Shown here in pieces: positions 1 through 51,215 of a stretch of DNA of 51,215 bases (positions are counted from its first letter, which is position 1; the number at the start of each line of letters is the position of its first letter). Below the pieces are notes generated by a model. The model did not search any database, was not told where the DNA came from, and worked only from the letters and a program-made list of their open reading frames with translations. A program made the translations under genes and the position numbers. The stretch comes from a virus. The stretch is taken from IMG/VR virus record IMGVR_UViG_3300044712_001916, positions 1-51,215 of that record; one strand, given 5' to 3'.

Positions 1-124
1 GAATCCACGGCAGAATACACGGCAGAACGCACGGCAGAATCCACGGCAGAATCCACGGCAGAACGCACGACAGAACGCACGGCAGAATCCACGGCAGAAC
101 GCACGACAGAACGCACGGCAGAAT
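1..124. repeat. Terminal direct repeat, left copy
   Basis: Bases 1-124 are identical to 51092-51215. The overlap lies wholly inside a 12-bp tandem repeat in a coding region, so it is most simply an assembly overlap that closes a circle of about 51,091 bp. Because the repeat has a 120-bp higher-order period, the true number of units at the junction is uncertain. A true short terminal repeat of a linear genome is possible but less likely. Confidence 0.85.
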
Positions 125-228
125 CCACGGCAGAATACACGGCAGAACGCACGGCAGAATCCACGGCAGAATCCACGGCAGAACGCACGACAGAACGCAC
201 GGCAGAATCCACGGCAGAATCCACGGCT
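1..228 (-). repeat. 12-bp tandem repeat, 19 units, left part
   Basis: There are nineteen 12-bp units of the form GAAYNCACGRCA on the plus strand. Read on the minus strand they encode tetrapeptides SAVD, SAVR, SVVR and SAVY. Ten-unit blocks recur (1-60 equals 121-180), giving a 120-bp superperiod. The array continues at 51044-51215 across the circular junction, giving about 23 units in all. Copies differ only at a few fixed positions, which implies recent slippage or recombination. Confidence 0.95.
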
Positions 229-440
229 TTCAAATATACTTCGTCAAATGGAGAATCGAGCCAAATAGTTTGTTCCGGTAAATCCCATTTTGCGATTTTA
301 TAAAACTGCAAAATATCACCTTCCGCCGCTTTCTCAATTTGTGCTGATGTTTCGCAGGATAAATATTCCGAGATCATGCATACTGCAAATTCTTTGCATG
401 ATTTTTCAAGCGCTTGAGTTACCTTGGTTATATCAATCAT
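1..440 (-). CDS. DUF6745-like protein, N-terminal part with tetrapeptide repeats
   Basis: This is the N-terminal part of a gene cut by the contig ends; its C-terminal part is at 50446-51215 and the frames agree when the 124-bp overlap is merged, giving about 361 aa. The ATG at 440 lies 2 nt after the stop of the upstream gene. The first 70 residues (start MIDITKVTQALEKSCKEF) are Cys-containing and helical and include KIAKWDLPEQTIWLD. From about residue 71 the sequence is S-[AV]-V-[DRY] repeats. Function is unknown; the family assignment rests on the C-terminal half. It is translationally linked to the QREY protein just upstream. Confidence 0.75.
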   Translation of the reverse strand, partial: MIDITKVTQALEKSCKEFAVCMISEYLSCETSAQIEKAAEGDILQFYKIAKWDLPEQTIWLDSPFDEVYLKAVDSAVDSAVRSVVRSAVDSAVDSAVRSAVYSAVDSAVRSVVRSAVDSAVRSVVRSAVDSAVDSAVRSAVYSAVD

Positions 441-442
441 AG

Positions 443-742
443 TTAGTCAATCACCACCCTCGTCATATTTTCACCCGAATATTCCCGTTGCCGTTTGATT
501 TCATATACCCCAGGCATTTCTAATGGAATTTCAGCATGTTCAGGATGATCTATTATTGTTGGCTGATAGGTTTGGATAAATAATCGATCACCAAGTTCAT
601 AGACATCACCATCAACAAGCCGATGATAATTTCCGGTTGATTCTCCTTCAATTAAAATTTGGGTATTTTTCTTGATAACTCCATCTGGCAGTTTATTAAT
701 CTTAAATATGGGAATATCTCCCTGAATTGCATATAGCTTCAT
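443..742 (-). CDS. Conserved QREY-motif protein (99 aa)
   Basis: The small soluble protein begins MKLYAIQGDIPIFKINKLP and ends with HPEHAEIPLEMPGVYEIKRQ followed by REY and RVVID. The HPEH...G.Y...RQREY...RxVxD ending is, from memory, typical of an uncharacterised family found in phages and in bacteria, often next to DUF6745 proteins. The strong ribosome site AAGGAGG precedes the ATG. The stop lies 2 nt before the ATG of the DUF6745-like gene, so the two are co-translated. The function is unknown; the conserved pairing suggests that they act together. Confidence 0.75.
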   Translation of the reverse strand: MKLYAIQGDIPIFKINKLPDGVIKKNTQILIEGESTGNYHRLVDGDVYELGDRLFIQTYQPTIIDHPEHAEIPLEMPGVYEIKRQREYSGENMTRVVID

Positions 743-766
743 ATTTCCTCCTTAATTTTTTTATAC

Positions 767-982
767 TTAACTCCCGACCAAATTCCGATTATCCAGCTCA
801 TCCCTTACCTGTGTATCAGGGTGAGTCTTATGCCACTCCCTCGCTATCGGCCCAAAAAATACCTCTTCCGGTTTCAGTTTGGGTTGCTGTGACTGGGCCT
901 CTATCTGAGCTTCGGTCATTTCTAAGCCGAAGATAGCGGATATTGCCTGTTCTAAAGGTGTTTCAACTATTCGTTCTTTCAT
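767..982 (-). CDS. Small hypothetical protein (71 aa)
   Basis: A charged, mostly helical protein that I do not recognise. It starts MKERIVETPLEQAISAIFGL and contains a Trp-His segment (IAREWHKTHPDTQVRDELD). Its ATG lies inside the last codons of the VRR-NUC gene (20-nt overlap), and an AAGGAC ribosome site lies upstream, so it is the next cistron of the leftward early operon. No membrane segment or signal peptide is seen. Confidence 0.65.
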   Translation of the reverse strand: MKERIVETPLEQAISAIFGLEMTEAQIEAQSQQPKLKPEEVFFGPIAREWHKTHPDTQVRDELDNRNLVGS

Positions 983-1358
983 ACGTCCTTTCGTTTAGTT
1001 TATGATTAATTCCCTCTAAGGCGGATTTTACTTCATCGACACTCGTGGCAACTACACATAAAGCTCCAAAGCCACTTAAATCCTGCATCTGCTCCAGTTG
1101 GGTATCAGTTGGCTTTTTACCGGGACGCTTCACTTCAACAAACAACGCCCTGCCGGTAGGATACATCACCCCGACTATATCCGGAGTCCCTGCCGGGGCC
1201 AGCCTGATAATACTCTTTTTGCCTTTGTTAATTGTCCGGGCCAGTCCGGAGTTAACCCGCCAGGCCATCACATTGTTATAGTTTAAGTATTCCAGGATTG
1301 CCCGCTGCAACGCTGCTTCAGTTGCGCGTAAATTACGCCGGACGCTTGTTTTTTTCAT
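963..1358 (-). CDS. VRR-NUC domain nuclease (131 aa)
   Basis: A PD-(D/E)xK nuclease of the VRR-NUC family, probably acting on branched DNA or in phage DNA processing. Visible are Glu14 in ATEAALQRAILEYL, the GTPDIVG motif with Asp60, and FVEVKRPG with Glu75 and Lys77, followed by Gln87 in DTQLEQ, the usual order of the active site. The length fits stand-alone phage VRR-NUC proteins. The start overlaps the upstream gene by 4 nt. It is the only clear DNA-metabolism enzyme of the early block. Confidence 0.9.
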   Translation of the reverse strand: MKKTSVRRNLRATEAALQRAILEYLNYNNVMAWRVNSGLARTINKGKKSIIRLAPAGTPDIVGVMYPTGRALFVEVKRPGKKPTDTQLEQMQDLSGFGALCVVATSVDEVKSALEGINHKLNERTYERTNS

Positions 1359-1507
1359 AGGATCCTTTCTTGCTCAGTAAGTACGAATGACTGTAACGAT
1401 TGCTCAAAATACTCCAGCGGTAATTCCTGATCCGGCTGGTGTTTACTTAAAATCAGTAAACTGACCAGTAACGTGAACCTGACTTTCTGTTTATCTTTTT
1501 TGGTCAT
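1355..1507 (-). CDS. Small hypothetical protein (50 aa)
   Basis: Begins MTKKDKQKVRFTLLVSLLIL; the N-terminal half is basic and hydrophobic, the C-terminal half acidic. A longer reading would add residues with a poor start, so the ATG at 1507 is preferred. It overlaps the end of the MerR-like gene by 17 nt and the start of the VRR-NUC gene by 4 nt. Function unknown. Confidence 0.55.
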   Translation of the reverse strand: MTKKDKQKVRFTLLVSLLILSKHQPDQELPLEYFEQSLQSFVLTEQERIL

Positions 1508-1733
1508 ACTTCCAGACTCCATCCCCTTCCGGCCCAAACGCCTGTAAAATCTCAGAGATTTCCTCCATCGTAAACACCCGGTCCCCCCGGTTATTGGGAA
1601 GTCGCGGACAGACCAAATTACCTTTTAACTCCTGCCAGTGCAGCCACATCCGTGACGAGGGCAAGCCGTGCGACCTCATCCGGGTGAGTAAATCAGTTAC
1701 GGTATAGATTCTTTTTTTAGAAGTTCTTTTCAT
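1491..1733 (-). CDS. MerR-like winged-helix DNA-binding protein (80 aa)
   Basis: Starts MKRTSKKRIYTVTDLLTRMR. The pattern (sensor-like YTVTDLLTRM, then WLHWQELKGNLVCP, then VFTMEEISEILQAF) resembles the compact MerR or excisionase-type winged helix. It could be an early regulator. The ATG at 1733 is chosen over an upstream TTG because the AGGA-containing leader fits it. A 7-bp hairpin (1738-1761) lies immediately upstream in the leader. No dimerisation or effector domain follows. Confidence 0.55.
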   Translation of the reverse strand: MKRTSKKRIYTVTDLLTRMRSHGLPSSRMWLHWQELKGNLVCPRLPNNRGDRVFTMEEISEILQAFGPEGDGVWKYDQKR

Positions 1734-1737
1734 ATGA

Positions 1738-1761
1738 CCCAATCCTATTGCTAAGATTGGG
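1738..1761 (-). promoter_or_regulatory. Leader hairpin before MerR-like gene
   Basis: CCCAATC (1738-1744) pairs perfectly with GATTGGG (1755-1761) around a 10-nt loop. On the minus strand the second arm contains the GGATTGGG ribosome-site region and lies about 5 nt before the ATG at 1733, so folding could mask initiation. A role in control is inference. Confidence 0.5.
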
Positions 1762-1801
1762 TTACACGTAAAGGACCCGTATATTCGGTCTAAGGACTAT
1801 T

Positions 1802-2152
1802 TTATTCTGCCATCTGCCGTTCAATATACTCTTTATCGGCCTTGGTTAAAGTCCCGGATTCATCTAAGGATTCCTCAACCACGTACCGGGTATCTCTATC
1901 TACCCCATGCCGGGTAATTTTTACCCAATCCCCCTTGGCACACTTGTCAAAAAAGAGGGCGATTTTCTTGTTGCCTGACTTCCAGTATTTCTCCATCCCG
2001 CCAACTTCAAATTCATATTGGAAGAGTATCTGTTTCGGATCAAATGGACTGACCATTTCTTTCCAGCCGATATACTTACCCACGACTGATTCACCATCAT
2101 CTAAGGTCAGAAACGGACTCAGTTCTTTTGCGCGATCAGCTAATGTTCCCAT
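1802..2152 (-). CDS. OB-fold-like phage protein, possible ssDNA-binding role (116 aa)
   Basis: Begins MGTLADRAKELSPFLTLDDG, then GESVVGKYIGWKEM, a Phe/Tyr-rich strand region, KIALFFDKCAKGDWVKITRH and an acidic tail. Proteins of this plan (LADRAK..SPFL.L.DGESV...GDxVKITRxG) recur in phage early operons, and the beta-rich core with a C-terminal acidic helix recalls single-strand-binding proteins. That role is inference. GAGGTG lies upstream in a leader resembling that of the gene starting at 3474. Confidence 0.65.
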   Translation of the reverse strand: MGTLADRAKELSPFLTLDDGESVVGKYIGWKEMVSPFDPKQILFQYEFEVGGMEKYWKSGNKKIALFFDKCAKGDWVKITRHGVDRDTRYVVEESLDESGTLTKADKEYIERQMAE

Positions 2153-2166
2153 GTTTTTTATTCACC

Positions 2167-2430
2167 TCACTTTCTGATTAATGTTTGTTGTTTCGGTATA
2201 TTTACCGTGGCTTTGTACTTGTCCTTGTGTTCGTCTACCTTGATCCAGGACGGATCCAAATCATTAGCCTGAATGGTCAGCTGCTGGTTGATAATGTCCC
2301 ACCCCTTGCTGAAATCAAACTCTTCATGCTCACCTACTTCCCACGTCATATATACACCTATATCTTGATTGCTGTAATTTGGGAGGCCAATTTTAAAATT
2401 CTTTTTCAAAGTAACCTCTTTAATACGCAT
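2167..2430 (-). CDS. Conserved phage early protein (87 aa)
   Basis: Begins MRIKEVTLKKNFKIGLPNYS and contains a WDIINQQLTIQANDLDPSWI segment. It is usually seen, from memory, next to OB-fold-like phage proteins, as here; the function is unknown. A decayed second copy of its first 15 codons lies upstream at 2511-2561, separated from it by the tail of an HNH endonuclease gene, so this gene's 5' end has been the target of a mobile endonuclease. Confidence 0.7.
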   Translation of the reverse strand: MRIKEVTLKKNFKIGLPNYSNQDIGVYMTWEVGEHEEFDFSKGWDIINQQLTIQANDLDPSWIKVDEHKDKYKATVNIPKQQTLIRK

Positions 2431-2515
2431 ATTGCCCCCACCTATTGAAACCTTTATGTTCTTTATAATGACATTTAAAACAAAGTGTTTCTAAATTTTT
2501 TATACTGTTATTATG
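2420..2515 (-). pseudogene. Remnant of HNH endonuclease (C-terminal tail only)
   Basis: An open frame of about 31 codons reads HNNSIKNLETLCFKCHYKEH and then KGFNRWGQYAY-stop. The NL.TLC..CH...H pattern is the C-terminal half of an HNH nuclease. There is no start or N-terminal domain, so it is a deletion relic. It runs 11 nt past the ATG of the downstream gene at 2430, the same overlap architecture as the intact HNH genes of this genome. Confidence 0.75.
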
Positions 2516-2561
2516 TCCCGATCTTAAATTCTTTTCGTAGTGTTACTTCACGTATCTGCAT
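2511..2561 (-). pseudogene. Relic of the 5' end of the gene at 2167-2430
   Basis: ATG plus 15 codons read MQIREVTLRKEFKIGT then stop, closely matching MRIKEVTLKKNFKIGL of the intact gene, and a GGGAG ribosome site is still present. This is a duplicated and truncated gene start left on the far side of the HNH remnant. Confidence 0.8.
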
Positions 2562-2562
2562 A

Positions 2563-2760
2563 TTAATTCTCCCACGTTGCACCGCAATTTCTACATTCAG
2601 TCACCCTGACAAAATCATCCGGCCCGTTAGCTCTTGGCATCGACCAGAGCGTATCAGCTCCGCACTCCGGGCATGACTCCAGCTCAGTATCCCAAACAAT
2701 CGGCTCCGGCTCAAACTCCGCCAAATCTTCGGGGGTTATTTCATCTAAAAAGTAGTTCAT
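2563..2760 (-). CDS. Small zinc-ribbon protein (65 aa)
   Basis: An acidic N-terminus (MNYFLDEITPEDLAEFEPEP) is followed by CPECGADTLW and, about 20 residues later, CRNCGATWEN: two CxxC knuckles that should bind one zinc. Such proteins can act in transcription control or as adaptors; the target here is unknown. It has its own leftward promoter (2795-2823) and an AAAGGAG ribosome site. A six-codon reading frame (MERSKV) in the leader ends on its ATG. Confidence 0.7.
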   Translation of the reverse strand: MNYFLDEITPEDLAEFEPEPIVWDTELESCPECGADTLWSMPRANGPDDFVRVTECRNCGATWEN

Positions 2761-2794
2761 ACTTTGCTCCTTTCCATACAGTTTATTATATTAC

Positions 2795-2823
2795 AGTATA
2801 TACTATTGTAGCACAGTTGTCAA
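2795..2823 (-). promoter_or_regulatory. Sigma70-like leftward promoter
   Basis: On the minus strand TTGACA (2818-2823), a 17-bp spacer and TATACT (2795-2800) lie upstream of the zinc-ribbon gene. The near-palindrome AGTATATACT overlaps the -10 box, and CCATACAGTTT just downstream also occurs after the other leftward promoter, so a shared operator is possible. Confidence 0.8.
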
Positions 2824-2827
2824 GGCC

Positions 2828-3145
2828 TCACATGTACCATTCCTGTAACCCAGTCGGCCCGTAATAGCGCACTTTTATCGGAACGTGCGGTTTAACGTCA
2901 GCCTCACCGTTGATATATTCCTGCTCATGCTTCGTACCGCTTCTTAGACGATCAAGCGAATCCAGGATCCGGTTTAACTTATCGACAATTTCCGGCGGGG
3001 TGTCATCACTGGCTAACACATGGTCTAACAGTTCCTTACGGGCATGATAATCCTGTTTCCAGTGCTGCCCAAGCGGTTGAAAGCCGATTAAGTAATCAAT
3101 TTGTAATTCCAGGTCTTTGACCAGGGCTTTATGTTTAATATCCAT
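2828..3145 (-). CDS. Hypothetical helical protein (105 aa)
   Basis: Begins MDIKHKALVKDLELQIDYLI and is mostly charged helix with a C-terminal beta-like end (IKVRYYGPTGLQEWYM). No family recognised. Its ribosome site AAGGAT lies in the outer stem of a hairpin (3159-3194), which could limit translation. Confidence 0.65.
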   Translation of the reverse strand: MDIKHKALVKDLELQIDYLIGFQPLGQHWKQDYHARKELLDHVLASDDTPPEIVDKLNRILDSLDRLRSGTKHEQEYINGEADVKPHVPIKVRYYGPTGLQEWYM

Positions 3146-3158
3146 ACAGGTTTTAAAT

Positions 3159-3194
3159 CCTTATAGCTGCCTGTTTAACGCAGGCAGAGTAAGG
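3159..3194. promoter_or_regulatory. Hairpin between two early genes
   Basis: CTGCCTG (3167-3173) pairs perfectly with CAGGCAG (3181-3187), extended by CCTTA (3159-3163) with TAAGG (3190-3194). No T-run follows in the leftward direction, so it is a weak terminator, processing site or ribosome-site mask for the gene at 2828-3145. Confidence 0.6.
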
Positions 3195-3201
3195 ATTCAA
3201 T

Positions 3202-3474
3202 TCAATAGGACGGTTCACGCAAGCCTTCAGTTGACAGATTCACCTCTATTTTATCAGGGTTAATATCTTGTAGGTATTCCAGTTCTTCACCCAGGGCTTC
3301 AAGCAAAACACGGGCATAGCTTGGATCTTTCCGTTTCAGTTCTGCCGTTCCCACCATCGCTCCCGCCTTAGCAGGCACAATATCAATATAAAACTCCCCA
3401 TAATCTCCGGTATACTCATCCTCATAAAAGAATTTGTACATAGTTTTGGATATTTTTAAGTACTGTAACTTCAT
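3202..3474 (-). CDS. First gene of leftward early operon, hypothetical (90 aa)
   Basis: Begins MKLQYLKISKTMYKFFYEDE, with an acidic Tyr-rich N-terminal half (GDYGEFYIDIVPAKAGAMVG) and a helical C-terminal half. Not recognised. A GAGGTG site lies 8-9 nt upstream of the ATG. Promoter-proximal position in the leftward operon suggests an early, possibly host-takeover, role; that is inference only. Confidence 0.65.
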   Translation of the reverse strand: MKLQYLKISKTMYKFFYEDEYTGDYGEFYIDIVPAKAGAMVGTAELKRKDPSYARVLLEALGEELEYLQDINPDKIEVNLSTEGLREPSY

Positions 3475-3604
3475 GTGTATTCACCTCACTTTCATGAGTA
3501 GATTTTTATACTATCGCACCTGGTAAGTTAACTTGTATTTATAATCTGTCTACTTCATACAGATGATTATTTACTTACTCCATACAGTTTTATTCTCTGT
3601 TACT

Positions 3605-3633
3605 AGACTACCATATACTGTTATATATGTCAA
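3605..3633 (-). promoter_or_regulatory. Main leftward early promoter
   Basis: On the minus strand TTGACA (3628-3633), 17-bp spacer and TAGTCT (3605-3610). It drives the gene at 3474 and probably the whole leftward block. The 130-nt leader holds CCATACAGTTTTATT, also present after the promoter at 2795, and the spacer carries ATACTG/CAGTAT elements, so both may be bound by the same regulator. Confidence 0.75.
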
Positions 3634-3674
3634 GCGGATCTATTAACTTATAGTATTATTAGCCTTGTAGTTTA

Positions 3675-3683
3675 TGGTATGAT
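3675..3683 (+). promoter_or_regulatory. Rightward extended -10 promoter, leaderless
   Basis: TATGGTATGAT carries an extended -10 element with the TATGAT hexamer at 3678-3683. Transcription would start about 6-7 nt later, on the A of the ATG at 3690. No clear -35 box. It is back to back with the leftward promoter at 3605. Confidence 0.6.
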
Positions 3684-3689
3684 AGGGTT

Positions 3690-4127
3690 ATGGCTAAACT
3701 GCGGACGAAACAGCGATTATTTTTGCAAGAATATATCAAGACAAAGGGTAATGGCACTCAAGCAGCACTCAGAGTTTATGATACTAAGGATTCAAATACT
3801 GCCGGAATGATTGCTTCACGAGAGATAAGGAAAGCTAACGTAAAAGAAGAGTTGGAAAAGATCCTTAACAAGAGTAGGCTGAAAATAGACCGTTTAACAG
3901 ACCGTTTAGCTGATATTGTCGAGGAAAAACCGATTAAAGGATTTTCCGGTTCCGATGTTTTAGACGCTGTTAAAACCGGTTTAAAATTACACGGTGTCCT
4001 CGTTGACCGTAAATCTAGCATGTCTTATAGTATGAGAGTCAACTACAAGGATCTGTCAGAACATGAGTTAAAACAGTTACGGTCTAAGAAACTTGCTGAG
4101 ACTGAAGAAATCCTCAAAGAATCCTAA
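3690..4127 (+). CDS. terS: Terminase small subunit (145 aa)
   Basis: DNA-recognition subunit of the packaging motor. The N-terminus (KLRTKQRLFLQEYIKTKGNG then TQAALRVY) is the helix-turn-helix typical of Terminase_2-type small subunits, followed by a helical oligomerisation region and a charged tail. Length fits. It is the first rightward gene, with a promoter that would yield a leaderless transcript, and is separated from the large subunit by a structured non-coding region and one coiled-coil gene. Confidence 0.85.
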   Translation: MAKLRTKQRLFLQEYIKTKGNGTQAALRVYDTKDSNTAGMIASREIRKANVKEELEKILNKSRLKIDRLTDRLADIVEEKPIKGFSGSDVLDAVKTGLKLHGVLVDRKSSMSYSMRVNYKDLSEHELKQLRSKKLAETEEILKES

Positions 4128-4623
4128 CTACCCCGTATACACCCTAACTAATTCTAGCGGATGAAAGAACAACCACCGTCTAACTGCGGAGCATTTTTTT
4201 TCGAAATCCTGATCTAGTTTGTTATCCGTTAAGTTCAAGAGGGTTTTGTTGCTGTCCTCCCCCCTCTGTACACGTATGGGAGTACGGCCATGTACAGTCA
4301 TTATTTAACGTAAGTTTCTTCTTACGGCTCTACGTATCTCAAAGAGCATGGCGGGTACACTGTCAGCCGATGGTGTTGCACATCCAATCAGAGATCGTTA
4401 GGTTGTCAAGGTGCCAGATGTATCCGTATAAGTTATCCCGAATGCTGTCGGGATCGCATCAGGTCTTGTTGCTTAGGTAGTAAATACCGTTGAATGTTGA
4501 TTTAAAGGGGATCCGTGGTATTCGTTTTCTTTTTCAGAAAAAATAACTCTGCTACTACAATACCCGTTATCAGCGCAGAAATAAAGAGGTCTAAAAAGAA
4601 TTGTGATGTGGTTGGTTCCTGCA

Positions 4624-4693
4624 TAAAAAAAGAGCTTATACGTGTGCGCCAGTAGGCGTTGTGTGCCCGTTTTGCACACGCGTATAAACTCTT
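4624..4693 (-). terminator. Long stem-loop with minus-strand T-run
   Basis: AAGAGCTTATACGTGTGC (4630-4647) pairs, with small bulges, to GCACACGCGTATAAACTCTT (4674-4693). The loop itself holds CGCC/GGCG and GTGTGC/GCACAC alternatives. Read leftward it is followed by seven T, the form of an intrinsic terminator that would stop antisense transcription leaving the structural genes. Read rightward there is no T-run, so it could instead be a structured leader for the gene at 4746. Confidence 0.6.
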
Positions 4694-4729
4694 CACAACT
4701 TAACTGGCAACGATCATTATATCAGGATA

Positions 4730-4738
4730 TGTTACAAT
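4730..4738 (+). promoter_or_regulatory. Extended -10 promoter, leaderless
   Basis: TATGTTACAAT (hexamer TACAAT at 4733-4738) places the expected start of transcription at 4745-4746, the A of the next ATG. It lies directly after the long stem-loop. Confidence 0.6.
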
Positions 4739-4745
4739 TTGCAAT

Positions 4746-5279
4746 ATGGCAGATTTACCTTTATTGATGCAGGAAGAGCAGGTAGAAAAACGGCGGTTGT
4801 TGGGGGAAACGAAGCTGGAGCAGGAACGCCTCAGGAAAAAGGAGATGCGGAAGGCGGAAGCTGCTTTAGATGAGATCGGGCAGCCGAATGAAAAAAAAGG
4901 CATCAGGGCGACGCAGAAGGCGTACCGGGAGTATCAAGCGGAGAACTTTAGGATCAAGTCAGACCGGATCGCCTGGCTCAACGCCAAGGCCAAGTACGCC
5001 AAAAAAAAGCTGGACTACTACCGCCACGTGGACACAATTGTCAGATACGAGTTGTCGTTTTTAGAGCTGCCTCCGGGTTATACAGTCAAGTCAGATGTCA
5101 ACAAACAGGGGATTAAGTTACTCTTAGTGGATAGATGGCAACAAATTCATGCCGGAGCGTTCACCCCGTGCGGGTTGGGCCTCTACGATGAGCAGGCCTG
5201 CCGGACGAGCGTGAACAAGTTAGATGATGCCATCTCCTATTTGGAAGCTCATCCCCCGTCAGGAGTGTATTTGAAATGA
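4746..5279 (+). CDS. Coiled-coil protein upstream of large terminase (177 aa)
   Basis: The first 100 residues are a strongly charged coiled coil (for example EEQVEKRRLLGETKLEQERL); the rest is a small mixed domain ending GVYLK. Not recognised. Its stop overlaps the ATG of the large terminase by 4 nt (ATGA), so it is translationally coupled to packaging genes and could be an accessory terminase or portal factor (inference). Confidence 0.75.
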   Translation: MADLPLLMQEEQVEKRRLLGETKLEQERLRKKEMRKAEAALDEIGQPNEKKGIRATQKAYREYQAENFRIKSDRIAWLNAKAKYAKKKLDYYRHVDTIVRYELSFLELPPGYTVKSDVNKQGIKLLLVDRWQQIHAGAFTPCGLGLYDEQACRTSVNKLDDAISYLEAHPPSGVYLK

Positions 5280-6766
5280 GCGAGGATACCAGAGAACAGT
5301 TAATTAAGAAGATGCAGGAGGAGGACGAGATCAACAACGCCTTAATTCGGAAGGTGTTATTGGGGAACTTGTTTAAGTTTAACAAGTTTGCTCTCGGAGT
5401 TGAGGGGGGAGATAAGACGGTCAAGTTGGCCCCGTTTCACAAGGAGTTGTGTTCGTTTATTGATCACAATCCCAAGCGGTTCAAGCTGGTGCTGGTTCCC
5501 CGGGGACATCTTAAATCCACCTTAATCACAGTCGGCAAGTCGCTGCAGTGGATTTATGCTGACCCTTCAGTCAGGATCTTAATTGCCAACGCCACCTACC
5601 GGATGGCCACCACCTTTGTGGGGCAGATCCAGCGCAACCTCAAATTCAACGGTAAATTACTGGAGCGGTTCGGCTCACTCGCTGATAACCCGGTGTCCTG
5701 GACGAATGACCAGATTACGCTCGAGGCTGCCAAGGAAGCACATGGTAAGAAAGAGGCAACCCTGACTGGGTTTGGCATGGGCGGAAATTTAGTGTCCCAA
5801 CATTACGACAAGATTATTTTAGATGATGTGGTCAATCGGGATTCAGTTAACACCCGGGAGCAGATTGATAAAACGATCCTCTTCTTAAAAGATATTCTTG
5901 ACTTACTGGAGCCCGGCGGGGAGCTGATTATTTTAGGCACCAGATGGCACGATGAGGATCTCTATGGCTGGATCATGGATAAGGAAAATGACATGATCTC
6001 CAGTTTTGATGTCTATCTGCGTCCGGCCTTTACCGGGAACTTGCGGGATCCGAATACCTTTCAGGCGATCTGGCCGGAGAAGTTTACCCGCAGTGTTTTA
6101 GAAAAGCTGTACCGGGAGAAGGGGCCATATGAGTTTTCCAGCCAATATTTAAATGAGGTGATTCCCGACACGGATGCGACATTTAGGCGGGAGTGGTTCC
6201 ACCACTACGATGAAACGGAGTTGCGGGGCAGGCCGCTGAATAAGTTTACGGCGGTTGACCCGGCTATTTCTCTGGACAAGGAGGCTGACTACACGGCGAT
6301 GGTGACGGTGGGGGTGGACCATTTCCATAACTGGTATATCCTGGATATTTTCCGGGACCGGGTGACTCCGCACCAACTGATTGAGCAACTCTACATTATT
6401 TACGAGCGGTGGCATCCGATTGAGATTGCCATTGAGGACGTTGCGTTTCAGAAAGTGTTGCAGTACTCTATCAATGAAGAGGGCCGGAAGCGGCACAAGT
6501 ATTTGCCGATTGTCGAAGTGCGGCCCGAGGAGCGCAGTAAAGACGAGCGGATCCGGGGCCTGCAACCGCTGTATGCAAACGGGGTAGTGCTGCATAATAA
6601 GGGTTTGGTATATAATGACTATTTAGAAGATGAGTTGACCCGTTTTCCCCGGGGGAAACATGATGATATTGTTGATGCGTTATCATACCTGAAGGATATT
6701 GTGTCAGCTCCCCGGCGGGCCACCGGCAGCAGCAGTGACCGGGGAAGTAACCACTATTTATACTAA
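5276..6766 (+). CDS. terL: Terminase large subunit (496 aa)
   Basis: ATP-driven DNA packaging motor and nuclease. Walker A-like LVPRGHLKST at about residues 73-82, Walker B KIILDD at about 179-184, coupling motif ILGTRWHDED at about 219-228. The C-terminal RNase H-fold nuclease shows VDPAIS (Asp327), IAIEDV (about 384-389) and KHDDIVDAL (Asp463, Asp464, Asp467). The length is normal for a full-length protein. It is followed 2 nt later by the portal gene. Confidence 0.95.
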   Translation: MSEDTREQLIKKMQEEDEINNALIRKVLLGNLFKFNKFALGVEGGDKTVKLAPFHKELCSFIDHNPKRFKLVLVPRGHLKSTLITVGKSLQWIYADPSVRILIANATYRMATTFVGQIQRNLKFNGKLLERFGSLADNPVSWTNDQITLEAAKEAHGKKEATLTGFGMGGNLVSQHYDKIILDDVVNRDSVNTREQIDKTILFLKDILDLLEPGGELIILGTRWHDEDLYGWIMDKENDMISSFDVYLRPAFTGNLRDPNTFQAIWPEKFTRSVLEKLYREKGPYEFSSQYLNEVIPDTDATFRREWFHHYDETELRGRPLNKFTAVDPAISLDKEADYTAMVTVGVDHFHNWYILDIFRDRVTPHQLIEQLYIIYERWHPIEIAIEDVAFQKVLQYSINEEGRKRHKYLPIVEVRPEERSKDERIRGLQPLYANGVVLHNKGLVYNDYLEDELTRFPRGKHDDIVDALSYLKDIVSAPRRATGSSSDRGSNHYLY

Positions 6767-6768
6767 GT

Positions 6769-9120
6769 ATGGCTAAAAAAGTTGTGAATCCGGCGGTTGA
6801 TGTTCCCTTAATCCGCACTGAGTATGCCCCGACTGGAAAAGAAGCTGATGTTTTAAAACACGTCTACAAACGCTACTACGAGATCAGAAATGACCCCAAG
6901 CGGACACAGGTGATGACTGAGATCCAACGCTGGCGCAGGAATTGGGAAGCCTTACGAAATGAGCGGGACCCGAACGACTGGCAATCTAACTACTTCATCC
7001 CCTTAACCACTTCAGTTGTTGAGCAGTTACTTGCGGAAATGATTGATCAGGAACCCCGGCCGATTATTCTCCCCCGTTCCCGTGAGGATAAACCGAAAGC
7101 CACCGTGATGCGCCATATTTTTGACTACACCTGGGAAGTGGCTGATAGCGATATTGAGTTATTTGACATTATCAAAGATGCCTTAGTTGAGGGGACGGCG
7201 ATTGGTCAGGAGTATTACTTCAAGGACCGGAGGATCATCAAGCGTCCGGCCGGGTTTGAAGGCAAAGGGGAAAAGCGGAAAGTCATTTATGAGGACGTGG
7301 ATGAGGTTGATTATGATGATGTGTATTTAGAATCAATCAGGAACGATGACTTCTTAGTTGATCCGGACTGCCGGGATATTAACCGGGGCCCGTACAAGGC
7401 CAAAGATGCCATCAGGCGGTATATTTTAGACATTGATGACTTTAGAACCTTTTTTGTCGGCTCGCACTGGGACTCGTTAGATAATGCCAAGCTGGTTAAG
7501 CCGGGAGCCGGGGACACCAACTACTACGAGTTTTACCAGCCACCGCAGGGAATTGACCGGGGCCGCCAAGTTGAGGTGTTGTGGTTTTGGTCGAGAAGGC
7601 CTGAAGACAGTCTGGTGATTGTGGCTAACGATGTGGTAGTGCGGATGGGACCAAATCCGTATGGACACAAACAATTACCGTTTGCCCGAGCCGTAGATGT
7701 ACGCAGAACACATCAGTTTTATGGGAAAGGTGAGAGTGAGCTGCTGGATTCAATTCAGGAGGAGTTAAATACCTACCGCAGGCAGCTGATGGATCGGGCG
7801 CATCTGGATATTGATAAGATGGTGTTTGTGTCCCGGAATGAGAACTTAGACGAGCGGGACTTAATCTCCCGGCCACACGGCATGGTTCCGGTTGAGGATC
7901 CCAACTCAATTAAGTTTGCCGAATACGGCGATGTTCCCCGTTCAGTGGAGATGCTGCAGGGACAGCTGCAGATGGATGCGGTCAAAGTTACCGGGATTGA
8001 GGACCGTAACCAGGGCTTGCCGACTCCCTCAACCGCCACTGAGGCTGCCATTTTAAAGGAATCAACCCTCAAACGGGTGAAAATGAAGCTCAGATTACTG
8101 GAAAAAGGATTTTTAGTAGATGTTGGCAGACTGCGGGTATCCAATATCATCCAGTTTTACTCACAGCCACGACTGGAACGGATTGTGGGACCCGATGAGA
8201 GTGAAAAAGCCCGGATTGCGATTGAAAAATACAGTATGGAGAATAAGTTAGTGATTGAAAACGGCCAGTATTTTAAGAAGTCGTACCGGGAACTGCGGTT
8301 GCAGGATAAGAATCTGTTTATTGACGAGGCCGGGAATGTGCAGGAGCGGCCAGTCAAAGGAATTTCCTTCTTTGAAGCGACTCCGGATACCTTTATTCCG
8401 GTAGCAAGAGGCGGATTTGACATCCGGTTTGAGGCCGGATCAACCATGCCGATCTCTAAACCGTTAATGCAAGCTAAAATTGTGGAAATGTTTGATCGGT
8501 TAGCTCCTATTGCGATGCAAGGTCAGGGATATGATATTGTTAAACTTGGTGATGCAGTTTTAGATGCTAACGATTTAGATCCAGAGGATTATCATATTGA
8601 TCAACAGCAACAGCAAGATCCGGCCCAGGGCCGAAACAGCCAATTAGTCCAACTAGCGACGCAGGAGAATGAGATGGTCGTTAAGGGCGAGCCGATTCCG
8701 CCACTGGGAACGCCGGGATCGTCACCAATTCACACTGAGATTCATATTGCCTTCCTGAAAAGTCCGCAAATTAAGTTTTCACCGCAGGATATGCAGATTG
8801 CCCAGCAATTATCACAGCAGGTACAAGCCGGGGGGGATACAGCCCAAATAATTGACCAAGTTGCTAAAGAATCTCCCGCAATCAGGCTAATCGTGCATAT
8901 TTTAGGGGAGATGATGGTCCAGCAGGCACGACTGGCCGGAAATGATGCCCAACAAGCCCGGTTAACCCCGGGCGGGGGGCAGGCTCCGGCTCCAACTCAG
9001 GCTCCGCCTCCGGGACCGATTACCAATAACGCCTCCGGACAGGGTAATATGGGCAACCAGATGAAACAGGTGATGCCAAATAGGATGCAGGGGGGAGCGG
9101 ATGTAGCCAGAGGATTCTAA
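6769..9120 (+). CDS. Portal protein (783 aa)
   Basis: Forms the dodecameric vertex ring through which DNA passes. Recognised by position after the large terminase, size, and a P22-type portal body: N-terminal WRRNWEALRNERDPNDWQSN, the stem and clip region with EELNTYRRQLMDRAHLDIDK, and GIEDRNQGLPTPSTATEAAI. The C-terminal 150 residues are Gln/Pro/Gly-rich, as in barrel extensions of podovirus portals. There is no ribosome site; the start lies 2 nt after the terminase stop. Confidence 0.9.
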   Translation: MAKKVVNPAVDVPLIRTEYAPTGKEADVLKHVYKRYYEIRNDPKRTQVMTEIQRWRRNWEALRNERDPNDWQSNYFIPLTTSVVEQLLAEMIDQEPRPIILPRSREDKPKATVMRHIFDYTWEVADSDIELFDIIKDALVEGTAIGQEYYFKDRRIIKRPAGFEGKGEKRKVIYEDVDEVDYDDVYLESIRNDDFLVDPDCRDINRGPYKAKDAIRRYILDIDDFRTFFVGSHWDSLDNAKLVKPGAGDTNYYEFYQPPQGIDRGRQVEVLWFWSRRPEDSLVIVANDVVVRMGPNPYGHKQLPFARAVDVRRTHQFYGKGESELLDSIQEELNTYRRQLMDRAHLDIDKMVFVSRNENLDERDLISRPHGMVPVEDPNSIKFAEYGDVPRSVEMLQGQLQMDAVKVTGIEDRNQGLPTPSTATEAAILKESTLKRVKMKLRLLEKGFLVDVGRLRVSNIIQFYSQPRLERIVGPDESEKARIAIEKYSMENKLVIENGQYFKKSYRELRLQDKNLFIDEAGNVQERPVKGISFFEATPDTFIPVARGGFDIRFEAGSTMPISKPLMQAKIVEMFDRLAPIAMQGQGYDIVKLGDAVLDANDLDPEDYHIDQQQQQDPAQGRNSQLVQLATQENEMVVKGEPIPPLGTPGSSPIHTEIHIAFLKSPQIKFSPQDMQIAQQLSQQVQAGGDTAQIIDQVAKESPAIRLIVHILGEMMVQQARLAGNDAQQARLTPGGGQAPAPTQAPPPGPITNNASGQGNMGNQMKQVMPNRMQGGADVARGF

Positions 9121-9121
9121 T

Positions 9122-9445
9122 ATGCGACGAGTTGATCCAAGTCAAAAATCAGTTGAGGGTGAAGAGGTCTTAAAGCTGCTGACTAATAAACAACTGCAGT
9201 TTCTCCAGGAGTTGTCAGACCAGGGACATGCTGATTTACTGGAGATATTTGATATTTTAGCGGTCCGGGCTAAGGAGATGGTGTACTACTTGTCAAAACC
9301 GGGTAAGTCGGTGGATGAATTAATCGAAGTAAACAGTAAACAGAATTTCCACGCCGGGCGGGTATCGGTGTTGGTGTTACTGGATTACCTGATTTCTCAT
9401 GCCGGAAAGATGCTGGATAAAAATATGGAGGGAAAGGAGCAGTAA
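9122..9445 (+). CDS. Small helical head-module protein (107 aa)
   Basis: All-helical by eye (KLLTNKQLQFLQELSDQGHA, then VLVLLDYLISHAGKMLDKNM). Not recognised. It starts 1 nt after the portal stop, and its own stop shares a base with the next ATG, so it belongs to the portal-transglycosylase operon. Confidence 0.7.
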   Translation: MRRVDPSQKSVEGEEVLKLLTNKQLQFLQELSDQGHADLLEIFDILAVRAKEMVYYLSKPGKSVDELIEVNSKQNFHAGRVSVLVLLDYLISHAGKMLDKNMEGKEQ

Positions 9446-10131
9446 TGGCAATCTCTCCCCTCCCTGAGCCAAACCGGACTGATTTCCTGGGAACGATTAG
9501 AGGAGCTGCTGAATCGTTGTGGCAGAATATTAAGCGCAATATCCCCAATCCGTTCGGACAGCCAGTTATTACTCCGCTTGCGGATCAGCAGCCTGCTGTC
9601 AGGAAGCCACCTCATTTTGATATTCAGTGGCCGTCAGCTCAACCTTCAACTGCTCCGAGTCAGGTTCCCTCTCAACAACCATCGGTTCGTCCGGCCCAAA
9701 GTCCTCCTCAGCAAGTTCCAGCTGCTACTCCGGCTAGTCAGTATGGCAGGCGACCTAATTTTGATTGGACGGGAGCAACTAAGGCAAATGCAAATTCGGT
9801 GACAGCAATTAATCAGGCAGCTGCAAAGTACGGTGTTCCGGCCAGTTTGCTTTTCGATATTGCAGCTTCAGAGAGTAGTTTGAGTCCGACTCCGCCTCCA
9901 AATCCGGAAAGTACCGCGGGCGGGATGTTTCAATTTTTAGACACTTCGTGGAAACAGGTGATGCGGGAGTTAGGATTTCCAGCGTCAACTCCGAAAACTG
10001 ATCCGGTGGCTAATGCGGAAGCTGCTGCCTACACGATTTCTAAGAAGCGGTTGTCGTGGTGGGATGCCAGTAAGGATAAATGGGGTCAGTATTACAGTCC
10101 TGAAGAACTTGCTCCGTATTATTCACGATAG
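9445..10131 (+). CDS. Lytic transglycosylase-like virion protein (228 aa)
   Basis: Residues 1-110 are a Pro/Gln/Ser-rich, probably disordered leader. Residues 120-228 look like a lysozyme-like SLT domain: AAAKYGVPASLLFDIAASES with the expected catalytic Glu in ASES, then AGGMFQFLDTSWKQVM, then NAEAAAYTISKKRLSWWDAS and KWGQYY. Being in the head module rather than the lysis module, it is probably packaged and locally opens peptidoglycan during DNA entry. Family recognised by motif; substrate inferred. Confidence 0.8.
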   Translation: MAISPLPEPNRTDFLGTIRGAAESLWQNIKRNIPNPFGQPVITPLADQQPAVRKPPHFDIQWPSAQPSTAPSQVPSQQPSVRPAQSPPQQVPAATPASQYGRRPNFDWTGATKANANSVTAINQAAAKYGVPASLLFDIAASESSLSPTPPPNPESTAGGMFQFLDTSWKQVMRELGFPASTPKTDPVANAEAAAYTISKKRLSWWDASKDKWGQYYSPEELAPYYSR

Positions 10132-10148
10132 TTTAAGGGGGTGATTAT

Positions 10149-10235
10149 ATGCCAACAGTCGGAAAGAAATACTATGCTATAATAAATATATATGAAAAAG
10201 GGCATACGTCAAGCCAGGATATGTATTTATTGTAA
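10149..10235 (+). pseudogene. Relic of the start of a small basic protein gene
   Basis: A GGGGGTGATT ribosome-site region and ATG are followed by MPTVGKKYYA and then a nonsense run to a stop (28 codons). The start resembles the MPKVKVGG.. start of the intact basic protein at 10622 and its relatives. The HNH gene at 10192 begins inside it, so this is the 5' end of the target gene left upstream of the inserted endonuclease. Confidence 0.65.
10175..10183 (+). promoter_or_regulatory. Extended -10 promoter of HNH gene
   Basis: TATGCTATAAT (perfect TATAAT at 10178-10183) ends 8 nt before the HNH ATG at 10192, so the message would be leaderless. No obvious -35 box. Confidence 0.65.
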
Positions 10236-10635
10236 AAATAAGGTTAAAGAATACTATTATAAGGGGAGATTTAAAGGATATTTAAAAACATGTATAAATC
10301 ATGTTGGGTATGGAAATAAGGGTAAATTAAATCATTCCTGGAAGGGTGGTAAAAGGATAGATCAGGGATATGTTTACTTATTGGATAAAAATAAATCCCA
10401 TGAGAAAGGCCTTAGTAGATATACAGGAGAACACATTTTAGTAGCAGAAAATAAGTATGGTAGGAAAATAAAAAAAGATGAATTAGTTCATCATTTAAAT
10501 GGAGTTAGAGATGATAATAGACCACAAAATTTAGTTATTATAAAGAAAAAAGGGCATGAAACTTGGACTTATGTTAGGGAATTGCAAAAACGCATTAGAG
10601 AACTAGAGGAGGTGGTAAAAAATGCCGAAGGTTAA
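10192..10635 (+). CDS. HNH homing-type endonuclease (147 aa)
   Basis: N-terminal CIYC Cys pair, then the HNH_3-type core GEHILVAENKYGRKIKKDEL followed by VHHLNGVRDDNRPQNLVII (His-His-Asn-His-type metal site), and a C-terminal coiled coil. It is much more AT-rich than its neighbours and carries its own promoter, as expected for a mobile endonuclease. Its stop lies 14 nt inside the next gene, so the downstream basic protein is translationally coupled. The relic at 10149 marks the insertion site. Confidence 0.9.
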   Translation: MKKGIRQARICIYCKNKVKEYYYKGRFKGYLKTCINHVGYGNKGKLNHSWKGGKRIDQGYVYLLDKNKSHEKGLSRYTGEHILVAENKYGRKIKKDELVHHLNGVRDDNRPQNLVIIKKKGHETWTYVRELQKRIRELEEVVKNAEG

Positions 10636-10777
10636 AGTTGGAGGAAAAATTAAAAAATTTCCTTATACGAAGAAGGGTAAAAAAGCCGCTAAGAAGTATG
10701 CGAAAAAATCCGGTAAGAAGGAAATGATGATGAAGGAAAAGGACATGATGATGAAGAAGAAAAAAATGATGCACTAA
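10622..10777 (+). CDS. Small Lys-rich basic protein (51 aa)
   Basis: Reads MPKVKVGGKIKKFPYTKKGK and continues KKAAKKYAKKSG, ending in Met/Lys repeats. GGAGG lies 9 nt upstream, within the HNH gene. The FPYTKKG..AAKKYAKK pattern is common in short phage proteins encoded beside portal and scaffold genes. A nucleic acid-binding or capsid-interior role is plausible; the function is not known. Confidence 0.8.
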   Translation: MPKVKVGGKIKKFPYTKKGKKAAKKYAKKSGKKEMMMKEKDMMMKKKKMMH

Positions 10778-10785
10778 GGAGGTGT

Positions 10786-10944
10786 ATGGCGAAAGCTAAA
10801 CTAGGTTCAGGAGCCAGATTTAAAGCCCTGACAAAAAAACTTTCGGGCAAGGTTAAGAATCCGAAAGCGGTTGCGGCGGCAATTGGCCGGAAAAAGTATG
10901 GTAAGAAACGATTTCAGAAGTTAGCTGCTAAGGGAAAAAAATAA
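10786..10944 (+). CDS. Small basic protein (52 aa)
   Basis: Reads MAKAKLGSGARFKALTKKLS and on to AVAAAIGRKKYGKKRFQKLA. This GSGxRFxAL...GRKKYGKKRF pattern recurs in phage structural clusters. Preceded by AAGGAGG. Probably a DNA- or capsid-associated minor protein; not characterised. Confidence 0.8.
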   Translation: MAKAKLGSGARFKALTKKLSGKVKNPKAVAAAIGRKKYGKKRFQKLAAKGKK

Positions 10945-10946
10945 CT

Positions 10947-11066
10947 ATGCCGTTTCGGTCAAAGAAACAACGCCGTTTTATGTGGGCTAACCATCCGGAG
11001 ATTGCCCGGAAGTGGACTAGTGAATACGGCTCAAAGGTAGTTAAGAAAAAAAAGAAAAAGAAGTAA
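10947..11066 (+). CDS. Small basic protein (39 aa)
   Basis: Reads MPFRSKKQRRFMWANHPEIA then RKWTSEYGSK and a poly-Lys tail. The SKKQRRFMWANHPEIARKW motif is shared by many short phage proteins. It starts 2 nt after the previous stop, forming a run of three basic micro-proteins before the scaffold. Confidence 0.8.
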   Translation: MPFRSKKQRRFMWANHPEIARKWTSEYGSKVVKKKKKKK

Positions 11067-11067
11067 T

Positions 11068-11096
11068 TTGACTTTTTATAGGATTGTATCTATCCT
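11068..11096 (+). promoter_or_regulatory. Capsid operon promoter
   Basis: TTGACT (11068-11073), 17-bp spacer, TATCCT (11091-11096). The start would be near 11103. Unlike most promoters of this genome it gives a normal leader, with a hairpin (GGGAA/TTCCC, about 11110-11133) and a strong AAAGGAG site before the scaffold ATG, suiting high-level capsid expression. Confidence 0.65.
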
Positions 11097-11157
11097 TACT
11101 ACTATTAAAGGGGGAAACCTTCAAGCGGGTTCCCACTCTACTCGAAAGGAGTAAGAC

Positions 11158-12024
11158 ATGCCAGATTTAGGAACTACCCCGCCTGATGGCGGAGCAACGG
11201 TAGCCCCGGCTGCACCAGCCGGACAAGCGGGTCAAGGAGGTGACGCACATTCACAATCTTTTCAAGTTCCGGAGAAGTTAAAGGGGAAAACAGCGGAAGA
11301 GTTGGCGAAGCAGTATGTGGAGCTTGAAAAGAAATTGGGGGAACAGTCAAGTGAGGTAGCTGATGCCCGAAGAAAGGCTGATGATGCCCTGAAACTTCAG
11401 GCTGACGCAGTGAAAGCTCGTCAGACATTATCTGAGTTAACAGAGCTAATCTATGCTGATCCGGAGCGTATCAAGGCTGTTGAGGCGTGGTATGCTAAAA
11501 AAGGACAACCAGCTAATCAGCAATCACCTAACCAAAATCCCCAGCCTGAAAATTCAACCCCGTCAAATCAAAGTTCACCGTTGGTGGACGACACTCGGAG
11601 TGCTTTGCAGGACCAAATATTTGACGAATTTTATGCCAAATATGGAATTGATAAACTTCCGGTAAAGGAAAAGCAGGAGGCATTACAGAAGGTTTCTTCT
11701 GAGTTTGCTGATATGTTTGATCCGACTGGCAGAAAAACAATTACCCAAATTGTGTCAGAACGGCCATTAAAGTCGTTACGGCGTGATTTAGAACGGGCAT
11801 ATCGTTTGTCACATGTGGTTGCGGTTGATAACCAGCAAAGTGGATTGGCCCAGGAACAGAATAATCAGGCTGCTATTGGTTCATTATCAGGAGCTACGAT
11901 CCGTGAGGATCAGATAAGGTTAACTCCGCAAGAGGAACAGATGGCAAAAAACTTGGGAATATCCCCGGAAAAATACCTCATGCGTAAAAAAGAGGTCTTA
12001 AAAGAACGGGGAAGCGTCAGCTAA
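11158..12024 (+). CDS. Probable scaffolding protein (288 aa)
   Basis: Directly upstream of the decoration and coat genes. Low-complexity Pro/Ala/Gly start, a long central coiled coil (for example KGKTAEELAKQYVELEKKLG), a Pro/Asn/Gln-rich hinge, then charged helices with a basic C-terminus (NLGISPEKYLMRKKEVLKER). This is the usual build of podovirus scaffolds that guide coat assembly and leave the shell. No protease gene is seen nearby. Confidence 0.8.
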   Translation: MPDLGTTPPDGGATVAPAAPAGQAGQGGDAHSQSFQVPEKLKGKTAEELAKQYVELEKKLGEQSSEVADARRKADDALKLQADAVKARQTLSELTELIYADPERIKAVEAWYAKKGQPANQQSPNQNPQPENSTPSNQSSPLVDDTRSALQDQIFDEFYAKYGIDKLPVKEKQEALQKVSSEFADMFDPTGRKTITQIVSERPLKSLRRDLERAYRLSHVVAVDNQQSGLAQEQNNQAAIGSLSGATIREDQIRLTPQEEQMAKNLGISPEKYLMRKKEVLKERGSVS

Positions 12025-12059
12025 TTTTATCCGCAGAAGGAGAGTGAAATAGAGATTTT

Positions 12060-12590
12060 ATGGCAGGTTTTAGTTATCGAGGTCAAATAAATGGTAAAGA
12101 TAATCCTATTGAAGAACTTTTAATTATCGGGAACAGTCAAGTAGTTAAAGTTGGTGATGCGGTTTCTATGTCATCTGGGTTTATTATTCCCGCTACTTCC
12201 AGTACTCGAATTTATGGAATTTGTATTGGATTAGCAAATAGTAAAAACATTGACTTAGAAAATGCTCACGTGGTTAAAACGGGTACGTATACTAATTCTA
12301 CTCAATCATATACTGCTGCAAGTGATAATCAAACAGTAGATAAGATTTGTGCTGTAGTAATTCCCGATTCCAATTCTCTTTGGTACAATGTTACCAGTGG
12401 AAGTTTGACTACCGCGATGTTGAAACTATTTTTTCCTTTAACATCTGTGAATCAGATTAATCAGGGATCATCTAGTGCAACCGTTGGTCAATTTCAACTG
12501 TGGAAACTTAATCCAGATGAAGATGGGGATGCAACTAAAGGATTATTTAAGTTGGCAGCACCACAGACCTTGTCGTTTACACCTTCATAA
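12060..12590 (+). CDS. Probable capsid decoration protein (176 aa)
   Basis: Beta-rich, with motifs like VVKVGDAVSMSSGFIIPATS and IYGICIGLANS that resemble head-stabilising or decoration proteins encoded between scaffold and coat. Assignment is by position and composition rather than by a clear family motif. The best purine-rich site (AAGGAGAG) is about 20 nt upstream of the ATG. Confidence 0.65.
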   Translation: MAGFSYRGQINGKDNPIEELLIIGNSQVVKVGDAVSMSSGFIIPATSSTRIYGICIGLANSKNIDLENAHVVKTGTYTNSTQSYTAASDNQTVDKICAVVIPDSNSLWYNVTSGSLTTAMLKLFFPLTSVNQINQGSSSATVGQFQLWKLNPDEDGDATKGLFKLAAPQTLSFTPS

Positions 12591-12605
12591 AGTCAGCAAT
12601 ACTAT

Positions 12606-13520
12606 ATGTTAACGAGATCACAGGCACGCGATTTACTAGAGCCCGGATTACGGGAAGTGTACGATGATGCGTTTCAGGAGGAGCAATTGGTTTATCCTAG
12701 CATTTTTAACATGCTTACCTCGTCTAAACAGGATGAAACGGATACCGGATTTACCGGATTTAAACTTCATACTATTAAGACGGAAAATGCGTCACTTGAT
12801 TACGATGATCCAATTCAGATGTATGATGTGACGTATGTGCATGATGAGTATTCGCTTGGATTTAAAGTATCTGAAGTTCTTTGGGAAGATGATCAATACA
12901 ACGTCATTAAACGGAAAGCCGCCCAATTGGGACGAAGTGCTCGGAGAACACAGGAAACTTCTGCAGCAAATGTATTTAATAATGCATTTACTTCTACTGT
13001 AACAGGTGGAGATGCAAAGGATCTTTGTTCAACGGTTCATCCACGAAGCGATGGGGGAACTTCACAGTCAAATGCATCTGCAACAGGTATTACGCTGACT
13101 GAATCAAATGTCGAAACAGCTCGAATTGCTTTTAGACAGCAACTCGACGATCGGGGTTTGATAATTCAGGTGATGCCAGACTTATTAGTTGTTCCAGTGG
13201 ATCTGGAGAAAACCGCTGAAATTATTGTTGGTTCAACCATGCGACCAGGTACAGCCGATAATGACCTTAATTTCTACAAGGGTAAATTCCAGATCGTTCC
13301 GTGGGAGTATATTACGACTAACAACACGGTTTGGTTCCTTTTGGATAAAAGTCAACATAAGCTGAACTGGTTTTGGCGAGTTCGCAACCAATTCAAGAAC
13401 GACAGTGCGTTTGATACTGGAGCCCTCCTTTTTAAGTCCCGGATGCGTTACTCAGTCGGATTTTCCGATTGGCGAGGTGTTTGGGGTTCTAAGGGAGATG
13501 GAGCAGCTTACTCAAGTTAA
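12606..13520 (+). CDS. Major capsid protein, HK97-fold type (304 aa)
   Basis: Position after scaffold and decoration genes, length, and features such as YDVTYVHDEYSLGFKVSEVL, QLGRSARRTQETSAANVFNN (spine helix) and LLVVPVDLEKTAEIIVGSTM (peripheral domain) fit an HK97-fold shell protein without an N-terminal prohead extension. No ribosome site precedes the ATG, which follows 15 nt after the previous stop. Confidence 0.85.
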   Translation: MLTRSQARDLLEPGLREVYDDAFQEEQLVYPSIFNMLTSSKQDETDTGFTGFKLHTIKTENASLDYDDPIQMYDVTYVHDEYSLGFKVSEVLWEDDQYNVIKRKAAQLGRSARRTQETSAANVFNNAFTSTVTGGDAKDLCSTVHPRSDGGTSQSNASATGITLTESNVETARIAFRQQLDDRGLIIQVMPDLLVVPVDLEKTAEIIVGSTMRPGTADNDLNFYKGKFQIVPWEYITTNNTVWFLLDKSQHKLNWFWRVRNQFKNDSAFDTGALLFKSRMRYSVGFSDWRGVWGSKGDGAAYSS

Positions 13521-13535
13521 GTAAACAGTAAGAAA

Positions 13536-13579
13536 GCAAGCCTACAGTGTCAGGGCTTGCAACTCTTACTAAAAAGAGT
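13536..13579 (+). terminator. Two hairpins after coat gene
   Basis: GCAAGCC (13536-13542) pairs with GGCTTGC (13554-13560), and ACTCTT (13562-13567) pairs with AAGAGT (13574-13579). There is no T-run. They probably protect the 3' end of the coat message or attenuate read-through into the next genes. Confidence 0.6.
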
Positions 13580-13597
13580 AATAATACTAAGGAAAGC

Positions 13598-13906
13598 ATG
13601 ACTACATACGGGAATTTTCAGGGTAGGGTGAAAACAGGAACGGCTATCCCATCTACTGCAGTTGAAGGTGATGAGTATTTTGATACGACATTAAAACAGT
13701 GGCGGGTATATAATGGTTCAGAGTGGCATTACGCTCAATTTACTACAAGTTCAACATCTACTACGACATCTACGAGTACATCTACGAGTACTTCAACTAC
13801 AACGACAACAACTTCTACAACAACGACAACAACTTCTACTTCTACCTCTACTAGTACATCAACGTCAACATCTAGTAGTACATCAACAACAACTACAACG
13901 GGGTAA
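13598..13906 (+). CDS. Virion protein with mucin-like Ser/Thr tail (102 aa)
   Basis: Residues 1-47 form a small domain (MTTYGNFQGRVKTGTAIPST, then GDEYFDTTLKQWRVYNGSEW). From about residue 48 to the end it is almost only Ser and Thr. The ATG at 13598, preceded by AAGGAAA, is preferred over a GTG at 13547 lying in a hairpin loop. It is related to the next two genes by the Y-x-N/D-T...W-x-Y-x-G-S-x-W pattern, likely a beta-hairpin module of a head fibre or decoration. Function is not known. Confidence 0.75.
   Translation: MTTYGNFQGRVKTGTAIPSTAVEGDEYFDTTLKQWRVYNGSEWHYAQFTTSSTSTTTSTSTSTSTSTTTTTTSTTTTTTSTSTSTSTSTSTSSSTSTTTTTG
13740..13903 (+). repeat. Ser/Thr-coding low-complexity tract
   Basis: The tract consists of ACN and TCN codons, with a few AGT, coding a C-terminal Ser/Thr tail. 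Synonymous third bases vary freely, which suggests selection for the amino acids rather than a young DNA repeat. Confidence 0.9.
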
Positions 13907-13911
13907 AAATT

Positions 13912-14109
13912 ATGAGTCAAGATTTATTATCAACTGAAACACATGCGACTGATTACAGAGGTTCATTGTTAACCGGAACAACAAATCCGGCTGATGGAGA
14001 TCAAATTCAAAATATTGAGGCAGGTCAAATGTATTACAATACGACGAGTAATATTTTATATATTTATGATGGAAGTGCTTGGTTTGGAAAATTGACGGTG
14101 GCGATGTAA
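13912..14109 (+). CDS. Small virion protein, paralogue without tail (65 aa)
   Basis: Reads MSQDLLSTETHATDYRGSLL, then GQMYYNTTSNILYIYDGSAW and FGKLTVAM. It shares the YYNT...YxYDGSAW hairpin pattern with its two neighbours but lacks the Ser/Thr tail. It starts 5 nt after the previous stop. Confidence 0.7.
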   Translation: MSQDLLSTETHATDYRGSLLTGTTNPADGDQIQNIEAGQMYYNTTSNILYIYDGSAWFGKLTVAM

Positions 14110-14110
14110 T

Positions 14111-14422
14111 ATGACTAAATTTTCATCTTTTGCAGGTAAAATTAAACAGGCGACTGCTGATCCTATAGATCCGCAGACAGGTGAGGAATACTACAATCAA
14201 AATACTGATAAGTGGCGCAGATATACAGGGAGTGGATGGCGGGAGATTTCGTTTATTAATGTAACGACAACTTCAACGACGACTACAACAAGTACGTCAA
14301 CGTCAACTTCTACTTCAACGACGACGACGACTACAAGTACTTCTACCTCAACGACGACGACAACTACCTCTACTACGAGTACAACAACGAGTACGAGTAC
14401 ATCTACGACTACAACTGCTTAA
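14111..14422 (+). CDS. Virion protein with mucin-like Ser/Thr tail (103 aa)
   Basis: The N-terminal domain (MTKFSSFAGKIKQATADPID, GEEYYNQNTDKWRRYTGSGW, REISF) is paralogous to the genes at 13598 and 13912. Residues 52-103 are almost only Ser/Thr and end in Ala. Probably a capsid surface protein whose tail could carry O-linked sugars or form a flexible brush; both are inference. Confidence 0.75.
   Translation: MTKFSSFAGKIKQATADPIDPQTGEEYYNQNTDKWRRYTGSGWREISFINVTTTSTTTTTSTSTSTSTSTTTTTTSTSTSTTTTTTSTTSTTTSTSTSTTTTA
14263..14420 (+). repeat. Ser/Thr-coding low-complexity tract
   Basis: ACN/TCN codon tract coding the C-terminal tail of the protein at 14111-14422, with mixed synonymous codons. Confidence 0.9.
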
Positions 14423-14430
14423 AGGAGACT

Positions 14431-15201
14431 ATGAAAGAATGTCAAATTTGTCATAAGAAAATGCCAGCTCATATTTTAATGCTGCACATGAAGAAATGGC
14501 ATACTGAATCTGTTCCAGTAGAAGAGGCTAAACCTGAGGCGGTAGTGGATACGGTTACGAATCAAAGTGTTGTTCAGCCACTTAGGTTTGATAAAGTAAT
14601 TATTTTTTGTCCGAAGTTTTTTATGTCGCCTGATCGGGAAGCTGAATTGCTTCGCAAGGGAATGCCAGTTGATAAAAATCCTACTCCAAACGTCATTCGG
14701 GATATGTTTCAAAAAATGTGGTGGTCAATTAAACGCAATGAAATGAAGGTTTTTGAGAAAAATGTGGGTGAATATTTATTAAAAAAGTTTGGCTTTTTAA
14801 TTAGAGTAGAGCCACATGAGATTGACAAATACCGCAAGATTCAAGCAGATAAAGAATATAAATGTCATGTGTGTAAAATGGGAGAGTTTGAAACTGATAC
14901 GTTAATTGCGTATCAACAGCACATGAAAAGTCATAACATGAGTCCAGAAGCGATGGCGATGATTGAAGAAATGGAGGCAGCTAAACCTGATGGTGAGGTC
15001 TATTCAACTCAGGAAGCAATTGCAGGTAAGCCTCGACTAGATGAGTACGCTGGCGCTTTAACCGGAGGTACCTATGAGCGGCCAATGGTGGATCAGGATG
15101 GGGTGGAATGGGTAGGTCCGGGATCAGTGAAACGTCAAGGTATGAAGTTACGGCCTAAGTTTGGTGCGCCGGGAATGTTTAGAGGAGGAGTAAATGAATA
15201 A
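14431..15201 (+). CDS. Protein with two C2H2-type zinc fingers (256 aa)
   Basis: The first finger is at residues 4-24 (CQICHKKMPAHILMLHMKKW then H), the second near residues 147-170 (CHVCKMGEFETDTLIAYQQH then MKSH). Between them lies a helical domain (MWWSIKRNEMKVFEKNVGEY); the tail is Gly-rich (ALTGGTYERPMV). A good AAAGGAG site precedes it. C2H2 fingers are rare in phage structural clusters; the partner could be DNA or another virion protein. Function unknown. Confidence 0.75.
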   Translation: MKECQICHKKMPAHILMLHMKKWHTESVPVEEAKPEAVVDTVTNQSVVQPLRFDKVIIFCPKFFMSPDREAELLRKGMPVDKNPTPNVIRDMFQKMWWSIKRNEMKVFEKNVGEYLLKKFGFLIRVEPHEIDKYRKIQADKEYKCHVCKMGEFETDTLIAYQQHMKSHNMSPEAMAMIEEMEAAKPDGEVYSTQEAIAGKPRLDEYAGALTGGTYERPMVDQDGVEWVGPGSVKRQGMKLRPKFGAPGMFRGGVNE

Positions 15202-15499
15202 ATTTGCAAAACCTAAACGAGTCACTGCCAATGGATATGTAGTTCAACGGGCGTGTGAAGTGGCAGCCATTACCGCTTTTCCGGGAGCTTCTGACTTAAT
15301 AATAAAATTACGTGATGGTGGAGCAGCAGGTACAATTAAGTGGGAATTTGAAGCTGATAGTAGTACTAGTTCTGCTACTCAAAGTTTCCCTTTTCCACTC
15401 TATTTTGGAACTGATTTGTATGTGGATATGGCGGGTGGAGATGCAAATAAGTCTGTATCTGTAGCATTAGTTGAAGGTACAAGTGCAACTGATATTTAA
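15194..15499 (+). CDS. Small beta-rich head-module protein (101 aa)
   Basis: Reads MNKFAKPKRVTANGYVVQRA, then KLRDGGAAGTIKWEFEADSS and YFGTDLYVDMAGGDANKSVS. All-beta by eye, similar in style to short phage decoration or fibre proteins. It overlaps the previous gene by 8 nt with an AGGAGGAG site. It is the last head-module gene before the glycan cassette. Confidence 0.7.
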   Translation: MNKFAKPKRVTANGYVVQRACEVAAITAFPGASDLIIKLRDGGAAGTIKWEFEADSSTSSATQSFPFPLYFGTDLYVDMAGGDANKSVSVALVEGTSATDI

Positions 15500-15502
15500 T
15501 GC

Positions 15503-15530
15503 TTGTTTTTTCAGTTAACTATGATATAAT
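15503..15530 (+). promoter_or_regulatory. Promoter of the glycan cassette
   Basis: TTGTTT (15503-15508), 16-bp spacer, TGA then TATAAT (15525-15530), an extended -10. It lies in the 51-bp gap before the first glycosyltransferase, so the cassette is an independent transcription unit. The 20-nt leader has no ribosome site. Confidence 0.75.
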
Positions 15531-15550
15531 GTTATAAGTAATAAACCTGT

Positions 15551-16885
15551 ATGAAAAATAAAGGTAAAAAAATTCTGATCTTTACCCAGTTTAGTAATGC
15601 TGATGAAGCATACTCATTAAATAGAGTAGTTCAGGATCAGATCCAGATGTTTGTCACCAATGGATATAAAGTTGTCGTTACCGTCGCTGAAGGTTTTACG
15701 CCGGTTGGCTGGTACGCTCATTCTGGGGTGGAATTGCGGGGAATGACCACAGTTCCATGCCACAATGAGGTCAAAAAAGATCCCACTTTTGATGATGATG
15801 TAGATGCTTTAACTGAGGATATTAAAGCTATTGTCTCTGATGTTGATTTTGTGATTTCTCATGACTTAATTTATCAACCATCTGCTCTTAAACATAATGT
15901 AGCATGTCGTAAAGTTGCTAAAGATAGGCCAGAATTGAAATGGGCGCATTGGATTCATTCTGCTACTTCTCCTTACACTTTGGGGAGGTTACGAGGTGTA
16001 TTTACTGATGAGTATGCCAGGATTATTAGTGAACCATTTCCTAATTCTTATTATGTTTTTTTCAATCACTATTCAATTCCTCGAATTGCTGAAAATTTTA
16101 AGGTGGATCCAGAGGTGGTTAAGATTGTTCACCATCCCTCAGATGTATATAAGTTACTGCGGATTAAGGATAAGTTGGTAATTAAGTTGGCAGAAAAGAA
16201 GAAGTTACTTGAAGCGGATGCGGTAGCAATTTATCCGGTTAGACTAGATCGGGGTAAACAAGTACAGATGGTAATTAAGACACTGGCGATGCTCAAAGAC
16301 AGAGGATTTAATGTCAGAGTGATTGTAGTTGATTTCCATTCTACTGGTGGGGATAAAGTCACCTATCGGGATGAACTTAAGCAGCTTGGGATTGATTGGG
16401 GGTTAAATGCCCAAGAATTAACTTTTACTTCAGAGTTTGATCCGGAGTGGACTGTACAGATACCGCATGAAAGTACAGCAGAGTTATTTGCATTATCTAA
16501 TGTATTCATTCAACCTTCTGTATCTGAATCATACTCTTTAACGACTCAAGAATTTATAATTATCAGTCGTGGAGTCTTAGTGCTAAATCAGGATTTCCCC
16601 CCATTTAGAGATATTTTCGGGCCGGATGCAATTTACCGGAAGTTTAGTTCAAATATTGATGTCATGAGTGGGTTAGATGGTAATACGACTACTCAATATG
16701 GTCCAAATGATGCTTCTCCTGAAGAGCGAGTCAGTTATGAAAAAGATTATCATCGGGAAACGGCAGGTATGATTGCTAATCAATTACGCCATACGCAAGC
16801 ATATGCTCGGTGGATAAAGATTAAACGAGAACGAAATTTACAATATATATTTACTCATGAGTTAGAGCCTCTTATATATGGATAA
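15551..16885 (+). CDS. GT4-type glycosyltransferase, GT-B fold (444 aa)
   Basis: The N-terminal Rossmann-like half starts KKILIFTQFSNADEAYSLNR. The C-terminal donor-binding half shows YPVRLDRGKQVQMVIKTLAM and SVSESYSLTTQEFIIISRGV, the GT4 region with the E-x7-E-like motif. It probably transfers a hexose from a nucleotide donor to the growing glycan; donor and acceptor unknown. First gene of the cassette, overlapping the next by 8 nt. Confidence 0.85.
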   Translation: MKNKGKKILIFTQFSNADEAYSLNRVVQDQIQMFVTNGYKVVVTVAEGFTPVGWYAHSGVELRGMTTVPCHNEVKKDPTFDDDVDALTEDIKAIVSDVDFVISHDLIYQPSALKHNVACRKVAKDRPELKWAHWIHSATSPYTLGRLRGVFTDEYARIISEPFPNSYYVFFNHYSIPRIAENFKVDPEVVKIVHHPSDVYKLLRIKDKLVIKLAEKKKLLEADAVAIYPVRLDRGKQVQMVIKTLAMLKDRGFNVRVIVVDFHSTGGDKVTYRDELKQLGIDWGLNAQELTFTSEFDPEWTVQIPHESTAELFALSNVFIQPSVSESYSLTTQEFIIISRGVLVLNQDFPPFRDIFGPDAIYRKFSSNIDVMSGLDGNTTTQYGPNDASPEERVSYEKDYHRETAGMIANQLRHTQAYARWIKIKRERNLQYIFTHELEPLIYG

Positions 16886-17648
16886 TGCGGTAGTATATGG
16901 ATGGGGAACAGTAGGTAAAGCAACTGCTAGTGTCTTTAATATTCATTCTTACTTTAGTAAAAAGGAAGCTACTATTACTCTTAAGGAAGCTGCCTATAAA
17001 CGCTATCATTTTATTTGTCTACCTACTCCTACAATTAAGAGTGACTGTTTCAGAGAAGATATTTTTGAATTAATCCGTCAATTAGAAGAATTGCCCCATG
17101 ATCAAAACGTCTATATTTTAAGATCCACGGTTATTCCTGGGACGGCTAAATATATTATGAGTCAATTAAATATTCATTCAGTAATTTCAAATCCAGAGTT
17201 TTTATCTGAAGATACGGCTACTGAGGATAGTATTCATCCCGATATTGTGGTTATTGGTGGAGAACAGAAAAACTACATTGATGATGTGGTTGGAATTTAT
17301 GAGGGACATATTAAGGGAGCTAAAATATTTACAACTGATACAGTAACAGCAGAAATGGCTAAATATGCTATAAACACATTTTATGCAACTAAGGTAATAT
17401 TTGCGAATCAGATATTTGATATAGCACAGCGGATTACAGCTAATTACGAAACAATAAAACAGATCATGTATAGCCGAAAATGGATTGGTAAAAATCATTT
17501 GGATATTTGGCATAAGGGTGGAAGAGGAGCAGGTGGGAAGTGTTTGCGAAAAGATTTAGATGCTTTTGAAAATTATTCTAAGAGTAAGTTGTTAGAAACA
17601 GTAAAACTGTTAAATGAGGATTATTTGAGCCGTTATCCAAAAAAATGA
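16878..17648 (+). CDS. Minimal UDP-glucose/GDP-mannose dehydrogenase (256 aa)
   Basis: NAD-dependent oxidation of a nucleotide sugar to a uronic acid is expected. Motifs: Rossmann loop GWGTVGKAT (residues 8-16), LRSTVIPGTA (81-90), SNPEFLSEDTA (104-114), EMAKYAINTFYATKVIFANQ (159-178, Lys162), and GAGGKCLRKD with catalytic Cys222 and Lys225. Cellular enzymes are about 400-450 aa; here the first domain is shortened and the C-terminal nucleotide-sugar domain is missing. Catalytic residues remain, so it may be a compact active form. Confidence 0.85.
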   Translation: MDNAVVYGWGTVGKATASVFNIHSYFSKKEATITLKEAAYKRYHFICLPTPTIKSDCFREDIFELIRQLEELPHDQNVYILRSTVIPGTAKYIMSQLNIHSVISNPEFLSEDTATEDSIHPDIVVIGGEQKNYIDDVVGIYEGHIKGAKIFTTDTVTAEMAKYAINTFYATKVIFANQIFDIAQRITANYETIKQIMYSRKWIGKNHLDIWHKGGRGAGGKCLRKDLDAFENYSKSKLLETVKLLNEDYLSRYPKK

Positions 17649-18772
17649 TTACAGAAGGATTAACTAGTATTGTTATTGGTATTAGAAATACTGATTATCC
17701 AGTTTGTCATTATACGGGAAACTGTATTGGTTCAGTGAAATATTTTACCCATAAAGAGAAAACTCCCTACGAGATTATAGTAGTTGATAATGGATCAACA
17801 GTTGAATTGGGTGGTTGGAAATGGGACCAAGTAGTAGACAAATATTATAAGCATGATGCCGGTATGAGTTGTGCGTGGGCGTGGAATAAAGGAATTGAGA
17901 TGGCTTCAGGTGAATATATTGCGGTATTGTCTAATGACGTTCAGATATTTGAGTACTGGTTAGAGGATTTGATTGATGCTACTAAATATGTGGATATTGT
18001 TAATGCTTGTCCGATGTACAGTCAACCATGGGGTAGAGCAGTTGAGGCTAAGGAATTAAGAAATAAATGGTTGATGGATGATCCCGATAAATACTTATAT
18101 CCATTTCGTGATTTCTCGCTCTTTTTAGGAAAACGAGAAGTATTTGATAAGGTGGGTACATTTGATGAAAATTATGAGTTTGGGTGGGGAGAAGATATTG
18201 ACTACTGTTACCGTTTACAAGCTCTTGGAATGATGAATAAGGCCAATAAACGAGTAAATACATATCATGTTGGGATGGCAACTGGACAGACCCTTATGAT
18301 GCAAAATGCAGGAGACATCAATGGAGCGATGACTAGGAATCGAGAATACACTCGTAAAAAACACAATTTAGATAAGTTTGGGATTCCACATCCTCAAGAT
18401 GAGGTAGTCGAGCATGAAAAAGATCCTATTATTACTTTGTCTACAAAAATAAAGCGCAGAGGGGATAAAACAATCAGAACGAATGAAACTGGAGATAAGG
18501 TATATCTCGTGACTGGAAAAGTAGCTCAGTGGGTGAAGAATTTGGAAACACTCAATGCACTGGGTTGGACATTAGGCCAAGAAATTCTGGTTAGCCTAGA
18601 TGAATTTAGAGATTTTGAGATGGGGGAGCCATTGGGATTGAATGATGTAGAAAAAGGGGTTGGTGTAGTCCAGTCAGAAGTAGTAGTAGAAGCAACTAAC
18701 TATCCGGAAAAAGTTGTAGTTGAGGACACTTCACATAAAAGTCCGGTTTTACGATATAGAAAATCTGTATGA
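17645..18772 (+). CDS. GT2 glycosyltransferase with extra C-terminal domain (375 aa)
   Basis: The N-terminal GT-A fold shows IIVVDNGST and IAVLSNDVQI (DXD equivalent), then NYEFGWGEDIDYCYRLQALG (acceptor or catalytic ED region). The last about 110 residues form a separate domain with GDKVYLVTGKVAQWVKNLET and LGWTLGQEILVSLDEFRDFE, which resembles small VYLI..GK..W...LGW beta domains of surface proteins. That attachment is unusual; it may bind a partner or glycan. Overlaps both neighbours by 4 nt. Confidence 0.85.
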   Translation: MITEGLTSIVIGIRNTDYPVCHYTGNCIGSVKYFTHKEKTPYEIIVVDNGSTVELGGWKWDQVVDKYYKHDAGMSCAWAWNKGIEMASGEYIAVLSNDVQIFEYWLEDLIDATKYVDIVNACPMYSQPWGRAVEAKELRNKWLMDDPDKYLYPFRDFSLFLGKREVFDKVGTFDENYEFGWGEDIDYCYRLQALGMMNKANKRVNTYHVGMATGQTLMMQNAGDINGAMTRNREYTRKKHNLDKFGIPHPQDEVVEHEKDPIITLSTKIKRRGDKTIRTNETGDKVYLVTGKVAQWVKNLETLNALGWTLGQEILVSLDEFRDFEMGEPLGLNDVEKGVGVVQSEVVVEATNYPEKVVVEDTSHKSPVLRYRKSV

Positions 18773-19566
18773 AGTATTCAATTATTACTCCGGTTCATGT
18801 ATACACTGAGCAGCGAAAAACTCAACTTGATCGAGCGGTTAAAAGTGTACTAAATCAATCAGTTACCGATTACGAGCATATTGTGATTAATGATGGTTCT
18901 ACGATAGAGGTCAAGACTCCTAATTCAGTTAAAGTGGTGAATCAGCCTCATTTGGAACGGATTGTAGCTTATTACAATGGCATGAAGGAAGCTATAGGAG
19001 ATTGGTTTGTATTATTAGATAGCGACGATGAATTGATTAGTTATTACCTGGAAGTGTGTGATGCGATGATGGTTAAATATCCGGATAGTAAACTATTTAA
19101 CTTCGGGTCCATTCACATTACGAAAGAGTATAAAGCTCATCCTCGGGATGCGTTCAAGCCCGCTAAATTTGATGTAGGGCATGAAGTGTTTGGTGGAGGC
19201 ACAATCGTTAACGGGACTTTTATTTTCCACAGAAGTGTTTATGAGGACTTAGGCGGGTATCCTGAGCCGGAGGTGCATAACGTGGACTGTAGTGAAATTA
19301 ACTATCCCGATAATGAAGGTAAACTAACCAGATCGTTAGGCATGAGCAGTCCGTGGGATTTTGCTGCCTATTATCAGGTAAAGTACCCGGAAATCAGGCC
19401 GTATTTTACCCACGATGCAGAGCCGAATAAGGTGATTCGGGAGTTGGGGAATCCCTGGGGAAATGATTATGCGCTCTTTTACCAGTATACCCGCAAGTAT
19501 TATTCTGAGCCGATAGATGCTCATTTATATATCGTTCATCCGGGAAAGTTAGGACACAGCTTATGA
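18769..19566 (+). CDS. GT2 glycosyltransferase (265 aa)
   Basis: Starts YSIITPVHVYTEQRKTQLDR, with IVINDGST and the DXD-type WFVLLDSDDELI, then a long C-terminal acceptor region with GGTIVNGTFIFHRSVYEDLG. Classic family 2 inverting transferase; sugar specificity cannot be read. The gene becomes noticeably GC-richer in its second half. Confidence 0.85.
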   Translation: MKYSIITPVHVYTEQRKTQLDRAVKSVLNQSVTDYEHIVINDGSTIEVKTPNSVKVVNQPHLERIVAYYNGMKEAIGDWFVLLDSDDELISYYLEVCDAMMVKYPDSKLFNFGSIHITKEYKAHPRDAFKPAKFDVGHEVFGGGTIVNGTFIFHRSVYEDLGGYPEPEVHNVDCSEINYPDNEGKLTRSLGMSSPWDFAAYYQVKYPEIRPYFTHDAEPNKVIRELGNPWGNDYALFYQYTRKYYSEPIDAHLYIVHPGKLGHSL

Positions 19567-20303
19567 AGCCAATAGATATTTTTATAACTACGTTTCTTAG
19601 GCAAGCTCATACTGAGCAAACAATCAGGTATCTAAATGAACGGACAAAATATCCTTACCGTTTATTTGTGATAGACAATGGGGGGAATGAGGAGGTGTTA
19701 GATGAAGCGATTAAACAGAATCTGGTTTTTCTGGTGGTACGCCCTTCCTCTAATGTTGGCATTCATGCTGCTTGGAATTTGGCCCTGGCTATGGCTGAAT
19801 CTGATTATTTTATTACTAGCGACAATGATATTCTTGTACCTGAGTTAGAACCAGATTGGTTAGAACAGATGATGACAATTATGCGGACACGGGAGGTTGA
19901 CCGCTTGGCAGCTTTAGCCCTACAGCCACATATCTTTATCGGAACTAATCCAACTGCATATCCTTCAGATGGCATAGTTTTGGATATGCCGATTGTTGGC
20001 GCTGTAATGCGGATGATGAATCGTCAAGCAGTTATTAACGCGGGAGGATGGGAGCATGTGATTAGAACGAGTCGTAATCATGAGGAAAAGACAATTTGTT
20101 CTCGATTGCAAACCTTAGGATATAAAGTTGGGTATACAGCGAAAATGAAGGCATTTCATTTGTTTGCCGGAGAAAATACTGATCCATGGGGCTATCCAGC
20201 CTCAATGAGTCCTGAAGATCACGGGCATCATCCAGTATCTCCTCCCGTTAATGTATTTGGAAATATTGCAGAGTATAACCAAAAAACGTGGGAGCATATA
20301 TGA
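19563..20303 (+). CDS. GT2 glycosyltransferase (246 aa)
   Basis: Reads DIFITTFLRQAHTEQTIRYL, LFVIDNGGNEE, SNVGIHAAWNLALAMAESDY and the DXD-type ITSDNDILVP, then GAVMRMMNRQAVINAGGWEH and EEKTICSRLQTLGYKVGYTA. Family 2; cytoplasmic with no membrane anchor. Its stop overlaps the ATG of the SDR gene (ATGA). Confidence 0.85.
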   Translation: MKPIDIFITTFLRQAHTEQTIRYLNERTKYPYRLFVIDNGGNEEVLDEAIKQNLVFLVVRPSSNVGIHAAWNLALAMAESDYFITSDNDILVPELEPDWLEQMMTIMRTREVDRLAALALQPHIFIGTNPTAYPSDGIVLDMPIVGAVMRMMNRQAVINAGGWEHVIRTSRNHEEKTICSRLQTLGYKVGYTAKMKAFHLFAGENTDPWGYPASMSPEDHGHHPVSPPVNVFGNIAEYNQKTWEHI

Positions 20304-21079
20304 GGATTTTGGTTACGGGTGGATCTGGATTTATAGGTAACTATTTACGACCTATTTTGAAAGAACACGAAGTATTTTCAGTAGATATTGAATCGGGTGT
20401 TGATATTTTTGATAGTTTGTTTGAAAAGTTAGTTAAGAGTCACGATGTGATTATTCATTTGGCAGCATTAACAAATGTCGAAGATTCAAAAATTAATCCT
20501 AAGCCTTACTACATGACTAATGTACTTGGAACGGCAAGAGTGACTTATTTATGTGCGAAGTATGGTAAGAAGTTAATTTATCCATCAACATTACACGTTT
20601 TTGATCCATATTCATCTCCGTATGCTGACAGTAAGTTACAAGCAGAACAAATTGTTAAATGTGTTAATAAATTTATTCCCGTAGTTATTTTACGGCTCTA
20701 CAACGTATTTGGAAAAGGTATGAATAATAATAGTGGATCAATCATTAATCTGTTTCTTACATCTAAAGAGGTAGGAGTGTATGGAGATGGAAGTGTAACT
20801 CGTGATTTTATTCATGTTAAAGATGTTGCCGCAATTATGAAAGATGCCTTGAAATCGAAATGGGATGGTGCGTGTGTTGAGGTCGGAACTGGTAAGGGAA
20901 CAAGTATTAAGGAGCTAGCTATCTTATTTTCTTATTATCGGCAAGTTCCATTAGTATATTTTAAGAATAAAGAACAACTACGGTGGCCAATTGCCAATAC
21001 TAAATTATTAAAAAAATTATACAAAGAAAAATTAAAGACTAATATCCATAAAGATATTGAGGAACTATGCCGAAATTAA
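20300..21079 (+). CDS. NAD-dependent sugar epimerase/dehydratase, extended SDR (259 aa)
   Basis: GGSGFIGNYL at residues 7-16 binds NAD, IIHLAALTNV follows, and the catalytic pair is Tyr108 and Lys112 in SPYADSKLQAE, with Ser/Thr at 96-97. RDFIHVKDVA is the usual downstream motif. It probably epimerises or dehydrates a nucleotide sugar feeding the cassette. The ATG at 20300 is preferred because it gives the SDR start and the 4-nt overlap. Confidence 0.85.
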   Translation: MRILVTGGSGFIGNYLRPILKEHEVFSVDIESGVDIFDSLFEKLVKSHDVIIHLAALTNVEDSKINPKPYYMTNVLGTARVTYLCAKYGKKLIYPSTLHVFDPYSSPYADSKLQAEQIVKCVNKFIPVVILRLYNVFGKGMNNNSGSIINLFLTSKEVGVYGDGSVTRDFIHVKDVAAIMKDALKSKWDGACVEVGTGKGTSIKELAILFSYYRQVPLVYFKNKEQLRWPIANTKLLKKLYKEKLKTNIHKDIEELCRN

Positions 21080-21747
21080 CGTCAGTTATTGTTACTGCAT
21101 ATCCACAAACCATTTATCAGGCACAGATGACAATGGCTTCTATTGCCAGTGTGACCAAATATACAGAACTTAGTGAGTATGAACTTATCTTGATGTCTGA
21201 TAGTGAGAAATTTCCAATTAGGGATGATTATCAAACATTAAAAATAGATCGGTACGAAAAGACTTACGGATGGGGATACACCAAGTCAATGAATGAGGGA
21301 GCAAAATTAGTAACAGGAGAATATCTAGTTTTCTTACAAAATGATGTTTTTGTAAGAGAAGGATGGTTGCCTGATCTTCGCTGGTACTTGGAAAATAATA
21401 AGGGAGAATGTGTAATTCCGGATCAAATGCCTCGGACAAGAGAGTTTGTAAAAAAGTCATACCGAATGAGCTACGAAGAAGCGATGAAGTTTGGATCACG
21501 GGATGCAGGACTATTGATGATCACTACAGAAGCTTTTAAGCGAGTGGGTGGTTGGGATGAACGATTATCCCTACTGGCTGAAAAGGATTTTTATCGACGA
21601 ATGGCAGAAGTAGGTATTAGACAAGTAGATACTTGTAAAACAATGATTACTCACATCATGGCAGCTACTAACTTTTATCGGTACCATACTAACTATCAAG
21701 AATATGACGATATGATGAAAAAAGATGCGGAGATACTTAATAAATGA
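21067..21747 (+). CDS. GT2 glycosyltransferase (226 aa)
   Basis: Compact GT-A fold: TSVIVTAYPQTIYQAQMTMA, YGWGYTKSMNEGAKLVTGEY and the DXD-type VFLQNDVFVREGWL, then LLMITTEAFKRVGGWDERLS and EKDFYRRMAEVG with the ED-type catalytic pair. Small for the family but complete in motifs. Overlaps the SDR gene by 13 nt. Confidence 0.85.
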   Translation: MPKLTSVIVTAYPQTIYQAQMTMASIASVTKYTELSEYELILMSDSEKFPIRDDYQTLKIDRYEKTYGWGYTKSMNEGAKLVTGEYLVFLQNDVFVREGWLPDLRWYLENNKGECVIPDQMPRTREFVKKSYRMSYEEAMKFGSRDAGLLMITTEAFKRVGGWDERLSLLAEKDFYRRMAEVGIRQVDTCKTMITHIMAATNFYRYHTNYQEYDDMMKKDAEILNK

Positions 21748-22925
21748 AAATGTTAGTTGATATGGGGGAAGTGGCCATTTCACCACTTCAAAAAAAATTA
21801 GTAAGTAAATGTCTCAGTAATAATCGTTTGTCATATGGTCCGATGACTAAAGAGTTTGAATCTAAGTGGGCAAAGATGCATCATGTGAAATATGCTCTAT
21901 TTTGTAATTCAGGGACTTCAGCTTTGCAAGTAGCAATTCATGCATTAAAGGAAAAATACAAATGGGATGATGGATGTCAGGTAATTATTCCGGCAACTAC
22001 TTTTGTAGCTACGATGAATGTGGTCCTTCATAACAATTTACGGCCTGTTTTTGTTGATGTGGAAGGAGACTATTTTAATCTTGATTATAAGTTAATTGAA
22101 GATAAGTTAACTGTAAAAACAAAGGCAATTATAGTTGTTCATTTACTTGGTCAACCAGCTAATATGACGCAAATTATGAGAATTGCTCGAAGATTTGATT
22201 TGAAGGTAATTGAAGATTCATGTGAAACAGTTGGAGCAACATTTAGAGGTAAATCAGTTGGATCATGGGGAGATGTGAGTTGTTTTTCCACATATGCTTC
22301 ACATTTAGTAGTTACGGGGGTTGGTGGATTTGCATGTACTAATGATACTGACTTAGCAGTTAGAATTAAGGGATTATACAATCACGGACGGGACGGAGTT
22401 TACCATTCAATTGATGATGATGATAAAAACTCAATTGAAATGATGAAAAGTCGTTTTAATTTTGTTCATTCTGGATATAGTTATCGGACAACTGAATTGG
22501 AAAGCGCATTAGGTTTAGGTCATTTAGCAAGATTTAGTAAGGAATTAAAAAAACGTCAAGATAATGCTGCATATTTAATTAGTAAGTTAAAACCACTTCA
22601 AGGAAAAAATCTTATTAAATTACCGCTAGCTCATACTGATGCGACTCATTCGTATATGCTCTTTGCACTTACCTGTTTACGAGAAGGTGATAGAGATAAG
22701 TTAATTCTATTTTTAGAAAATAACGGCATTATGACTCGGTATCTGATGCCACTTATAAATCAACCGATCGTACAGAGTATATTTGGAAATATATACGGAG
22801 ATTTTCCAGTTTCTACTTATCTTATTGCTAACTCTTTTCTAATTGGAATTCATCCTGGATTAACTAAAGAAGATTTAGATTATATAGTTAAAAAATTCTA
22901 TACATTTTATGATAAAAGAAAATGA
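21744..22925 (+). CDS. DegT/DnrJ/EryC1-fold PLP enzyme with Lys to His change (393 aa)
   Basis: Sugar aminotransferase fold: FCNSGTSALQVAIHALKE (PLP phosphate site), IIPATTFVATMNVVLHNNLR, VIEDSCETVGATFRGKSVG with the PLP-holding Asp158, and GYSYRTTELESALGL. The internal aldimine Lys is replaced: FSTYASHLVVTGVGG has His187 where aminotransferases have K in K-N-L-T-T-G-E-G-G. ColD- and E1-type sugar 3-dehydrases carry His there, so a 3-deoxygenating dehydrase is more likely than an aminotransferase. The partner reductant is not visible. Confidence 0.85.
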   Translation: MKMLVDMGEVAISPLQKKLVSKCLSNNRLSYGPMTKEFESKWAKMHHVKYALFCNSGTSALQVAIHALKEKYKWDDGCQVIIPATTFVATMNVVLHNNLRPVFVDVEGDYFNLDYKLIEDKLTVKTKAIIVVHLLGQPANMTQIMRIARRFDLKVIEDSCETVGATFRGKSVGSWGDVSCFSTYASHLVVTGVGGFACTNDTDLAVRIKGLYNHGRDGVYHSIDDDDKNSIEMMKSRFNFVHSGYSYRTTELESALGLGHLARFSKELKKRQDNAAYLISKLKPLQGKNLIKLPLAHTDATHSYMLFALTCLREGDRDKLILFLENNGIMTRYLMPLINQPIVQSIFGNIYGDFPVSTYLIANSFLIGIHPGLTKEDLDYIVKKFYTFYDKRK

Positions 22926-23709
22926 AGTCACTATCATCATCCCCCATTTAGGTAGTAGCCCTGAATCTGAGTATGCCTTTGACCAGTGTTTGCTTTCATT
23001 GAGTGACTTTTCAGGACGGGTCATCGGGGTTCATAACGGGCTTAACGAGTGTAAACATAAAGGCTTATGTTCAATGCACCTGAACGATCAGGGCCAGTGT
23101 AAGGCGGTTAATGCCGCGGCAGCGATAGTTACAACACCGTGGATCATGGTTTCTAATGACGACATGATCTATCCTCCTAGTTGGTTTAACCGACTGGTTA
23201 TCTGGTTTCAACCGGATATGCACTGTATCTCTCCCCAATTAGTTGAGCCTAAAGCCGGGGCTCCGACTTTCAGAGTGAAGTCTTTTGGGGGAGCGGGTGG
23301 TGATTTTGACAAGCAGGGATTTTTTAACTTTTCTGAAGATAATGATGGAGATGGATTTCGGACAGGATTTAATTTGCCGTTCCTGATTGAAAAAGACCTG
23401 TGGGATGTAGTTGGCGGGTATGATGTCAATTACGATCCGTGGGGATCAAACTCAGATAGTGACTTACTGTACAAAATAAAGTTAGCCGGAGTCCAGCCAT
23501 ACCAGAATACTAATTGTTTGGTTTACCATTTCTCCCAAACGTCAGGCACATTTCAGGCTGAAAACCAGATGTACTGGCATAAGAATTTTAAATACTTTGA
23601 AGATAAATGGGGATTTCCAAGAACTGATAACCGGATTTGGGAAGCTGATTTTTTAATTCCTAAAAAAGAACGTATTTTCAGACCACAATGGGAGGGAAGT
23701 TATGAGTGA
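22909..23709 (+). CDS. GT2 glycosyltransferase (266 aa)
   Basis: Reads VTIIIPHLGSSPESEYAFDQ, GVHNGLNECKH, NAAAAIVTTPWIMVSNDDMI with the DXD-type NDD, then GYDVNYDPWGSNSDSDLLYK. Base composition is higher in GC than the previous two genes, which suggests a separate origin. Overlaps the PLP enzyme gene by 17 nt. Confidence 0.85.
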   Translation: MIKENEVTIIIPHLGSSPESEYAFDQCLLSLSDFSGRVIGVHNGLNECKHKGLCSMHLNDQGQCKAVNAAAAIVTTPWIMVSNDDMIYPPSWFNRLVIWFQPDMHCISPQLVEPKAGAPTFRVKSFGGAGGDFDKQGFFNFSEDNDGDGFRTGFNLPFLIEKDLWDVVGGYDVNYDPWGSNSDSDLLYKIKLAGVQPYQNTNCLVYHFSQTSGTFQAENQMYWHKNFKYFEDKWGFPRTDNRIWEADFLIPKKERIFRPQWEGSYE

Positions 23710-24223
23710 TTTACAAGCGTTAGACCTGAAAGCAAATCCGGGAGCTTTTAGTACGCTGGATATGGAAGTGATAATTCCGGATCTGGAAAAGTTACAGCCG
23801 GGAGATATTTACTTGGAAGTGGGTGTGGATCGGGGCAAGTCATTATCAGTTGCCCGGATGGTATGTAAACTTGAAGTTGATGTAATAGGTGTAGATATTA
23901 AAGAAGATCCTAAAGTTCCTGGAACATTATTTTATCAGGGAGATAGTGTAAAAGTAGCAAATGATTATAAAGAACATAATAGTCCTAAAATTTCAGTTTT
24001 GTTCATAGACGGGGACCACACGTATCAGGGATGTAAACGGGATATTGATGCCTGGTATCCGCATGTTAAAAAAGACGGCGTGCTATTTTTCCATGATTGT
24101 GATGAATCAAGTCCGGGAGTCATGTGGGCGGTAGCGGAGTTTGTCTATACTCATACAGGTTCGTTTAACTTATTTAAGTACAATAATAAAAATACCAGTA
24201 TGGCACGAGTGAGGCTCGGATGA
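23702..24223 (+). CDS. Class I methyltransferase, Methyltransf_24-like (173 aa)
   Basis: SAM-binding YLEVGVDRGKSLSVAR, acidic VIGVDIKED, then VLFIDGDHTYQGCKRDIDAW and GVLFFHDCDE, the typical FkbM/Methyltransf_24-like arrangement. It probably methylates a sugar or amino group. Its extreme C-terminus (MARVRLG) is made of sequence that resembles the start of the glycosyltransferase gene beyond the HNH insertion, so the original end may have been changed by that insertion. Confidence 0.8.
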   Translation: MSDLQALDLKANPGAFSTLDMEVIIPDLEKLQPGDIYLEVGVDRGKSLSVARMVCKLEVDVIGVDIKEDPKVPGTLFYQGDSVKVANDYKEHNSPKISVLFIDGDHTYQGCKRDIDAWYPHVKKDGVLFFHDCDESSPGVMWAVAEFVYTHTGSFNLFKYNNKNTSMARVRLG

Positions 24224-24561
24224 AAAGAAAATATAAGTGTAGAGGTTGGTATATAGACACGTATGGTTATAAGAGGATTAAGAAATGGGATCATCCATTT
24301 CATGATAAACAAGGATATGTTTGTGAGCATCGTTTGGTTATGGAAAAGTATTTAGATAAATATTTACCATTAAAAGATCAAATACATCATATAAATGGAA
24401 TTAAAACTGATAATAGAATTGAGAATTTAGAAATTTTATCTGCTAGTGACCATAGAACTAAGCATAATTTAGAAAATAATCCGTTTAAAGGAAAAAAACA
24501 TACAGAAGAATATAAACGAAAAATGAGTTATTTTATGAAGAAAAGGTGGGCTTCACTGTGA
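24220..24561 (+). CDS. HNH endonuclease with NUMOD3-like tail (113 aa)
   Basis: HNH_3-type core HRLVMEKYLDKYLPLKDQIH then HINGIKTDNRIENLEIL, followed by NPFKGKKHTEEYKRKMS, a NUMOD3-like DNA-binding motif. AT-rich against its neighbours. The ATG overlaps the methyltransferase stop, and its stop overlaps the GTG of the next gene (GTGA), so it is wedged exactly at a start codon. GTGAGGCTCGGA (24209-24220) before it resembles GTGAAAGTTGGA at the real start (24558-24569). Confidence 0.9.
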   Translation: MKRKYKCRGWYIDTYGYKRIKKWDHPFHDKQGYVCEHRLVMEKYLDKYLPLKDQIHHINGIKTDNRIENLEILSASDHRTKHNLENNPFKGKKHTEEYKRKMSYFMKKRWASL

Positions 24562-25553
24562 AAGTTGGATTTATAGGAAATTATCAAAGTGGCTATGTGG
24601 GAGAAATAAGTGACGAATCTCACCTTGCGCGTGAAATTGAAACACTGGGGAATAAAGTATACCGTATTCCTAGAGATGAATGGCGAGAATATGTGATTGA
24701 GGGGTTTCCCCAAAATAAATATAAAAATGTTCCAGAAATAGATAGATTAGACATTGTTATTTTTGCTAAGTGGGCTGGGTTTTATGATGGATCGTTTATT
24801 GTTAAAGCTAGAGAAAAATATAAATGTCCATGTTTCTTGTGGGTATGGGACTGGATGCAGGGAGAGCCGTGGCACATGGAGGCAGTCAAGGCAGCGGATT
24901 TGTATATCGCCAATGATGTGTTCAGCGGTAAGTATGACATTTTAAAATACGAAACCCCGAACTATGTAAACAATCTCTACTACTTCCCGTTTGATGTGGC
25001 TGATAATAACTTCCCCCGATTTCATCTTAAAGATAAAACAATTGAGGTGGCCTTCTTCGGCTCCTGGATAAATCAGGGTCATCGGCAGGAGTGGTTGAAA
25101 CAGATTAACCATGCAATTCCGGTGACGGTCTTTTCCTGGAACTATCAAGAATGGCCGAAAGAATTTAGTGCATATCCTCCCGTCTATGGTCATGATTTTT
25201 CCCGTAAAGTAGCTGAAAGTAAGATCTGTCTTGGATTTTCAGTAGATCCGTATACGTGGGGCTACTGGTCTAACCGGACCGGAAAGACTCTCTTAGCAGG
25301 TGGATTCCTACTTTATGAATATGCTCCGGGAATGGAGTTGTTCCTGCGGGATGGGGTTGAGTATTTCAGTTCCGTTGACGAGGCAGTTTTCAAGATCGGT
25401 TTTTACACGGTAAATCATCTTGCTAGAAATGGGATTGCCAACCGGGGGTATGACCTTGCTCAGGAAAGATTTTCGTCAGCGGCCCGGGTAAAAGACTTAC
25501 TGATTTTAGTAGATAGATTTATTCACAAAGGAGAGGCTGTATGGAAGATGTAA
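24558..25553 (+). CDS. CgeB-like GT-B glycosyltransferase (331 aa)
   Basis: Starts VKVGFIGNYQSGYVGEISDE (initiator GTG), then WVWDWMQGEPWHMEAVKAAD, IEVAFFGSWINQGHRQEWL and the donor-site stretch NRTGKTLLAGGFLLYEYAPG then MELFLRDGVEYFSSVDEAV, typical of the CgeB/Glyco_trans_1_2 group. The GTG at 24558 with AGGTGG upstream is chosen. The HNH element directly before it targets this start. Confidence 0.85.
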   Translation: MKVGFIGNYQSGYVGEISDESHLAREIETLGNKVYRIPRDEWREYVIEGFPQNKYKNVPEIDRLDIVIFAKWAGFYDGSFIVKAREKYKCPCFLWVWDWMQGEPWHMEAVKAADLYIANDVFSGKYDILKYETPNYVNNLYYFPFDVADNNFPRFHLKDKTIEVAFFGSWINQGHRQEWLKQINHAIPVTVFSWNYQEWPKEFSAYPPVYGHDFSRKVAESKICLGFSVDPYTWGYWSNRTGKTLLAGGFLLYEYAPGMELFLRDGVEYFSSVDEAVFKIGFYTVNHLARNGIANRGYDLAQERFSSAARVKDLLILVDRFIHKGEAVWKM

Positions 25554-26191
25554 AACAAGAGGATCGGTGGTTTAGTACCCCGGTTATAGATACCTGGTGC
25601 AGAATGGGCGGTAACGGGACGATTAACGTATCTCAACTGATGCCCTTGATTAAATTCACCAGAGATGGGGAAAGTTTTTTGGATGTAGGATGCGGTAGCG
25701 GAACTACGATTGATGCAATTGATGCAATTAAGCGGGATGTTGTGTACAAGGGCGTTGATTTTATTGAGAGGAATGTTAATTGGCTAAAAGAAAAATATCC
25801 TCACCGGGAATTTGCGGTTGAAGATGCCCGGCACTTAACTGAACCAGATCAGAGTTGGGATGTGGTGTGGAGCAGGCATGTAGTTGATCACCTTGATGAC
25901 TTTGAACAGCCACTAGAAGAACACTGCCGGGTAGCTAAAAAGCGGGTCATTTGTGTTCTGTGGTATGCACTACATGATGGAGATGAGCATATCATTAAAC
26001 CTATTTTTGATAATGGCAGAACATATGCGGATGAATATCTTAACCAATTCAGCCGGAAAAAAGTAAAAGCATTTTTAGATAAAAAAAGTAAAGAGGGTTG
26101 GCAATTACTTGAATTTTTAGAAGAAGTGAGTTGGCAGGGTGATAAAAAAGGTAAGGGAGGCGACATAATTATTGTGTTGGGAAGAGTATGA
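25541..26191 (+). CDS. SAM-dependent methyltransferase, Methyltransf_11-like (216 aa)
   Basis: FLDVGCGSGTTIDAIDAI binds SAM, followed by YKGVDFIERNVNWLKEKYPH and FAVEDARHL, then DVVWSRHVVDHLDDFEQPLE. Likely acts on a sugar of the cassette product. AAAGGAGAGG lies upstream; overlaps the previous gene by 13 nt and the next by 4 nt. Confidence 0.85.
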   Translation: MEDVKQEDRWFSTPVIDTWCRMGGNGTINVSQLMPLIKFTRDGESFLDVGCGSGTTIDAIDAIKRDVVYKGVDFIERNVNWLKEKYPHREFAVEDARHLTEPDQSWDVVWSRHVVDHLDDFEQPLEEHCRVAKKRVICVLWYALHDGDEHIIKPIFDNGRTYADEYLNQFSRKKVKAFLDKKSKEGWQLLEFLEEVSWQGDKKGKGGDIIIVLGRV

Positions 26192-27195
26192 AAAAAATAC
26201 TTTGTATTCCGCCACTACCAAGTTGGTATGTGGAAGCTCATGTTGAGTATTTGATCCGGGAAATGGCGGATGAATTTTTCATGGAGATAGCTTCAAATCC
26301 CTATCCTCCGTACGAAACATATAAACAGCGGATTCCGCCTGAAAGCCCGTTTATGCGAAACCCTGATGAATATGATTTAATTTGGCCGCTGTGGGCGGGA
26401 CACTGGGGAATTCCCATAGACCAGTACAAATACAAGACAGCGGTAGTGATTTATCAGGTCGGGGAAGGTCATTCTGCTGGCTGTAAGGTGACTGGAGCAG
26501 CTACTCCACTGGTGGAGAATGAATTTACTGCCCACAATACCCCATTTCATTCCCTGCGTTTTGGAATTGATACCAATCTGTTTTACCCTGTTCCCGCTTT
26601 GCGGAATAACTACTGTTGTGACAAATTACATGTCGGGTATATCGGAAATCATGCCAATGTCCGGCACATGCTTACGACAGTAATTTCACCGCTTCGTGAA
26701 CTGGAGGGGATACATTTAATGTTGTTTCCCCACTCCTGGCAAAATCACGGGGGAAATTGGAACGATTGGGATGGAGAACACTTGATGCCGTATGTAGTTT
26801 CCGGAGATAAACGCTGGACTGGTGTACCGAACATCTACAACCGCATGGATGTACTTTTAAGGATTGATCAGGATCCGGCTTATTCATTTCCGACACTTGA
26901 GGCAGCAGCCTGTGGGGTAGCTGTAATTGCCACAAACAGCGGTATAGATCATCTGATTACTGAAGCTGGTGGCGGGATACTTATTCCCGGGGATCGGTCA
27001 ACTCACATGAGTACTCCGGAAGTTACTGCTAAAAATGTCCGTGAAGCAGTAGAACTACTGGTAAACGATCGTTTACTTTGTCAACGAATAGGAGCTAAAG
27101 GCAGGGCAGAAATTGAACGTAACTGGACCTGGGATAAGTTTTTTCCAGCATGGAGAAAATTTTTCAGAGAAGGAACTAAAGATGCAACTAAGTAA
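26188..27195 (+). CDS. GT4-type glycosyltransferase (335 aa)
   Basis: Starts KKILCIPPLPSWYVEAHVEY, with LHVGYIGNHANVRHMLTTVI opening the donor domain, and DPAYSFPTLEAAACGVAVIA, which contains the E-x7-like loop of GT4 enzymes, then GGGILIPGDRS. A conventional retaining GT-B transferase. GC-richer than the first half of the cassette. Confidence 0.85.
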   Translation: MKKILCIPPLPSWYVEAHVEYLIREMADEFFMEIASNPYPPYETYKQRIPPESPFMRNPDEYDLIWPLWAGHWGIPIDQYKYKTAVVIYQVGEGHSAGCKVTGAATPLVENEFTAHNTPFHSLRFGIDTNLFYPVPALRNNYCCDKLHVGYIGNHANVRHMLTTVISPLRELEGIHLMLFPHSWQNHGGNWNDWDGEHLMPYVVSGDKRWTGVPNIYNRMDVLLRIDQDPAYSFPTLEAAACGVAVIATNSGIDHLITEAGGGILIPGDRSTHMSTPEVTAKNVREAVELLVNDRLLCQRIGAKGRAEIERNWTWDKFFPAWRKFFREGTKDATK

Positions 27196-27802
27196 TTGTT
27201 TATTAACTGGAGGCAGCGGTTCACTAGGTCAGGAGTTACAGAAGTATCTTACCTGTGAGGCTCCCTCTCATTCTGAGTTAGACATCACTAAACGAATTGT
27301 GAAGCGGAAAAAATACAAGCTGATTATTCATGCAGCCGGATATACCAATGTAGATAAAGCCGAACGGGAATCTGAACGGGTATTTGACAGTAACTTGGGG
27401 GGAACGCTTAATCTTTTATATGAGTATGGAAATGTTCCTTTTGTTTATATCTCCAGCGAGTATGCTAAAAATCCACTTAACATGTACTCAGCTTCAAAGT
27501 ATGCCGGAGAGTTAGCAGTTAAATGTTTAGCCGAAAAATATCTGATTATCAGAACCTTATTTAAAAAGAAATGGCCGTATCCGGTGGCCTGGACTGACCA
27601 ATGGACACAGGGAGATTATCTGGAGATTATTGCCCCGCTGATTATTAAGGAGATTGAAAACTGGAATGGTATTTCCCGGACAGTCTACGTAGGAACAGGC
27701 CGGAAAACTATGTTTGAGTTGGCACAGAGAACTAAACCCGATGTAAAACCAATTAGTATTAAAAGTTATTGGGGAGTAAAACGTCCAACAGACTATTTAT
27801 GA
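27182..27802 (+). CDS. RmlD-like SDR sugar reductase (206 aa)
   Basis: GGSGSLGQELQKYL (residues 10-23) binds NAD(P), IIHAAGYTNVDKAERE is the RmlD signature-like stretch, and MYSASKYAGE gives Tyr102 and Lys106. It is shorter than RmlD (about 280-300 aa), so the sugar-binding part is reduced. Probably a 4-keto-sugar reductase working after the dehydrase step (inference). AAGGA site before the ATG. Confidence 0.8.
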   Translation: MQLSNCLLTGGSGSLGQELQKYLTCEAPSHSELDITKRIVKRKKYKLIIHAAGYTNVDKAERESERVFDSNLGGTLNLLYEYGNVPFVYISSEYAKNPLNMYSASKYAGELAVKCLAEKYLIIRTLFKKKWPYPVAWTDQWTQGDYLEIIAPLIIKEIENWNGISRTVYVGTGRKTMFELAQRTKPDVKPISIKSYWGVKRPTDYL

Positions 27803-28479
27803 CTATCACCGCAATCATTCTAGCCCATTTTAAAGAACGGGAAAGAAACCTCAAACGGATTGTAGATGACCTACTGGGAGCCACTACAGTGCCACAGGAG
27901 GTGATCATTTTCATTGATAACCCTGCTATCACCTTTACTGATGAACGGGTCACTATTATTAGATCTTCTCGTAGTTTTCTACCGATCATCAGGTTTGCAA
28001 TAGGATCAATTTGTGATACTGACTACTGTTTCTTCATTGATGATGACTTAACGGTTGGAAAAAAGACACTAGAGAATTTCAGTAATTATGCTAATGATGA
28101 TGATCCAATTTTAGGATTAGAGGGAAGTATCCTGGGTAAAACAGAAACCCCATATTCAAATGATACTCCGATAAGAAGTCCGAAGGAGATTACAGAGGTA
28201 GATATCATTATCAGAGTCTATTTTGTTCCAACTGATGTTCTTACATACCCTTTGGAAATGCAAGCAAATTATGCATATTTACCTAAGAAATCACTTGATG
28301 ATGTGTACCTTTGTATATCTAACAAAATTGAGAATGTAAGCAAAATATATGTAATACCAACTAATGATGAAAGTGGCTTAATTGAACTTCCTGATGGTGG
28401 AGTAGGTCAATCTTTAACTGAAGATCATTATAAAAACAGGAATATCGTCTGTAGAAAGTTGATGGATGTATATGTATAA
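27799..28479 (+). CDS. GT2/GT64-like glycosyltransferase (226 aa)
   Basis: Starts TITAIILAHFKERERNLKRI, then VPQEVIIFIDNPAITF and the triple-Asp CFFIDDDLTVG as the metal site. The VPQEVIIFID pattern recalls the exostosin-like GT64 or GT2 GT-A fold. The second half is divergent. Overlaps the RmlD-like gene by 4 nt (ATGA). Confidence 0.7.
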   Translation: MTITAIILAHFKERERNLKRIVDDLLGATTVPQEVIIFIDNPAITFTDERVTIIRSSRSFLPIIRFAIGSICDTDYCFFIDDDLTVGKKTLENFSNYANDDDPILGLEGSILGKTETPYSNDTPIRSPKEITEVDIIIRVYFVPTDVLTYPLEMQANYAYLPKKSLDDVYLCISNKIENVSKIYVIPTNDESGLIELPDGGVGQSLTEDHYKNRNIVCRKLMDVYV

Positions 28480-29116
28480 CGTACTTGCACTTGATTTTGA
28501 TGACATGACCGATAAGTATGACCGGAACGGGATGAATTTCCTGCTCTACTGGAAGGCTAAATACCCGAAGTTAAAGGTCAACATGTTTGCCATTCCCGGC
28601 TGGATGAGTCCGGAATTTATCAAACTGCTTGAGCCCTATAAAGACTGGTTGCAGCTGTGTGTACATGGCTGGCAGCATCAGGATAATTTTGAGGTACTGA
28701 GGTGGGATGAATACCGGACAAATCTATATTTAGGAAGGGCGGAAGAGTTAGGTTTTCAGCGGGTATTTCGGGCTCCCGGCTGGCAGATTACCTATCCGCA
28801 ACCGTATAACGAAACTCCGGATTACACAAAGCCAGTTAATTCTAATCCTCATCTGATCTACAACATCTTAAAAGAACGGGGTTACATTGTAGCTGACCAG
28901 CACTACAACAAGGATAAACGTCCGGAAGGTATCAAAGTCTACTGTAGCTGTAACCCGCTATTTGTTCACGGTCATGTAGAGGATATTAACATCTCCGATC
29001 CCAAAGGCAGAAACGGGATGCGGCAGATGGAGGAAGAATGGGAATTTCCCTGGAACGGGGAAAGTGAGTTTAAGTTCATCTCCGAGTTGACAGAAAGCGA
29101 GTTAACCTGTCTATGA
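28466..29116 (+). CDS. Polysaccharide deacetylase-like protein (216 aa)
   Basis: NodB-like order of motifs: LALDFDDMTD (motif 1, Asp pair), QLCVHGWQHQD (motif 2, two His in H-x3-H), RVFRAPGWQITYP (motif 3) and NPLFVHGHVEDI near the end (His of motif 5). There is no signal peptide, so it would act in the cytoplasm, perhaps de-N-acetylating a nucleotide sugar or the glycan. Assignment is by motif order. Confidence 0.75.
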   Translation: MYMYNVLALDFDDMTDKYDRNGMNFLLYWKAKYPKLKVNMFAIPGWMSPEFIKLLEPYKDWLQLCVHGWQHQDNFEVLRWDEYRTNLYLGRAEELGFQRVFRAPGWQITYPQPYNETPDYTKPVNSNPHLIYNILKERGYIVADQHYNKDKRPEGIKVYCSCNPLFVHGHVEDINISDPKGRNGMRQMEEEWEFPWNGESEFKFISELTESELTCL

Positions 29117-30045
29117 TTGAAACGGTATTTACCTTTAACCCGGTCCGCAGTGACTTTATCCAGAAAGCCTTAGATACCCTGTATAAGTACACTGACATGA
29201 CTAATAACCGGGTCGTTGTGGTTGACCAGACTGAGGACGGCCTCAAACTCTCTAAAGAGCAGGTTCACCTGATTCTCAAACCACACCGCAACTTAGGCTT
29301 CTCAAAGGCGCATAATGAAGCAATTATTCACGGGATCAGGTGGGGAGCTACGTACGTAGTCTGCTGTAATGACGATGTTGAGTGGATCAACAACCGCTGG
29401 TGGGATGGGGTGTTGGAAACATTCGCCACAGATAGTAAAATACTGGCAGTTAACCCGGAGTGTCCCCGGGTCCCGATGTGGGGCTACGGACGGCCACACG
29501 GGGAATACACCGAATATTTAATGTATAAGCCGGAGTTTACGGAAGCTGACTATGACTATTTACTGGCGGGAGATTTTGCGGAGGTAAAGGAACGCTACAC
29601 CGATTTACCCGCTTCATTTCCCTTACATAAAGTTGGACTTTGTGACGCAATTGCGATGTGGATGCCCGTATTTAAAACTGAGTGTTTTGAAAAGATCGGT
29701 TTGTTTGATGAGAAGTTCTATCCGGGCGGAGGCGAAGATTATGACTTCGATGCTCGGATTTACCGGGAATACTACCGGGCAGTCAGCAGTACCCGGTCCT
29801 GGGTCTGGCACCACTGGGGTCAGAGTAAGGATGAAACTGAGGCTGCTAAAAATAAGGGGGCAGTCGTTGATCCGAAACTGACGTGGATGAATACTGACTC
29901 GTTATGGCCTCCGGAGCGGAACTTGAGTTGGAACGGGACGGCGATGGTGCCGACTAAATTTGATCCCTGGGGTAAAGTTACACTACCGGATGGGACTAAG
30001 CAGCCAATGTACCGGATACCGGAAATTCATATTGTTGATATTTAA
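29113..30045 (+). CDS. GT2 glycosyltransferase, last cassette gene (310 aa)
   Basis: Starts ETVFTFNPVRSDFIQKALDT, with NLGFSKAHNEAIIHGIRWGA, the DXD-type VVCCNDDVEWIN, and GLFDEKFYPGGGEDYDFDAR (catalytic ED). The C-terminal about 70 residues are Trp/Pro-rich. Ends just before the boundary inverted repeat. Confidence 0.85.
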   Translation: MIETVFTFNPVRSDFIQKALDTLYKYTDMTNNRVVVVDQTEDGLKLSKEQVHLILKPHRNLGFSKAHNEAIIHGIRWGATYVVCCNDDVEWINNRWWDGVLETFATDSKILAVNPECPRVPMWGYGRPHGEYTEYLMYKPEFTEADYDYLLAGDFAEVKERYTDLPASFPLHKVGLCDAIAMWMPVFKTECFEKIGLFDEKFYPGGGEDYDFDARIYREYYRAVSSTRSWVWHHWGQSKDETEAAKNKGAVVDPKLTWMNTDSLWPPERNLSWNGTAMVPTKFDPWGKVTLPDGTKQPMYRIPEIHIVDI

Positions 30046-30049
30046 ATTA

Positions 30050-30120
30050 CTATTCGGGCGGGGTTTAACTCCGGACTTCTTCAAAAAAAGTCCCCATACA
30101 GGTTTTCCCCGTCCGAATAG
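30050..30120 (+). terminator. Nested inverted repeat at cassette end
   Basis: CTATTCGGGCGGGG (30050-30063) pairs with CCCCGTCCGAATAG (30107-30120) with one G-T wobble; inside, GGACTT (30073-30078) pairs with AAGTCC (30088-30093). It separates the glycan cassette from the tail module. No strong T-run follows (only scattered T), so it could be a terminator, an RNA processing site or a recombination scar. Confidence 0.75.
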
Positions 30121-30140
30121 CAGTTTAAATTCTTTTGTAC

Positions 30141-30146
30141 TATACT
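30141..30146 (+). promoter_or_regulatory. -10 box of tail module, leaderless
   Basis: TATACT ends 7 nt before the ATG at 30154, so transcription would start at the start codon. No clear -35 box at the normal spacing. Confidence 0.5.
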
Positions 30147-30153
30147 AATTTCC

Positions 30154-32340
30154 ATGGCACGTTTATGGTCCTCCGGCTTTGAGTCAAACAGTCTTACTAA
30201 TAATGTCGACATAACTTCAAGTGCTACCAGTGGCGGAGCCGCTTTAGCCATCTCTACTACTAACGTCCGCAGCGGTACATACGCACTACGGGCCAGTAAT
30301 GCCGGAGCTAATGGGTATGCTATAGCTGTCTATAGATTTGCTGCCGTGGATCAGAGTGCGGCTGTTTATTTACGGGCATACATTTACATTGTCGATATTC
30401 CGGATGCCACCGGAACTATCCTGGCTTTTCAAACTATTTCCGATTCAACGATTGCCAAGATCCGCCTGCAGACTGACGGGACACTTATCCTAACTGACAG
30501 TGCTGTTACTATTGGCAGTCCCAGTTCAGCCCTGTCTTTAAATACCTGGTACAGGATAGAACTGCTCTGTCAGCACGACACGGGTAATGCCAAGCAGATA
30601 CTTGAAGGAAGGGTAAATGGAACCGCATTTGCCTCAACTACTACCAGCTCTAACCCGTCTGATTTCGGGAAAGTGCTAGTCGGGCAGTTTAGTCAGGTAA
30701 GCTCCTATGATTTGTATTTTGACGATATTGCGGTTAATGACACCACCGGATCATTCCAGACTTTCTATCCGGGATCAGGGGGAATTATTCACCTGCTACC
30801 TAGTGGTGTCGGGGACAATAATAACTGGACCAGAGGCGGTTTAGATTCCGGAGCTAACTGGAGTCAGACTGATGAGATAGCTCCGAATGACTCGATTGAC
30901 TACATTGTTAGCCCGGCATCAGGAACGGGGATTGATGATTACGCCCTTGCCGATACACCTGCTGCAGTTAATGCTAATGACATTATCAGACTGGTACAGG
31001 TGGGAGTCAGGTTTCAGGCTTCCAGCACTGCAGATGGGGATGATTTTGTCCTGCGGGTCAAAGCCTCAGCTAGTGGGACAGTAGAGGAAAGTTCAACAAT
31101 TGCACCAGCTTCTTCTACCTTTGCTACTAATACCATAGCTACCCCCTTTAACTATGCCTTAACTTTATACGACTTACCGGGAACTTCGGCAATTGACTGG
31201 ACAAAGGCTACCTTAGATACGGCTCAGATCGGTGTCCGGCAACTGACTGCTGATGTAGTTGATAGTAATGTTTCAACGCTCTGGTTGCTAGTTGAGTACA
31301 CCACGGCGGATCAAACGACCACTTCAACCACTACGACCACCTCAACCTCAACGACAACTACGACTACTTCTACGTCAAGTTCATCCTCATCATCTTCGTC
31401 AACGTCGACAACACTCTCGATCACGACCTCAACGTCAACTTCAACGACCTCTTCAACGTCGACAACGACGACGACTACCTCAACCTCAACGACCAGTTCT
31501 ACCTCAACGACGACTACGACGACCTCAACGTCAACAACGTCAACGACCACCTCTACCTCAATGACGACCACCTCAACTTCGATTACAACGACGAGTACGT
31601 CTACGTCTACCTCATCCTCAACTTCTACCACGACGACTATTTACTCAGCCTGTTCTAATATGTTGCTTAACCCCTCATTTGAAGGAAATACGAATTATTG
31701 GAGCCTCGATCCTGACTTTACCCGAACGAGTGAGGATCCGTATGACGGGCTGTATTCGATTAAACAGGTATCTATTGGTAATTTTGCTAACTTCTCGACA
31801 ACTAACGATCTTAATTCCGGGATTCCGGTGAGTGCCAGTACGCTGTATACGTTAACTTTCTACTATAAAATGACTATTACCTCCGGATTTGCGCCGATTG
31901 TACTGGTGCGGGATGGCGGACCGTTTGGCGGGAACGTAGTCGGTTCAGCTACCTTAGTAGATGCAGCCACCTGGACCCGGCAGACAATTGCCATCACTAC
32001 TGATGTTGGTTCAGCTAAACTCTGGATCCGGATCTTTAACAATAACGGAGCGATCACTGCTTACTACGATGCGTTCCAACTGGAACTGGGATCATCTGCT
32101 ACTGCATATTGTCCGATCTTCAGCACTACCACCTCAACGTCAACCACGACTTCTACCTCAACCACGACCACGACGACTTCAACGACGACGACCACAACGT
32201 CAACCTCAACGACATCAACCACAACATCTACGTCCACCACGACTATTACTACCTCAACCAGTACGACTACCTCTACTTCAACGACAACGACAGTCGAGTA
32301 TTCGTTCCCGATATTTGTGGATATAATCGAACAGACATAA
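30154..32340 (+). CDS. Tail spike-like protein with lectin and CBM-like domains (728 aa)
   Basis: Residues 1-210: concanavalin-like jelly roll (LWSSGFESNSLTNNVDITSS, YLRAYIYIVDIPDATGTILA, YDLYFDDIAVND). Residues 215-385: a second beta domain. Residues 386-495: Ser/Thr linker. Residues about 500-650: carbohydrate-binding CBM_4_9-like domain (NMLLNPSFEGNTNYWSLDPD, YYDAFQLELG). Then a second Ser/Thr linker and a short C-terminal strand (EYSFPIFVDIIEQT). Probably a glycan-binding tail or head fibre; beginning of the tail operon. Confidence 0.8.
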   Translation: MARLWSSGFESNSLTNNVDITSSATSGGAALAISTTNVRSGTYALRASNAGANGYAIAVYRFAAVDQSAAVYLRAYIYIVDIPDATGTILAFQTISDSTIAKIRLQTDGTLILTDSAVTIGSPSSALSLNTWYRIELLCQHDTGNAKQILEGRVNGTAFASTTTSSNPSDFGKVLVGQFSQVSSYDLYFDDIAVNDTTGSFQTFYPGSGGIIHLLPSGVGDNNNWTRGGLDSGANWSQTDEIAPNDSIDYIVSPASGTGIDDYALADTPAAVNANDIIRLVQVGVRFQASSTADGDDFVLRVKASASGTVEESSTIAPASSTFATNTIATPFNYALTLYDLPGTSAIDWTKATLDTAQIGVRQLTADVVDSNVSTLWLLVEYTTADQTTTSTTTTTSTSTTTTTTSTSSSSSSSSSTSTTLSITTSTSTSTTSSTSTTTTTTSTSTTSSTSTTTTTTSTSTTSTTTSTSMTTTSTSITTTSTSTSTSSSTSTTTTIYSACSNMLLNPSFEGNTNYWSLDPDFTRTSEDPYDGLYSIKQVSIGNFANFSTTNDLNSGIPVSASTLYTLTFYYKMTITSGFAPIVLVRDGGPFGGNVVGSATLVDAATWTRQTIAITTDVGSAKLWIRIFNNNGAITAYYDAFQLELGSSATAYCPIFSTTTSTSTTTSTSTTTTTTSTTTTTTSTSTTSTTTSTSTTTITTSTSTTTSTSTTTTVEYSFPIFVDIIEQT
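31306..31640 (+). repeat. Ser/Thr-coding linker tract
   Basis: About 110 codons, nearly all ACN or TCN with some AGY, joining two beta domains. Synonymous bases are shuffled. Confidence 0.9.
32128..32295 (+). repeat. Ser/Thr-coding linker tract
   Basis: About 55 codons of the second linker of the protein at 30154-32340, followed by a short hydrophobic C-terminal strand. Confidence 0.9.
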
Positions 32341-32341
32341 T

Positions 32342-34660
32342 ATGGCTATTGCTTTTGTAAATAGGAATCAAGGAGGAGGAAGTGCAAGTTCAACCACAAT
32401 TGCTACTCCTGCTACTTCTCATACTTCTGGAAATTTACTTGTAGTACTTTTAACATTTGATGCTAGTGGTGGAAACTTTAGTTCGATAGCTGATACAGCT
32501 AACAACACTTGGCTTCAGGCTGGAACTGAACTTTTATCAGGAGCGGCAAATAATAAGTTTAGAATTTATTATGCTTATAATTGTACTGGTAATGCCAGTA
32601 ATATTGTTACAGTTACTTTATCTGCGGGTACTGTATATAGGTCAATTGTAGTATTGCAATTTAGTGGAGTAGAAACTGCTTCTGATCCTATAAGTGACAA
32701 TAAAACAGGTACAGGTACAGGTACATCTATTGCTTCTGCTTCATTAACAGTAACCGCTTCTCAAGAGGTAATTTGTGCAATCATGATTGGGTTTCATGAT
32801 AGTATTGTTGCTGGAAGTGGATATAGTTTAGTTAATTTTGCTGTTACTGGAGATACTCAAAAATATTTTGCTGATGAGTATCATATTGTAACTGCGAGTG
32901 AAGCTGCAACAGCATCACAAACAAGTGGAACATGGGATATTAAAGCTGCTTCATTTAAAGTAGCAGCGGATACTACCACCTCAACCTCAACGACGACCAC
33001 CACGACTTCGACTTCAACGACGACAACTACCACGTCTACCTCTACCACGACGACGACGACTTCTACGTCTACTTCTACCACGACTACCACCACGTCTACG
33101 TCTACCTCAACGACGACAACAACCACCTCAACATCCACGTCAACTACCACAACCACTACCTCTACGTCGACAACGACGACGACCACTTCAACTTCCACGT
33201 CGACTACCACTACGACGACCTCAACTTCGAGTTCGACAACGACTACAACCACGTCCACCTCAACAACTACTACGACCACCTCCACGTCCACCTCGACAAC
33301 TACGACCACGACATCCACATCGAGTTCTACTTCAACCACCACGACGACCACTTCTACGTCTAGCTCAACCTCGACTACGACTACCACCACGTCTACGTCT
33401 ACCTCAACGACGACCACAACGACATCTACCAGCACCTCTACCACCACCACGACCACATCCACGTCGACAACGACCACGACGACTTCCACGTCCACGTCAA
33501 CCACGACGACGACTACCTCAACCAGCACCTCAACGACTACTACCACCACGTCTACGTCTACGTCTACTTCAACGACAACTACGACCACCTCTACGTCCAC
33601 CTCAACGACGACCACAACGACATCAACAACGACCACAACGACTTCAACGTCGAGTACTACCAGTACCACGACTACCATTTCTCCCTGTTCCAACAGCCAT
33701 TCTCTTAGTCTGACGAGGGCTTCTTCTCAGTTTGCGGGAATTACTGATGCGGCTCAGAACGGTACATTAGATCTCAACAGTGATTTCACGATTGAAGCGT
33801 GGGTTAAGTTCACGACTACTCCGGCCACGGCTGCCGGAGATATGGCGATTGTGACCAAATACTTAACTGGTCAGGTTTCCTACTATTTTACGTCTGTATC
33901 CGGAAATGGTTTGCAGCTTGTATGTTCAGCCGATGGAACAACCGAAACACTGAACGTGTCAGTTGGTTGGACTCCTTCGGCAGCTACGTGGTATCACCTG
34001 GCAGTATCATTGAAGTTAGGAGCCGGAGGCACAGCGGAGGCTAAATTCTATGTCGATGGAGTCCAACAGAGTACCACTCAAACCGGATCAATTACCGCAA
34101 TTCATAATGGGACGGCAGCCTTTAGAGTTGGTAATACTGACGATGAAACACTGCATTTAAATGGATTGGTTGATGATGTTCGAGTCTGGACTGTAGTTCG
34201 CACAGTTACCGAAATTGCCAATAACCGGACCCGTGAGCTAGCCGGAAATGAGGCTAACCTAGTCGGCTACTGGCAACTGGACAACAACTATGTTGACCGG
34301 ACCAGTAACGGAAATACCTTAACGGGTGGAAATACTCCTACTTTCTCGACTGATGTTGCGTTTTGTGATAATACAACAACCTCAACGTCAACGAGTACGT
34401 CAACCAGCACCTCAACGACTACCTCAACTTCAACGACCACTACCACGACCTCCACGTCTACGACAACGACCACGACCTCCACGTCGACCACTACCACGAC
34501 AACGACTACCTCCACTTCAACGACTTCGACCACGACTTCGACCACGACGACGACGACTTCGACCACGACGACGACGACCTCGACTACCACTAGCACTTCG
34601 ACAAGTACAAGTACTACAATGGTAATTAATCTCCGCTTTAGTGTGGAAAAGGTGAAATAA
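32342..34660 (+). CDS. Tail spike-like protein with long Ser/Thr linker and LamG domain (772 aa)
   Basis: Residues 1-210: beta domain (AIAFVNRNQGGGSASSTTIA, FRIYYAYNCTGNASNIVTVT). Residues about 212-447: about 235 residues almost only Ser/Thr in an 11-residue-like rhythm (TSTSTTTTTTS). Residues about 450-675: LamG/concanavalin domain (NSDFTIEAWVKFTTTPATAA, TWYHLAVSLKLG, FRVGNTDDETLHLNGLVDDV, VGYWQLDNNY). Then a second Ser/Thr stretch and a terminal strand (NLRFSVEKVK). Starts 1 nt after the previous stop. Likely binds host or environmental glycans. Confidence 0.8.
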   Translation: MAIAFVNRNQGGGSASSTTIATPATSHTSGNLLVVLLTFDASGGNFSSIADTANNTWLQAGTELLSGAANNKFRIYYAYNCTGNASNIVTVTLSAGTVYRSIVVLQFSGVETASDPISDNKTGTGTGTSIASASLTVTASQEVICAIMIGFHDSIVAGSGYSLVNFAVTGDTQKYFADEYHIVTASEAATASQTSGTWDIKAASFKVAADTTTSTSTTTTTTSTSTTTTTTSTSTTTTTTSTSTSTTTTTTSTSTSTTTTTTSTSTSTTTTTTSTSTTTTTTSTSTSTTTTTTSTSSSTTTTTTSTSTTTTTTSTSTSTTTTTTSTSSSTSTTTTTTSTSSSTSTTTTTTSTSTSTTTTTTSTSTSTTTTTTSTSTTTTTTSTSTSTTTTTTSTSTSTTTTTTSTSTSTSTTTTTTSTSTSTTTTTTSTTTTTTSTSSTTSTTTTISPCSNSHSLSLTRASSQFAGITDAAQNGTLDLNSDFTIEAWVKFTTTPATAAGDMAIVTKYLTGQVSYYFTSVSGNGLQLVCSADGTTETLNVSVGWTPSAATWYHLAVSLKLGAGGTAEAKFYVDGVQQSTTQTGSITAIHNGTAAFRVGNTDDETLHLNGLVDDVRVWTVVRTVTEIANNRTRELAGNEANLVGYWQLDNNYVDRTSNGNTLTGGNTPTFSTDVAFCDNTTTSTSTSTSTSTSTTTSTSTTTTTTSTSTTTTTTSTSTTTTTTTTSTSTTSTTTSTTTTTTSTTTTTTSTTTSTSTSTSTTMVINLRFSVEKVK
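32973..33680 (+). repeat. 700-bp Ser/Thr-coding tract
   Basis: The longest such tract of the genome, about 235 codons, ACN/TCN with few exceptions. The amino acid pattern repeats while the third bases do not, arguing for selection on a mucin-like protein segment. The long antisense open frame of Val/Glu/Asp is a by-product. Confidence 0.95.
34372..34620 (+). repeat. Ser/Thr-coding linker tract
   Basis: About 80 codons before the last 13 residues of the protein at 32342-34660. Confidence 0.9.
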
Positions 34661-34661
34661 T

Positions 34662-36980
34662 ATGTCCTTAATTTACCGCAGTATCGACATCATGAAGCAG
34701 ACTAAGGATAGTCTGGATAATCCGATTAGTTCTGCTTTCTCCAATAATGAGATTGATTCCATTTGCCGGGACTATCCGACTGTTAATTTAATCTCGATTG
34801 CCATCCCCATGAATACGAATGCTCAGGCACTCGCAGTTCGGGGATCTAACTTCGGAATTGAGCCAGCTACGTACGCTGCTCAGTTTATGAACCGGATTCA
34901 TACCAATAACCGTTGTGTTTTGTTCCGGGGAACTGACTGTGCGTTTGAAGGAATCTATAATTTCCCGAAAGTTAATTACCGGAACGGCAGTAAATATACC
35001 TACTATGGAGAAGATATTACTGACAATTTTAGCAGCGGATTTACCCGTAATCATGGTTACTCGTTAACGAGCGCGGCAGGTAATTTAAGCTCTCAGTATT
35101 TGACTTCCCATCAATCCGGAAACACCTGGACGATCAGTGGTAATCACTTAGTTGGTCCGGCTAATAATGGCTGGCGTAGAACCTGTCTGTGGAATTTCTC
35201 TTATTTTCAGAGTGTGACCATGACGGCTCAGGTCAGGGCGGGTGGCAACTCACAGATCATAGTCAGAGCTACTACTGACACTAACTTTCCCGGCTACGGA
35301 TTGCAGATGCGGGGCAGCAATACGCTCCGGATTGAACGTCCCGGAATTGCTAATTTAGGGGAAGTAACAAATAAAACCTTTGTCAGTGGTACCTATTACT
35401 GGCTGAAGTTACAGGCAATTGGGACAGCAATTAAGGGCAAGTCCTGGGCAGTAGGTGATAGTGAACCGGGAACCTGGGATATAGAAATAACCAATTCTGA
35501 TTATTCAACCGGGTATTGTGGATTTTCCGGTGAATCTGATGGTCCGGTTTTTGGCAACATGACTATTACTCCCTCTATTGACACTGACACCTGGATTTAC
35601 CGGGCGGCAACGTGGGTTAATTCTAACATTTCTCTATTTGCTACTAATGATCTGGTCGTGCCATTTGCCGAAGCGGACATGCATAACTTAATGGGAAATG
35701 TCGGTAACTACAATCAATTCTTTTTAGATTTAAGCTATGTGCTGGAACGAATTGGTAGGGAAAATGGCAGAAATATTCTTGCCCGTCACTTCTCCCATTT
35801 GTGGAGTTACGCGATGCAGGGTCAACGTAACGCTCAGTACAGTCAGTTTGGAGTGGCAACATACGATCATTACGGGACCTCAATTGGACTCAATAAACGC
35901 TTTGTATCGTTTAATAGTCAAGCTACTATAAGTGCCACTAATACGTATGTTGTGCCAACTTCAATTACAGAAGGGGCAACTGCCAAATTTAATTTTACTC
36001 CGGAAAAACCCTCCTACAATACTGATATAGATTTATATGTTGTCGATAAGGGTACGGGCAACTGGACAATGACTATTCATGATTCAAATAATAATAAAGT
36101 CCAGATGCCTGATCAGCACAACTTCAGCAATAAAACGACCACCGGAGTAGTCACAATTGCCAATGCTTCTTTGACGAGTGCAGCGGTCAATACCTTTTCA
36201 ATTGATTGGGATAATCCTGTACCTGATGTAGGATACCATTTACATTTAACTTCGACAGTCGGAGATGGAACGGTCAAAGTAGCTACAGCTAATGATTTAA
36301 ATACTTTATATGCTACCGGATACAAGTCGAATGCGAGTCCTAAAGCGATGGAAATTGACATCCGGAAAACGTATGTCCAGACCGGAAATGTGCCTCAGTT
36401 TATAGAAGAATGGGGAGATTTTTGGTCGACTGATCCGGGTCTTTCAAATCCGGTCCGGACGCAGGCAGAACATACTGCTTACTTGGACGAAATGTATGGT
36501 GTTTTCCAGTATTTAGTAAATGATGGGATTTTAGTGGGTTTTAATTATTGGGACGCGGTTGGCGGCCGGGAGTCAGTCATGTATGATGCCGATCAGACTG
36601 CCGGGTATGACTTCCAAATGCTCTATTCCGGAGTTAGTTTACAAACTTTCTTTGCAGCCAATAGCGGAACGACCACCTCAACGAGTACTACAACTACCAC
36701 GACTTCCACCTCAAGCTCAACCAGTTCCAGTTCCAGCACCACCACGACATTAGCATTTACAACGTCTACTTCGATGACTACAACCTCAACTTCAACCACT
36801 TCAACGACAACCTCAACTACCACTACTACCACTTCTACTTCATCCTCAACGACGACCTCTACGACTACTACGCTGGTTCCGCAGGACACTACCACGTCAA
36901 CTTCAACCTCAAGCACCACGACTACTTCAACGACCACCACGATGATCAATCCGGAGTTGACCTTTAAGGTAGATACCTGA
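34662..36980 (+). CDS. Tail glycosidase-like protein with inserted lectin domain (772 aa)
   Basis: Looks like a TIM-barrel glycoside hydrolase interrupted by a jelly-roll insert. The N-terminal part has PTVNLISIAIPMNTNAQALA; residues about 120-305 form the inserted beta domain; the barrel resumes with DTWIYRAATWVNSN and VPFAEADMHN. The C-terminal part has VPQFIEEWGDFWSTD and DGILVGFNYWDAVGGRESVM, with Glu residues placed like the catalytic acids of clan GH-A. A second beta domain lies at about 420-540. Ends with Ser/Thr linkers and a strand (NPELTFKVDT). A depolymerase role is inferred. Confidence 0.7.
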   Translation: MSLIYRSIDIMKQTKDSLDNPISSAFSNNEIDSICRDYPTVNLISIAIPMNTNAQALAVRGSNFGIEPATYAAQFMNRIHTNNRCVLFRGTDCAFEGIYNFPKVNYRNGSKYTYYGEDITDNFSSGFTRNHGYSLTSAAGNLSSQYLTSHQSGNTWTISGNHLVGPANNGWRRTCLWNFSYFQSVTMTAQVRAGGNSQIIVRATTDTNFPGYGLQMRGSNTLRIERPGIANLGEVTNKTFVSGTYYWLKLQAIGTAIKGKSWAVGDSEPGTWDIEITNSDYSTGYCGFSGESDGPVFGNMTITPSIDTDTWIYRAATWVNSNISLFATNDLVVPFAEADMHNLMGNVGNYNQFFLDLSYVLERIGRENGRNILARHFSHLWSYAMQGQRNAQYSQFGVATYDHYGTSIGLNKRFVSFNSQATISATNTYVVPTSITEGATAKFNFTPEKPSYNTDIDLYVVDKGTGNWTMTIHDSNNNKVQMPDQHNFSNKTTTGVVTIANASLTSAAVNTFSIDWDNPVPDVGYHLHLTSTVGDGTVKVATANDLNTLYATGYKSNASPKAMEIDIRKTYVQTGNVPQFIEEWGDFWSTDPGLSNPVRTQAEHTAYLDEMYGVFQYLVNDGILVGFNYWDAVGGRESVMYDADQTAGYDFQMLYSGVSLQTFFAANSGTTTSTSTTTTTTSTSSSTSSSSSTTTTLAFTTSTSMTTTSTSTTSTTTSTTTTTTSTSSSTTTSTTTTLVPQDTTTSTSTSSTTTTSTTTTMINPELTFKVDT
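36664..36945 (+). repeat. Ser/Thr-coding linker tract
   Basis: About 94 codons, Ser/Thr with a few interruptions (LAFTTSTSM, LVPQDTT), before a 10-residue terminal strand. Confidence 0.85.
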
Positions 36981-36982
36981 AA

Positions 36983-37011
36983 TTGCTATTTAAGTAGGTT
37001 TGGATTATTAT
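36983..37011 (+). promoter_or_regulatory. Leaderless promoter of adaptor gene
   Basis: TTGCTA (36983-36988), 17-bp spacer, TATTAT (37006-37011), then 7 nt to the ATG at 37019, so the message would begin at the start codon. Confidence 0.65.
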
Positions 37012-37018
37012 TTTATAT

Positions 37019-38314
37019 ATGCGCAGAATTACCATCCCCAATCCCGATTTAAGCCACGAGGAGAAAACGTACCTCAATGCTGATTACACCAGCGGAACTT
37101 CCCTGACGGTAATTAATGCAATTGGCTTTGCGGGAGGAGAAGTTAATTTCTTTGCGGTTGTTGGTGAAATTGGCGAGGACAAAACTGAAGGCAAGAAAGT
37201 ATCCAGCTTAACCGGCAGCACCGTTATCAATCTCTCAACAGCCCTCAATTTCTCCCACAATAAAGCAACTCCGGTCTACCGATCTCCGTGGGATCAGATT
37301 CAAATCCACAAGAAGTCAGCGGGTGGTGTCTGGGCGGTGATGACCGATTCCGATATCCAGTGGGACAAGAATGAAACGATTTATATTGATGATGATGGAG
37401 GCCAGACTGACTCATACCGTTTCCGCTTTGCTAATACTATCTCAGCCGTCTACAGCGAGTATTCACCGACAGTTACGGGAGCCGGATTTACCCGGAGTCA
37501 GGTAGGATTTATGTTGGCCCGGGTCCGCAAGAATATCAACGATACGGAGCGTAAGATTGTATCCGATGAAGAAATTATCCAATTCTTAGATACCGCTCAG
37601 GATCTGATTAAGGGAGTCAGGCAGAATTGGTGGTTTCTCCTAGTGGATACGTACAGGGCGGGAAATGGCATTACGATCGTAGCCGATACTGATGTCTATT
37701 CACTTGCCAAATATACGAATTTTAACTTTCTGGAAACGGTCCGCTACAACTTCAATAATGGAACTGATAATGTCCTCCGGCATATCAGATACCTTGATGC
37801 CTTAACCTTTGATGACCGGATCCGGGACCTAAACCGCAAGCATGATGACCAAATTGAAGTCTATAAGCTGCTCCCGCCTGATACCAATAGTGCCAATGGC
37901 TATATTCAAGTTGATCCTATTCCTGATAATGCCAACGGGACACTTTTTCCCAACTACTATAAGGTAATGGACGTTTTAGAGAATGTATCTTCAACCACCT
38001 TAATTCCGATCCCGTCAGTTTTGGAACAATATGCCATCAGTCAGAGCGAACGGATCAAAGGCAACGAAACGAAGGCGGAACTGTACGAAAACCTTTTCTT
38101 TGGGAGTCCGGACCAACGCCGGGGCGAACAACGCCGACCTACCGGAATAGAGCTGCTGGAGCGGATGCAGAAGGCACAGATGTTTCCGCAGGGCCAGCCC
38201 CGGAACTTGAAGAATTGGCAAGGCCGCAAGGCTTTGCAGAATTTAATGGAGTCTAGTACGGGTGCGTCTGATGACAGTCTACGGGAAGATTATTTTGACT
38301 ACCCACGGAGATAA
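37019..38314 (+). CDS. Head-tail adaptor-like protein with N-terminal Ig-like domain (431 aa)
   Basis: Residues 1-145 are beta-rich (YLNADYTSGTSLTVINAIGF, WAVMTDSDIQWDKNETIYID). Residues 160-380 are helical with a short beta hairpin (VRKNINDTERKIVSDEEIIQ, FLDTAQDLIKGVRQNWWFLL), as in phage connector or tail-accessory adaptors of the P22 gp4 / gp6 type, which sit under the portal. A charged C-terminus follows. Assignment is by fold-like pattern and by its place before the propeller protein. Confidence 0.7.
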   Translation: MRRITIPNPDLSHEEKTYLNADYTSGTSLTVINAIGFAGGEVNFFAVVGEIGEDKTEGKKVSSLTGSTVINLSTALNFSHNKATPVYRSPWDQIQIHKKSAGGVWAVMTDSDIQWDKNETIYIDDDGGQTDSYRFRFANTISAVYSEYSPTVTGAGFTRSQVGFMLARVRKNINDTERKIVSDEEIIQFLDTAQDLIKGVRQNWWFLLVDTYRAGNGITIVADTDVYSLAKYTNFNFLETVRYNFNNGTDNVLRHIRYLDALTFDDRIRDLNRKHDDQIEVYKLLPPDTNSANGYIQVDPIPDNANGTLFPNYYKVMDVLENVSSTTLIPIPSVLEQYAISQSERIKGNETKAELYENLFFGSPDQRRGEQRRPTGIELLERMQKAQMFPQGQPRNLKNWQGRKALQNLMESSTGASDDSLREDYFDYPRR

Positions 38315-38320
38315 TATGCT

Positions 38321-38599
38321 ATGGCTAATGAAGGACAACAGGTACATAAAGTTGAGGATTTTTCAGGTGGCACGCAAACCACGACTACCCGCTTCCTACG
38401 GAAAGGAAATGAGCTGGAAGGCTCACTCAACGCCCGGTTTAAAAATATTGGCGGTGTAGGAATCAGGGACGGCTACTCCCAATCCGGCAGCAATCTAACC
38501 AGTACCACCACTACGTCCAGTTCTACCTCAACTACCACGACCACGACATCCACTTCCACGTCAAGTTCCACGTCAACATCAACATCAACAACAGCATAA
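38321..38599 (+). CDS. N-terminal fragment of propeller protein with Ser/Thr tail (92 aa)
   Basis: Residues 1-60 (VHKVEDFSGGTQTTTTRFLR, GSLNARFKNIGGVGIRDGYS) look like the usual N-terminus of phage tail beta-propeller proteins (F-GG...NAR...G.GIR.GY). Instead of continuing, it changes to a 30-residue Ser/Thr tail and stops. The rest of the propeller follows 3 nt later with its own ATG. So one ancestral gene seems to be divided in two, with a mucin-like tail at the break. Confidence 0.7.
   Translation: MANEGQQVHKVEDFSGGTQTTTTRFLRKGNELEGSLNARFKNIGGVGIRDGYSQSGSNLTSTTTTSSSTSTTTTTTSTSTSSSTSTSTSTTA
38497..38596 (+). repeat. Ser/Thr-coding tail tract
   Basis: About 33 codons at the 3' end of the gene at 38321-38599, directly before the stop and the next ATG. 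Confidence 0.9.
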
Positions 38600-38602
38600 A
38601 CT

Positions 38603-40090
38603 ATGGCGAAAGTAAGCGGATTAGTCGGATATAACAAAGCAAATGGAGCAGTTAATAAACTACTGGCTGTATATGGAAATGATCTGGTTGATGTATCAAC
38701 TGGTCTAGGTTATTCACAGAACTTAACGGCTGATACCAATGCAGAGTTTGAAGTATTTTTAGACGCAGCTTTCTTTACTAACGGGATTGATCCGGTCCGC
38801 ACCTTTAACGGTACGGTGTGGTCGAAACAGCACGTTGCCACGTGTCCGATCAATATCTTATTCCGGGATTATCTGGCGAAGATGTATGCGCTGGCTCCGA
38901 CCATTAATGGCACGAAGTACTACTCTAAGTTTTTGGAATCTGATTTACCTAAGAATAATACTATCGAGTGGGGGTTAGTATCCGGAACTGATTTAGTGCA
39001 GACTGTCGGATCAAAGGAAGTCACCTCAGCTACCGCCGGATTTAAGACCCATGGAATCAATATCGGTGATCCGTTTATTATTGAAACGGGAGCTAATGCG
39101 GGAGAATACGCAGTTCAGGGCGGGATCAGTGACTACCGTTTAACACTAACCACTACGATGCAATACGCAGCCACAGGCAGCACCTTTTACACGACTGACA
39201 ACTTATATGATGTCAATACCGATGACGGGGATATCTTAAAATGGGCGGAAGTGATCAATAACCGCTTGATCCTGTTTAAGCAAAACAGCCTGCATAGCTT
39301 CAACCGGACTTCCCAATCCCAAATCAGGGGTTTGGGAACTTCATCCGGCAGATCAGTCGTGCCATTTAACGACAAGGGCCTGATCGTGTACTTCCATGGA
39401 TCCAATAAGGAACGGACCGGATTTTATGTGACTGACTCCGTATCCGGGAAACGGGTATCTAATCCGATCCAGGATTATATTGATGGTATCTCGTCTGCTA
39501 ATTACAACGCCGTTGTAGCATGGCGGGAGGGGAATATCTACCGGGCATATGTGGGTGATATTAGCAACACGGACCGCAATATCGCAATCACTAACGGCAT
39601 ACTGGAGCTTGATTTAGATTCAAACACCTGGAGTCCGGGCAGTATCGGACACGTCGCCAAATGCGCTACCCTCTACCGGGAATCAAACAGTGAAAATACC
39701 TATATTGGCAGCAACACTGCTGAAGTTTTCAAGACTCCGGATGGCAATAATGATGATGGCAGTGCCGTTCCTTGGTATATGGAAACCGGAATTATCTATC
39801 CGTCAGGGTCTGAAGTTTTAAATACGATGCAGAAAGTCCAGATTATCTCCCGGGATGCCTCCGGAGTCAGGGTCAGGTACAAACTGATTGATGCGCCGTT
39901 TACCTCCGATGAGGACTGGCAGGGCTTAGGCGAACTCAAGACCGATAAGACCGAACTCTTCATTCCCCAATTTCATGCCGAAGCCTGCGGGATCAAGTAC
40001 CGCTTAGAAAAGCTGGACACGGTCGAGCCGACTCAGTTAATTGAAAAGATCAGTACCTTTTATAAACCGTTGCGGACAATTAATCCTTAA
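38603..40090 (+). CDS. Tail beta-propeller-like protein, main part (495 aa)
   Basis: Repeated strand motifs such as NKLLAVYGNDLVDVSTGLGY, VINNRLILFKQNSLHSFNRT and KGLIVYFHGSNKERTGFYVT fit the propeller protein that podoviruses place after the adaptor (P22 gp10-like stabiliser or needle platform). It lacks the usual F-GG...GY N-terminus, which is supplied by the preceding small ORF. Strong context; the exact function is inferred. Confidence 0.75.
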   Translation: MAKVSGLVGYNKANGAVNKLLAVYGNDLVDVSTGLGYSQNLTADTNAEFEVFLDAAFFTNGIDPVRTFNGTVWSKQHVATCPINILFRDYLAKMYALAPTINGTKYYSKFLESDLPKNNTIEWGLVSGTDLVQTVGSKEVTSATAGFKTHGINIGDPFIIETGANAGEYAVQGGISDYRLTLTTTMQYAATGSTFYTTDNLYDVNTDDGDILKWAEVINNRLILFKQNSLHSFNRTSQSQIRGLGTSSGRSVVPFNDKGLIVYFHGSNKERTGFYVTDSVSGKRVSNPIQDYIDGISSANYNAVVAWREGNIYRAYVGDISNTDRNIAITNGILELDLDSNTWSPGSIGHVAKCATLYRESNSENTYIGSNTAEVFKTPDGNNDDGSAVPWYMETGIIYPSGSEVLNTMQKVQIISRDASGVRVRYKLIDAPFTSDEDWQGLGELKTDKTELFIPQFHAEACGIKYRLEKLDTVEPTQLIEKISTFYKPLRTINP

Positions 40091-40091
40091 T

Positions 40092-40511
40092 ATGGACTAC
40101 CTAGATTCCGGCTTTAATGACTTTCTGCTCCGGCCACTGGAAGCAGACTACACCGAACAAGTAGGTTTAGACTCCAGCTCTTCCTACGAGAAAATCAGCG
40201 GCTCGCAAGTTAAGGGCGATCAGATCGTGTCAGCCAGTAAACGGCTGACGATGGATCTGGAGAACGAAACCTTTACGGTCAGTGACGGAAATGTCAGCCG
40301 GGTAGAGTTAGGCAAGTTATCAGATGGAAATATCGGCTTAATTATCCGGGATGATCAGGGCAACACCCTGATGCAGATTTCGGGAGCTACTAATATCATC
40401 AAGTCGCCAAATAACGCGTTAGAACTTGACTTCAATGAGGAACGGATCTTAGTCCGGGACCAGGGCGGGACTCCGGTAATTCTCCTTGGTAAACAGATAA
40501 ACGGATTTTAG
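40092..40511 (+). CDS. Tail-module protein (139 aa)
   Basis: Begins MDYLDSGFNDFLLRPLEADY and is mostly short beta strands (RLTMDLENETFTVSDGNVSR, RVELGKLSDGNIGLIIRDDQ), like the stem repeats of fibre proteins. The ATG at 40092, 1 nt after the previous stop, is preferred over an upstream frame that overlaps the propeller gene. Function unknown. Confidence 0.7.
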   Translation: MDYLDSGFNDFLLRPLEADYTEQVGLDSSSSYEKISGSQVKGDQIVSASKRLTMDLENETFTVSDGNVSRVELGKLSDGNIGLIIRDDQGNTLMQISGATNIIKSPNNALELDFNEERILVRDQGGTPVILLGKQINGF

Positions 40512-40515
40512 AAGC

Positions 40516-40544
40516 TTGCATTATGTAATAGTTAACACTAAAAT
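40516..40544 (+). promoter_or_regulatory. Leaderless promoter of HNH gene
   Basis: TTGCAT (40516-40521), 17-bp spacer, TAAAAT (40539-40544), 6 nt before the ATG at 40551. Confidence 0.6.
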
Positions 40545-40550
40545 AAGTAC

Positions 40551-40991
40551 ATGTTTATTAAAGTATGTCCTACTTGTAAAAGATCATTTGTAAAAAATAA
40601 ATATTACAGCAAAAATTATTGGAAAAAACAGAAATATTGTTCTTTAAAATGTTCAGGAACTCTATTAAAAAAGGGTTTAACTCCTTGGAATAAAGGGATC
40701 TACGGTTTATTTATAGGTGAAAAATCTTTTAATTGGAAGGGCGGAAGACTTCCCGCTGCTTATGGATATATAAGAATTTTAATTAGAGGAAAAGGTAAAT
40801 ACCAATTAGAACACAGAGCAGTTATGGAAAAATATCTAGGCAGAAAATTAAAAAGATCAGAACATGTACATCATATAAATAGGATAAAGACTGATAACAG
40901 AATAGAAAATCTTACAGTGATAGATATAAGAAAACATGGAAGTATTCACTCGTTAGAAAGATGGCATAAAATTAAGGTCGGAGGCTTCTAA
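40551..40991 (+). CDS. HNH homing-type endonuclease (146 aa)
   Basis: The N-terminal zinc ribbon (CPTCKRSFVKNKYY ... CSLKC) is followed by the HNH_3-type core EHRAVMEKYLGRKLKRSEHV then HHINRIKTDNRIENLTVI. AT-rich against its neighbours, with its own promoter. Its stop overlaps the ATG of the next gene by one base. Unlike the other HNH elements here, no clear relic of the target start is seen upstream. Confidence 0.9.
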   Translation: MFIKVCPTCKRSFVKNKYYSKNYWKKQKYCSLKCSGTLLKKGLTPWNKGIYGLFIGEKSFNWKGGRLPAAYGYIRILIRGKGKYQLEHRAVMEKYLGRKLKRSEHVHHINRIKTDNRIENLTVIDIRKHGSIHSLERWHKIKVGGF

Positions 40992-41350
40992 TGGCAAACT
41001 ATGGTTTTAAGGCGGTTTCGGAAGGAAACAATGTTTTAACTACTGAAGATGTTTCCAAAATCTATTTTAGTAGTAGATACGAAAGTTTTAAAACTTCAAT
41101 CAGGGGAACCCGGCAATTAAATGGCAGTGCCACACTGGATATTACCCACAACTTCAAGTACGTACCGATCTTTTTAATTTATGCCCAATCCTCTTTTAAT
41201 ACCAATTTCAAACTGCTCTGTACGGCAGACCGGACGAAGAGCCAATTACGAACCAGAGCCACGACCAGCTATGTGACCTTAACTGAGTGGAGCGGGGTAA
41301 CCAGATCGGTCTTTGTTGATATTTTAGAGAATCCTGTTAGTGTGTACTAA
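40991..41350 (+). CDS. Tail fibre-like paralogue 1 (119 aa)
   Basis: Begins MANYGFKAVSEGNNVLTTED and has DITHNFKYVPIFLIYAQSSF. Shares with the next two genes the plan YG.K....NVLT... then a strand pair around H.L.Y.P..L.Y. Likely a small beta-sandwich of the tail tip or fibre; the family is common in environmental phages but uncharacterised. The start is targeted by the HNH gene upstream. Confidence 0.75.
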   Translation: MANYGFKAVSEGNNVLTTEDVSKIYFSSRYESFKTSIRGTRQLNGSATLDITHNFKYVPIFLIYAQSSFNTNFKLLCTADRTKSQLRTRATTSYVTLTEWSGVTRSVFVDILENPVSVY

Positions 41351-41352
41351 CT

Positions 41353-41745
41353 ATGGCAAATTATGGGCTAAAGATCGCCAAGCCGAATGTCAATGTCTTA
41401 ACCGCTACGAAACTGGAACAGATATTTAATTCCAGTAAAGTTGCCTTTAAGATTATCAGGCAGGGATTTTTAGAAGTTGCTGTCGGGTCAGGGGGAGATC
41501 GGTTATATACCGATATTGAACACAATTTAGGATACACACCAGCAGTACTAGCGTATTATAAATTAAGTGATGAACACACGGTATCTTTTATGCCGTATTC
41601 AGCTAACTTATTTAACGCAGACGGGGAGGATTGTTTTCTGGAAGTTAACTTCAACTCCATTAGATTTGGGTTACAACGCCGGGTGGGGGCCAGTTATGTA
41701 GCCTCAATCGGCTGGTATATGTTTGCAAATAGGATAGACGCATGA
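41353..41745 (+). CDS. Tail fibre-like paralogue 2 (130 aa)
   Basis: Begins MANYGLKIAKPNVNVLTATK; core DIEHNLGYTPAVLAYYKLSD. Clear paralogue of its neighbours. Starts 2 nt after the previous stop and overlaps the next gene by 4 nt. Confidence 0.75.
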   Translation: MANYGLKIAKPNVNVLTATKLEQIFNSSKVAFKIIRQGFLEVAVGSGGDRLYTDIEHNLGYTPAVLAYYKLSDEHTVSFMPYSANLFNADGEDCFLEVNFNSIRFGLQRRVGASYVASIGWYMFANRIDA

Positions 41746-42149
41746 ACGCAGGACTCAAAATAGCCGATAGTGGATTTAATGTGTTAACCGCACAGTCGCA
41801 TCAACTTGCCTATAGTACGCAATTTGACACCTTTAAACTGTACCGCCAGGGAGCAGGCGCAGCAGCGTGTCAGCCAGCTACAGTTAATACCGTCACTATT
41901 GACCACCAATTAGGCTACCGTCCGGCCTTCTTGGTCTTTTCGGAAATATCTCCGGACTTCGGAGCAGCAGGTGAATACCATTTATTGCCCTTTTTATATC
42001 CGATTGGCGGGGACATCTCCATCGTTCCCTATATCAGTAAAACACAGCTCAAAATCAGGTACGGAGCCGATCAATCGCCTAATCCTATAAACTTGAATTA
42101 TCGGTACTTTATTTTCTATAATCGGTGTATTGTTCCATCACGGGGATAA
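41742..42149 (+). CDS. Tail fibre-like paralogue 3 (135 aa)
   Basis: Begins MNAGLKIADSGFNVLTAQSH; core TIDHQLGYRPAFLVFSEISP. The third copy in tandem; the N-terminal stretch is conserved while the C-terminal half diverges, as expected if each copy has a different contact or ligand. Confidence 0.75.
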   Translation: MNAGLKIADSGFNVLTAQSHQLAYSTQFDTFKLYRQGAGAAACQPATVNTVTIDHQLGYRPAFLVFSEISPDFGAAGEYHLLPFLYPIGGDISIVPYISKTQLKIRYGADQSPNPINLNYRYFIFYNRCIVPSRG

Positions 42150-42151
42150 CG

Positions 42152-42160
42152 TGATATAAT
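42152..42160 (+). promoter_or_regulatory. Extended -10 promoter of ejection module
   Basis: TGA then TATAAT (42155-42160), 9 nt before the ATG at 42170. The start would fall at or just before the start codon. Confidence 0.6.
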
Positions 42161-42169
42161 TTTCTGAAT

Positions 42170-43117
42170 ATGCCAAGCTTTTTGCAAAACCTTATTGGCG
42201 GAGCCAAGGGATTTTTAGGGAACTTATTTGGACCTCAAACTCAACAATCACAACAGGTTGTTTCTCCACTTCCGAATGAATATTCCCGGTCCACGATGCC
42301 GCAGGGATTTATTGGTCCGACACAACAGCCAGCAGGTGCGGTGTCAGCTTTTCAACAATCTCAACAACCTCAACCACAGATACAGCTACCATCCCAGTAT
42401 CCAGCCGGGTTTGATCCGAATGGAATTAGTCAGGAAGCAGCTAATACTGAAGCTCAGGTTAATGCCTTTCTCAATTCATTTATTAATCCGGTAAGTGGCG
42501 CACTAGATAGTTGGCGCAACCGCTTACAGGAATTTGATAAAAATAACCCATTCGCATTTGATGAGGCACTCGCTAAAGCTTCCGCAGGTCAGCGGCTTAA
42601 TCCCTACTATGATGCAACTCTAAATGAGTTTATGACCGGAATTAGACGATCCAGTTCTCGAAGTGTTGAGGATATGACCAGAACTATCGGAGAGTTAAAT
42701 GTTGATGCTACTAAACTCTCGGATAAGGAACGGTTAAGTACACAGGAAGCAATCAGACAAAGTGAAGAGGGTGCAGCCGGAGCAGGACTATTTTTCTCAG
42801 GTCAACGCCAACGGCAGACTAACTTACAGGATATTGCCGGGAATCAAGCGCAGGAAGGCATCCAAACCGGATTAGAACGTAATATAGGTGATGTAACCAG
42901 GACCAATACCCGGACTCAGGAAGATTTAGCATTACAACAGTCCCGACAGAAACGGTTAACTGAGGCGGAGCGGACAACTGCCTTATCAACCGATGTAGCC
43001 AATCAACAACGGGAAGCAGAAATTAGACGGGCTCAGGAACGGCTTGCGTATGCAGGTCCAGCTCCCGGCAGTGGGAGTAATTTAAGTTTGAATAATCAGT
43101 TATTCGGAATGTATTAA
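42170..43117 (+). CDS. Probable internal virion/ejection protein (315 aa)
   Basis: Gln/Pro-rich N-terminus (about residues 20-90), then long charged and Gln-rich helices (EDMTRTIGELNVDATKLSDK, TNLQDIAGNQAQEGIQTGLE, LALQQSRQKRLTEAERTTAL). Composition and place after the tail genes fit podovirus ejection proteins; no enzymatic motif. Confidence 0.65.
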   Translation: MPSFLQNLIGGAKGFLGNLFGPQTQQSQQVVSPLPNEYSRSTMPQGFIGPTQQPAGAVSAFQQSQQPQPQIQLPSQYPAGFDPNGISQEAANTEAQVNAFLNSFINPVSGALDSWRNRLQEFDKNNPFAFDEALAKASAGQRLNPYYDATLNEFMTGIRRSSSRSVEDMTRTIGELNVDATKLSDKERLSTQEAIRQSEEGAAGAGLFFSGQRQRQTNLQDIAGNQAQEGIQTGLERNIGDVTRTNTRTQEDLALQQSRQKRLTEAERTTALSTDVANQQREAEIRRAQERLAYAGPAPGSGSNLSLNNQLFGMY

Positions 43118-43129
43118 TTATATGGCAAA
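43116..43129 (+). repeat. Relic copy of downstream gene start
   Basis: AATTATATGGCAAA here matches AATTACTTTGGCAAA at 43545-43559, around the TTG start of the next structural gene, with one indel and one or two changes. It forms the first codons of the HNH-type gene, which thus took over the original start. Confidence 0.55.
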
Positions 43130-43562
43130 GACTACGTATACAGCACATCGTAAGTTTTATTTACTCTGGAATAATATTCGTCAAAGGTGTGAAAATTCAA
43201 ATAATCCCAATTATAAAAGATATGGAGCCAGAGGAATAAAGGTTTGCAACAGATGGCAAGAATTTAATAATTTTAAAATGGATATGTTTCCTACTTATAA
43301 AAAGGGGTTATGGATTGAAAGAATAAATAATGATGGTGATTATGATCCCGATAATTGTAAATGGGCAACAAGAAAAGAACAATTAAGTAATACTAGAAGA
43401 AGTTGTTATTTAACATGGAAAGGTATCACTAAAACAATACCTCAATGGGTAGAGTATTTGAAAATAAAAAGTAGTACTTTAAGACAAAGATTTTATGTTT
43501 ATCATTGGTCTATTGAAAAATGTTTAACTTATACAAATAAGGAGAATTACTTTGGCAAATAA
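43122..43562 (+). CDS. HNH/AP2-type mobile endonuclease (146 aa)
   Basis: NPNYKRYGARGIKVCNRWQE, then WIERINNDGDYDPDNCKWAT and KEQLSNTR form the HNH-plus-AP2-like pattern typical of phage mobile endonucleases; the C-terminal third looks like a small DNA-binding helix pair. AT-rich. The stop lies 11 nt inside the next gene, whose TTG start needs translational coupling. Confidence 0.85.
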   Translation: MAKTTYTAHRKFYLLWNNIRQRCENSNNPNYKRYGARGIKVCNRWQEFNNFKMDMFPTYKKGLWIERINNDGDYDPDNCKWATRKEQLSNTRRSCYLTWKGITKTIPQWVEYLKIKSSTLRQRFYVYHWSIEKCLTYTNKENYFGK

Positions 43563-44493
43563 TATTTCAGGAATCAATCCGGTTGGTACTCCATCAGCAC
43601 TAGACACCTTTAATGCTTCCAATCAGGCTATTTCGATGAAGGAGCAATTGCCTGATTTAGCTCAGAAATTACGGGATGCTCTAACGTCTAAGTTTCAGGA
43701 AAATCCGTTATGGAGTCAATATCAAACTGCCTCACAGAACTTTATGGCAGCTCCGGCAAATATCAGAAACGATATAAATAGCATGCAGCAAACTTCAGGT
43801 GTACCGCTTTCGCCAACTCAACAGCAGGCAATTGAATCATCACGGCGGGCAGCGGCTTTCGCTCCCCTGCAGACTTCCAGCCTGATGCTCAGTAACGCTC
43901 AGGGTGGGTTAGAAAATATGGTTGGCAGCGGAGTTAAAGCTTTTGAAGCTGCAGCTAATGCTCAGGGAGAACGGGCAGATCTGATGAATAAGATGCGGCA
44001 ACAGGAATTTGAACGGCAACTAAAAGAAAAACAACTCTCAATAGATCTGGCGAAACTGGCAATTCAACAGCAAGGCGGTAATTTAAGTGCGGGTGAACGA
44101 TTGCAAGGAAAGACTGCGTTAGCAGCTTTGAAGCAACTTAATACCTTTAAACAAAATTATGGAGCCTTTAGAAATACTGGTCCGTTATCCGGAACTTTGA
44201 CCAACTTGTTCAAAAATTTCTTACCCAAATCTAAATTGGTTGACCCGTATCTGGCTTCGATGGAGAGTGATATTGGTCCGCTACGGGACTCACTCTTAAA
44301 TGCTATCTCCGGAGCTAATGTGTCATCTCAAGAAGCAGACCGGGTAAAAGCGTGGATTCCTTCTAACACTAAGTCAACTGAAGAAAATACCCGTAATCTT
44401 AATTCGCTGGAAGCATGGTTAAATGATAAGTATTCAAGCTTAACTAATACCCAATATAGTCCGGGTGGAAATACGTGGGAAATAGTGCAATAA
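43552..44493 (+). CDS. Probable internal virion protein (313 aa)
   Basis: Starts with TTG inside the end of the HNH gene, preceded by AAGGAG. Mostly helix (LPDLAQKLRDALTSKFQENP, LMNKMRQQEFERQLKEKQLS, DLAKLAIQQQGGNLSAGERL). Likely an ejection protein with the neighbours on both sides. The weak TTG may result from the HNH insertion that captured the original start. Confidence 0.65.
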   Translation: MANNISGINPVGTPSALDTFNASNQAISMKEQLPDLAQKLRDALTSKFQENPLWSQYQTASQNFMAAPANIRNDINSMQQTSGVPLSPTQQQAIESSRRAAAFAPLQTSSLMLSNAQGGLENMVGSGVKAFEAAANAQGERADLMNKMRQQEFERQLKEKQLSIDLAKLAIQQQGGNLSAGERLQGKTALAALKQLNTFKQNYGAFRNTGPLSGTLTNLFKNFLPKSKLVDPYLASMESDIGPLRDSLLNAISGANVSSQEADRVKAWIPSNTKSTEENTRNLNSLEAWLNDKYSSLTNTQYSPGGNTWEIVQ

Positions 44494-44505
44494 AATAAAC
44501 ATACT

Positions 44506-45510
44506 ATGGCAACGGTTACAATCAGAAATAAAGCAACCGGAGAAACTAAAACTGTTCCAGTAGAGCAGCTAACTCAGTATGGATTAGGAAGTGCCTCACC
44601 TATCTCTGCTTCGGCAACCACACCAGCCCCTGCGGGTACGGTTTCTGATACTCCCTCAACAATAGGAATGGTGGCCGGAAGTATTGCGGGAAGCCCGCTT
44701 GGTCCCCTCGGACGGATGGGAGGAGCAGGGATTGGCGCAGGGATCGGTCAGGAAGTAGCTCAAGCTCAAGCAGGCCAGCCCGGTGATCCGGGAGCTTTTT
44801 TACAAGCCCTTGGGCCACTTGGCATGATAGCTCGATTTGCACAAAAAGGTTTTCAGGGACCGAATGCACAAAAGTCCAATACCGAAAAGGCGATGACAAA
44901 AGGAGTAGTTAGTCAGGCAGGCGGGGAGGCAGTTGCAACCGCCTTTGCAAAGCTTCTCAATCCTAAAATAGTTTCCGGAGTCTTAAATGATTTAACCAGC
45001 ATCATCTCTAAGAAAACGAGTGGCCCACCGATTCCGGCAGAACAACTACAAACCGCATTAAGAGAGAAGTTAATGGAAGTTGCTAGTTCCTTTGCCGGAA
45101 ACCAGGAAGCAATTCAATCCGGAATCAGGCCGCTCGCTCGCACTATTGGTCAGGTTCCGGGAGATAGTGCAGTGGGTGGAGAAATCCTAAACATTTTACG
45201 CAAGCGTTTAAATATGGATATTGGTCAATATAGTGACTTAACTGCTCAAGAAAAACTATTTGCAAAAGCATTTTCTTCAGTTGTAAAAGATTTTCAAACT
45301 CAAGCGGCTCCGCTTGCAGGTCCGGCAATTGGACTTGAAAAAGCAGCTCTTGAACATGCTCCAAATTTACTTGATTTTTTCACATTGGGGGGTTATTCCA
45401 AGATTTCTCCGCTTATTGGTTCAGCTGTATCCGGGTTAGGAAAAGCAGGTGCAGGACTTTCTAAATATCTTTTACCTTCACTCTTTAAAAGCGCATCTGA
45501 AGAAAGGTAA
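44506..45510 (+). CDS. Probable internal virion protein, Gly/Ala-rich (334 aa)
   Basis: The N-terminal domain (VTIRNKATGETKTVPVEQLT) is followed by a hydrophobic Gly/Ala stretch (GMVAGSIAGSPLGPLGRMGG) resembling membrane-active segments, then long amphipathic helices. Such features fit proteins ejected to span the envelope during infection. No enzyme motif. Confidence 0.6.
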   Translation: MATVTIRNKATGETKTVPVEQLTQYGLGSASPISASATTPAPAGTVSDTPSTIGMVAGSIAGSPLGPLGRMGGAGIGAGIGQEVAQAQAGQPGDPGAFLQALGPLGMIARFAQKGFQGPNAQKSNTEKAMTKGVVSQAGGEAVATAFAKLLNPKIVSGVLNDLTSIISKKTSGPPIPAEQLQTALREKLMEVASSFAGNQEAIQSGIRPLARTIGQVPGDSAVGGEILNILRKRLNMDIGQYSDLTAQEKLFAKAFSSVVKDFQTQAAPLAGPAIGLEKAALEHAPNLLDFFTLGGYSKISPLIGSAVSGLGKAGAGLSKYLLPSLFKSASEER

Positions 45511-45514
45511 TTTC

Positions 45515-45703
45515 ATGCAGGATTTTTTTACAATTATCTCTAACTTTGGCTTTCCGGTAGCGGTGGCCTCATATCTTCTGTTTCGATTTGAGAAGAAGTT
45601 AGAGGAGTTGGCGGAAGTCAATCGGCAACTGACTGATACCATCAAAGAACTGCAGCTTAAAATCCTGGAACTGGAACAGATTATAAAGAGGGTGAGAAGA
45701 TGA
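45515..45703 (+). CDS. BhlA/UviB-like holin (62 aa)
   Basis: The N-terminal membrane helix NFGFPVAVASYLLFRFEKKL is followed by a charged coiled coil (EELAEVNRQLTDTIKELQLK). This matches the BhlA/UviB family of small holin-like peptides that permeabilise the membrane at lysis. The ATG at 45515 is chosen from an AAAGG site; an upstream ATG would only add out-of-family residues. Ends in a 4-nt overlap with the next gene. Confidence 0.8.
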   Translation: MQDFFTIISNFGFPVAVASYLLFRFEKKLEELAEVNRQLTDTIKELQLKILELEQIIKRVRR

Positions 45704-46035
45704 ACATCGTACTCCTCACTATCAGCTATGTGGTTGGCGATCCCTTTTTCTGGATGTGCATGGCGTTTACGACTATTATCGGGATTTTTATCGGGGCGAT
45801 TATCTATGACGGGAATGTCGAAGAGGTAAAAAGAGGTATTATCTTACTCGCCAGTTACTTCTGCTTAATCACGATTACCAACTTAACCCGGATAATTCCG
45901 GATATCAGCAGAGTTGCAGTCGGATCACAGCAAAAACCATTAGGCTCAATCGTCGCCTCTGCCTTTGTGACCATCTTCTATTTACTCGGCATGGCAATCG
46001 GCGTACAGATCTTAAAAAAAGTTCATAAAAAATAA
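45700..46035 (+). CDS. Three-helix membrane protein (111 aa)
   Basis: Three membrane segments at about residues 14-37 (FFWMCMAFTTIIGIFIGAII), 46-65 (GIILLASYFCLITITNLTRI) and 83-104 (IVASAFVTIFYLLGMAIGVQ), with a Lys-rich end. Coupled to the holin gene; could be a second holin or antiholin. Family not recognised. Confidence 0.65.
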   Translation: MNIVLLTISYVVGDPFFWMCMAFTTIIGIFIGAIIYDGNVEEVKRGIILLASYFCLITITNLTRIIPDISRVAVGSQQKPLGSIVASAFVTIFYLLGMAIGVQILKKVHKK

Positions 46036-46038
46036 AAT

Positions 46039-46104
46039 ATGGACATGTTAGTAACCATTCTAATTATTATCCTCATTCTAGTTCTGGTCGGGGCAATTCG
46101 TTAA
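46039..46104 (+). CDS. Micro membrane peptide (21 aa)
   Basis: Reads MDMLVTILIIILILVLVGAI then R: a single hydrophobic helix resembling the N-terminal half of DUF3309-type peptides. Starts 3 nt after the previous stop. A role in lysis is suggested only by context. Confidence 0.5.
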   Translation: MDMLVTILIIILILVLVGAIR

Positions 46105-46121
46105 TTGGTACATAAAAGGTG

Positions 46122-46127
46122 TATAAT
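46122..46127 (+). promoter_or_regulatory. -10 box before lysis genes
   Basis: TATAAT ends 8 nt before the ATG at 46136 and lies inside the small inverted repeat AGGTGTATAATGCACCT (AGGTG/CACCT), which could serve as an operator. No good -35 box. Confidence 0.55.
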
Positions 46128-46135
46128 GCACCTAT

Positions 46136-46402
46136 ATGGCAGGTATGCTTACTCCACCGACTGCTCCGAAAAAAACTAGTTTTGGCCTTGTAGTTGCAAG
46201 TATTCTGATTGCTCCGGTAGCTGCGGCAGTATTTTTAGTCGGCACGCTCTACGGAGCCATTAAGCCAACAATCATAAGCCCATTACCATCTGATCGGATA
46301 TTTGCCTCGCCGATTCCCTCGCCGACTATCCGGCCCACGCCCACTCAGTCCCCGTTTGAGTATCCCACTGACGCACCCTCACCAGTTTTTTATATGAAGT
46401 AG
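46136..46402 (+). CDS. Single-span membrane protein with Pro-rich tail (88 aa)
   Basis: A short N-terminus, one membrane helix at about residues 15-38 (SFGLVVASILIAPVAAAVFL), then a Pro/Ser/Thr-rich exposed tail (SPIPSPTIRPTPTQSPFEYP). Topology recalls spanin-like or cell wall-spanning lysis proteins, but no lipobox is present. Function unknown. Confidence 0.65.
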   Translation: MAGMLTPPTAPKKTSFGLVVASILIAPVAAAVFLVGTLYGAIKPTIISPLPSDRIFASPIPSPTIRPTPTQSPFEYPTDAPSPVFYMK

Positions 46403-46404
46403 CT

Positions 46405-46965
46405 ATGAAGAGAAAATATACCAGTCTACCGTTTACGGAACTTGATGTGGCAACCGGAAACTTTGACACTTCACGCGTGCAAATTGACCGGATCGTGATT
46501 CATACCATGGTCGGCACATGGCAGGGGGCGGCAGCCCGGTTTGCTCAGTATGGCCAACAGGCTTCAGCCCACTACGGAGTTAAGTACACCGGGGGTTTAA
46601 TCGCCTGGCTGGAGGAGTACTACACCGCCTATCATGCCGGGGATTACACCATGAATCAACGCTCCATCGGCATTGAACACGAAGATTTAGGCAAGTACAA
46701 CGATCCCCGCCCGGATATTCTCTATACTACTTCAAGCAAGTTAGTGGCCGATATTTGTACCTTTTACCAGATTCCCTGTAACCGGACTACTATCCTCAAA
46801 CACTCCGAAGTTCACGCTACCGGGTGTCCGGATGCCTTAGATATTGACCGGATCGTCCGGGAAGCGCAGGCTCTTTTAACTCCGGCTGATCCGACTGTTG
46901 AGCTGAAAAAACAGATCGCTATCTTAAACGCTAAGATTGAAGCTGCCCGGAAAGCCCTATCATGA
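46405..46965 (+). CDS. N-acetylmuramoyl-L-alanine amidase, endolysin (186 aa)
   Basis: Amidase_2/PGRP fold: IDRIVIHTMVGTWQGAAARF with zinc ligand His33, ASAHYGVKYTG, SIGIEHEDLG, and LKHSEVHATGCPD with His133 and Cys141 as further ligands. It cleaves the bond between muramic acid and the peptide. No signal peptide, so export relies on the holin. The C-terminal helix after residue 155 is short, with no cell-wall-binding domain. Confidence 0.9.
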   Translation: MKRKYTSLPFTELDVATGNFDTSRVQIDRIVIHTMVGTWQGAAARFAQYGQQASAHYGVKYTGGLIAWLEEYYTAYHAGDYTMNQRSIGIEHEDLGKYNDPRPDILYTTSSKLVADICTFYQIPCNRTTILKHSEVHATGCPDALDIDRIVREAQALLTPADPTVELKKQIAILNAKIEAARKALS

Positions 46966-47384
46966 AAATCCTAACTATTACTGATGACCAATTTGCCGTG
47001 CTGTTAAAAACATTATCGGATCGGTTCGAGGCAATTGTGTCTGAACGGTTCGCGCAGGTGTATAAATCAATCGAGAATGTCCAGTTTACCCTGGATCGGT
47101 TTGGCAGCGAAGGCAGTAATGACCGCAAGGATATTGCCGATATGAAGATTCATATGGCCACAATTGCCCAACAACTTAAAGAAACAGTAGAGCTAATCAA
47201 CCATCAGGAACGGACCATCGGTAACAAGGTCGAGGATACGGTGAATAAAACGGTCGATACAGTATCCCAGACAGTTTCCGATAACGTCAAACCAGCAGTC
47301 GCGGAAATCCTGACTCGCTTTGCCCGGACCAATGGTGATAAACTGCATCTGCCGCGTAAACATTTTTGGCAAATTTGGAGGTGA
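46962..47384 (+). CDS. Coiled-coil lysis-module protein (140 aa)
   Basis: Charged helix and coiled coil throughout (FAVLLKTLSDRFEAIVSERF, IAQQLKETVELINHQERTIG, VEDTVNKTVDTVSQTVSDNV). No membrane segment. Overlaps the amidase gene by 4 nt. May regulate or tether lysis proteins; not recognised. Confidence 0.6.
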   Translation: MKILTITDDQFAVLLKTLSDRFEAIVSERFAQVYKSIENVQFTLDRFGSEGSNDRKDIADMKIHMATIAQQLKETVELINHQERTIGNKVEDTVNKTVDTVSQTVSDNVKPAVAEILTRFARTNGDKLHLPRKHFWQIWR

Positions 47385-47389
47385 AGATT

Positions 47390-47521
47390 ATGGGACTTAA
47401 ATTACTCTGGCTTGGACTAACGCTCATTGTGGCGACTGAATGGCTCACCGTTCCGGCAGCTAAACTGGTCGGCTCGGTAATCATGATTATCGGCTTATTA
47501 TTATATTTACTCGACAGGTAG
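47390..47521 (+). CDS. Small two-helix membrane protein (43 aa)
   Basis: MGLKLLWLGLTLIVATEWLT and GSVIMIIGLLLYLLDR form two membrane helices. A GGAGGTGAAG site lies directly upstream. Holin-like by topology and place. Confidence 0.65.
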   Translation: MGLKLLWLGLTLIVATEWLTVPAAKLVGSVIMIIGLLLYLLDR

Positions 47522-47530
47522 AGGAGGGAT

Positions 47531-47797
47531 ATGGGACTACAGAATTTACTGGGATTTTTCTTGCCCCCGGTGATTGATATTATCAACAACCGGATTGCCG
47601 ATACCCGGGTCAGGTATTTAGTTTCAATGGCTATTTGTTTACTGATCGGCATTATCCTCAACCTGGATAAACTCGGTAATGTAGATGCCTTACTCGAGAA
47701 TATCTCCATCGTGTTTATCACGGCCCAAACCACGTACAATCTATACTGGAAAAATTCTGATGCCCGGGACAGTTTGAAAACCAGTCTAGCAACGTAG
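47531..47797 (+). CDS. Holin-like membrane protein (88 aa)
   Basis: Two to three membrane segments (LLGFFLPPVIDIINN, YLVSMAICLLIGIILNLDKL, ENISIVFITAQTTYNLYWKN). The TYNLYWKN ending and length resemble short phage holin-like proteins. GAGGAGGG precedes the ATG. Confidence 0.65.
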   Translation: MGLQNLLGFFLPPVIDIINNRIADTRVRYLVSMAICLLIGIILNLDKLGNVDALLENISIVFITAQTTYNLYWKNSDARDSLKTSLAT

Positions 47798-47799
47798 GT

Positions 47800-48309
47800 A
47801 TGGGTGAACGGCTGATCCCCAAAAACGCAGTGCGGGGACTGGCAGCCGTTACCCTTGTCGCCTCAGCTGCCCTCTTTTACCGGGAACACACCGAACAGGT
47901 TACTTTCTCTAAATGGTTACTGTGGGATAAGTCAGTTGCTTTGGAAGTCGCTCCGGATCACTTCAATATCGTCACCGCTACGAACCGCTACACCTTTCCG
48001 GGTCAGTTTAACGAGTTCTGGCAAGGCACATACAAGGACTTCTACTCAGTCGGTTCGCAACAGGGCAAAGAGTGCTTCATGAGTATTATCGAGCCATCAG
48101 GAGCCATTACAACGATCCACGACAAGGGAATTAACGGCTACCGGGTATTTGCTGTGTCTGATACGACCATCCGTTACTACAACTTCAACGGTTATTCGAT
48201 GACCTTTAAAACGTATGATAAAATTACCCATGCCACGACAGTAGACGGGATGTACGTCATTCCCTACTACGGCGGTTACATGAGTAGTAAATACGAAAAG
48301 GATTGTTAA
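47800..48309 (+). CDS. Membrane-anchored or secreted hypothetical protein (169 aa)
   Basis: An N-terminal basic start and hydrophobic helix (AVRGLAAVTLVASAALFYRE) act as a signal anchor. The rest is a beta-rich extracellular domain with many aromatic residues (YTFPGQFNEFWQGTYKDFYS) and two Cys (positions about 93 and 169). It might be a superinfection-exclusion or lysis-linked surface protein; not recognised. Confidence 0.65.
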   Translation: MGERLIPKNAVRGLAAVTLVASAALFYREHTEQVTFSKWLLWDKSVALEVAPDHFNIVTATNRYTFPGQFNEFWQGTYKDFYSVGSQQGKECFMSIIEPSGAITTIHDKGINGYRVFAVSDTTIRYYNFNGYSMTFKTYDKITHATTVDGMYVIPYYGGYMSSKYEKDC

Positions 48310-48311
48310 AA

Positions 48312-48542
48312 GTGAAAGAACGGGATCATTCACTAGACCATAATTTACTAGCCAACTACATTACCTGGGAGATTTACCAGCGCAAGGAACGGACTAACAC
48401 CGCCGCCCAACAAACCCGGGACTTAGGCGATCCAGTGATTGATGATGCAATCTACTACAACTTCCTCTGGCAGCAGCCGAATCCGCAAATCAGTTGCGAT
48501 GACCGCAATTTATCCCTCGACTCCGCTCGGGATGAACCATGA
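48312..48542 (+). CDS. Hypothetical protein (76 aa)
   Basis: The GTG start gives VKERDHSLDHNLLANYITWE; helical N-terminal half, acidic end. A TTG at 48303 is also open, but neither has a clear ribosome site. Ends in a 4-nt overlap with the next gene. Confidence 0.5.
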   Translation: MKERDHSLDHNLLANYITWEIYQRKERTNTAAQQTRDLGDPVIDDAIYYNFLWQQPNPQISCDDRNLSLDSARDEP

Positions 48543-48751
48543 AAGAACACAAAACCTTCGATGATCATGATCCAATCCCGGAACTGTTAAATGAGCTATG
48601 GGTAAAACATTGGGGCTATCCGCTGCAGTGGAGTCTAGATCTGTCAAAGTTAGATTCTGAGTTAGGTCAGGAACATAAACGGCGGCTGCAGACATTCAAT
48701 AAGTTTTTAGAAGATAAACTGTTAAATACCCTCCCCCCGGAGAAAAAGTAG
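48539..48751 (+). CDS. Hypothetical protein, last rightward gene (70 aa)
   Basis: Reads MKEHKTFDDHDPIPELLNEL and WVKHWGYPLQWSLDLSKLDS; a helical small protein of unknown function. It faces the leftward gene that ends at 48828. Confidence 0.6.
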   Translation: MKEHKTFDDHDPIPELLNELWVKHWGYPLQWSLDLSKLDSELGQEHKRRLQTFNKFLEDKLLNTLPPEKK

Positions 48752-48805
48752 CGGGCTCCTGACTCTTGTGGTATCAGGACTTACGTTGCGTTTGCGCCTG
48801 CCCGC
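48751..48805. terminator. Nested hairpins between converging genes
   Basis: GCGGGC (48751-48756) pairs with GCCCGC (48800-48805) and TCCTGA (48757-48762) with TCAGGA (48774-48779). It sits where the rightward late genes and the leftward block converge, as expected for a two-way terminator, although no T-run is present on either side. Confidence 0.6.
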
Positions 48806-48827
48806 CCAAACACAAACCCGCACTCAG

Positions 48828-49481
48828 TTAGTTTACCTGCGGATCAACAATGTCACTACAGGATCGGCACTCGTTATTCCTGACGGTACACACCTGGCCC
48901 CAGATGTTGACATTGGGTTGCAGATGACATGTTTCAAAGTTTACAACCGTGTTGTCAATCTTCGGAATCCCAAATTCAAGTTTATCGGCTGTATAGCCGT
49001 AATTGAATGTCGCGTAATCATACGGATCAGATTGTAAGACCCGCCACCTGGCACACCCGTTACTGGAACTGATAAACTGCAGTTCCGGTTTTTTGGGTGC
49101 GTCATTAGAACAAACAGGACCATGGTATTCTATCTTCTCAGGTGTAGGAGTCCAGCCGCACTCATGTCCATTACCTTGTAGGCCACTACACGGGCTCACA
49201 GAGGGTTCCAGACGAGGACTAGCACTTGAACTTGCAGTGGGACTGACACTTGGAAATAAACTTGGCGATGGCCGTGGATTATCCCTGCATCTGCCACTGT
49301 AGTCACCATGATGCTCCAGTAGATGCGCCCGAACTGCCGGAAACGGCAGATACAGAGTCTGGCACTGCGGACCCTGACAGTGACACACATACGCTTTGGG
49401 AATAAAGATTGCCTGTGCAACCTGGGCTCCCATCAAAAAACTACCAATTCCCGCCAACAGAATCACCATATATTTTTTCAT
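48828..49481 (-). CDS. Secreted Cys-rich protein (217 aa)
   Basis: The signal peptide MKKYMVILLAGIGSFLMGAQ then VAQA likely ends at about residue 24. The mature part has VCHCQGPQCQTLYLPFPAVR then AHLLEHHGDYSGRC, a CHC...HL.HGDY.G.C extracellular motif I associate with secreted proteins of uncultured bacteria; then a Pro/Ser-rich linker (residues about 68-100) and a second Cys-rich domain with eight more Cys. Encoded with the leftward genes, it could be a host-derived surface protein expressed early. Confidence 0.75.
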   Translation of the reverse strand: MKKYMVILLAGIGSFLMGAQVAQAIFIPKAYVCHCQGPQCQTLYLPFPAVRAHLLEHHGDYSGRCRDNPRPSPSLFPSVSPTASSSASPRLEPSVSPCSGLQGNGHECGWTPTPEKIEYHGPVCSNDAPKKPELQFISSSNGCARWRVLQSDPYDYATFNYGYTADKLEFGIPKIDNTVVNFETCHLQPNVNIWGQVCTVRNNECRSCSDIVDPQVN

Positions 49482-49503
49482 AACTCCCCCTCTTGTATTT
49501 ATA

Positions 49504-49653
49504 TTACCAACCTCGTGCGTTACCCATCCACTTCCGAAATTCCTTCGTATTGGGACTCCGGTTATCTAGTTTTATTTTCTCCCGTGTCCGGCAGACGGAA
49601 CAGATGATATTACGGGCATTACGTTTGTGACACTTAGTGCAAAGGGTTTTCAT
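49504..49653 (-). CDS. Small zinc-ribbon protein (49 aa)
   Basis: MKTLCTKCHKRNARNIICSV then CRTREK: two CxxC pairs forming one zinc site, with a basic tail. GGAGG lies upstream, and its ATG overlaps the stop of the gene before it (ATGA). Possibly RNA- or DNA-binding. Confidence 0.65.
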   Translation of the reverse strand: MKTLCTKCHKRNARNIICSVCRTREKIKLDNRSPNTKEFRKWMGNARGW

Positions 49654-49748
49654 ATTGGTTTATATCCTCCGGCGGAAAACATCCAGTACAACCTTGCAAG
49701 TAAAACAATAAAGGTCATTAGCATGAATAAAATAAATAGCTTCTTCAT
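49650..49748 (-). CDS. Small membrane peptide (32 aa)
   Basis: MKKLFILFMLMTFIVLLARL then YWMFSAGGYKPI: one membrane helix with basic start. Preceded by GGGGA; both ends overlap neighbours by 4 nt (ATGA), showing tight translational coupling. Confidence 0.55.
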   Translation of the reverse strand: MKKLFILFMLMTFIVLLARLYWMFSAGGYKPI

Positions 49749-49885
49749 ATTCCCCGATTACAAATTTTACATGTCATCATTTTCTTTAGATTAGCCGCCG
49801 TATGCTTTTTATGTAATAAGGGATGATTTATATCATCAAGGGTGATTTCAGAAATTAAGTCAAACAATTTTTTCATAGCCCCCAT
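49745..49885 (-). CDS. Small CxxC protein (46 aa)
   Basis: MGAMKKLFDLISEITLDDIN and ends with MMTCKICNRGI, a single CxxC. The ATG at 49885 has GAGGA at ideal distance, so it is preferred over the ATG at 49876. Function unknown. Confidence 0.55.
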   Translation of the reverse strand: MGAMKKLFDLISEITLDDINHPLLHKKHTAANLKKMMTCKICNRGI

Positions 49886-49898
49886 CTGTTTATCCTCT

Positions 49899-50177
49899 TT
49901 AGTGCATAGGATTTTCATGTGACTCCTTTTTAAGTCTTTGTAAAATTTTTCCCATTGCCTCGGTTATTTTGAAACTTTCAAATTCCTTGTCTATTTCTAG
50001 GAAAAATCTATTATATGCTTCCTCCTTACACCGCTGGAGTTCTTGAGAAAAAAGATCAGATAATTCACCGCTTGCTTGTAAATAGTACTCACATATACCC
50101 TTGTAGTTTTTTTCAAGAATTTTTTGCATTTCTTGCCCGAATCGTTCCTCAGCTTCGTAGAGTTTGGGTGAGTTCAT
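49899..50177 (-). CDS. Coiled-coil hypothetical protein (92 aa)
   Basis: MNSPKLYEAEERFGQEMQKI and acidic helices to the end (GKILQRLKKESHENPMH). Starts by ATGA overlap with the upstream gene. Function unknown. Confidence 0.6.
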   Translation of the reverse strand: MNSPKLYEAEERFGQEMQKILEKNYKGICEYYLQASGELSDLFSQELQRCKEEAYNRFFLEIDKEFESFKITEAMGKILQRLKKESHENPMH

Positions 50178-50332
50178 AAGGCGATTCTTCCTAAATATTC
50201 AACTTTATCGCTAAATGAAAGAGCCAATCCTAAGTCACTGGTTGTTAGAGTTGCATTATCTAATCCTACTCGATACCAATAAGGACAATAAACAAGATCC
50301 CACTCTTCTAAACTTAAATTTAATTTCTTCAT
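50174..50332 (-). CDS. Hypothetical protein (52 aa)
   Basis: Reads MKKLNLSLEEWDLVYCPYWY and RVGLDNATLTTSDLGLALSF. The ATG at 50332, preceded by GGAGGG, is preferred to a longer frame that would overlap the upstream membrane peptide gene. Function unknown. Confidence 0.6.
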   Translation of the reverse strand: MKKLNLSLEEWDLVYCPYWYRVGLDNATLTTSDLGLALSFSDKVEYLGRIAL

Positions 50333-50342
50333 ATTCCCTCCT

Positions 50343-50444
50343 TCACTTTTTAAAAACATATAACCAGAACAACCCATACGCCACCAGTGCCAGTGCGCCA
50401 ATGATGGCGCGTAAGTGGATATGGTGCGGATTGTTACAGTTCAT
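50343..50444 (-). CDS. Small membrane peptide (33 aa)
   Basis: MNCNNPHHIHLRAIIGALAL then VAYGLFWLYVFKK: a His/Cys-bearing start, one membrane helix and a Lys end. It starts 1 nt after the stop of the DUF6745-like gene. The ribosome site is weak. Confidence 0.5.
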   Translation of the reverse strand: MNCNNPHHIHLRAIIGALALVAYGLFWLYVFKK

Positions 50445-50445
50445 A

Positions 50446-51215
50446 TTAGGTCCGGTATTTTGGTTTTAAATCTTTTATATTTACCGCATAAGTCCACGCC
50501 TGTGCCTCCATTGGATCACTTATAGATGGTGGTATTCGCAAAAAATACATCCGGTCAGTCGACCAATCCTGAGCATGTAAATATCGGGCTATTTTTTCAG
50601 GATCTGGACTAATATCAATTTCTATAATTTCTCCAATTCGCAAATCTTTATGTTTCTTAATCACCTTTCCGCCGATCTCAGTCACAAACCGCTCCTTCAT
50701 TTGATCTTGAATTATCCGCCTAACTTCAAGATTTTTCTCATAATACCAGTCTCTTTTAGTTAGTGCTTCTGGATGTAGGACTATATTCTCAGAAACCTGT
50801 ACTCCATGAATAAAATTGAATCCTTTTCCATCCCGATACAAAAATGCTGGACCCAATATGCTATGTAGTCTCCCCCGCTTATCTCTATGTAGCTCTTTCG
50901 GTTTTCTAAATAAATATAATGTTTTATTTATTATAGTTGCTCCCGCTGCTTTCCGGGTAAATTCCGCCATTGGATGCAGATCATTTTTTCGCCAATGAAT
51001 ATTAAAATATTCATAAAAAGAAAGATAATTAGCCCAATAATATGAATCCACGGCAGAATCCACGGCAGAATACACGACAGAATCCACGGCAGAATCCACG
51101 GCAGAATACACGGCAGAACGCACGGCAGAATCCACGGCAGAATCCACGGCAGAACGCACGACAGAACGCACGGCAGAATCCACGGCAGAACGCACGACAG
51201 AACGCACGGCAGAAT
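50446..51215 (-). CDS. DUF6745-like protein, C-terminal part
   Basis: Continues the gene at 1-440 across the circle junction. After the last repeat units come YYWANYLSFYEYFNIHWRKN, then RLHSILGPAFLYRDGKGFNF followed by IHGVQVSENIVLHPEALTKR and NLEVRRIIQDQMKERF. The LHS..GPA..Y.DG...HG..V...N.E.RR order is how I recognise DUF6745, a domain of unknown function. The GTG that opens this fragment at 51207 is an artefact of the contig edge. Confidence 0.7.
   Translation of the reverse strand, partial: SAVRSVVRSAVDSAVRSVVRSAVDSAVDSAVRSAVYSAVDSAVDSVVYSAVDSAVDSYYWANYLSFYEYFNIHWRKNDLHPMAEFTRKAAGATIINKTLYLFRKPKELHRDKRGRLHSILGPAFLYRDGKGFNFIHGVQVSENIVLHPEALTKRDWYYEKNLEVRRIIQDQMKERFVTEIGGKVIKKHKDLRIGEIIEIDISPDPEKIARYLHAQDWSTDRMYFLRIPPSISDPMEAQAWTYAVNIKDLKPKYRT
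51044..51215 (-). repeat. 12-bp tandem repeat, right part
   Basis: Fourteen 12-bp units plus four bases, the last 124 bases duplicating 1-124. One unit variant (GAATACACGACA, 51068-51079) is found only here. Confidence 0.95.
51092..51215. repeat. Terminal direct repeat, right copy
   Basis: Identical to 1-124; merging the copies closes the circle and keeps the DUF6745-like gene in frame. Confidence 0.85.

Follow-up and report, generated by a model that had tools for sequence, protein, structure and literature searches.

A putative self-glycosylation system in uncultivated phages: a GT4-type glycosyltransferase family encoded beside pure Ser/Thr tracts

An uncultivated tailed phage of bacteria, known from a 51-kb IMG/VR record that is circular or terminally redundant (IMGVR_UViG_3300044712_001916; its 51,215 nt are referred to here as the window), is likely, in our judgment, to encode a cytosolic O-glycosylation pathway of its own and to direct it at Ser/Thr tracts in its structural proteins. 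Put simply, its particles are probably sugar-coated by the virus itself. We lean, less firmly, toward a broader reading as well: that a dedicated O-glycosylation system is widespread among uncultivated phages, in which pure Ser/Thr tails or linkers on virion proteins are primed by a divergent GT4 family and a modular cassette varies the glycan, and that it occurs in lineages with unrelated capsids and not in GenBank phage records.

The genes concerned all lie on the plus strand. The major capsid gene (12606..13520; phrog_371 major head protein, E 5.9e-24; 90% identity to its counterpart in the relative G002) is immediately 5' of the first tract genes. At 13598..13906 is a small structural-type protein with a C-terminal Ser/Thr tail of 53 aa (13742–13900), for which an alternative GTG start is possible at 13547; loci of the near clade, described below, have homologues with equally placed tails. 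A second such protein, at 14111..14422, ends in a 51-aa tail (14264–14416), and between the two is a tract-free paralogue (13912..14109) that shares their domain in alignments and matches a tail-fiber family (phrog_21412, E 2e-5). The N-terminal domain of 14111..14422 is modeled with pLDDT 85, and its weak fold matches are phage fiber and decoration proteins. For the domain of these small tail proteins generally, fold matches are only weak, to fiber and decoration proteins, tailspikes and collagen trimerization domains, and a sequence search for a solved homologue found none. Two proteins without a family, 14431..15201 (conserved in relatives, 76% identical in G002) and 15194..15499 (58%), occupy the space between the tract genes and the glycosylation cassette, the latter immediately 5' of it.

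The other four tract proteins are on the tail side. The tail-type protein 30154..32340 has tracts of 108 aa (31315–31638) and 57 aa (32122–32292), and its N-terminus resembles Streptomyces phage minor tail proteins (32–36% identity). Its neighbor, 32342..34660, also tail-type, carries a 235-aa linker that is 100% Ser/Thr (32972–33676), then a Laminin_G_3 domain (PF13385, E 4.6e-21), then a second tract of 82 aa (34373–34618). A third tail-type protein, 34662..36980, has a 91-aa Ser/Thr region (36669–36941) followed by a short C-terminal peptide. Beyond an SU10-type head–tail adaptor, which marks the tail/neck module (37019..38314; PF24175, E 1.2e-7), comes a small protein, 38321..38599, with a C-terminal tail of 32 aa (38498–38593). 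This tail is retained in G002, G025 and G058 despite only 33–66% identity in the body of the protein, and G002 keeps 32 of 32 Ser/Thr residues. A search for relatives with 38603–40090 returned G002 only. The earlier note had listed six virion proteins with Ser/Thr tracts, and tracts are indeed present in all six, at the starts it gave; that they are virion proteins is suggested by gene position and domain resemblance.

Altogether the six proteins contain eight tracts of 32–235 residues. Codon entropies within them are 0.97, 0.54 and 1.99 bits at positions 1, 2 and 3; third positions, that is, are random while the Ser/Thr class is retained, which bears out the earlier claim that synonymous codons are shuffled. 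When tracts are aligned with those of G002, 77 of 78 residues remain Ser or Thr, versus 74% of ordinary, non-tract Ser/Thr residues, and third positions have diverged as much as elsewhere. Such tracts seldom arise by chance: an ORF reached the tract threshold in only one of 74 random phage loci (621 kb). The order of Ser and Thr is non-random, too, with runs of Thr peaking at exactly six (37 observed; 6.5 expected from shuffling). Tandem Repeats Finder reports degenerate arrays only. The idea that the tracts arose solely by tandem duplication or slippage was considered and rejected, since third positions are fully shuffled; what is left over is a lineage-specific pattern of T6 and (ST)n.

Could the tracts be mere flexible, hydrophilic linkers and tails, and the cassette have some other job, both being accessory features of certain phages? 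In 30154..32340 and 32342..34660 the tracts do connect folded domains. But linkers have no need to be pure Ser/Thr, and yet the class is kept almost without exception. We regard this explanation as unlikely, and return to it below where the enzymes are considered.

Between the head and tail genes, at 15551–30045, lies a cassette of exactly 18 ORFs. It comprises ten glycosyltransferases (GTs; several are weak Pfam matches only), a truncated UDP-glucose/GDP-mannose dehydrogenase, two short SDR-type epimerase/reductases, a DegT aminotransferase, two methyltransferases, an HNH endonuclease and one ORF without assignment. A GT4-clan GT-B enzyme opens the cassette (15551..16885; Glycos_transf_1, E 2e-5), followed by the NDP-sugar dehydrogenase, which has the UDPG_MGDP_dh_N and central domains only and lacks the C-terminal one (16878..17648; this type is present in 20 of 26 near-clade loci). 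Three GT2 enzymes come next (17645..20303, with starts at 17645, 18769 and 19563; PF00535, E 5e-13 to 2e-12), then a short NAD-dependent epimerase/dehydratase (20288..21079; PF01370, E 8e-32), a GT2 (21067..21747; PF00535, E 5.6e-11), the DegT/DnrJ-type sugar aminotransferase (21744..22925; PF01041, E 2.4e-88) and another GT2 (22909..23709; PF00535, E 4.4e-6). The stretch 23702..26191 encodes a methyltransferase (23702; PF13578), the HNH endonuclease (24220; PF13392), a GT-B (24546; PF13524) and the second methyltransferase (25541; PF08241). The last stretch, 26188..30045, encodes by Pfam a GT-B (26188), an RmlD-like reductase (27113), two GT2-like proteins whose matches fall under the Pfam cut-off (27769 and 29113) and, between these, the unassigned ORF (28466).

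No cassette protein has a membrane-like segment (the 19-residue hydropathy maximum is 1.54), and no Pfam family for a priming phosphoglycosyltransferase, flippase, polymerase or membrane Gtr occurs in the cassette. Pfam and hydropathy thus agree with the original description of 18 genes and ten GTs with no flippase, polymerase or membrane anchor. This composition bears on two other roles that the cassette might have. GTs, DegT and epimerases are the gene types of O-antigen and capsule clusters, and modification of host serotype is known for temperate phages (PMC12619734); the cassette might then alter the host's surface polysaccharide during infection, for superinfection exclusion or serotype conversion, and the tail tracts be a separate matter. 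We consider this quite improbable: a priming phosphoglycosyltransferase, flippase, polymerase and membrane proteins of any kind are missing from the cassette, which is located among virion genes, and the same GT4 gene adjoins tract genes in unrelated phages. Phage GTs are also known for DNA glucosylation and hypermodification (work cited in PMC12619734), and so the cassette might glycosylate phage DNA against restriction, the tracts being unconnected. Among the scanned genes, many of them without a family, however, no Pfam or PHROGs match points to an enzyme that modifies bases or hydroxymethylates nucleotides; ten GTs with an aminotransferase and a dehydrogenase look like oligosaccharide synthesis, instead; and the linkage to Ser/Thr tracts would stay unexplained. 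This role strikes us as very unlikely.

The enzyme that opens the cassette, 15551..16885, is the candidate priming O-glycosyltransferase of the tracts, and would act first. It is 85% identical in G002, behind only the capsid protein, and other cassette genes fall to 28–34%. Its EX7E motif (E326, E334), R234 and K236 are invariant in 12 divergent family members. Eight of 12 members, the window's own excluded, match phrog_2170, 'glycosyltransferase', and a Pfam scan of 12 members gave GT1/GT4-type models only, plus two weak others. The AlphaFold model (pLDDT 87) is a GT-B double Rossmann fold that VIA-align superposes on a BshA-type GT4 with Z 16.9 over about 332 residues and an rmsd of 17, the latter probably because the two domains are hinged differently. 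Queried with the sequence of the enzyme alone, the PDB yielded chance hits only; the family profile gave weak BshA matches. The enzyme resembles the GT4-clan GT-B enzymes BshA, MshA, PimA and TarM in fold, EX7E motif and conserved R/K, but identity over the aligned core is only about 9–15%, and the phage group is a divergent family. Assigning function from fold was tried and rejected: the matches to GT4 enzymes are of a general kind, and among the matches listed, where an absence carries no weight, no protein O-GT is prominent. A GT4 fold by itself is no proof that the acceptor is a protein.

What ties this enzyme to the tracts is the company it keeps. The earlier note had proposed asking whether tracts and GTs co-occur, and the question was put in both directions. 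When 50 tract-bearing IMG/VR contigs were compared with 50 controls, GT2 genes were found in 21 versus 6, and 15551 homologues in 10 versus 0 (p 0.0012). Homologues were present in 7 of 10 contigs with tract scores of at least 60, versus 3 of 40 with shorter tracts (p 0.0001). In the reciprocal direction, loci were picked solely by possession of a 15551-type enzyme, using alignments of two sub-clades, near and far. Tracts were present in 26 of 26 near-clade and 48 of 64 far-clade loci versus one of 74 random loci, and, with only 7.2 kb around the GT considered, in 23 of 26 and 34 of 64. As a control, eight loci that contain an unrelated phage GT2 had none. In 71 of the 74 tract-positive loci the enzyme and the closest tract ORF share a strand; in 55 the enzyme lies within 2 kb of a tract, and in 14 far-clade loci the two genes are adjacent (<150 bp). 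Related sequences among these loci are non-independent, and the tract label on the GT tree needs only about 10 changes. The window's capsid or portal was found in 0 of 64 far-clade loci, and a weak TerL match in only four, from which it follows that the enzyme–tract pair has been kept across unrelated phages. PHROGs gave almost no matches for ten far-clade tract proteins, and so the virion role of these is putative. In the remaining 16 far-clade loci, some of them incomplete at their ends, no tract is seen inside about 10 kb; one of the 16, L352, has T/V/A/P tracts instead.

Closer to the window, the syntenic relatives G025 and G058 still have tracts together with the GT4 and GT2 genes, with identities of about 30–50%, and capsid relatives without tracts also lack GT2 and GT4 hits. 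For the flexible-linker explanation it can be said that short Thr/Ser or T-x-x-P linkers without a 15551-type GT are common, accounting for most of the 40 of 50 tract contigs that have no homologue; a Ser/Thr tract, then, need not imply the enzyme. Against it, the enzyme follows tract length, and lies close to tracts in unrelated phages; the eight loci of a generic GT2 are tract-free. Such co-occurrence lends support to self-glycosylation; GTs, and above all the GT4-type family, are enriched with tracts. Might the host's own O-glycosylation machinery, rather than the phage cassette, modify the tracts? Certain tract-bearing phages have neither the GT2 nor the GT4 enzyme. The phage, however, has a complete set of soluble enzymes, the first GT of which ranks with its best-conserved genes, and the 15551 family hardly occurs in bacteria, with 2 hits among the genomes of 84,980 species. 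We give this very little credence.

If self-glycosylation is the correct reading, the tract proteins would be glycosylated before or during particle assembly. The 15551..16885 enzyme would transfer the first sugar from a nucleotide sugar straight onto Ser/Thr of the tracts, and the nine remaining GTs would lengthen the glycan, to a variable product. The dehydrogenase, epimerase/reductases, aminotransferase and methyltransferases would supply or cap unusual sugars. The outcome would be head-associated fibers or decoration proteins, and tail proteins, with dense, mucin-like glycan tails or linkers. The glycan, its linkage, its location on the virion, the action of the enzymes on the tracts, and the purpose of the coat, be it shielding or attachment, are what we infer.

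The closest parallel is the SRRP/accessory-Sec system of Gram-positive bacteria (GtfA/GtfB plus variable GTs; PMC6973325, PMC7948813). There, too, long Ser/Thr-rich acceptors are encoded beside GTs, soluble GTs act sequentially inside the cell, and a conserved primer (here a candidate) is joined by variable extenders. Unlike SRRPs, the phage acceptors are structural-type proteins, the candidate primer has no DUF1975 match or detectable sequence relation, and no GtfB-like partner was recognized. SecA2 and SecY2 are absent from the scanned phage genes, and would be unneeded since phage protein is assembled in the cytoplasm. The best reading is that the phage system works like GtfA/GtfB and is non-homologous to it. 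Among phages, the GTs of mycobacteriophages Che8, Corndog and Myrna glycosylate the phages' own structural proteins, and the glycans sit at the C-terminal ends of the capsid and tail-tube proteins (Freeman et al. 2023, cited in PMC12363180 and PMC12619734). The likeness is in phage-encoded GTs that have the phage's own structural proteins as targets, which for the window is a proposal; the differences are the ten-GT cassette, and pure Ser/Thr tails that belong to proteins other than the capsid protein. Searches of 50,697 GenBank phage records with two family members (tblastn, E 1e-3) gave no 15551-family match, which speaks against homology to Che8 gp110, Corndog gp38 or the Myrna GT in so far as those three phages are among the records. 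Chlorovirus PBCV-1 glycosylates its capsid (PMC5408694) with viral, mostly soluble cytoplasmic GTs that likewise build a core with variable decorations, but its glycans are N-linked, its host is a eukaryotic alga, and its genes are scattered whereas here they form one cassette.

Phage virion glycosylation as such is already known, then, having been described for mycobacteriophages in the literature examined; our literature searches found no report of phages that pair Ser/Thr tracts with GT cassettes. The new signature, one GT4 family beside pure Ser/Thr tracts, picks out about 90 loci from uncultivated phages, many of which have capsid genes unrelated to each other. It names an enzyme for testing, and what was a guess from a single genome becomes a question that biochemistry can address directly. 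If the proposal is true, the 15551 enzyme could serve as a simple, one-step cytosolic tool for glycosylating Ser/Thr peptides, and dense, mucin-like phage coats would influence how particles adsorb, how stable they are, and how bacteria or animal immune systems recognize them.

Eight tracts made almost entirely of Ser and Thr occur in six ORFs of this phage (starts at 13598, 14111, 30154, 32342, 34662 and 38321), which bears out the earlier note's count of six tract proteins. Its claim that synonymous codons within them are shuffled holds as well: from the first to the third codon position, entropy is 0.97, 0.54 and 1.99 bits. Given these values and the rarity of such sequences—of 74 random phage loci, just one has an ORF at or above the tract threshold—the tracts are real coding features. 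Between the window and its relative G002 (49,965 bp), which keeps the same gene arrangement, 77 of 78 residues in the two alignable tracts are still Ser or Thr; for Ser and Thr outside the tracts the figure is 74%, and divergence at third codon positions is the same in tracts as elsewhere.

Ser and Thr do not follow one another at random: exact six-Thr runs are about six-fold over-represented in the window. In a comparison of the window, G002 and loci L284 and L278, such runs are common in the first two and four-Thr runs in other phages of the near clade (the closer group of phages related through their glycosyltransferase (GT), discussed below); the pattern is lineage-specific. The small tract proteins have tails that end in TTTT plus one small residue; the end of the large tail proteins is a partly hydrophobic peptide of 10–15 residues. 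The small proteins, two or three paralogues encoded directly 3' of the capsid gene, have in common a 45-residue domain with weak fold matches to phage fibre or decoration proteins and to trimerisation domains. From this position, the paralogy and the fold matches, a reasonable if undemonstrated picture is that they are head fibres bearing three glycan tails.

The cassette at 15551–30045 has the composition first read from it. It encodes ten GTs: one GT4-like, which opens the cassette (15551–16885), two other GT-B enzymes, and seven that are GT2 or GT2-like. The remaining genes specify four nucleotide-sugar enzymes, two methyltransferases, one HNH endonuclease and one unknown protein. A membrane-like segment is found in none of the cassette's proteins, in line with the earlier note's reading that it lacks a membrane anchor, and nothing in it therefore points to export or to a lipid-linked step. 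Although its C-terminal domain is missing, the NDP-sugar dehydrogenase (16878–17648) is kept in 20 of the 26 near-clade loci, and so may have an unusual substrate.

The 15551 enzyme is a GT-B protein of the GT4 clan with EX7E, R234 and K236 intact. It would start the glycan in the cytosol, moving a sugar from its nucleotide donor onto Ser/Thr residues of the tracts; the GT2 and GT-B enzymes of the cassette would extend it, and the resulting glycoproteins would then be incorporated into virions. The system would work like the serine-rich repeat glycoprotein (SRRP) systems but does not belong to them, since no DUF1975 match was found in 12 members of the 15551-enzyme family and no accessory Sec among the window genes scanned. 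In SRRP systems GtfA/GtfB are fixed and the accessory GTs variable (PMC6973325). Here the best-conserved genes in G002 encode the capsid (90%) and the 15551 GT (85%), and identity of other cassette genes falls as low as 28–34%. This is the pattern of an initial step that stays constant and a glycan that varies. The more distant contigs G025 and G058 (about 30–53% identity) keep the order capsid, small Ser/Thr-tailed proteins, GT4 enzyme, cassette, and also Ser/Thr-bearing tail proteins beside the same adaptor and 38603-type genes.

Co-occurrence of GTs and tracts was borne out. A degenerate DNA pattern for T6-S-T-S-T, scanned over IMG/VR, gave 90 loci with a true Ser/Thr tract. Fifty tract contigs (15–120 kb) were compared with 50 controls: 33 random contigs, nine with the pattern in a non-Ser/Thr frame, and eight tract-less capsid relatives. 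GT2 was found in 21/50 tract contigs versus 6/50 controls (p 0.0013), and 15551 homologues, by a query that detects known carriers, in 10/50 versus 0/50 (p 0.0012); against the 33 random contigs alone p was 0.004 and 0.005, all values that overstate independence because the sequences are related. Long tracts carry the signal: the 15551 enzyme is in 7 of 10 contigs with a tract score of at least 60 versus 3 of 40 with shorter ones, and T/S linkers without it are common in other phages. Two GT2-bearing controls, G099 and G104, have apparently the same 335-aa GT2; in G099 its gene directly follows one whose product ends in TTTTTTSTSTSSTSEE, and the control rate is therefore, if anything, too high. 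This locus (L364, G099:C1:19500-21500), on a contig without a 15551-type enzyme, is a possible second, independent pairing of GT and tract.

Loci picked solely for a 15551-enzyme relative give the reciprocal result. Tracts occur in 26/26 near-clade and 48/64 far-clade loci versus 1/74 random loci, although tract contigs were the source of the seed relatives, a bias that affects the nearest homologues and, less so, the far-clade breadth. When only the 7.2 kb surrounding the GT is considered, 23/26 and 34/64 retain them. The nearest tract ORF lies on the GT's strand in 71 of 74 loci, and directly adjoins the GT in 14 far-clade loci; around an unrelated phage GT2, tracts were found in none of eight loci. 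GT2 genes are also present in most near- and far-clade contigs. Sixteen of the 64 far-clade loci have no tract nearby, and the tract label is spread across all major branches of the GT-family tree. The window's capsid and portal genes are absent from all 64, so the enzyme/tract pair has not merely descended within a single lineage of phages; the loci cover only parts of genomes, and a distant match may lie elsewhere in them. The family has no match in 50,697 GenBank phage records and two in 84,980 bacterial and archaeal species genomes. In one of these, a MAG contig labelled Neomarinimicrobiota that looks viral, two long tracts occur together with a 32342 tail-protein relative.

The window, one virus record of 51,215 bases, encodes a TerL, portal and capsid module, an SU10-type head-tail adaptor and an amidase endolysin. 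Its two ends share an exact repeat of 124 bases, so it is probably a complete genome, either circular or terminally redundant. Across the junction (51044–51215 joined to 1–440) runs a 12-bp tandem repeat, GAATCCACGGCA; read on the minus strand, it gives a small protein its C-terminal four-residue 'AVDSAVRSAVYS' repeats. A DUF6745 protein (50446–51207, minus strand) lies in a small-gene region. The scatter of four HNH genes (10192–10635, 24220–24561, 40551–40991 and 43122–43562), the second of them within the cassette at a place where G002 has none, suggests homing endonucleases. The G002 terminase (G002:C1:23318-25540, minus strand) contains an in-frame insert of ~240 residues, with Cys at its start, Asn before Cys at its end and a YLAGIIDGEGSF motif, that is probably an intein; the window phage has no terminase insert of this type.

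Virion glycosylation is already known from mycobacteriophages (PMC12363180, PMC12619734). Glycosylation of phage virions as such is therefore not new, and the system proposed here would be a variant of it.

Follow-up and report, generated by a model that had tools for sequence, protein, structure and literature searches.

What does a phage gain from an enzyme that has the fold of a sugar aminotransferase but carries a histidine in place of the lysine that would form the internal aldimine with PLP? A change from lysine to histidine is the main difference between sugar aminotransferases and 3-dehydratases (review, PMC8987622), so the first question is whether this protein, which we call P0001, removes a hydroxyl from a sugar instead of adding an amino group. 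The second question is which sugar the phage would make. P0001 is encoded in IMG/VR record IMGVR_UViG_3300044712_001916, and the stretch of DNA that we analysed ("the window") is this whole record, with 51,215 bases.

A glycan cassette in a phage genome

Because the window encodes a terminase, a portal, a major head protein and an endolysin, it represents a genuine phage. Its terminase region has no nucleotide match among deposited phages. The gene for P0001 lies in a glycan cassette (Table 1) that is syntenic in five relatives (L093, L105, L107, L115, and L131). The UDP-glucose/GDP-mannose dehydrogenase (UGD) homologue, the glycosyltransferases, and the histidine enzyme are always present. 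The UGD-like protein of the window retains a GGKCLRKD motif, and its C-terminal domain is gone. Also, our reading of the sequence suggests that putative HNH-type homing endonucleases are encoded between the structural and glycan genes (24220-24561, 10192-10635, 40551-40991, and 43122-43562).

Table 1. Positions of the features of the window that are discussed in the text
Feature	Position	Strand	Basis
Terminase large subunit	5276..6766	+	PHROG 38, 309 bits
Two tracts of only Ser and Thr (53 and 51 residues), immediately upstream of the cassette	13742..14416	+	sequence
Phage glycan cassette: glycosyltransferases, UGD, DegT (His), methyltransferases, deacetylase-like ORF	15551..30045	+	synteny
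Short UGD homologue, 256 aa	16878..17648	+	constant in syntenic cassette
SDR1, GalE/epimerase-like	20300..21079	+	STLHVF where the 4,6-dehydratase STDE is expected
P0001, His-type DegT-fold enzyme, 393 aa, ATG start	21744..22925	+	Pfam DegT, E1/ColD homology, AF2 model
Motif FSTYASHLVVTGVGG, P0001 residues 181-195	22284..22328	+	alignments to E1 and ColD
His187 codon, replacing the PLP lysine	22302-22304	+	His in 54/54 family members
Loop GRDGVYHSIDDDD...SRF, P0001 residues 215-238, aligned with the [2Fe-2S] cysteine loop of E1	22386..22457	+	alignments
SDR2, RmlD-like (4-ketoreductase family)	27176..27802	+	without the S-T-D-E 4,6-dehydratase motif
Ten more pure Ser/Thr tracts (18-235 residues), downstream of the cassette	31315..38593	+	sequence

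A histidine at the site of the PLP lysine

The reading frame of P0001 is unbroken, and residues 16-385 match Pfam DegT_DnrJ_EryC1 (PF01041) with 297.2 bits, as compared to a gathering score of 19.8. An AlphaFold2 model has a mean pLDDT of 94.9 and a pTM of 0.92. Its closest solved structures are GDP-perosamine synthase (3bn1; Z 51.8, 32% identity) and E1 (Z 51.1), which are effectively tied, with ColD at 48.7. Unlike P0001, GDP-perosamine synthase is a lysine enzyme and an aminotransferase; its substrate is GDP-4-keto-6-deoxymannose, which P0001 would most likely use as well. The common fold does not settle whether P0001 transaminates or dehydrates. What decides the matter is the histidine.

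A preliminary description of this DNA had proposed that His187 is equivalent to the PLP lysine, and the comparisons bear this out. In a phmmer alignment to E1 (PDB 3bcx), His187 falls on E1 His220 within a gap-free stretch. The lysine enzyme 7b0m aligns with GNK at this position, and QdtB has its lysine within this loop, offset by one gap. ColD (2gms) has S187-H188-H189 at the site, as read via the alignment of a cyanophage homologue, and several phage homologues have AHH there; the deposited ColD mutants (H188N, H188K, and S187N/H188K) settle that His188 is the equivalent residue. Judging by sequence and fold alignments, P0001 therefore has the active-site histidine of the 3-dehydratases (ColD, E1, and SpnQ) and not the lysine of the sugar aminotransferases.

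The same description had asked whether a lysine elsewhere could form the aldimine. Among 54 aligned family members, the only invariant lysine is K69, in the helix that follows the SGT phosphate loop, and we found no conserved lysine in this alignment that would fit the role. In contrast, all 54 members have histidine at position 187 and none has lysine. Also invariant are S56, G57, T58, D158, E161, S182, and Y184. By counting positions on the alignment, E161 corresponds to E1 D194, the acidic residue after a ligand cysteine, and Y184 corresponds to E1 Y217; these are reportedly residues that were switched when E1 was engineered into an aminotransferase. We also considered Ser186-His187 as a functional copy of ColD Ser187-His188, but we dropped this idea, as 49 of the 54 relatives have alanine at the position of S186 and ColD Ser187 is not kept in the family.

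Losing the canonical lysine could also mean that P0001 is a catalytically dead homologue that serves in regulation or binding. We find this highly improbable, as such diverse members all keep the histidine and the other residues of the cofactor site, and as the gene is fused to or adjoins the gene for a sugar-nucleotide enzyme elsewhere in the family.

A third clade of histidine enzymes

To find homologues, we used P0001 aligned to two phage relatives as the query, which was necessary because a single-sequence scan of viral contigs gave only a weak match. The scans returned phage proteins with identities of up to 61%. Proteins with about 40-52% identity are found in Elusimicrobia, Omnitrophota, KSB1, Gemmatimonadota, planctomycetes, many Patescibacteria, Woesearchaeota, and other small archaea. 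The relatives have the motifs CFSTYxAHxxxTGVGG and NHGRDxIYLSIDDD in common.

In a tree of 113 sequences, one branch (support 94) separates 86 histidine rows from 27 lysine rows, so the switch between lysine and histidine happens just once, and none of the 86 has lysine at the position of His187. Given this single change and the invariance in all 54 family members, the histidine of P0001 is not a sequencing accident. These results also bear on the idea that P0001 is a sugar 4-aminotransferase that dispenses with the usual lysine or employs a different one. In favor of this idea, P0001 has the fold of a sugar aminotransferase, GDP-perosamine synthase is among the nearest structures, and SpnQ transaminates if its reductase is absent (review, PMC8987622). 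But ColD and E1 showed no transaminase activity (same review), the histidine side of the tree has no lysine at the site, and the one conserved lysine belongs to the helix that comes next to the phosphate loop on its C-terminal side. We consider an aminotransferase very unlikely.

Histidine-type DegT genes are common in phages. A pattern scan found relatives in at least 592 IMG/VR contigs; of these, we kept 80, most of which have the E1-type cysteine loop, while some are ColD-like and lack it. Deposited cyanophages carry such genes as well, and one is annotated as CDP-4-dehydro-6-deoxy-D-glucose 3-dehydratase. In the Synechococcus phages S-H68 and ACG-2014f, they adjoin nucleotide-sugar and glycosyltransferase genes; the S-H68 homologue has the Fe-S loop and the ACG-2014f homologue is ColD-like, whereas P0001 is in a third clade. 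So, a phage-borne 3-dehydratase is not new in itself. The gene rfbH is listed among the auxiliary genes of marine viruses (PMC10653327), and our literature search found no study on a phage 3-dehydratase from the clade of P0001.

Missing cysteines of the iron-sulphur loop

Of the proteins in the PDB, E1/RfbH (CDP-4-keto-6-deoxyglucose 3-dehydrase) is the best sequence match to P0001, at 175 bits, and sequence alone places this enzyme of a CDP sugar above ColD. The match to the RfbH equivalog (NF011936) is just 235 bits, as compared to a cut-off of 423. E1 has a four-cysteine [2Fe-2S] motif, which we take to be C193, C251, C253, and C262. P0001 retains only C160, the equivalent of C193. Its residues 215-238 include no cysteine at all: where E1 has its three loop cysteines, P0001 has a conserved Y-x-x-I-D-D-D loop, with D224-D226 kept in 42-46 of the 54 relatives. 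The P0001 clade comprises 50 rows of the tree, of which 48 lack the three loop cysteines; the exceptions are two early-branching members from Firmicutes (L230 and L235), which keep a C-x-C-x-x-C...C loop. Furthermore, neither the window record nor seven relatives (these records may be incomplete) encode a Fer2 or NAD_binding_1 domain of the kind that an E3-like reductase would have. Without the loop cysteines or an E3-like reductase domain, P0001 is not of the E1 type. That it might nonetheless be an E1-like 3-dehydratase that requires a [2Fe-2S] cluster and an NADH-dependent E3 reductase has in its favor the ranking of E1 in the sequence comparison and the intact loops of L230 and L235, but with the cysteines gone from P0001 and nearly all of its clade and no reductase domain in the phage, we scarcely entertain it.

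P0001 has more in common with ColD, the GDP-4-keto-6-deoxy-D-mannose 3-dehydratase of E. coli O55. Both have histidine for lysine, both lack the [2Fe-2S] cysteines, and they have a common fold. On the other hand, they are only about 26% identical over the structural alignment, the histidine is followed by TGVGG in P0001 and by TMEGG in ColD, and they belong to separate clades. A joint clade of the Fe-S-free rows from the P0001 family and the ColD-like rows was rejected (AU test, p 0.002, with trees from a quick search under a single model), suggesting that the P0001 clade lost, or lacks, the cluster independently of ColD. P0001 thus represents a third, large and uncharacterised clade of histidine enzymes, neither ColD nor E1, from phages and from poorly known bacteria and archaea.

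Genomic linkage to GDP-mannose 4,6-dehydratase

A gene for GDP-mannose 4,6-dehydratase (GMD) is present in 32 of the 63 bacterial or archaeal loci of the family (15 directly upstream at -1, 5 directly downstream at +1, and 1 fused), in 20 of the 51 phage loci, and in none of the 9 loci of more distant relatives, which is a small control set. The fusion (L208) is a single frame of 733 amino acids, in which a GMD domain (TIGR01472, 530.7 bits; cut-off 415) is followed by the DegT domain. We also searched 36 genomes of family members whose fetched locus had no clear GMD: 22 had a hit over the cut-off, 7 had hits of 337-411 bits, and 2 had a split GMD. Among genomes with lysine enzymes, another small control, 1 of 7 had GMD over the cut-off.

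As an aside, in a Woesearchaeota genome (L253 132-2351 (-), genome G018 C29), about 360 residues interrupt GMD within its NHE-SPLRG stretch. The insert begins with Cys and ends VIAN|S, and from its sequence it looks like an intein. GMD is split in the same pattern in a second archaeal genome (G017 C38).

In bacteria and archaea, family genes often have an SDR gene next to them. These SDRs are most similar to GDP-L-fucose synthase (258-450 bits, under the equivalog cut-off of 500), and judging by sequence, they might be ColC-like epimerase-reductases. In a phage of the sister lineage (L109), the best match of the gene after DegT is the GDP-6-deoxy-4-hexulose reductase 2pk3 (202 bits). Genes of glycosyltransferase family 11 are found in 15 phage loci, and family 10 genes in some. 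For comparison, the colitosyltransferase of E. coli O55, the alpha-1,2 enzyme WbgN, can use GDP-fucose as well (PMC12723683). Some family members thus have the ColD-like setting of the colitose route (GMD and a GDP-fucose-synthase-like gene), and overall the gene context resembles that route: GMD, 3-dehydratase, epimerase-reductase, transferase. The linkage to GMD, the fusion, and the GDP-fucose-synthase-like neighbors argue for a colitose-type pathway.

We noticed two other features of family loci. First, five family members (L187, L200, L206, L213, and L218) are extended at the C-terminus by about 220 residues, which by eye resemble a glycosyltransferase of the dolichyl-phosphate-mannose-synthase type; Pfam had no match for the extension of L187. 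Second, split genes of the transketolase/E1_dh type are found near the histidine enzyme in L094, L099, L104, and L206, and also in Solidesulfovibrio (L010) and Methylovirgula (L011). These might hint at dideoxy sugars with a two-carbon branch.

What does P0001 do in the phage?

Because His187 is equivalent to the lysine, no other conserved lysine could form the aldimine, and the protein falls in a clade with ColD and E1, apart from the lysine aminotransferases, 3-dehydration is the best reading of P0001. We base the proposed chemistry on the histidine, the lack of cluster cysteines, and the failure to find an E3 reductase domain: P0001 is probably a PMP-dependent, Fe-S-free nucleotide-sugar 3-dehydratase, ColD-like in its action but from a separate clade, with GDP-4-keto-6-deoxy-D-mannose as its most likely substrate. 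The preliminary description had suggested a 3-dehydrase of the ColD or E1 type, with two nearby SDRs that would allow the phage to make a rare dideoxy sugar. The 3-dehydratase part is well supported, but the enzyme is not of the E1 type and it is not a ColD by descent. Similarly, both SDRs exist, but they do not complete a pathway. Neither has the STDE motif, and neither is constant in the cassette: SDR1 is found in 3 of the 5 syntenic relatives (L105, L107, and L131) and we found no homologue of SDR2 in the cassettes of any of the five.

The source of the substrate is less clear for the window than for the family. We did not find GMD in the window record or in those of L093, L105, L107, L115, and L131, although these records may be incomplete. 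The substrate would therefore come from the host or be attached to another nucleotide. The window phage probably depends on a 4-keto-6-deoxy sugar that is made by its host, and GDP-4-keto-6-deoxymannose supplied by the host is the simplest reading. Alternatively, the enzyme of the window lineage could perform the same 3-dehydration on a 4-keto sugar that is linked to CDP, dTDP or UDP. L131 and L109 contain ORFs that we judged by eye to be RmlA-like (sugar-1-phosphate nucleotidylyltransferases), which, along with the constant UGD, leaves room for dTDP or UDP sugars, and the similarity to E1 would fit a CDP sugar. But GMD accompanies the family across bacteria, archaea, and other phages; the sister lineage has an RMD-like gene next to DegT; the 4,6-dehydratase motif is missing from SDR1 and SDR2; and GDP sugar may come from the host. 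So we think that a different nucleotide is unlikely, if far from absurd.

The fold, the histidine, the missing cluster cysteines, the clade, and the linkage of the family to GMD are observations, whereas the reaction, the substrate in the window phage, the final sugar, and the acceptor are predictions. We modeled the mechanism on ColD, which hydrolyses the intermediate and regenerates PMP with glutamate (review, PMC8987622), and this type of scheme was also shown for a C3-dehydratase from Campylobacter (PMC10440746). By analogy, P0001 would hold PLP without an internal aldimine, and glutamate would convert PLP to PMP. A nucleotide-linked 4-keto-6-deoxy sugar, most likely GDP-4-keto-6-deoxy-D-mannose, would react through its C4 ketone with PMP to give a ketimine. 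His187 would abstract the C4' proton and O3 would leave. Hydrolysis would then yield the 4-keto-3,6-dideoxy sugar and PLP, so that an E3 reductase would be unnecessary. To complete a colitose-like sugar, a 4-ketoreductase (from the host, or a phage SDR) would be required. Glycosyltransferases of the phage would transfer this sugar to a phage-directed glycan, which may be carried by the Ser/Thr tracts of virion proteins.

These tracts flank the cassette on both sides. In total, the window has 12 pure Ser/Thr tracts with 668 residues. Of loci L093-L248, only L093, L105, L107, L115, and L124 have such tracts, and all five belong to the lineage of the window or its sister. Based on this correlation alone, the tracts may be acceptors of mucin-like O-glycans. 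Putting these ideas together, we tentatively suggest, as a conjecture that we would not bet on, that a third lineage of 3-dehydratases, Fe-S-free independently of ColD and with a conserved IDDD loop, extends across candidate-phylum bacteria, DPANN archaea, and phages, and that in the window lineage it supplies a 3,6-dideoxy sugar for a phage pathway that coats mucin-like Ser/Thr tracts of the virion.

Implications

3,6-Dideoxy sugars are known from the surfaces of a few well-studied bacteria. If the members of the GMD-linked clade are 3-dehydratases, then these sugars are likely to be synthesized in candidate phyla from groundwater, in archaea, and in phages as well. The P0001 clade would also offer a natural comparison of the same fold with and without an iron-sulphur cluster. 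Finally, if it is true that the virus makes a rare sugar and places it on proteins with Ser/Thr tracts, then the glycosylation of phage virions would become testable.
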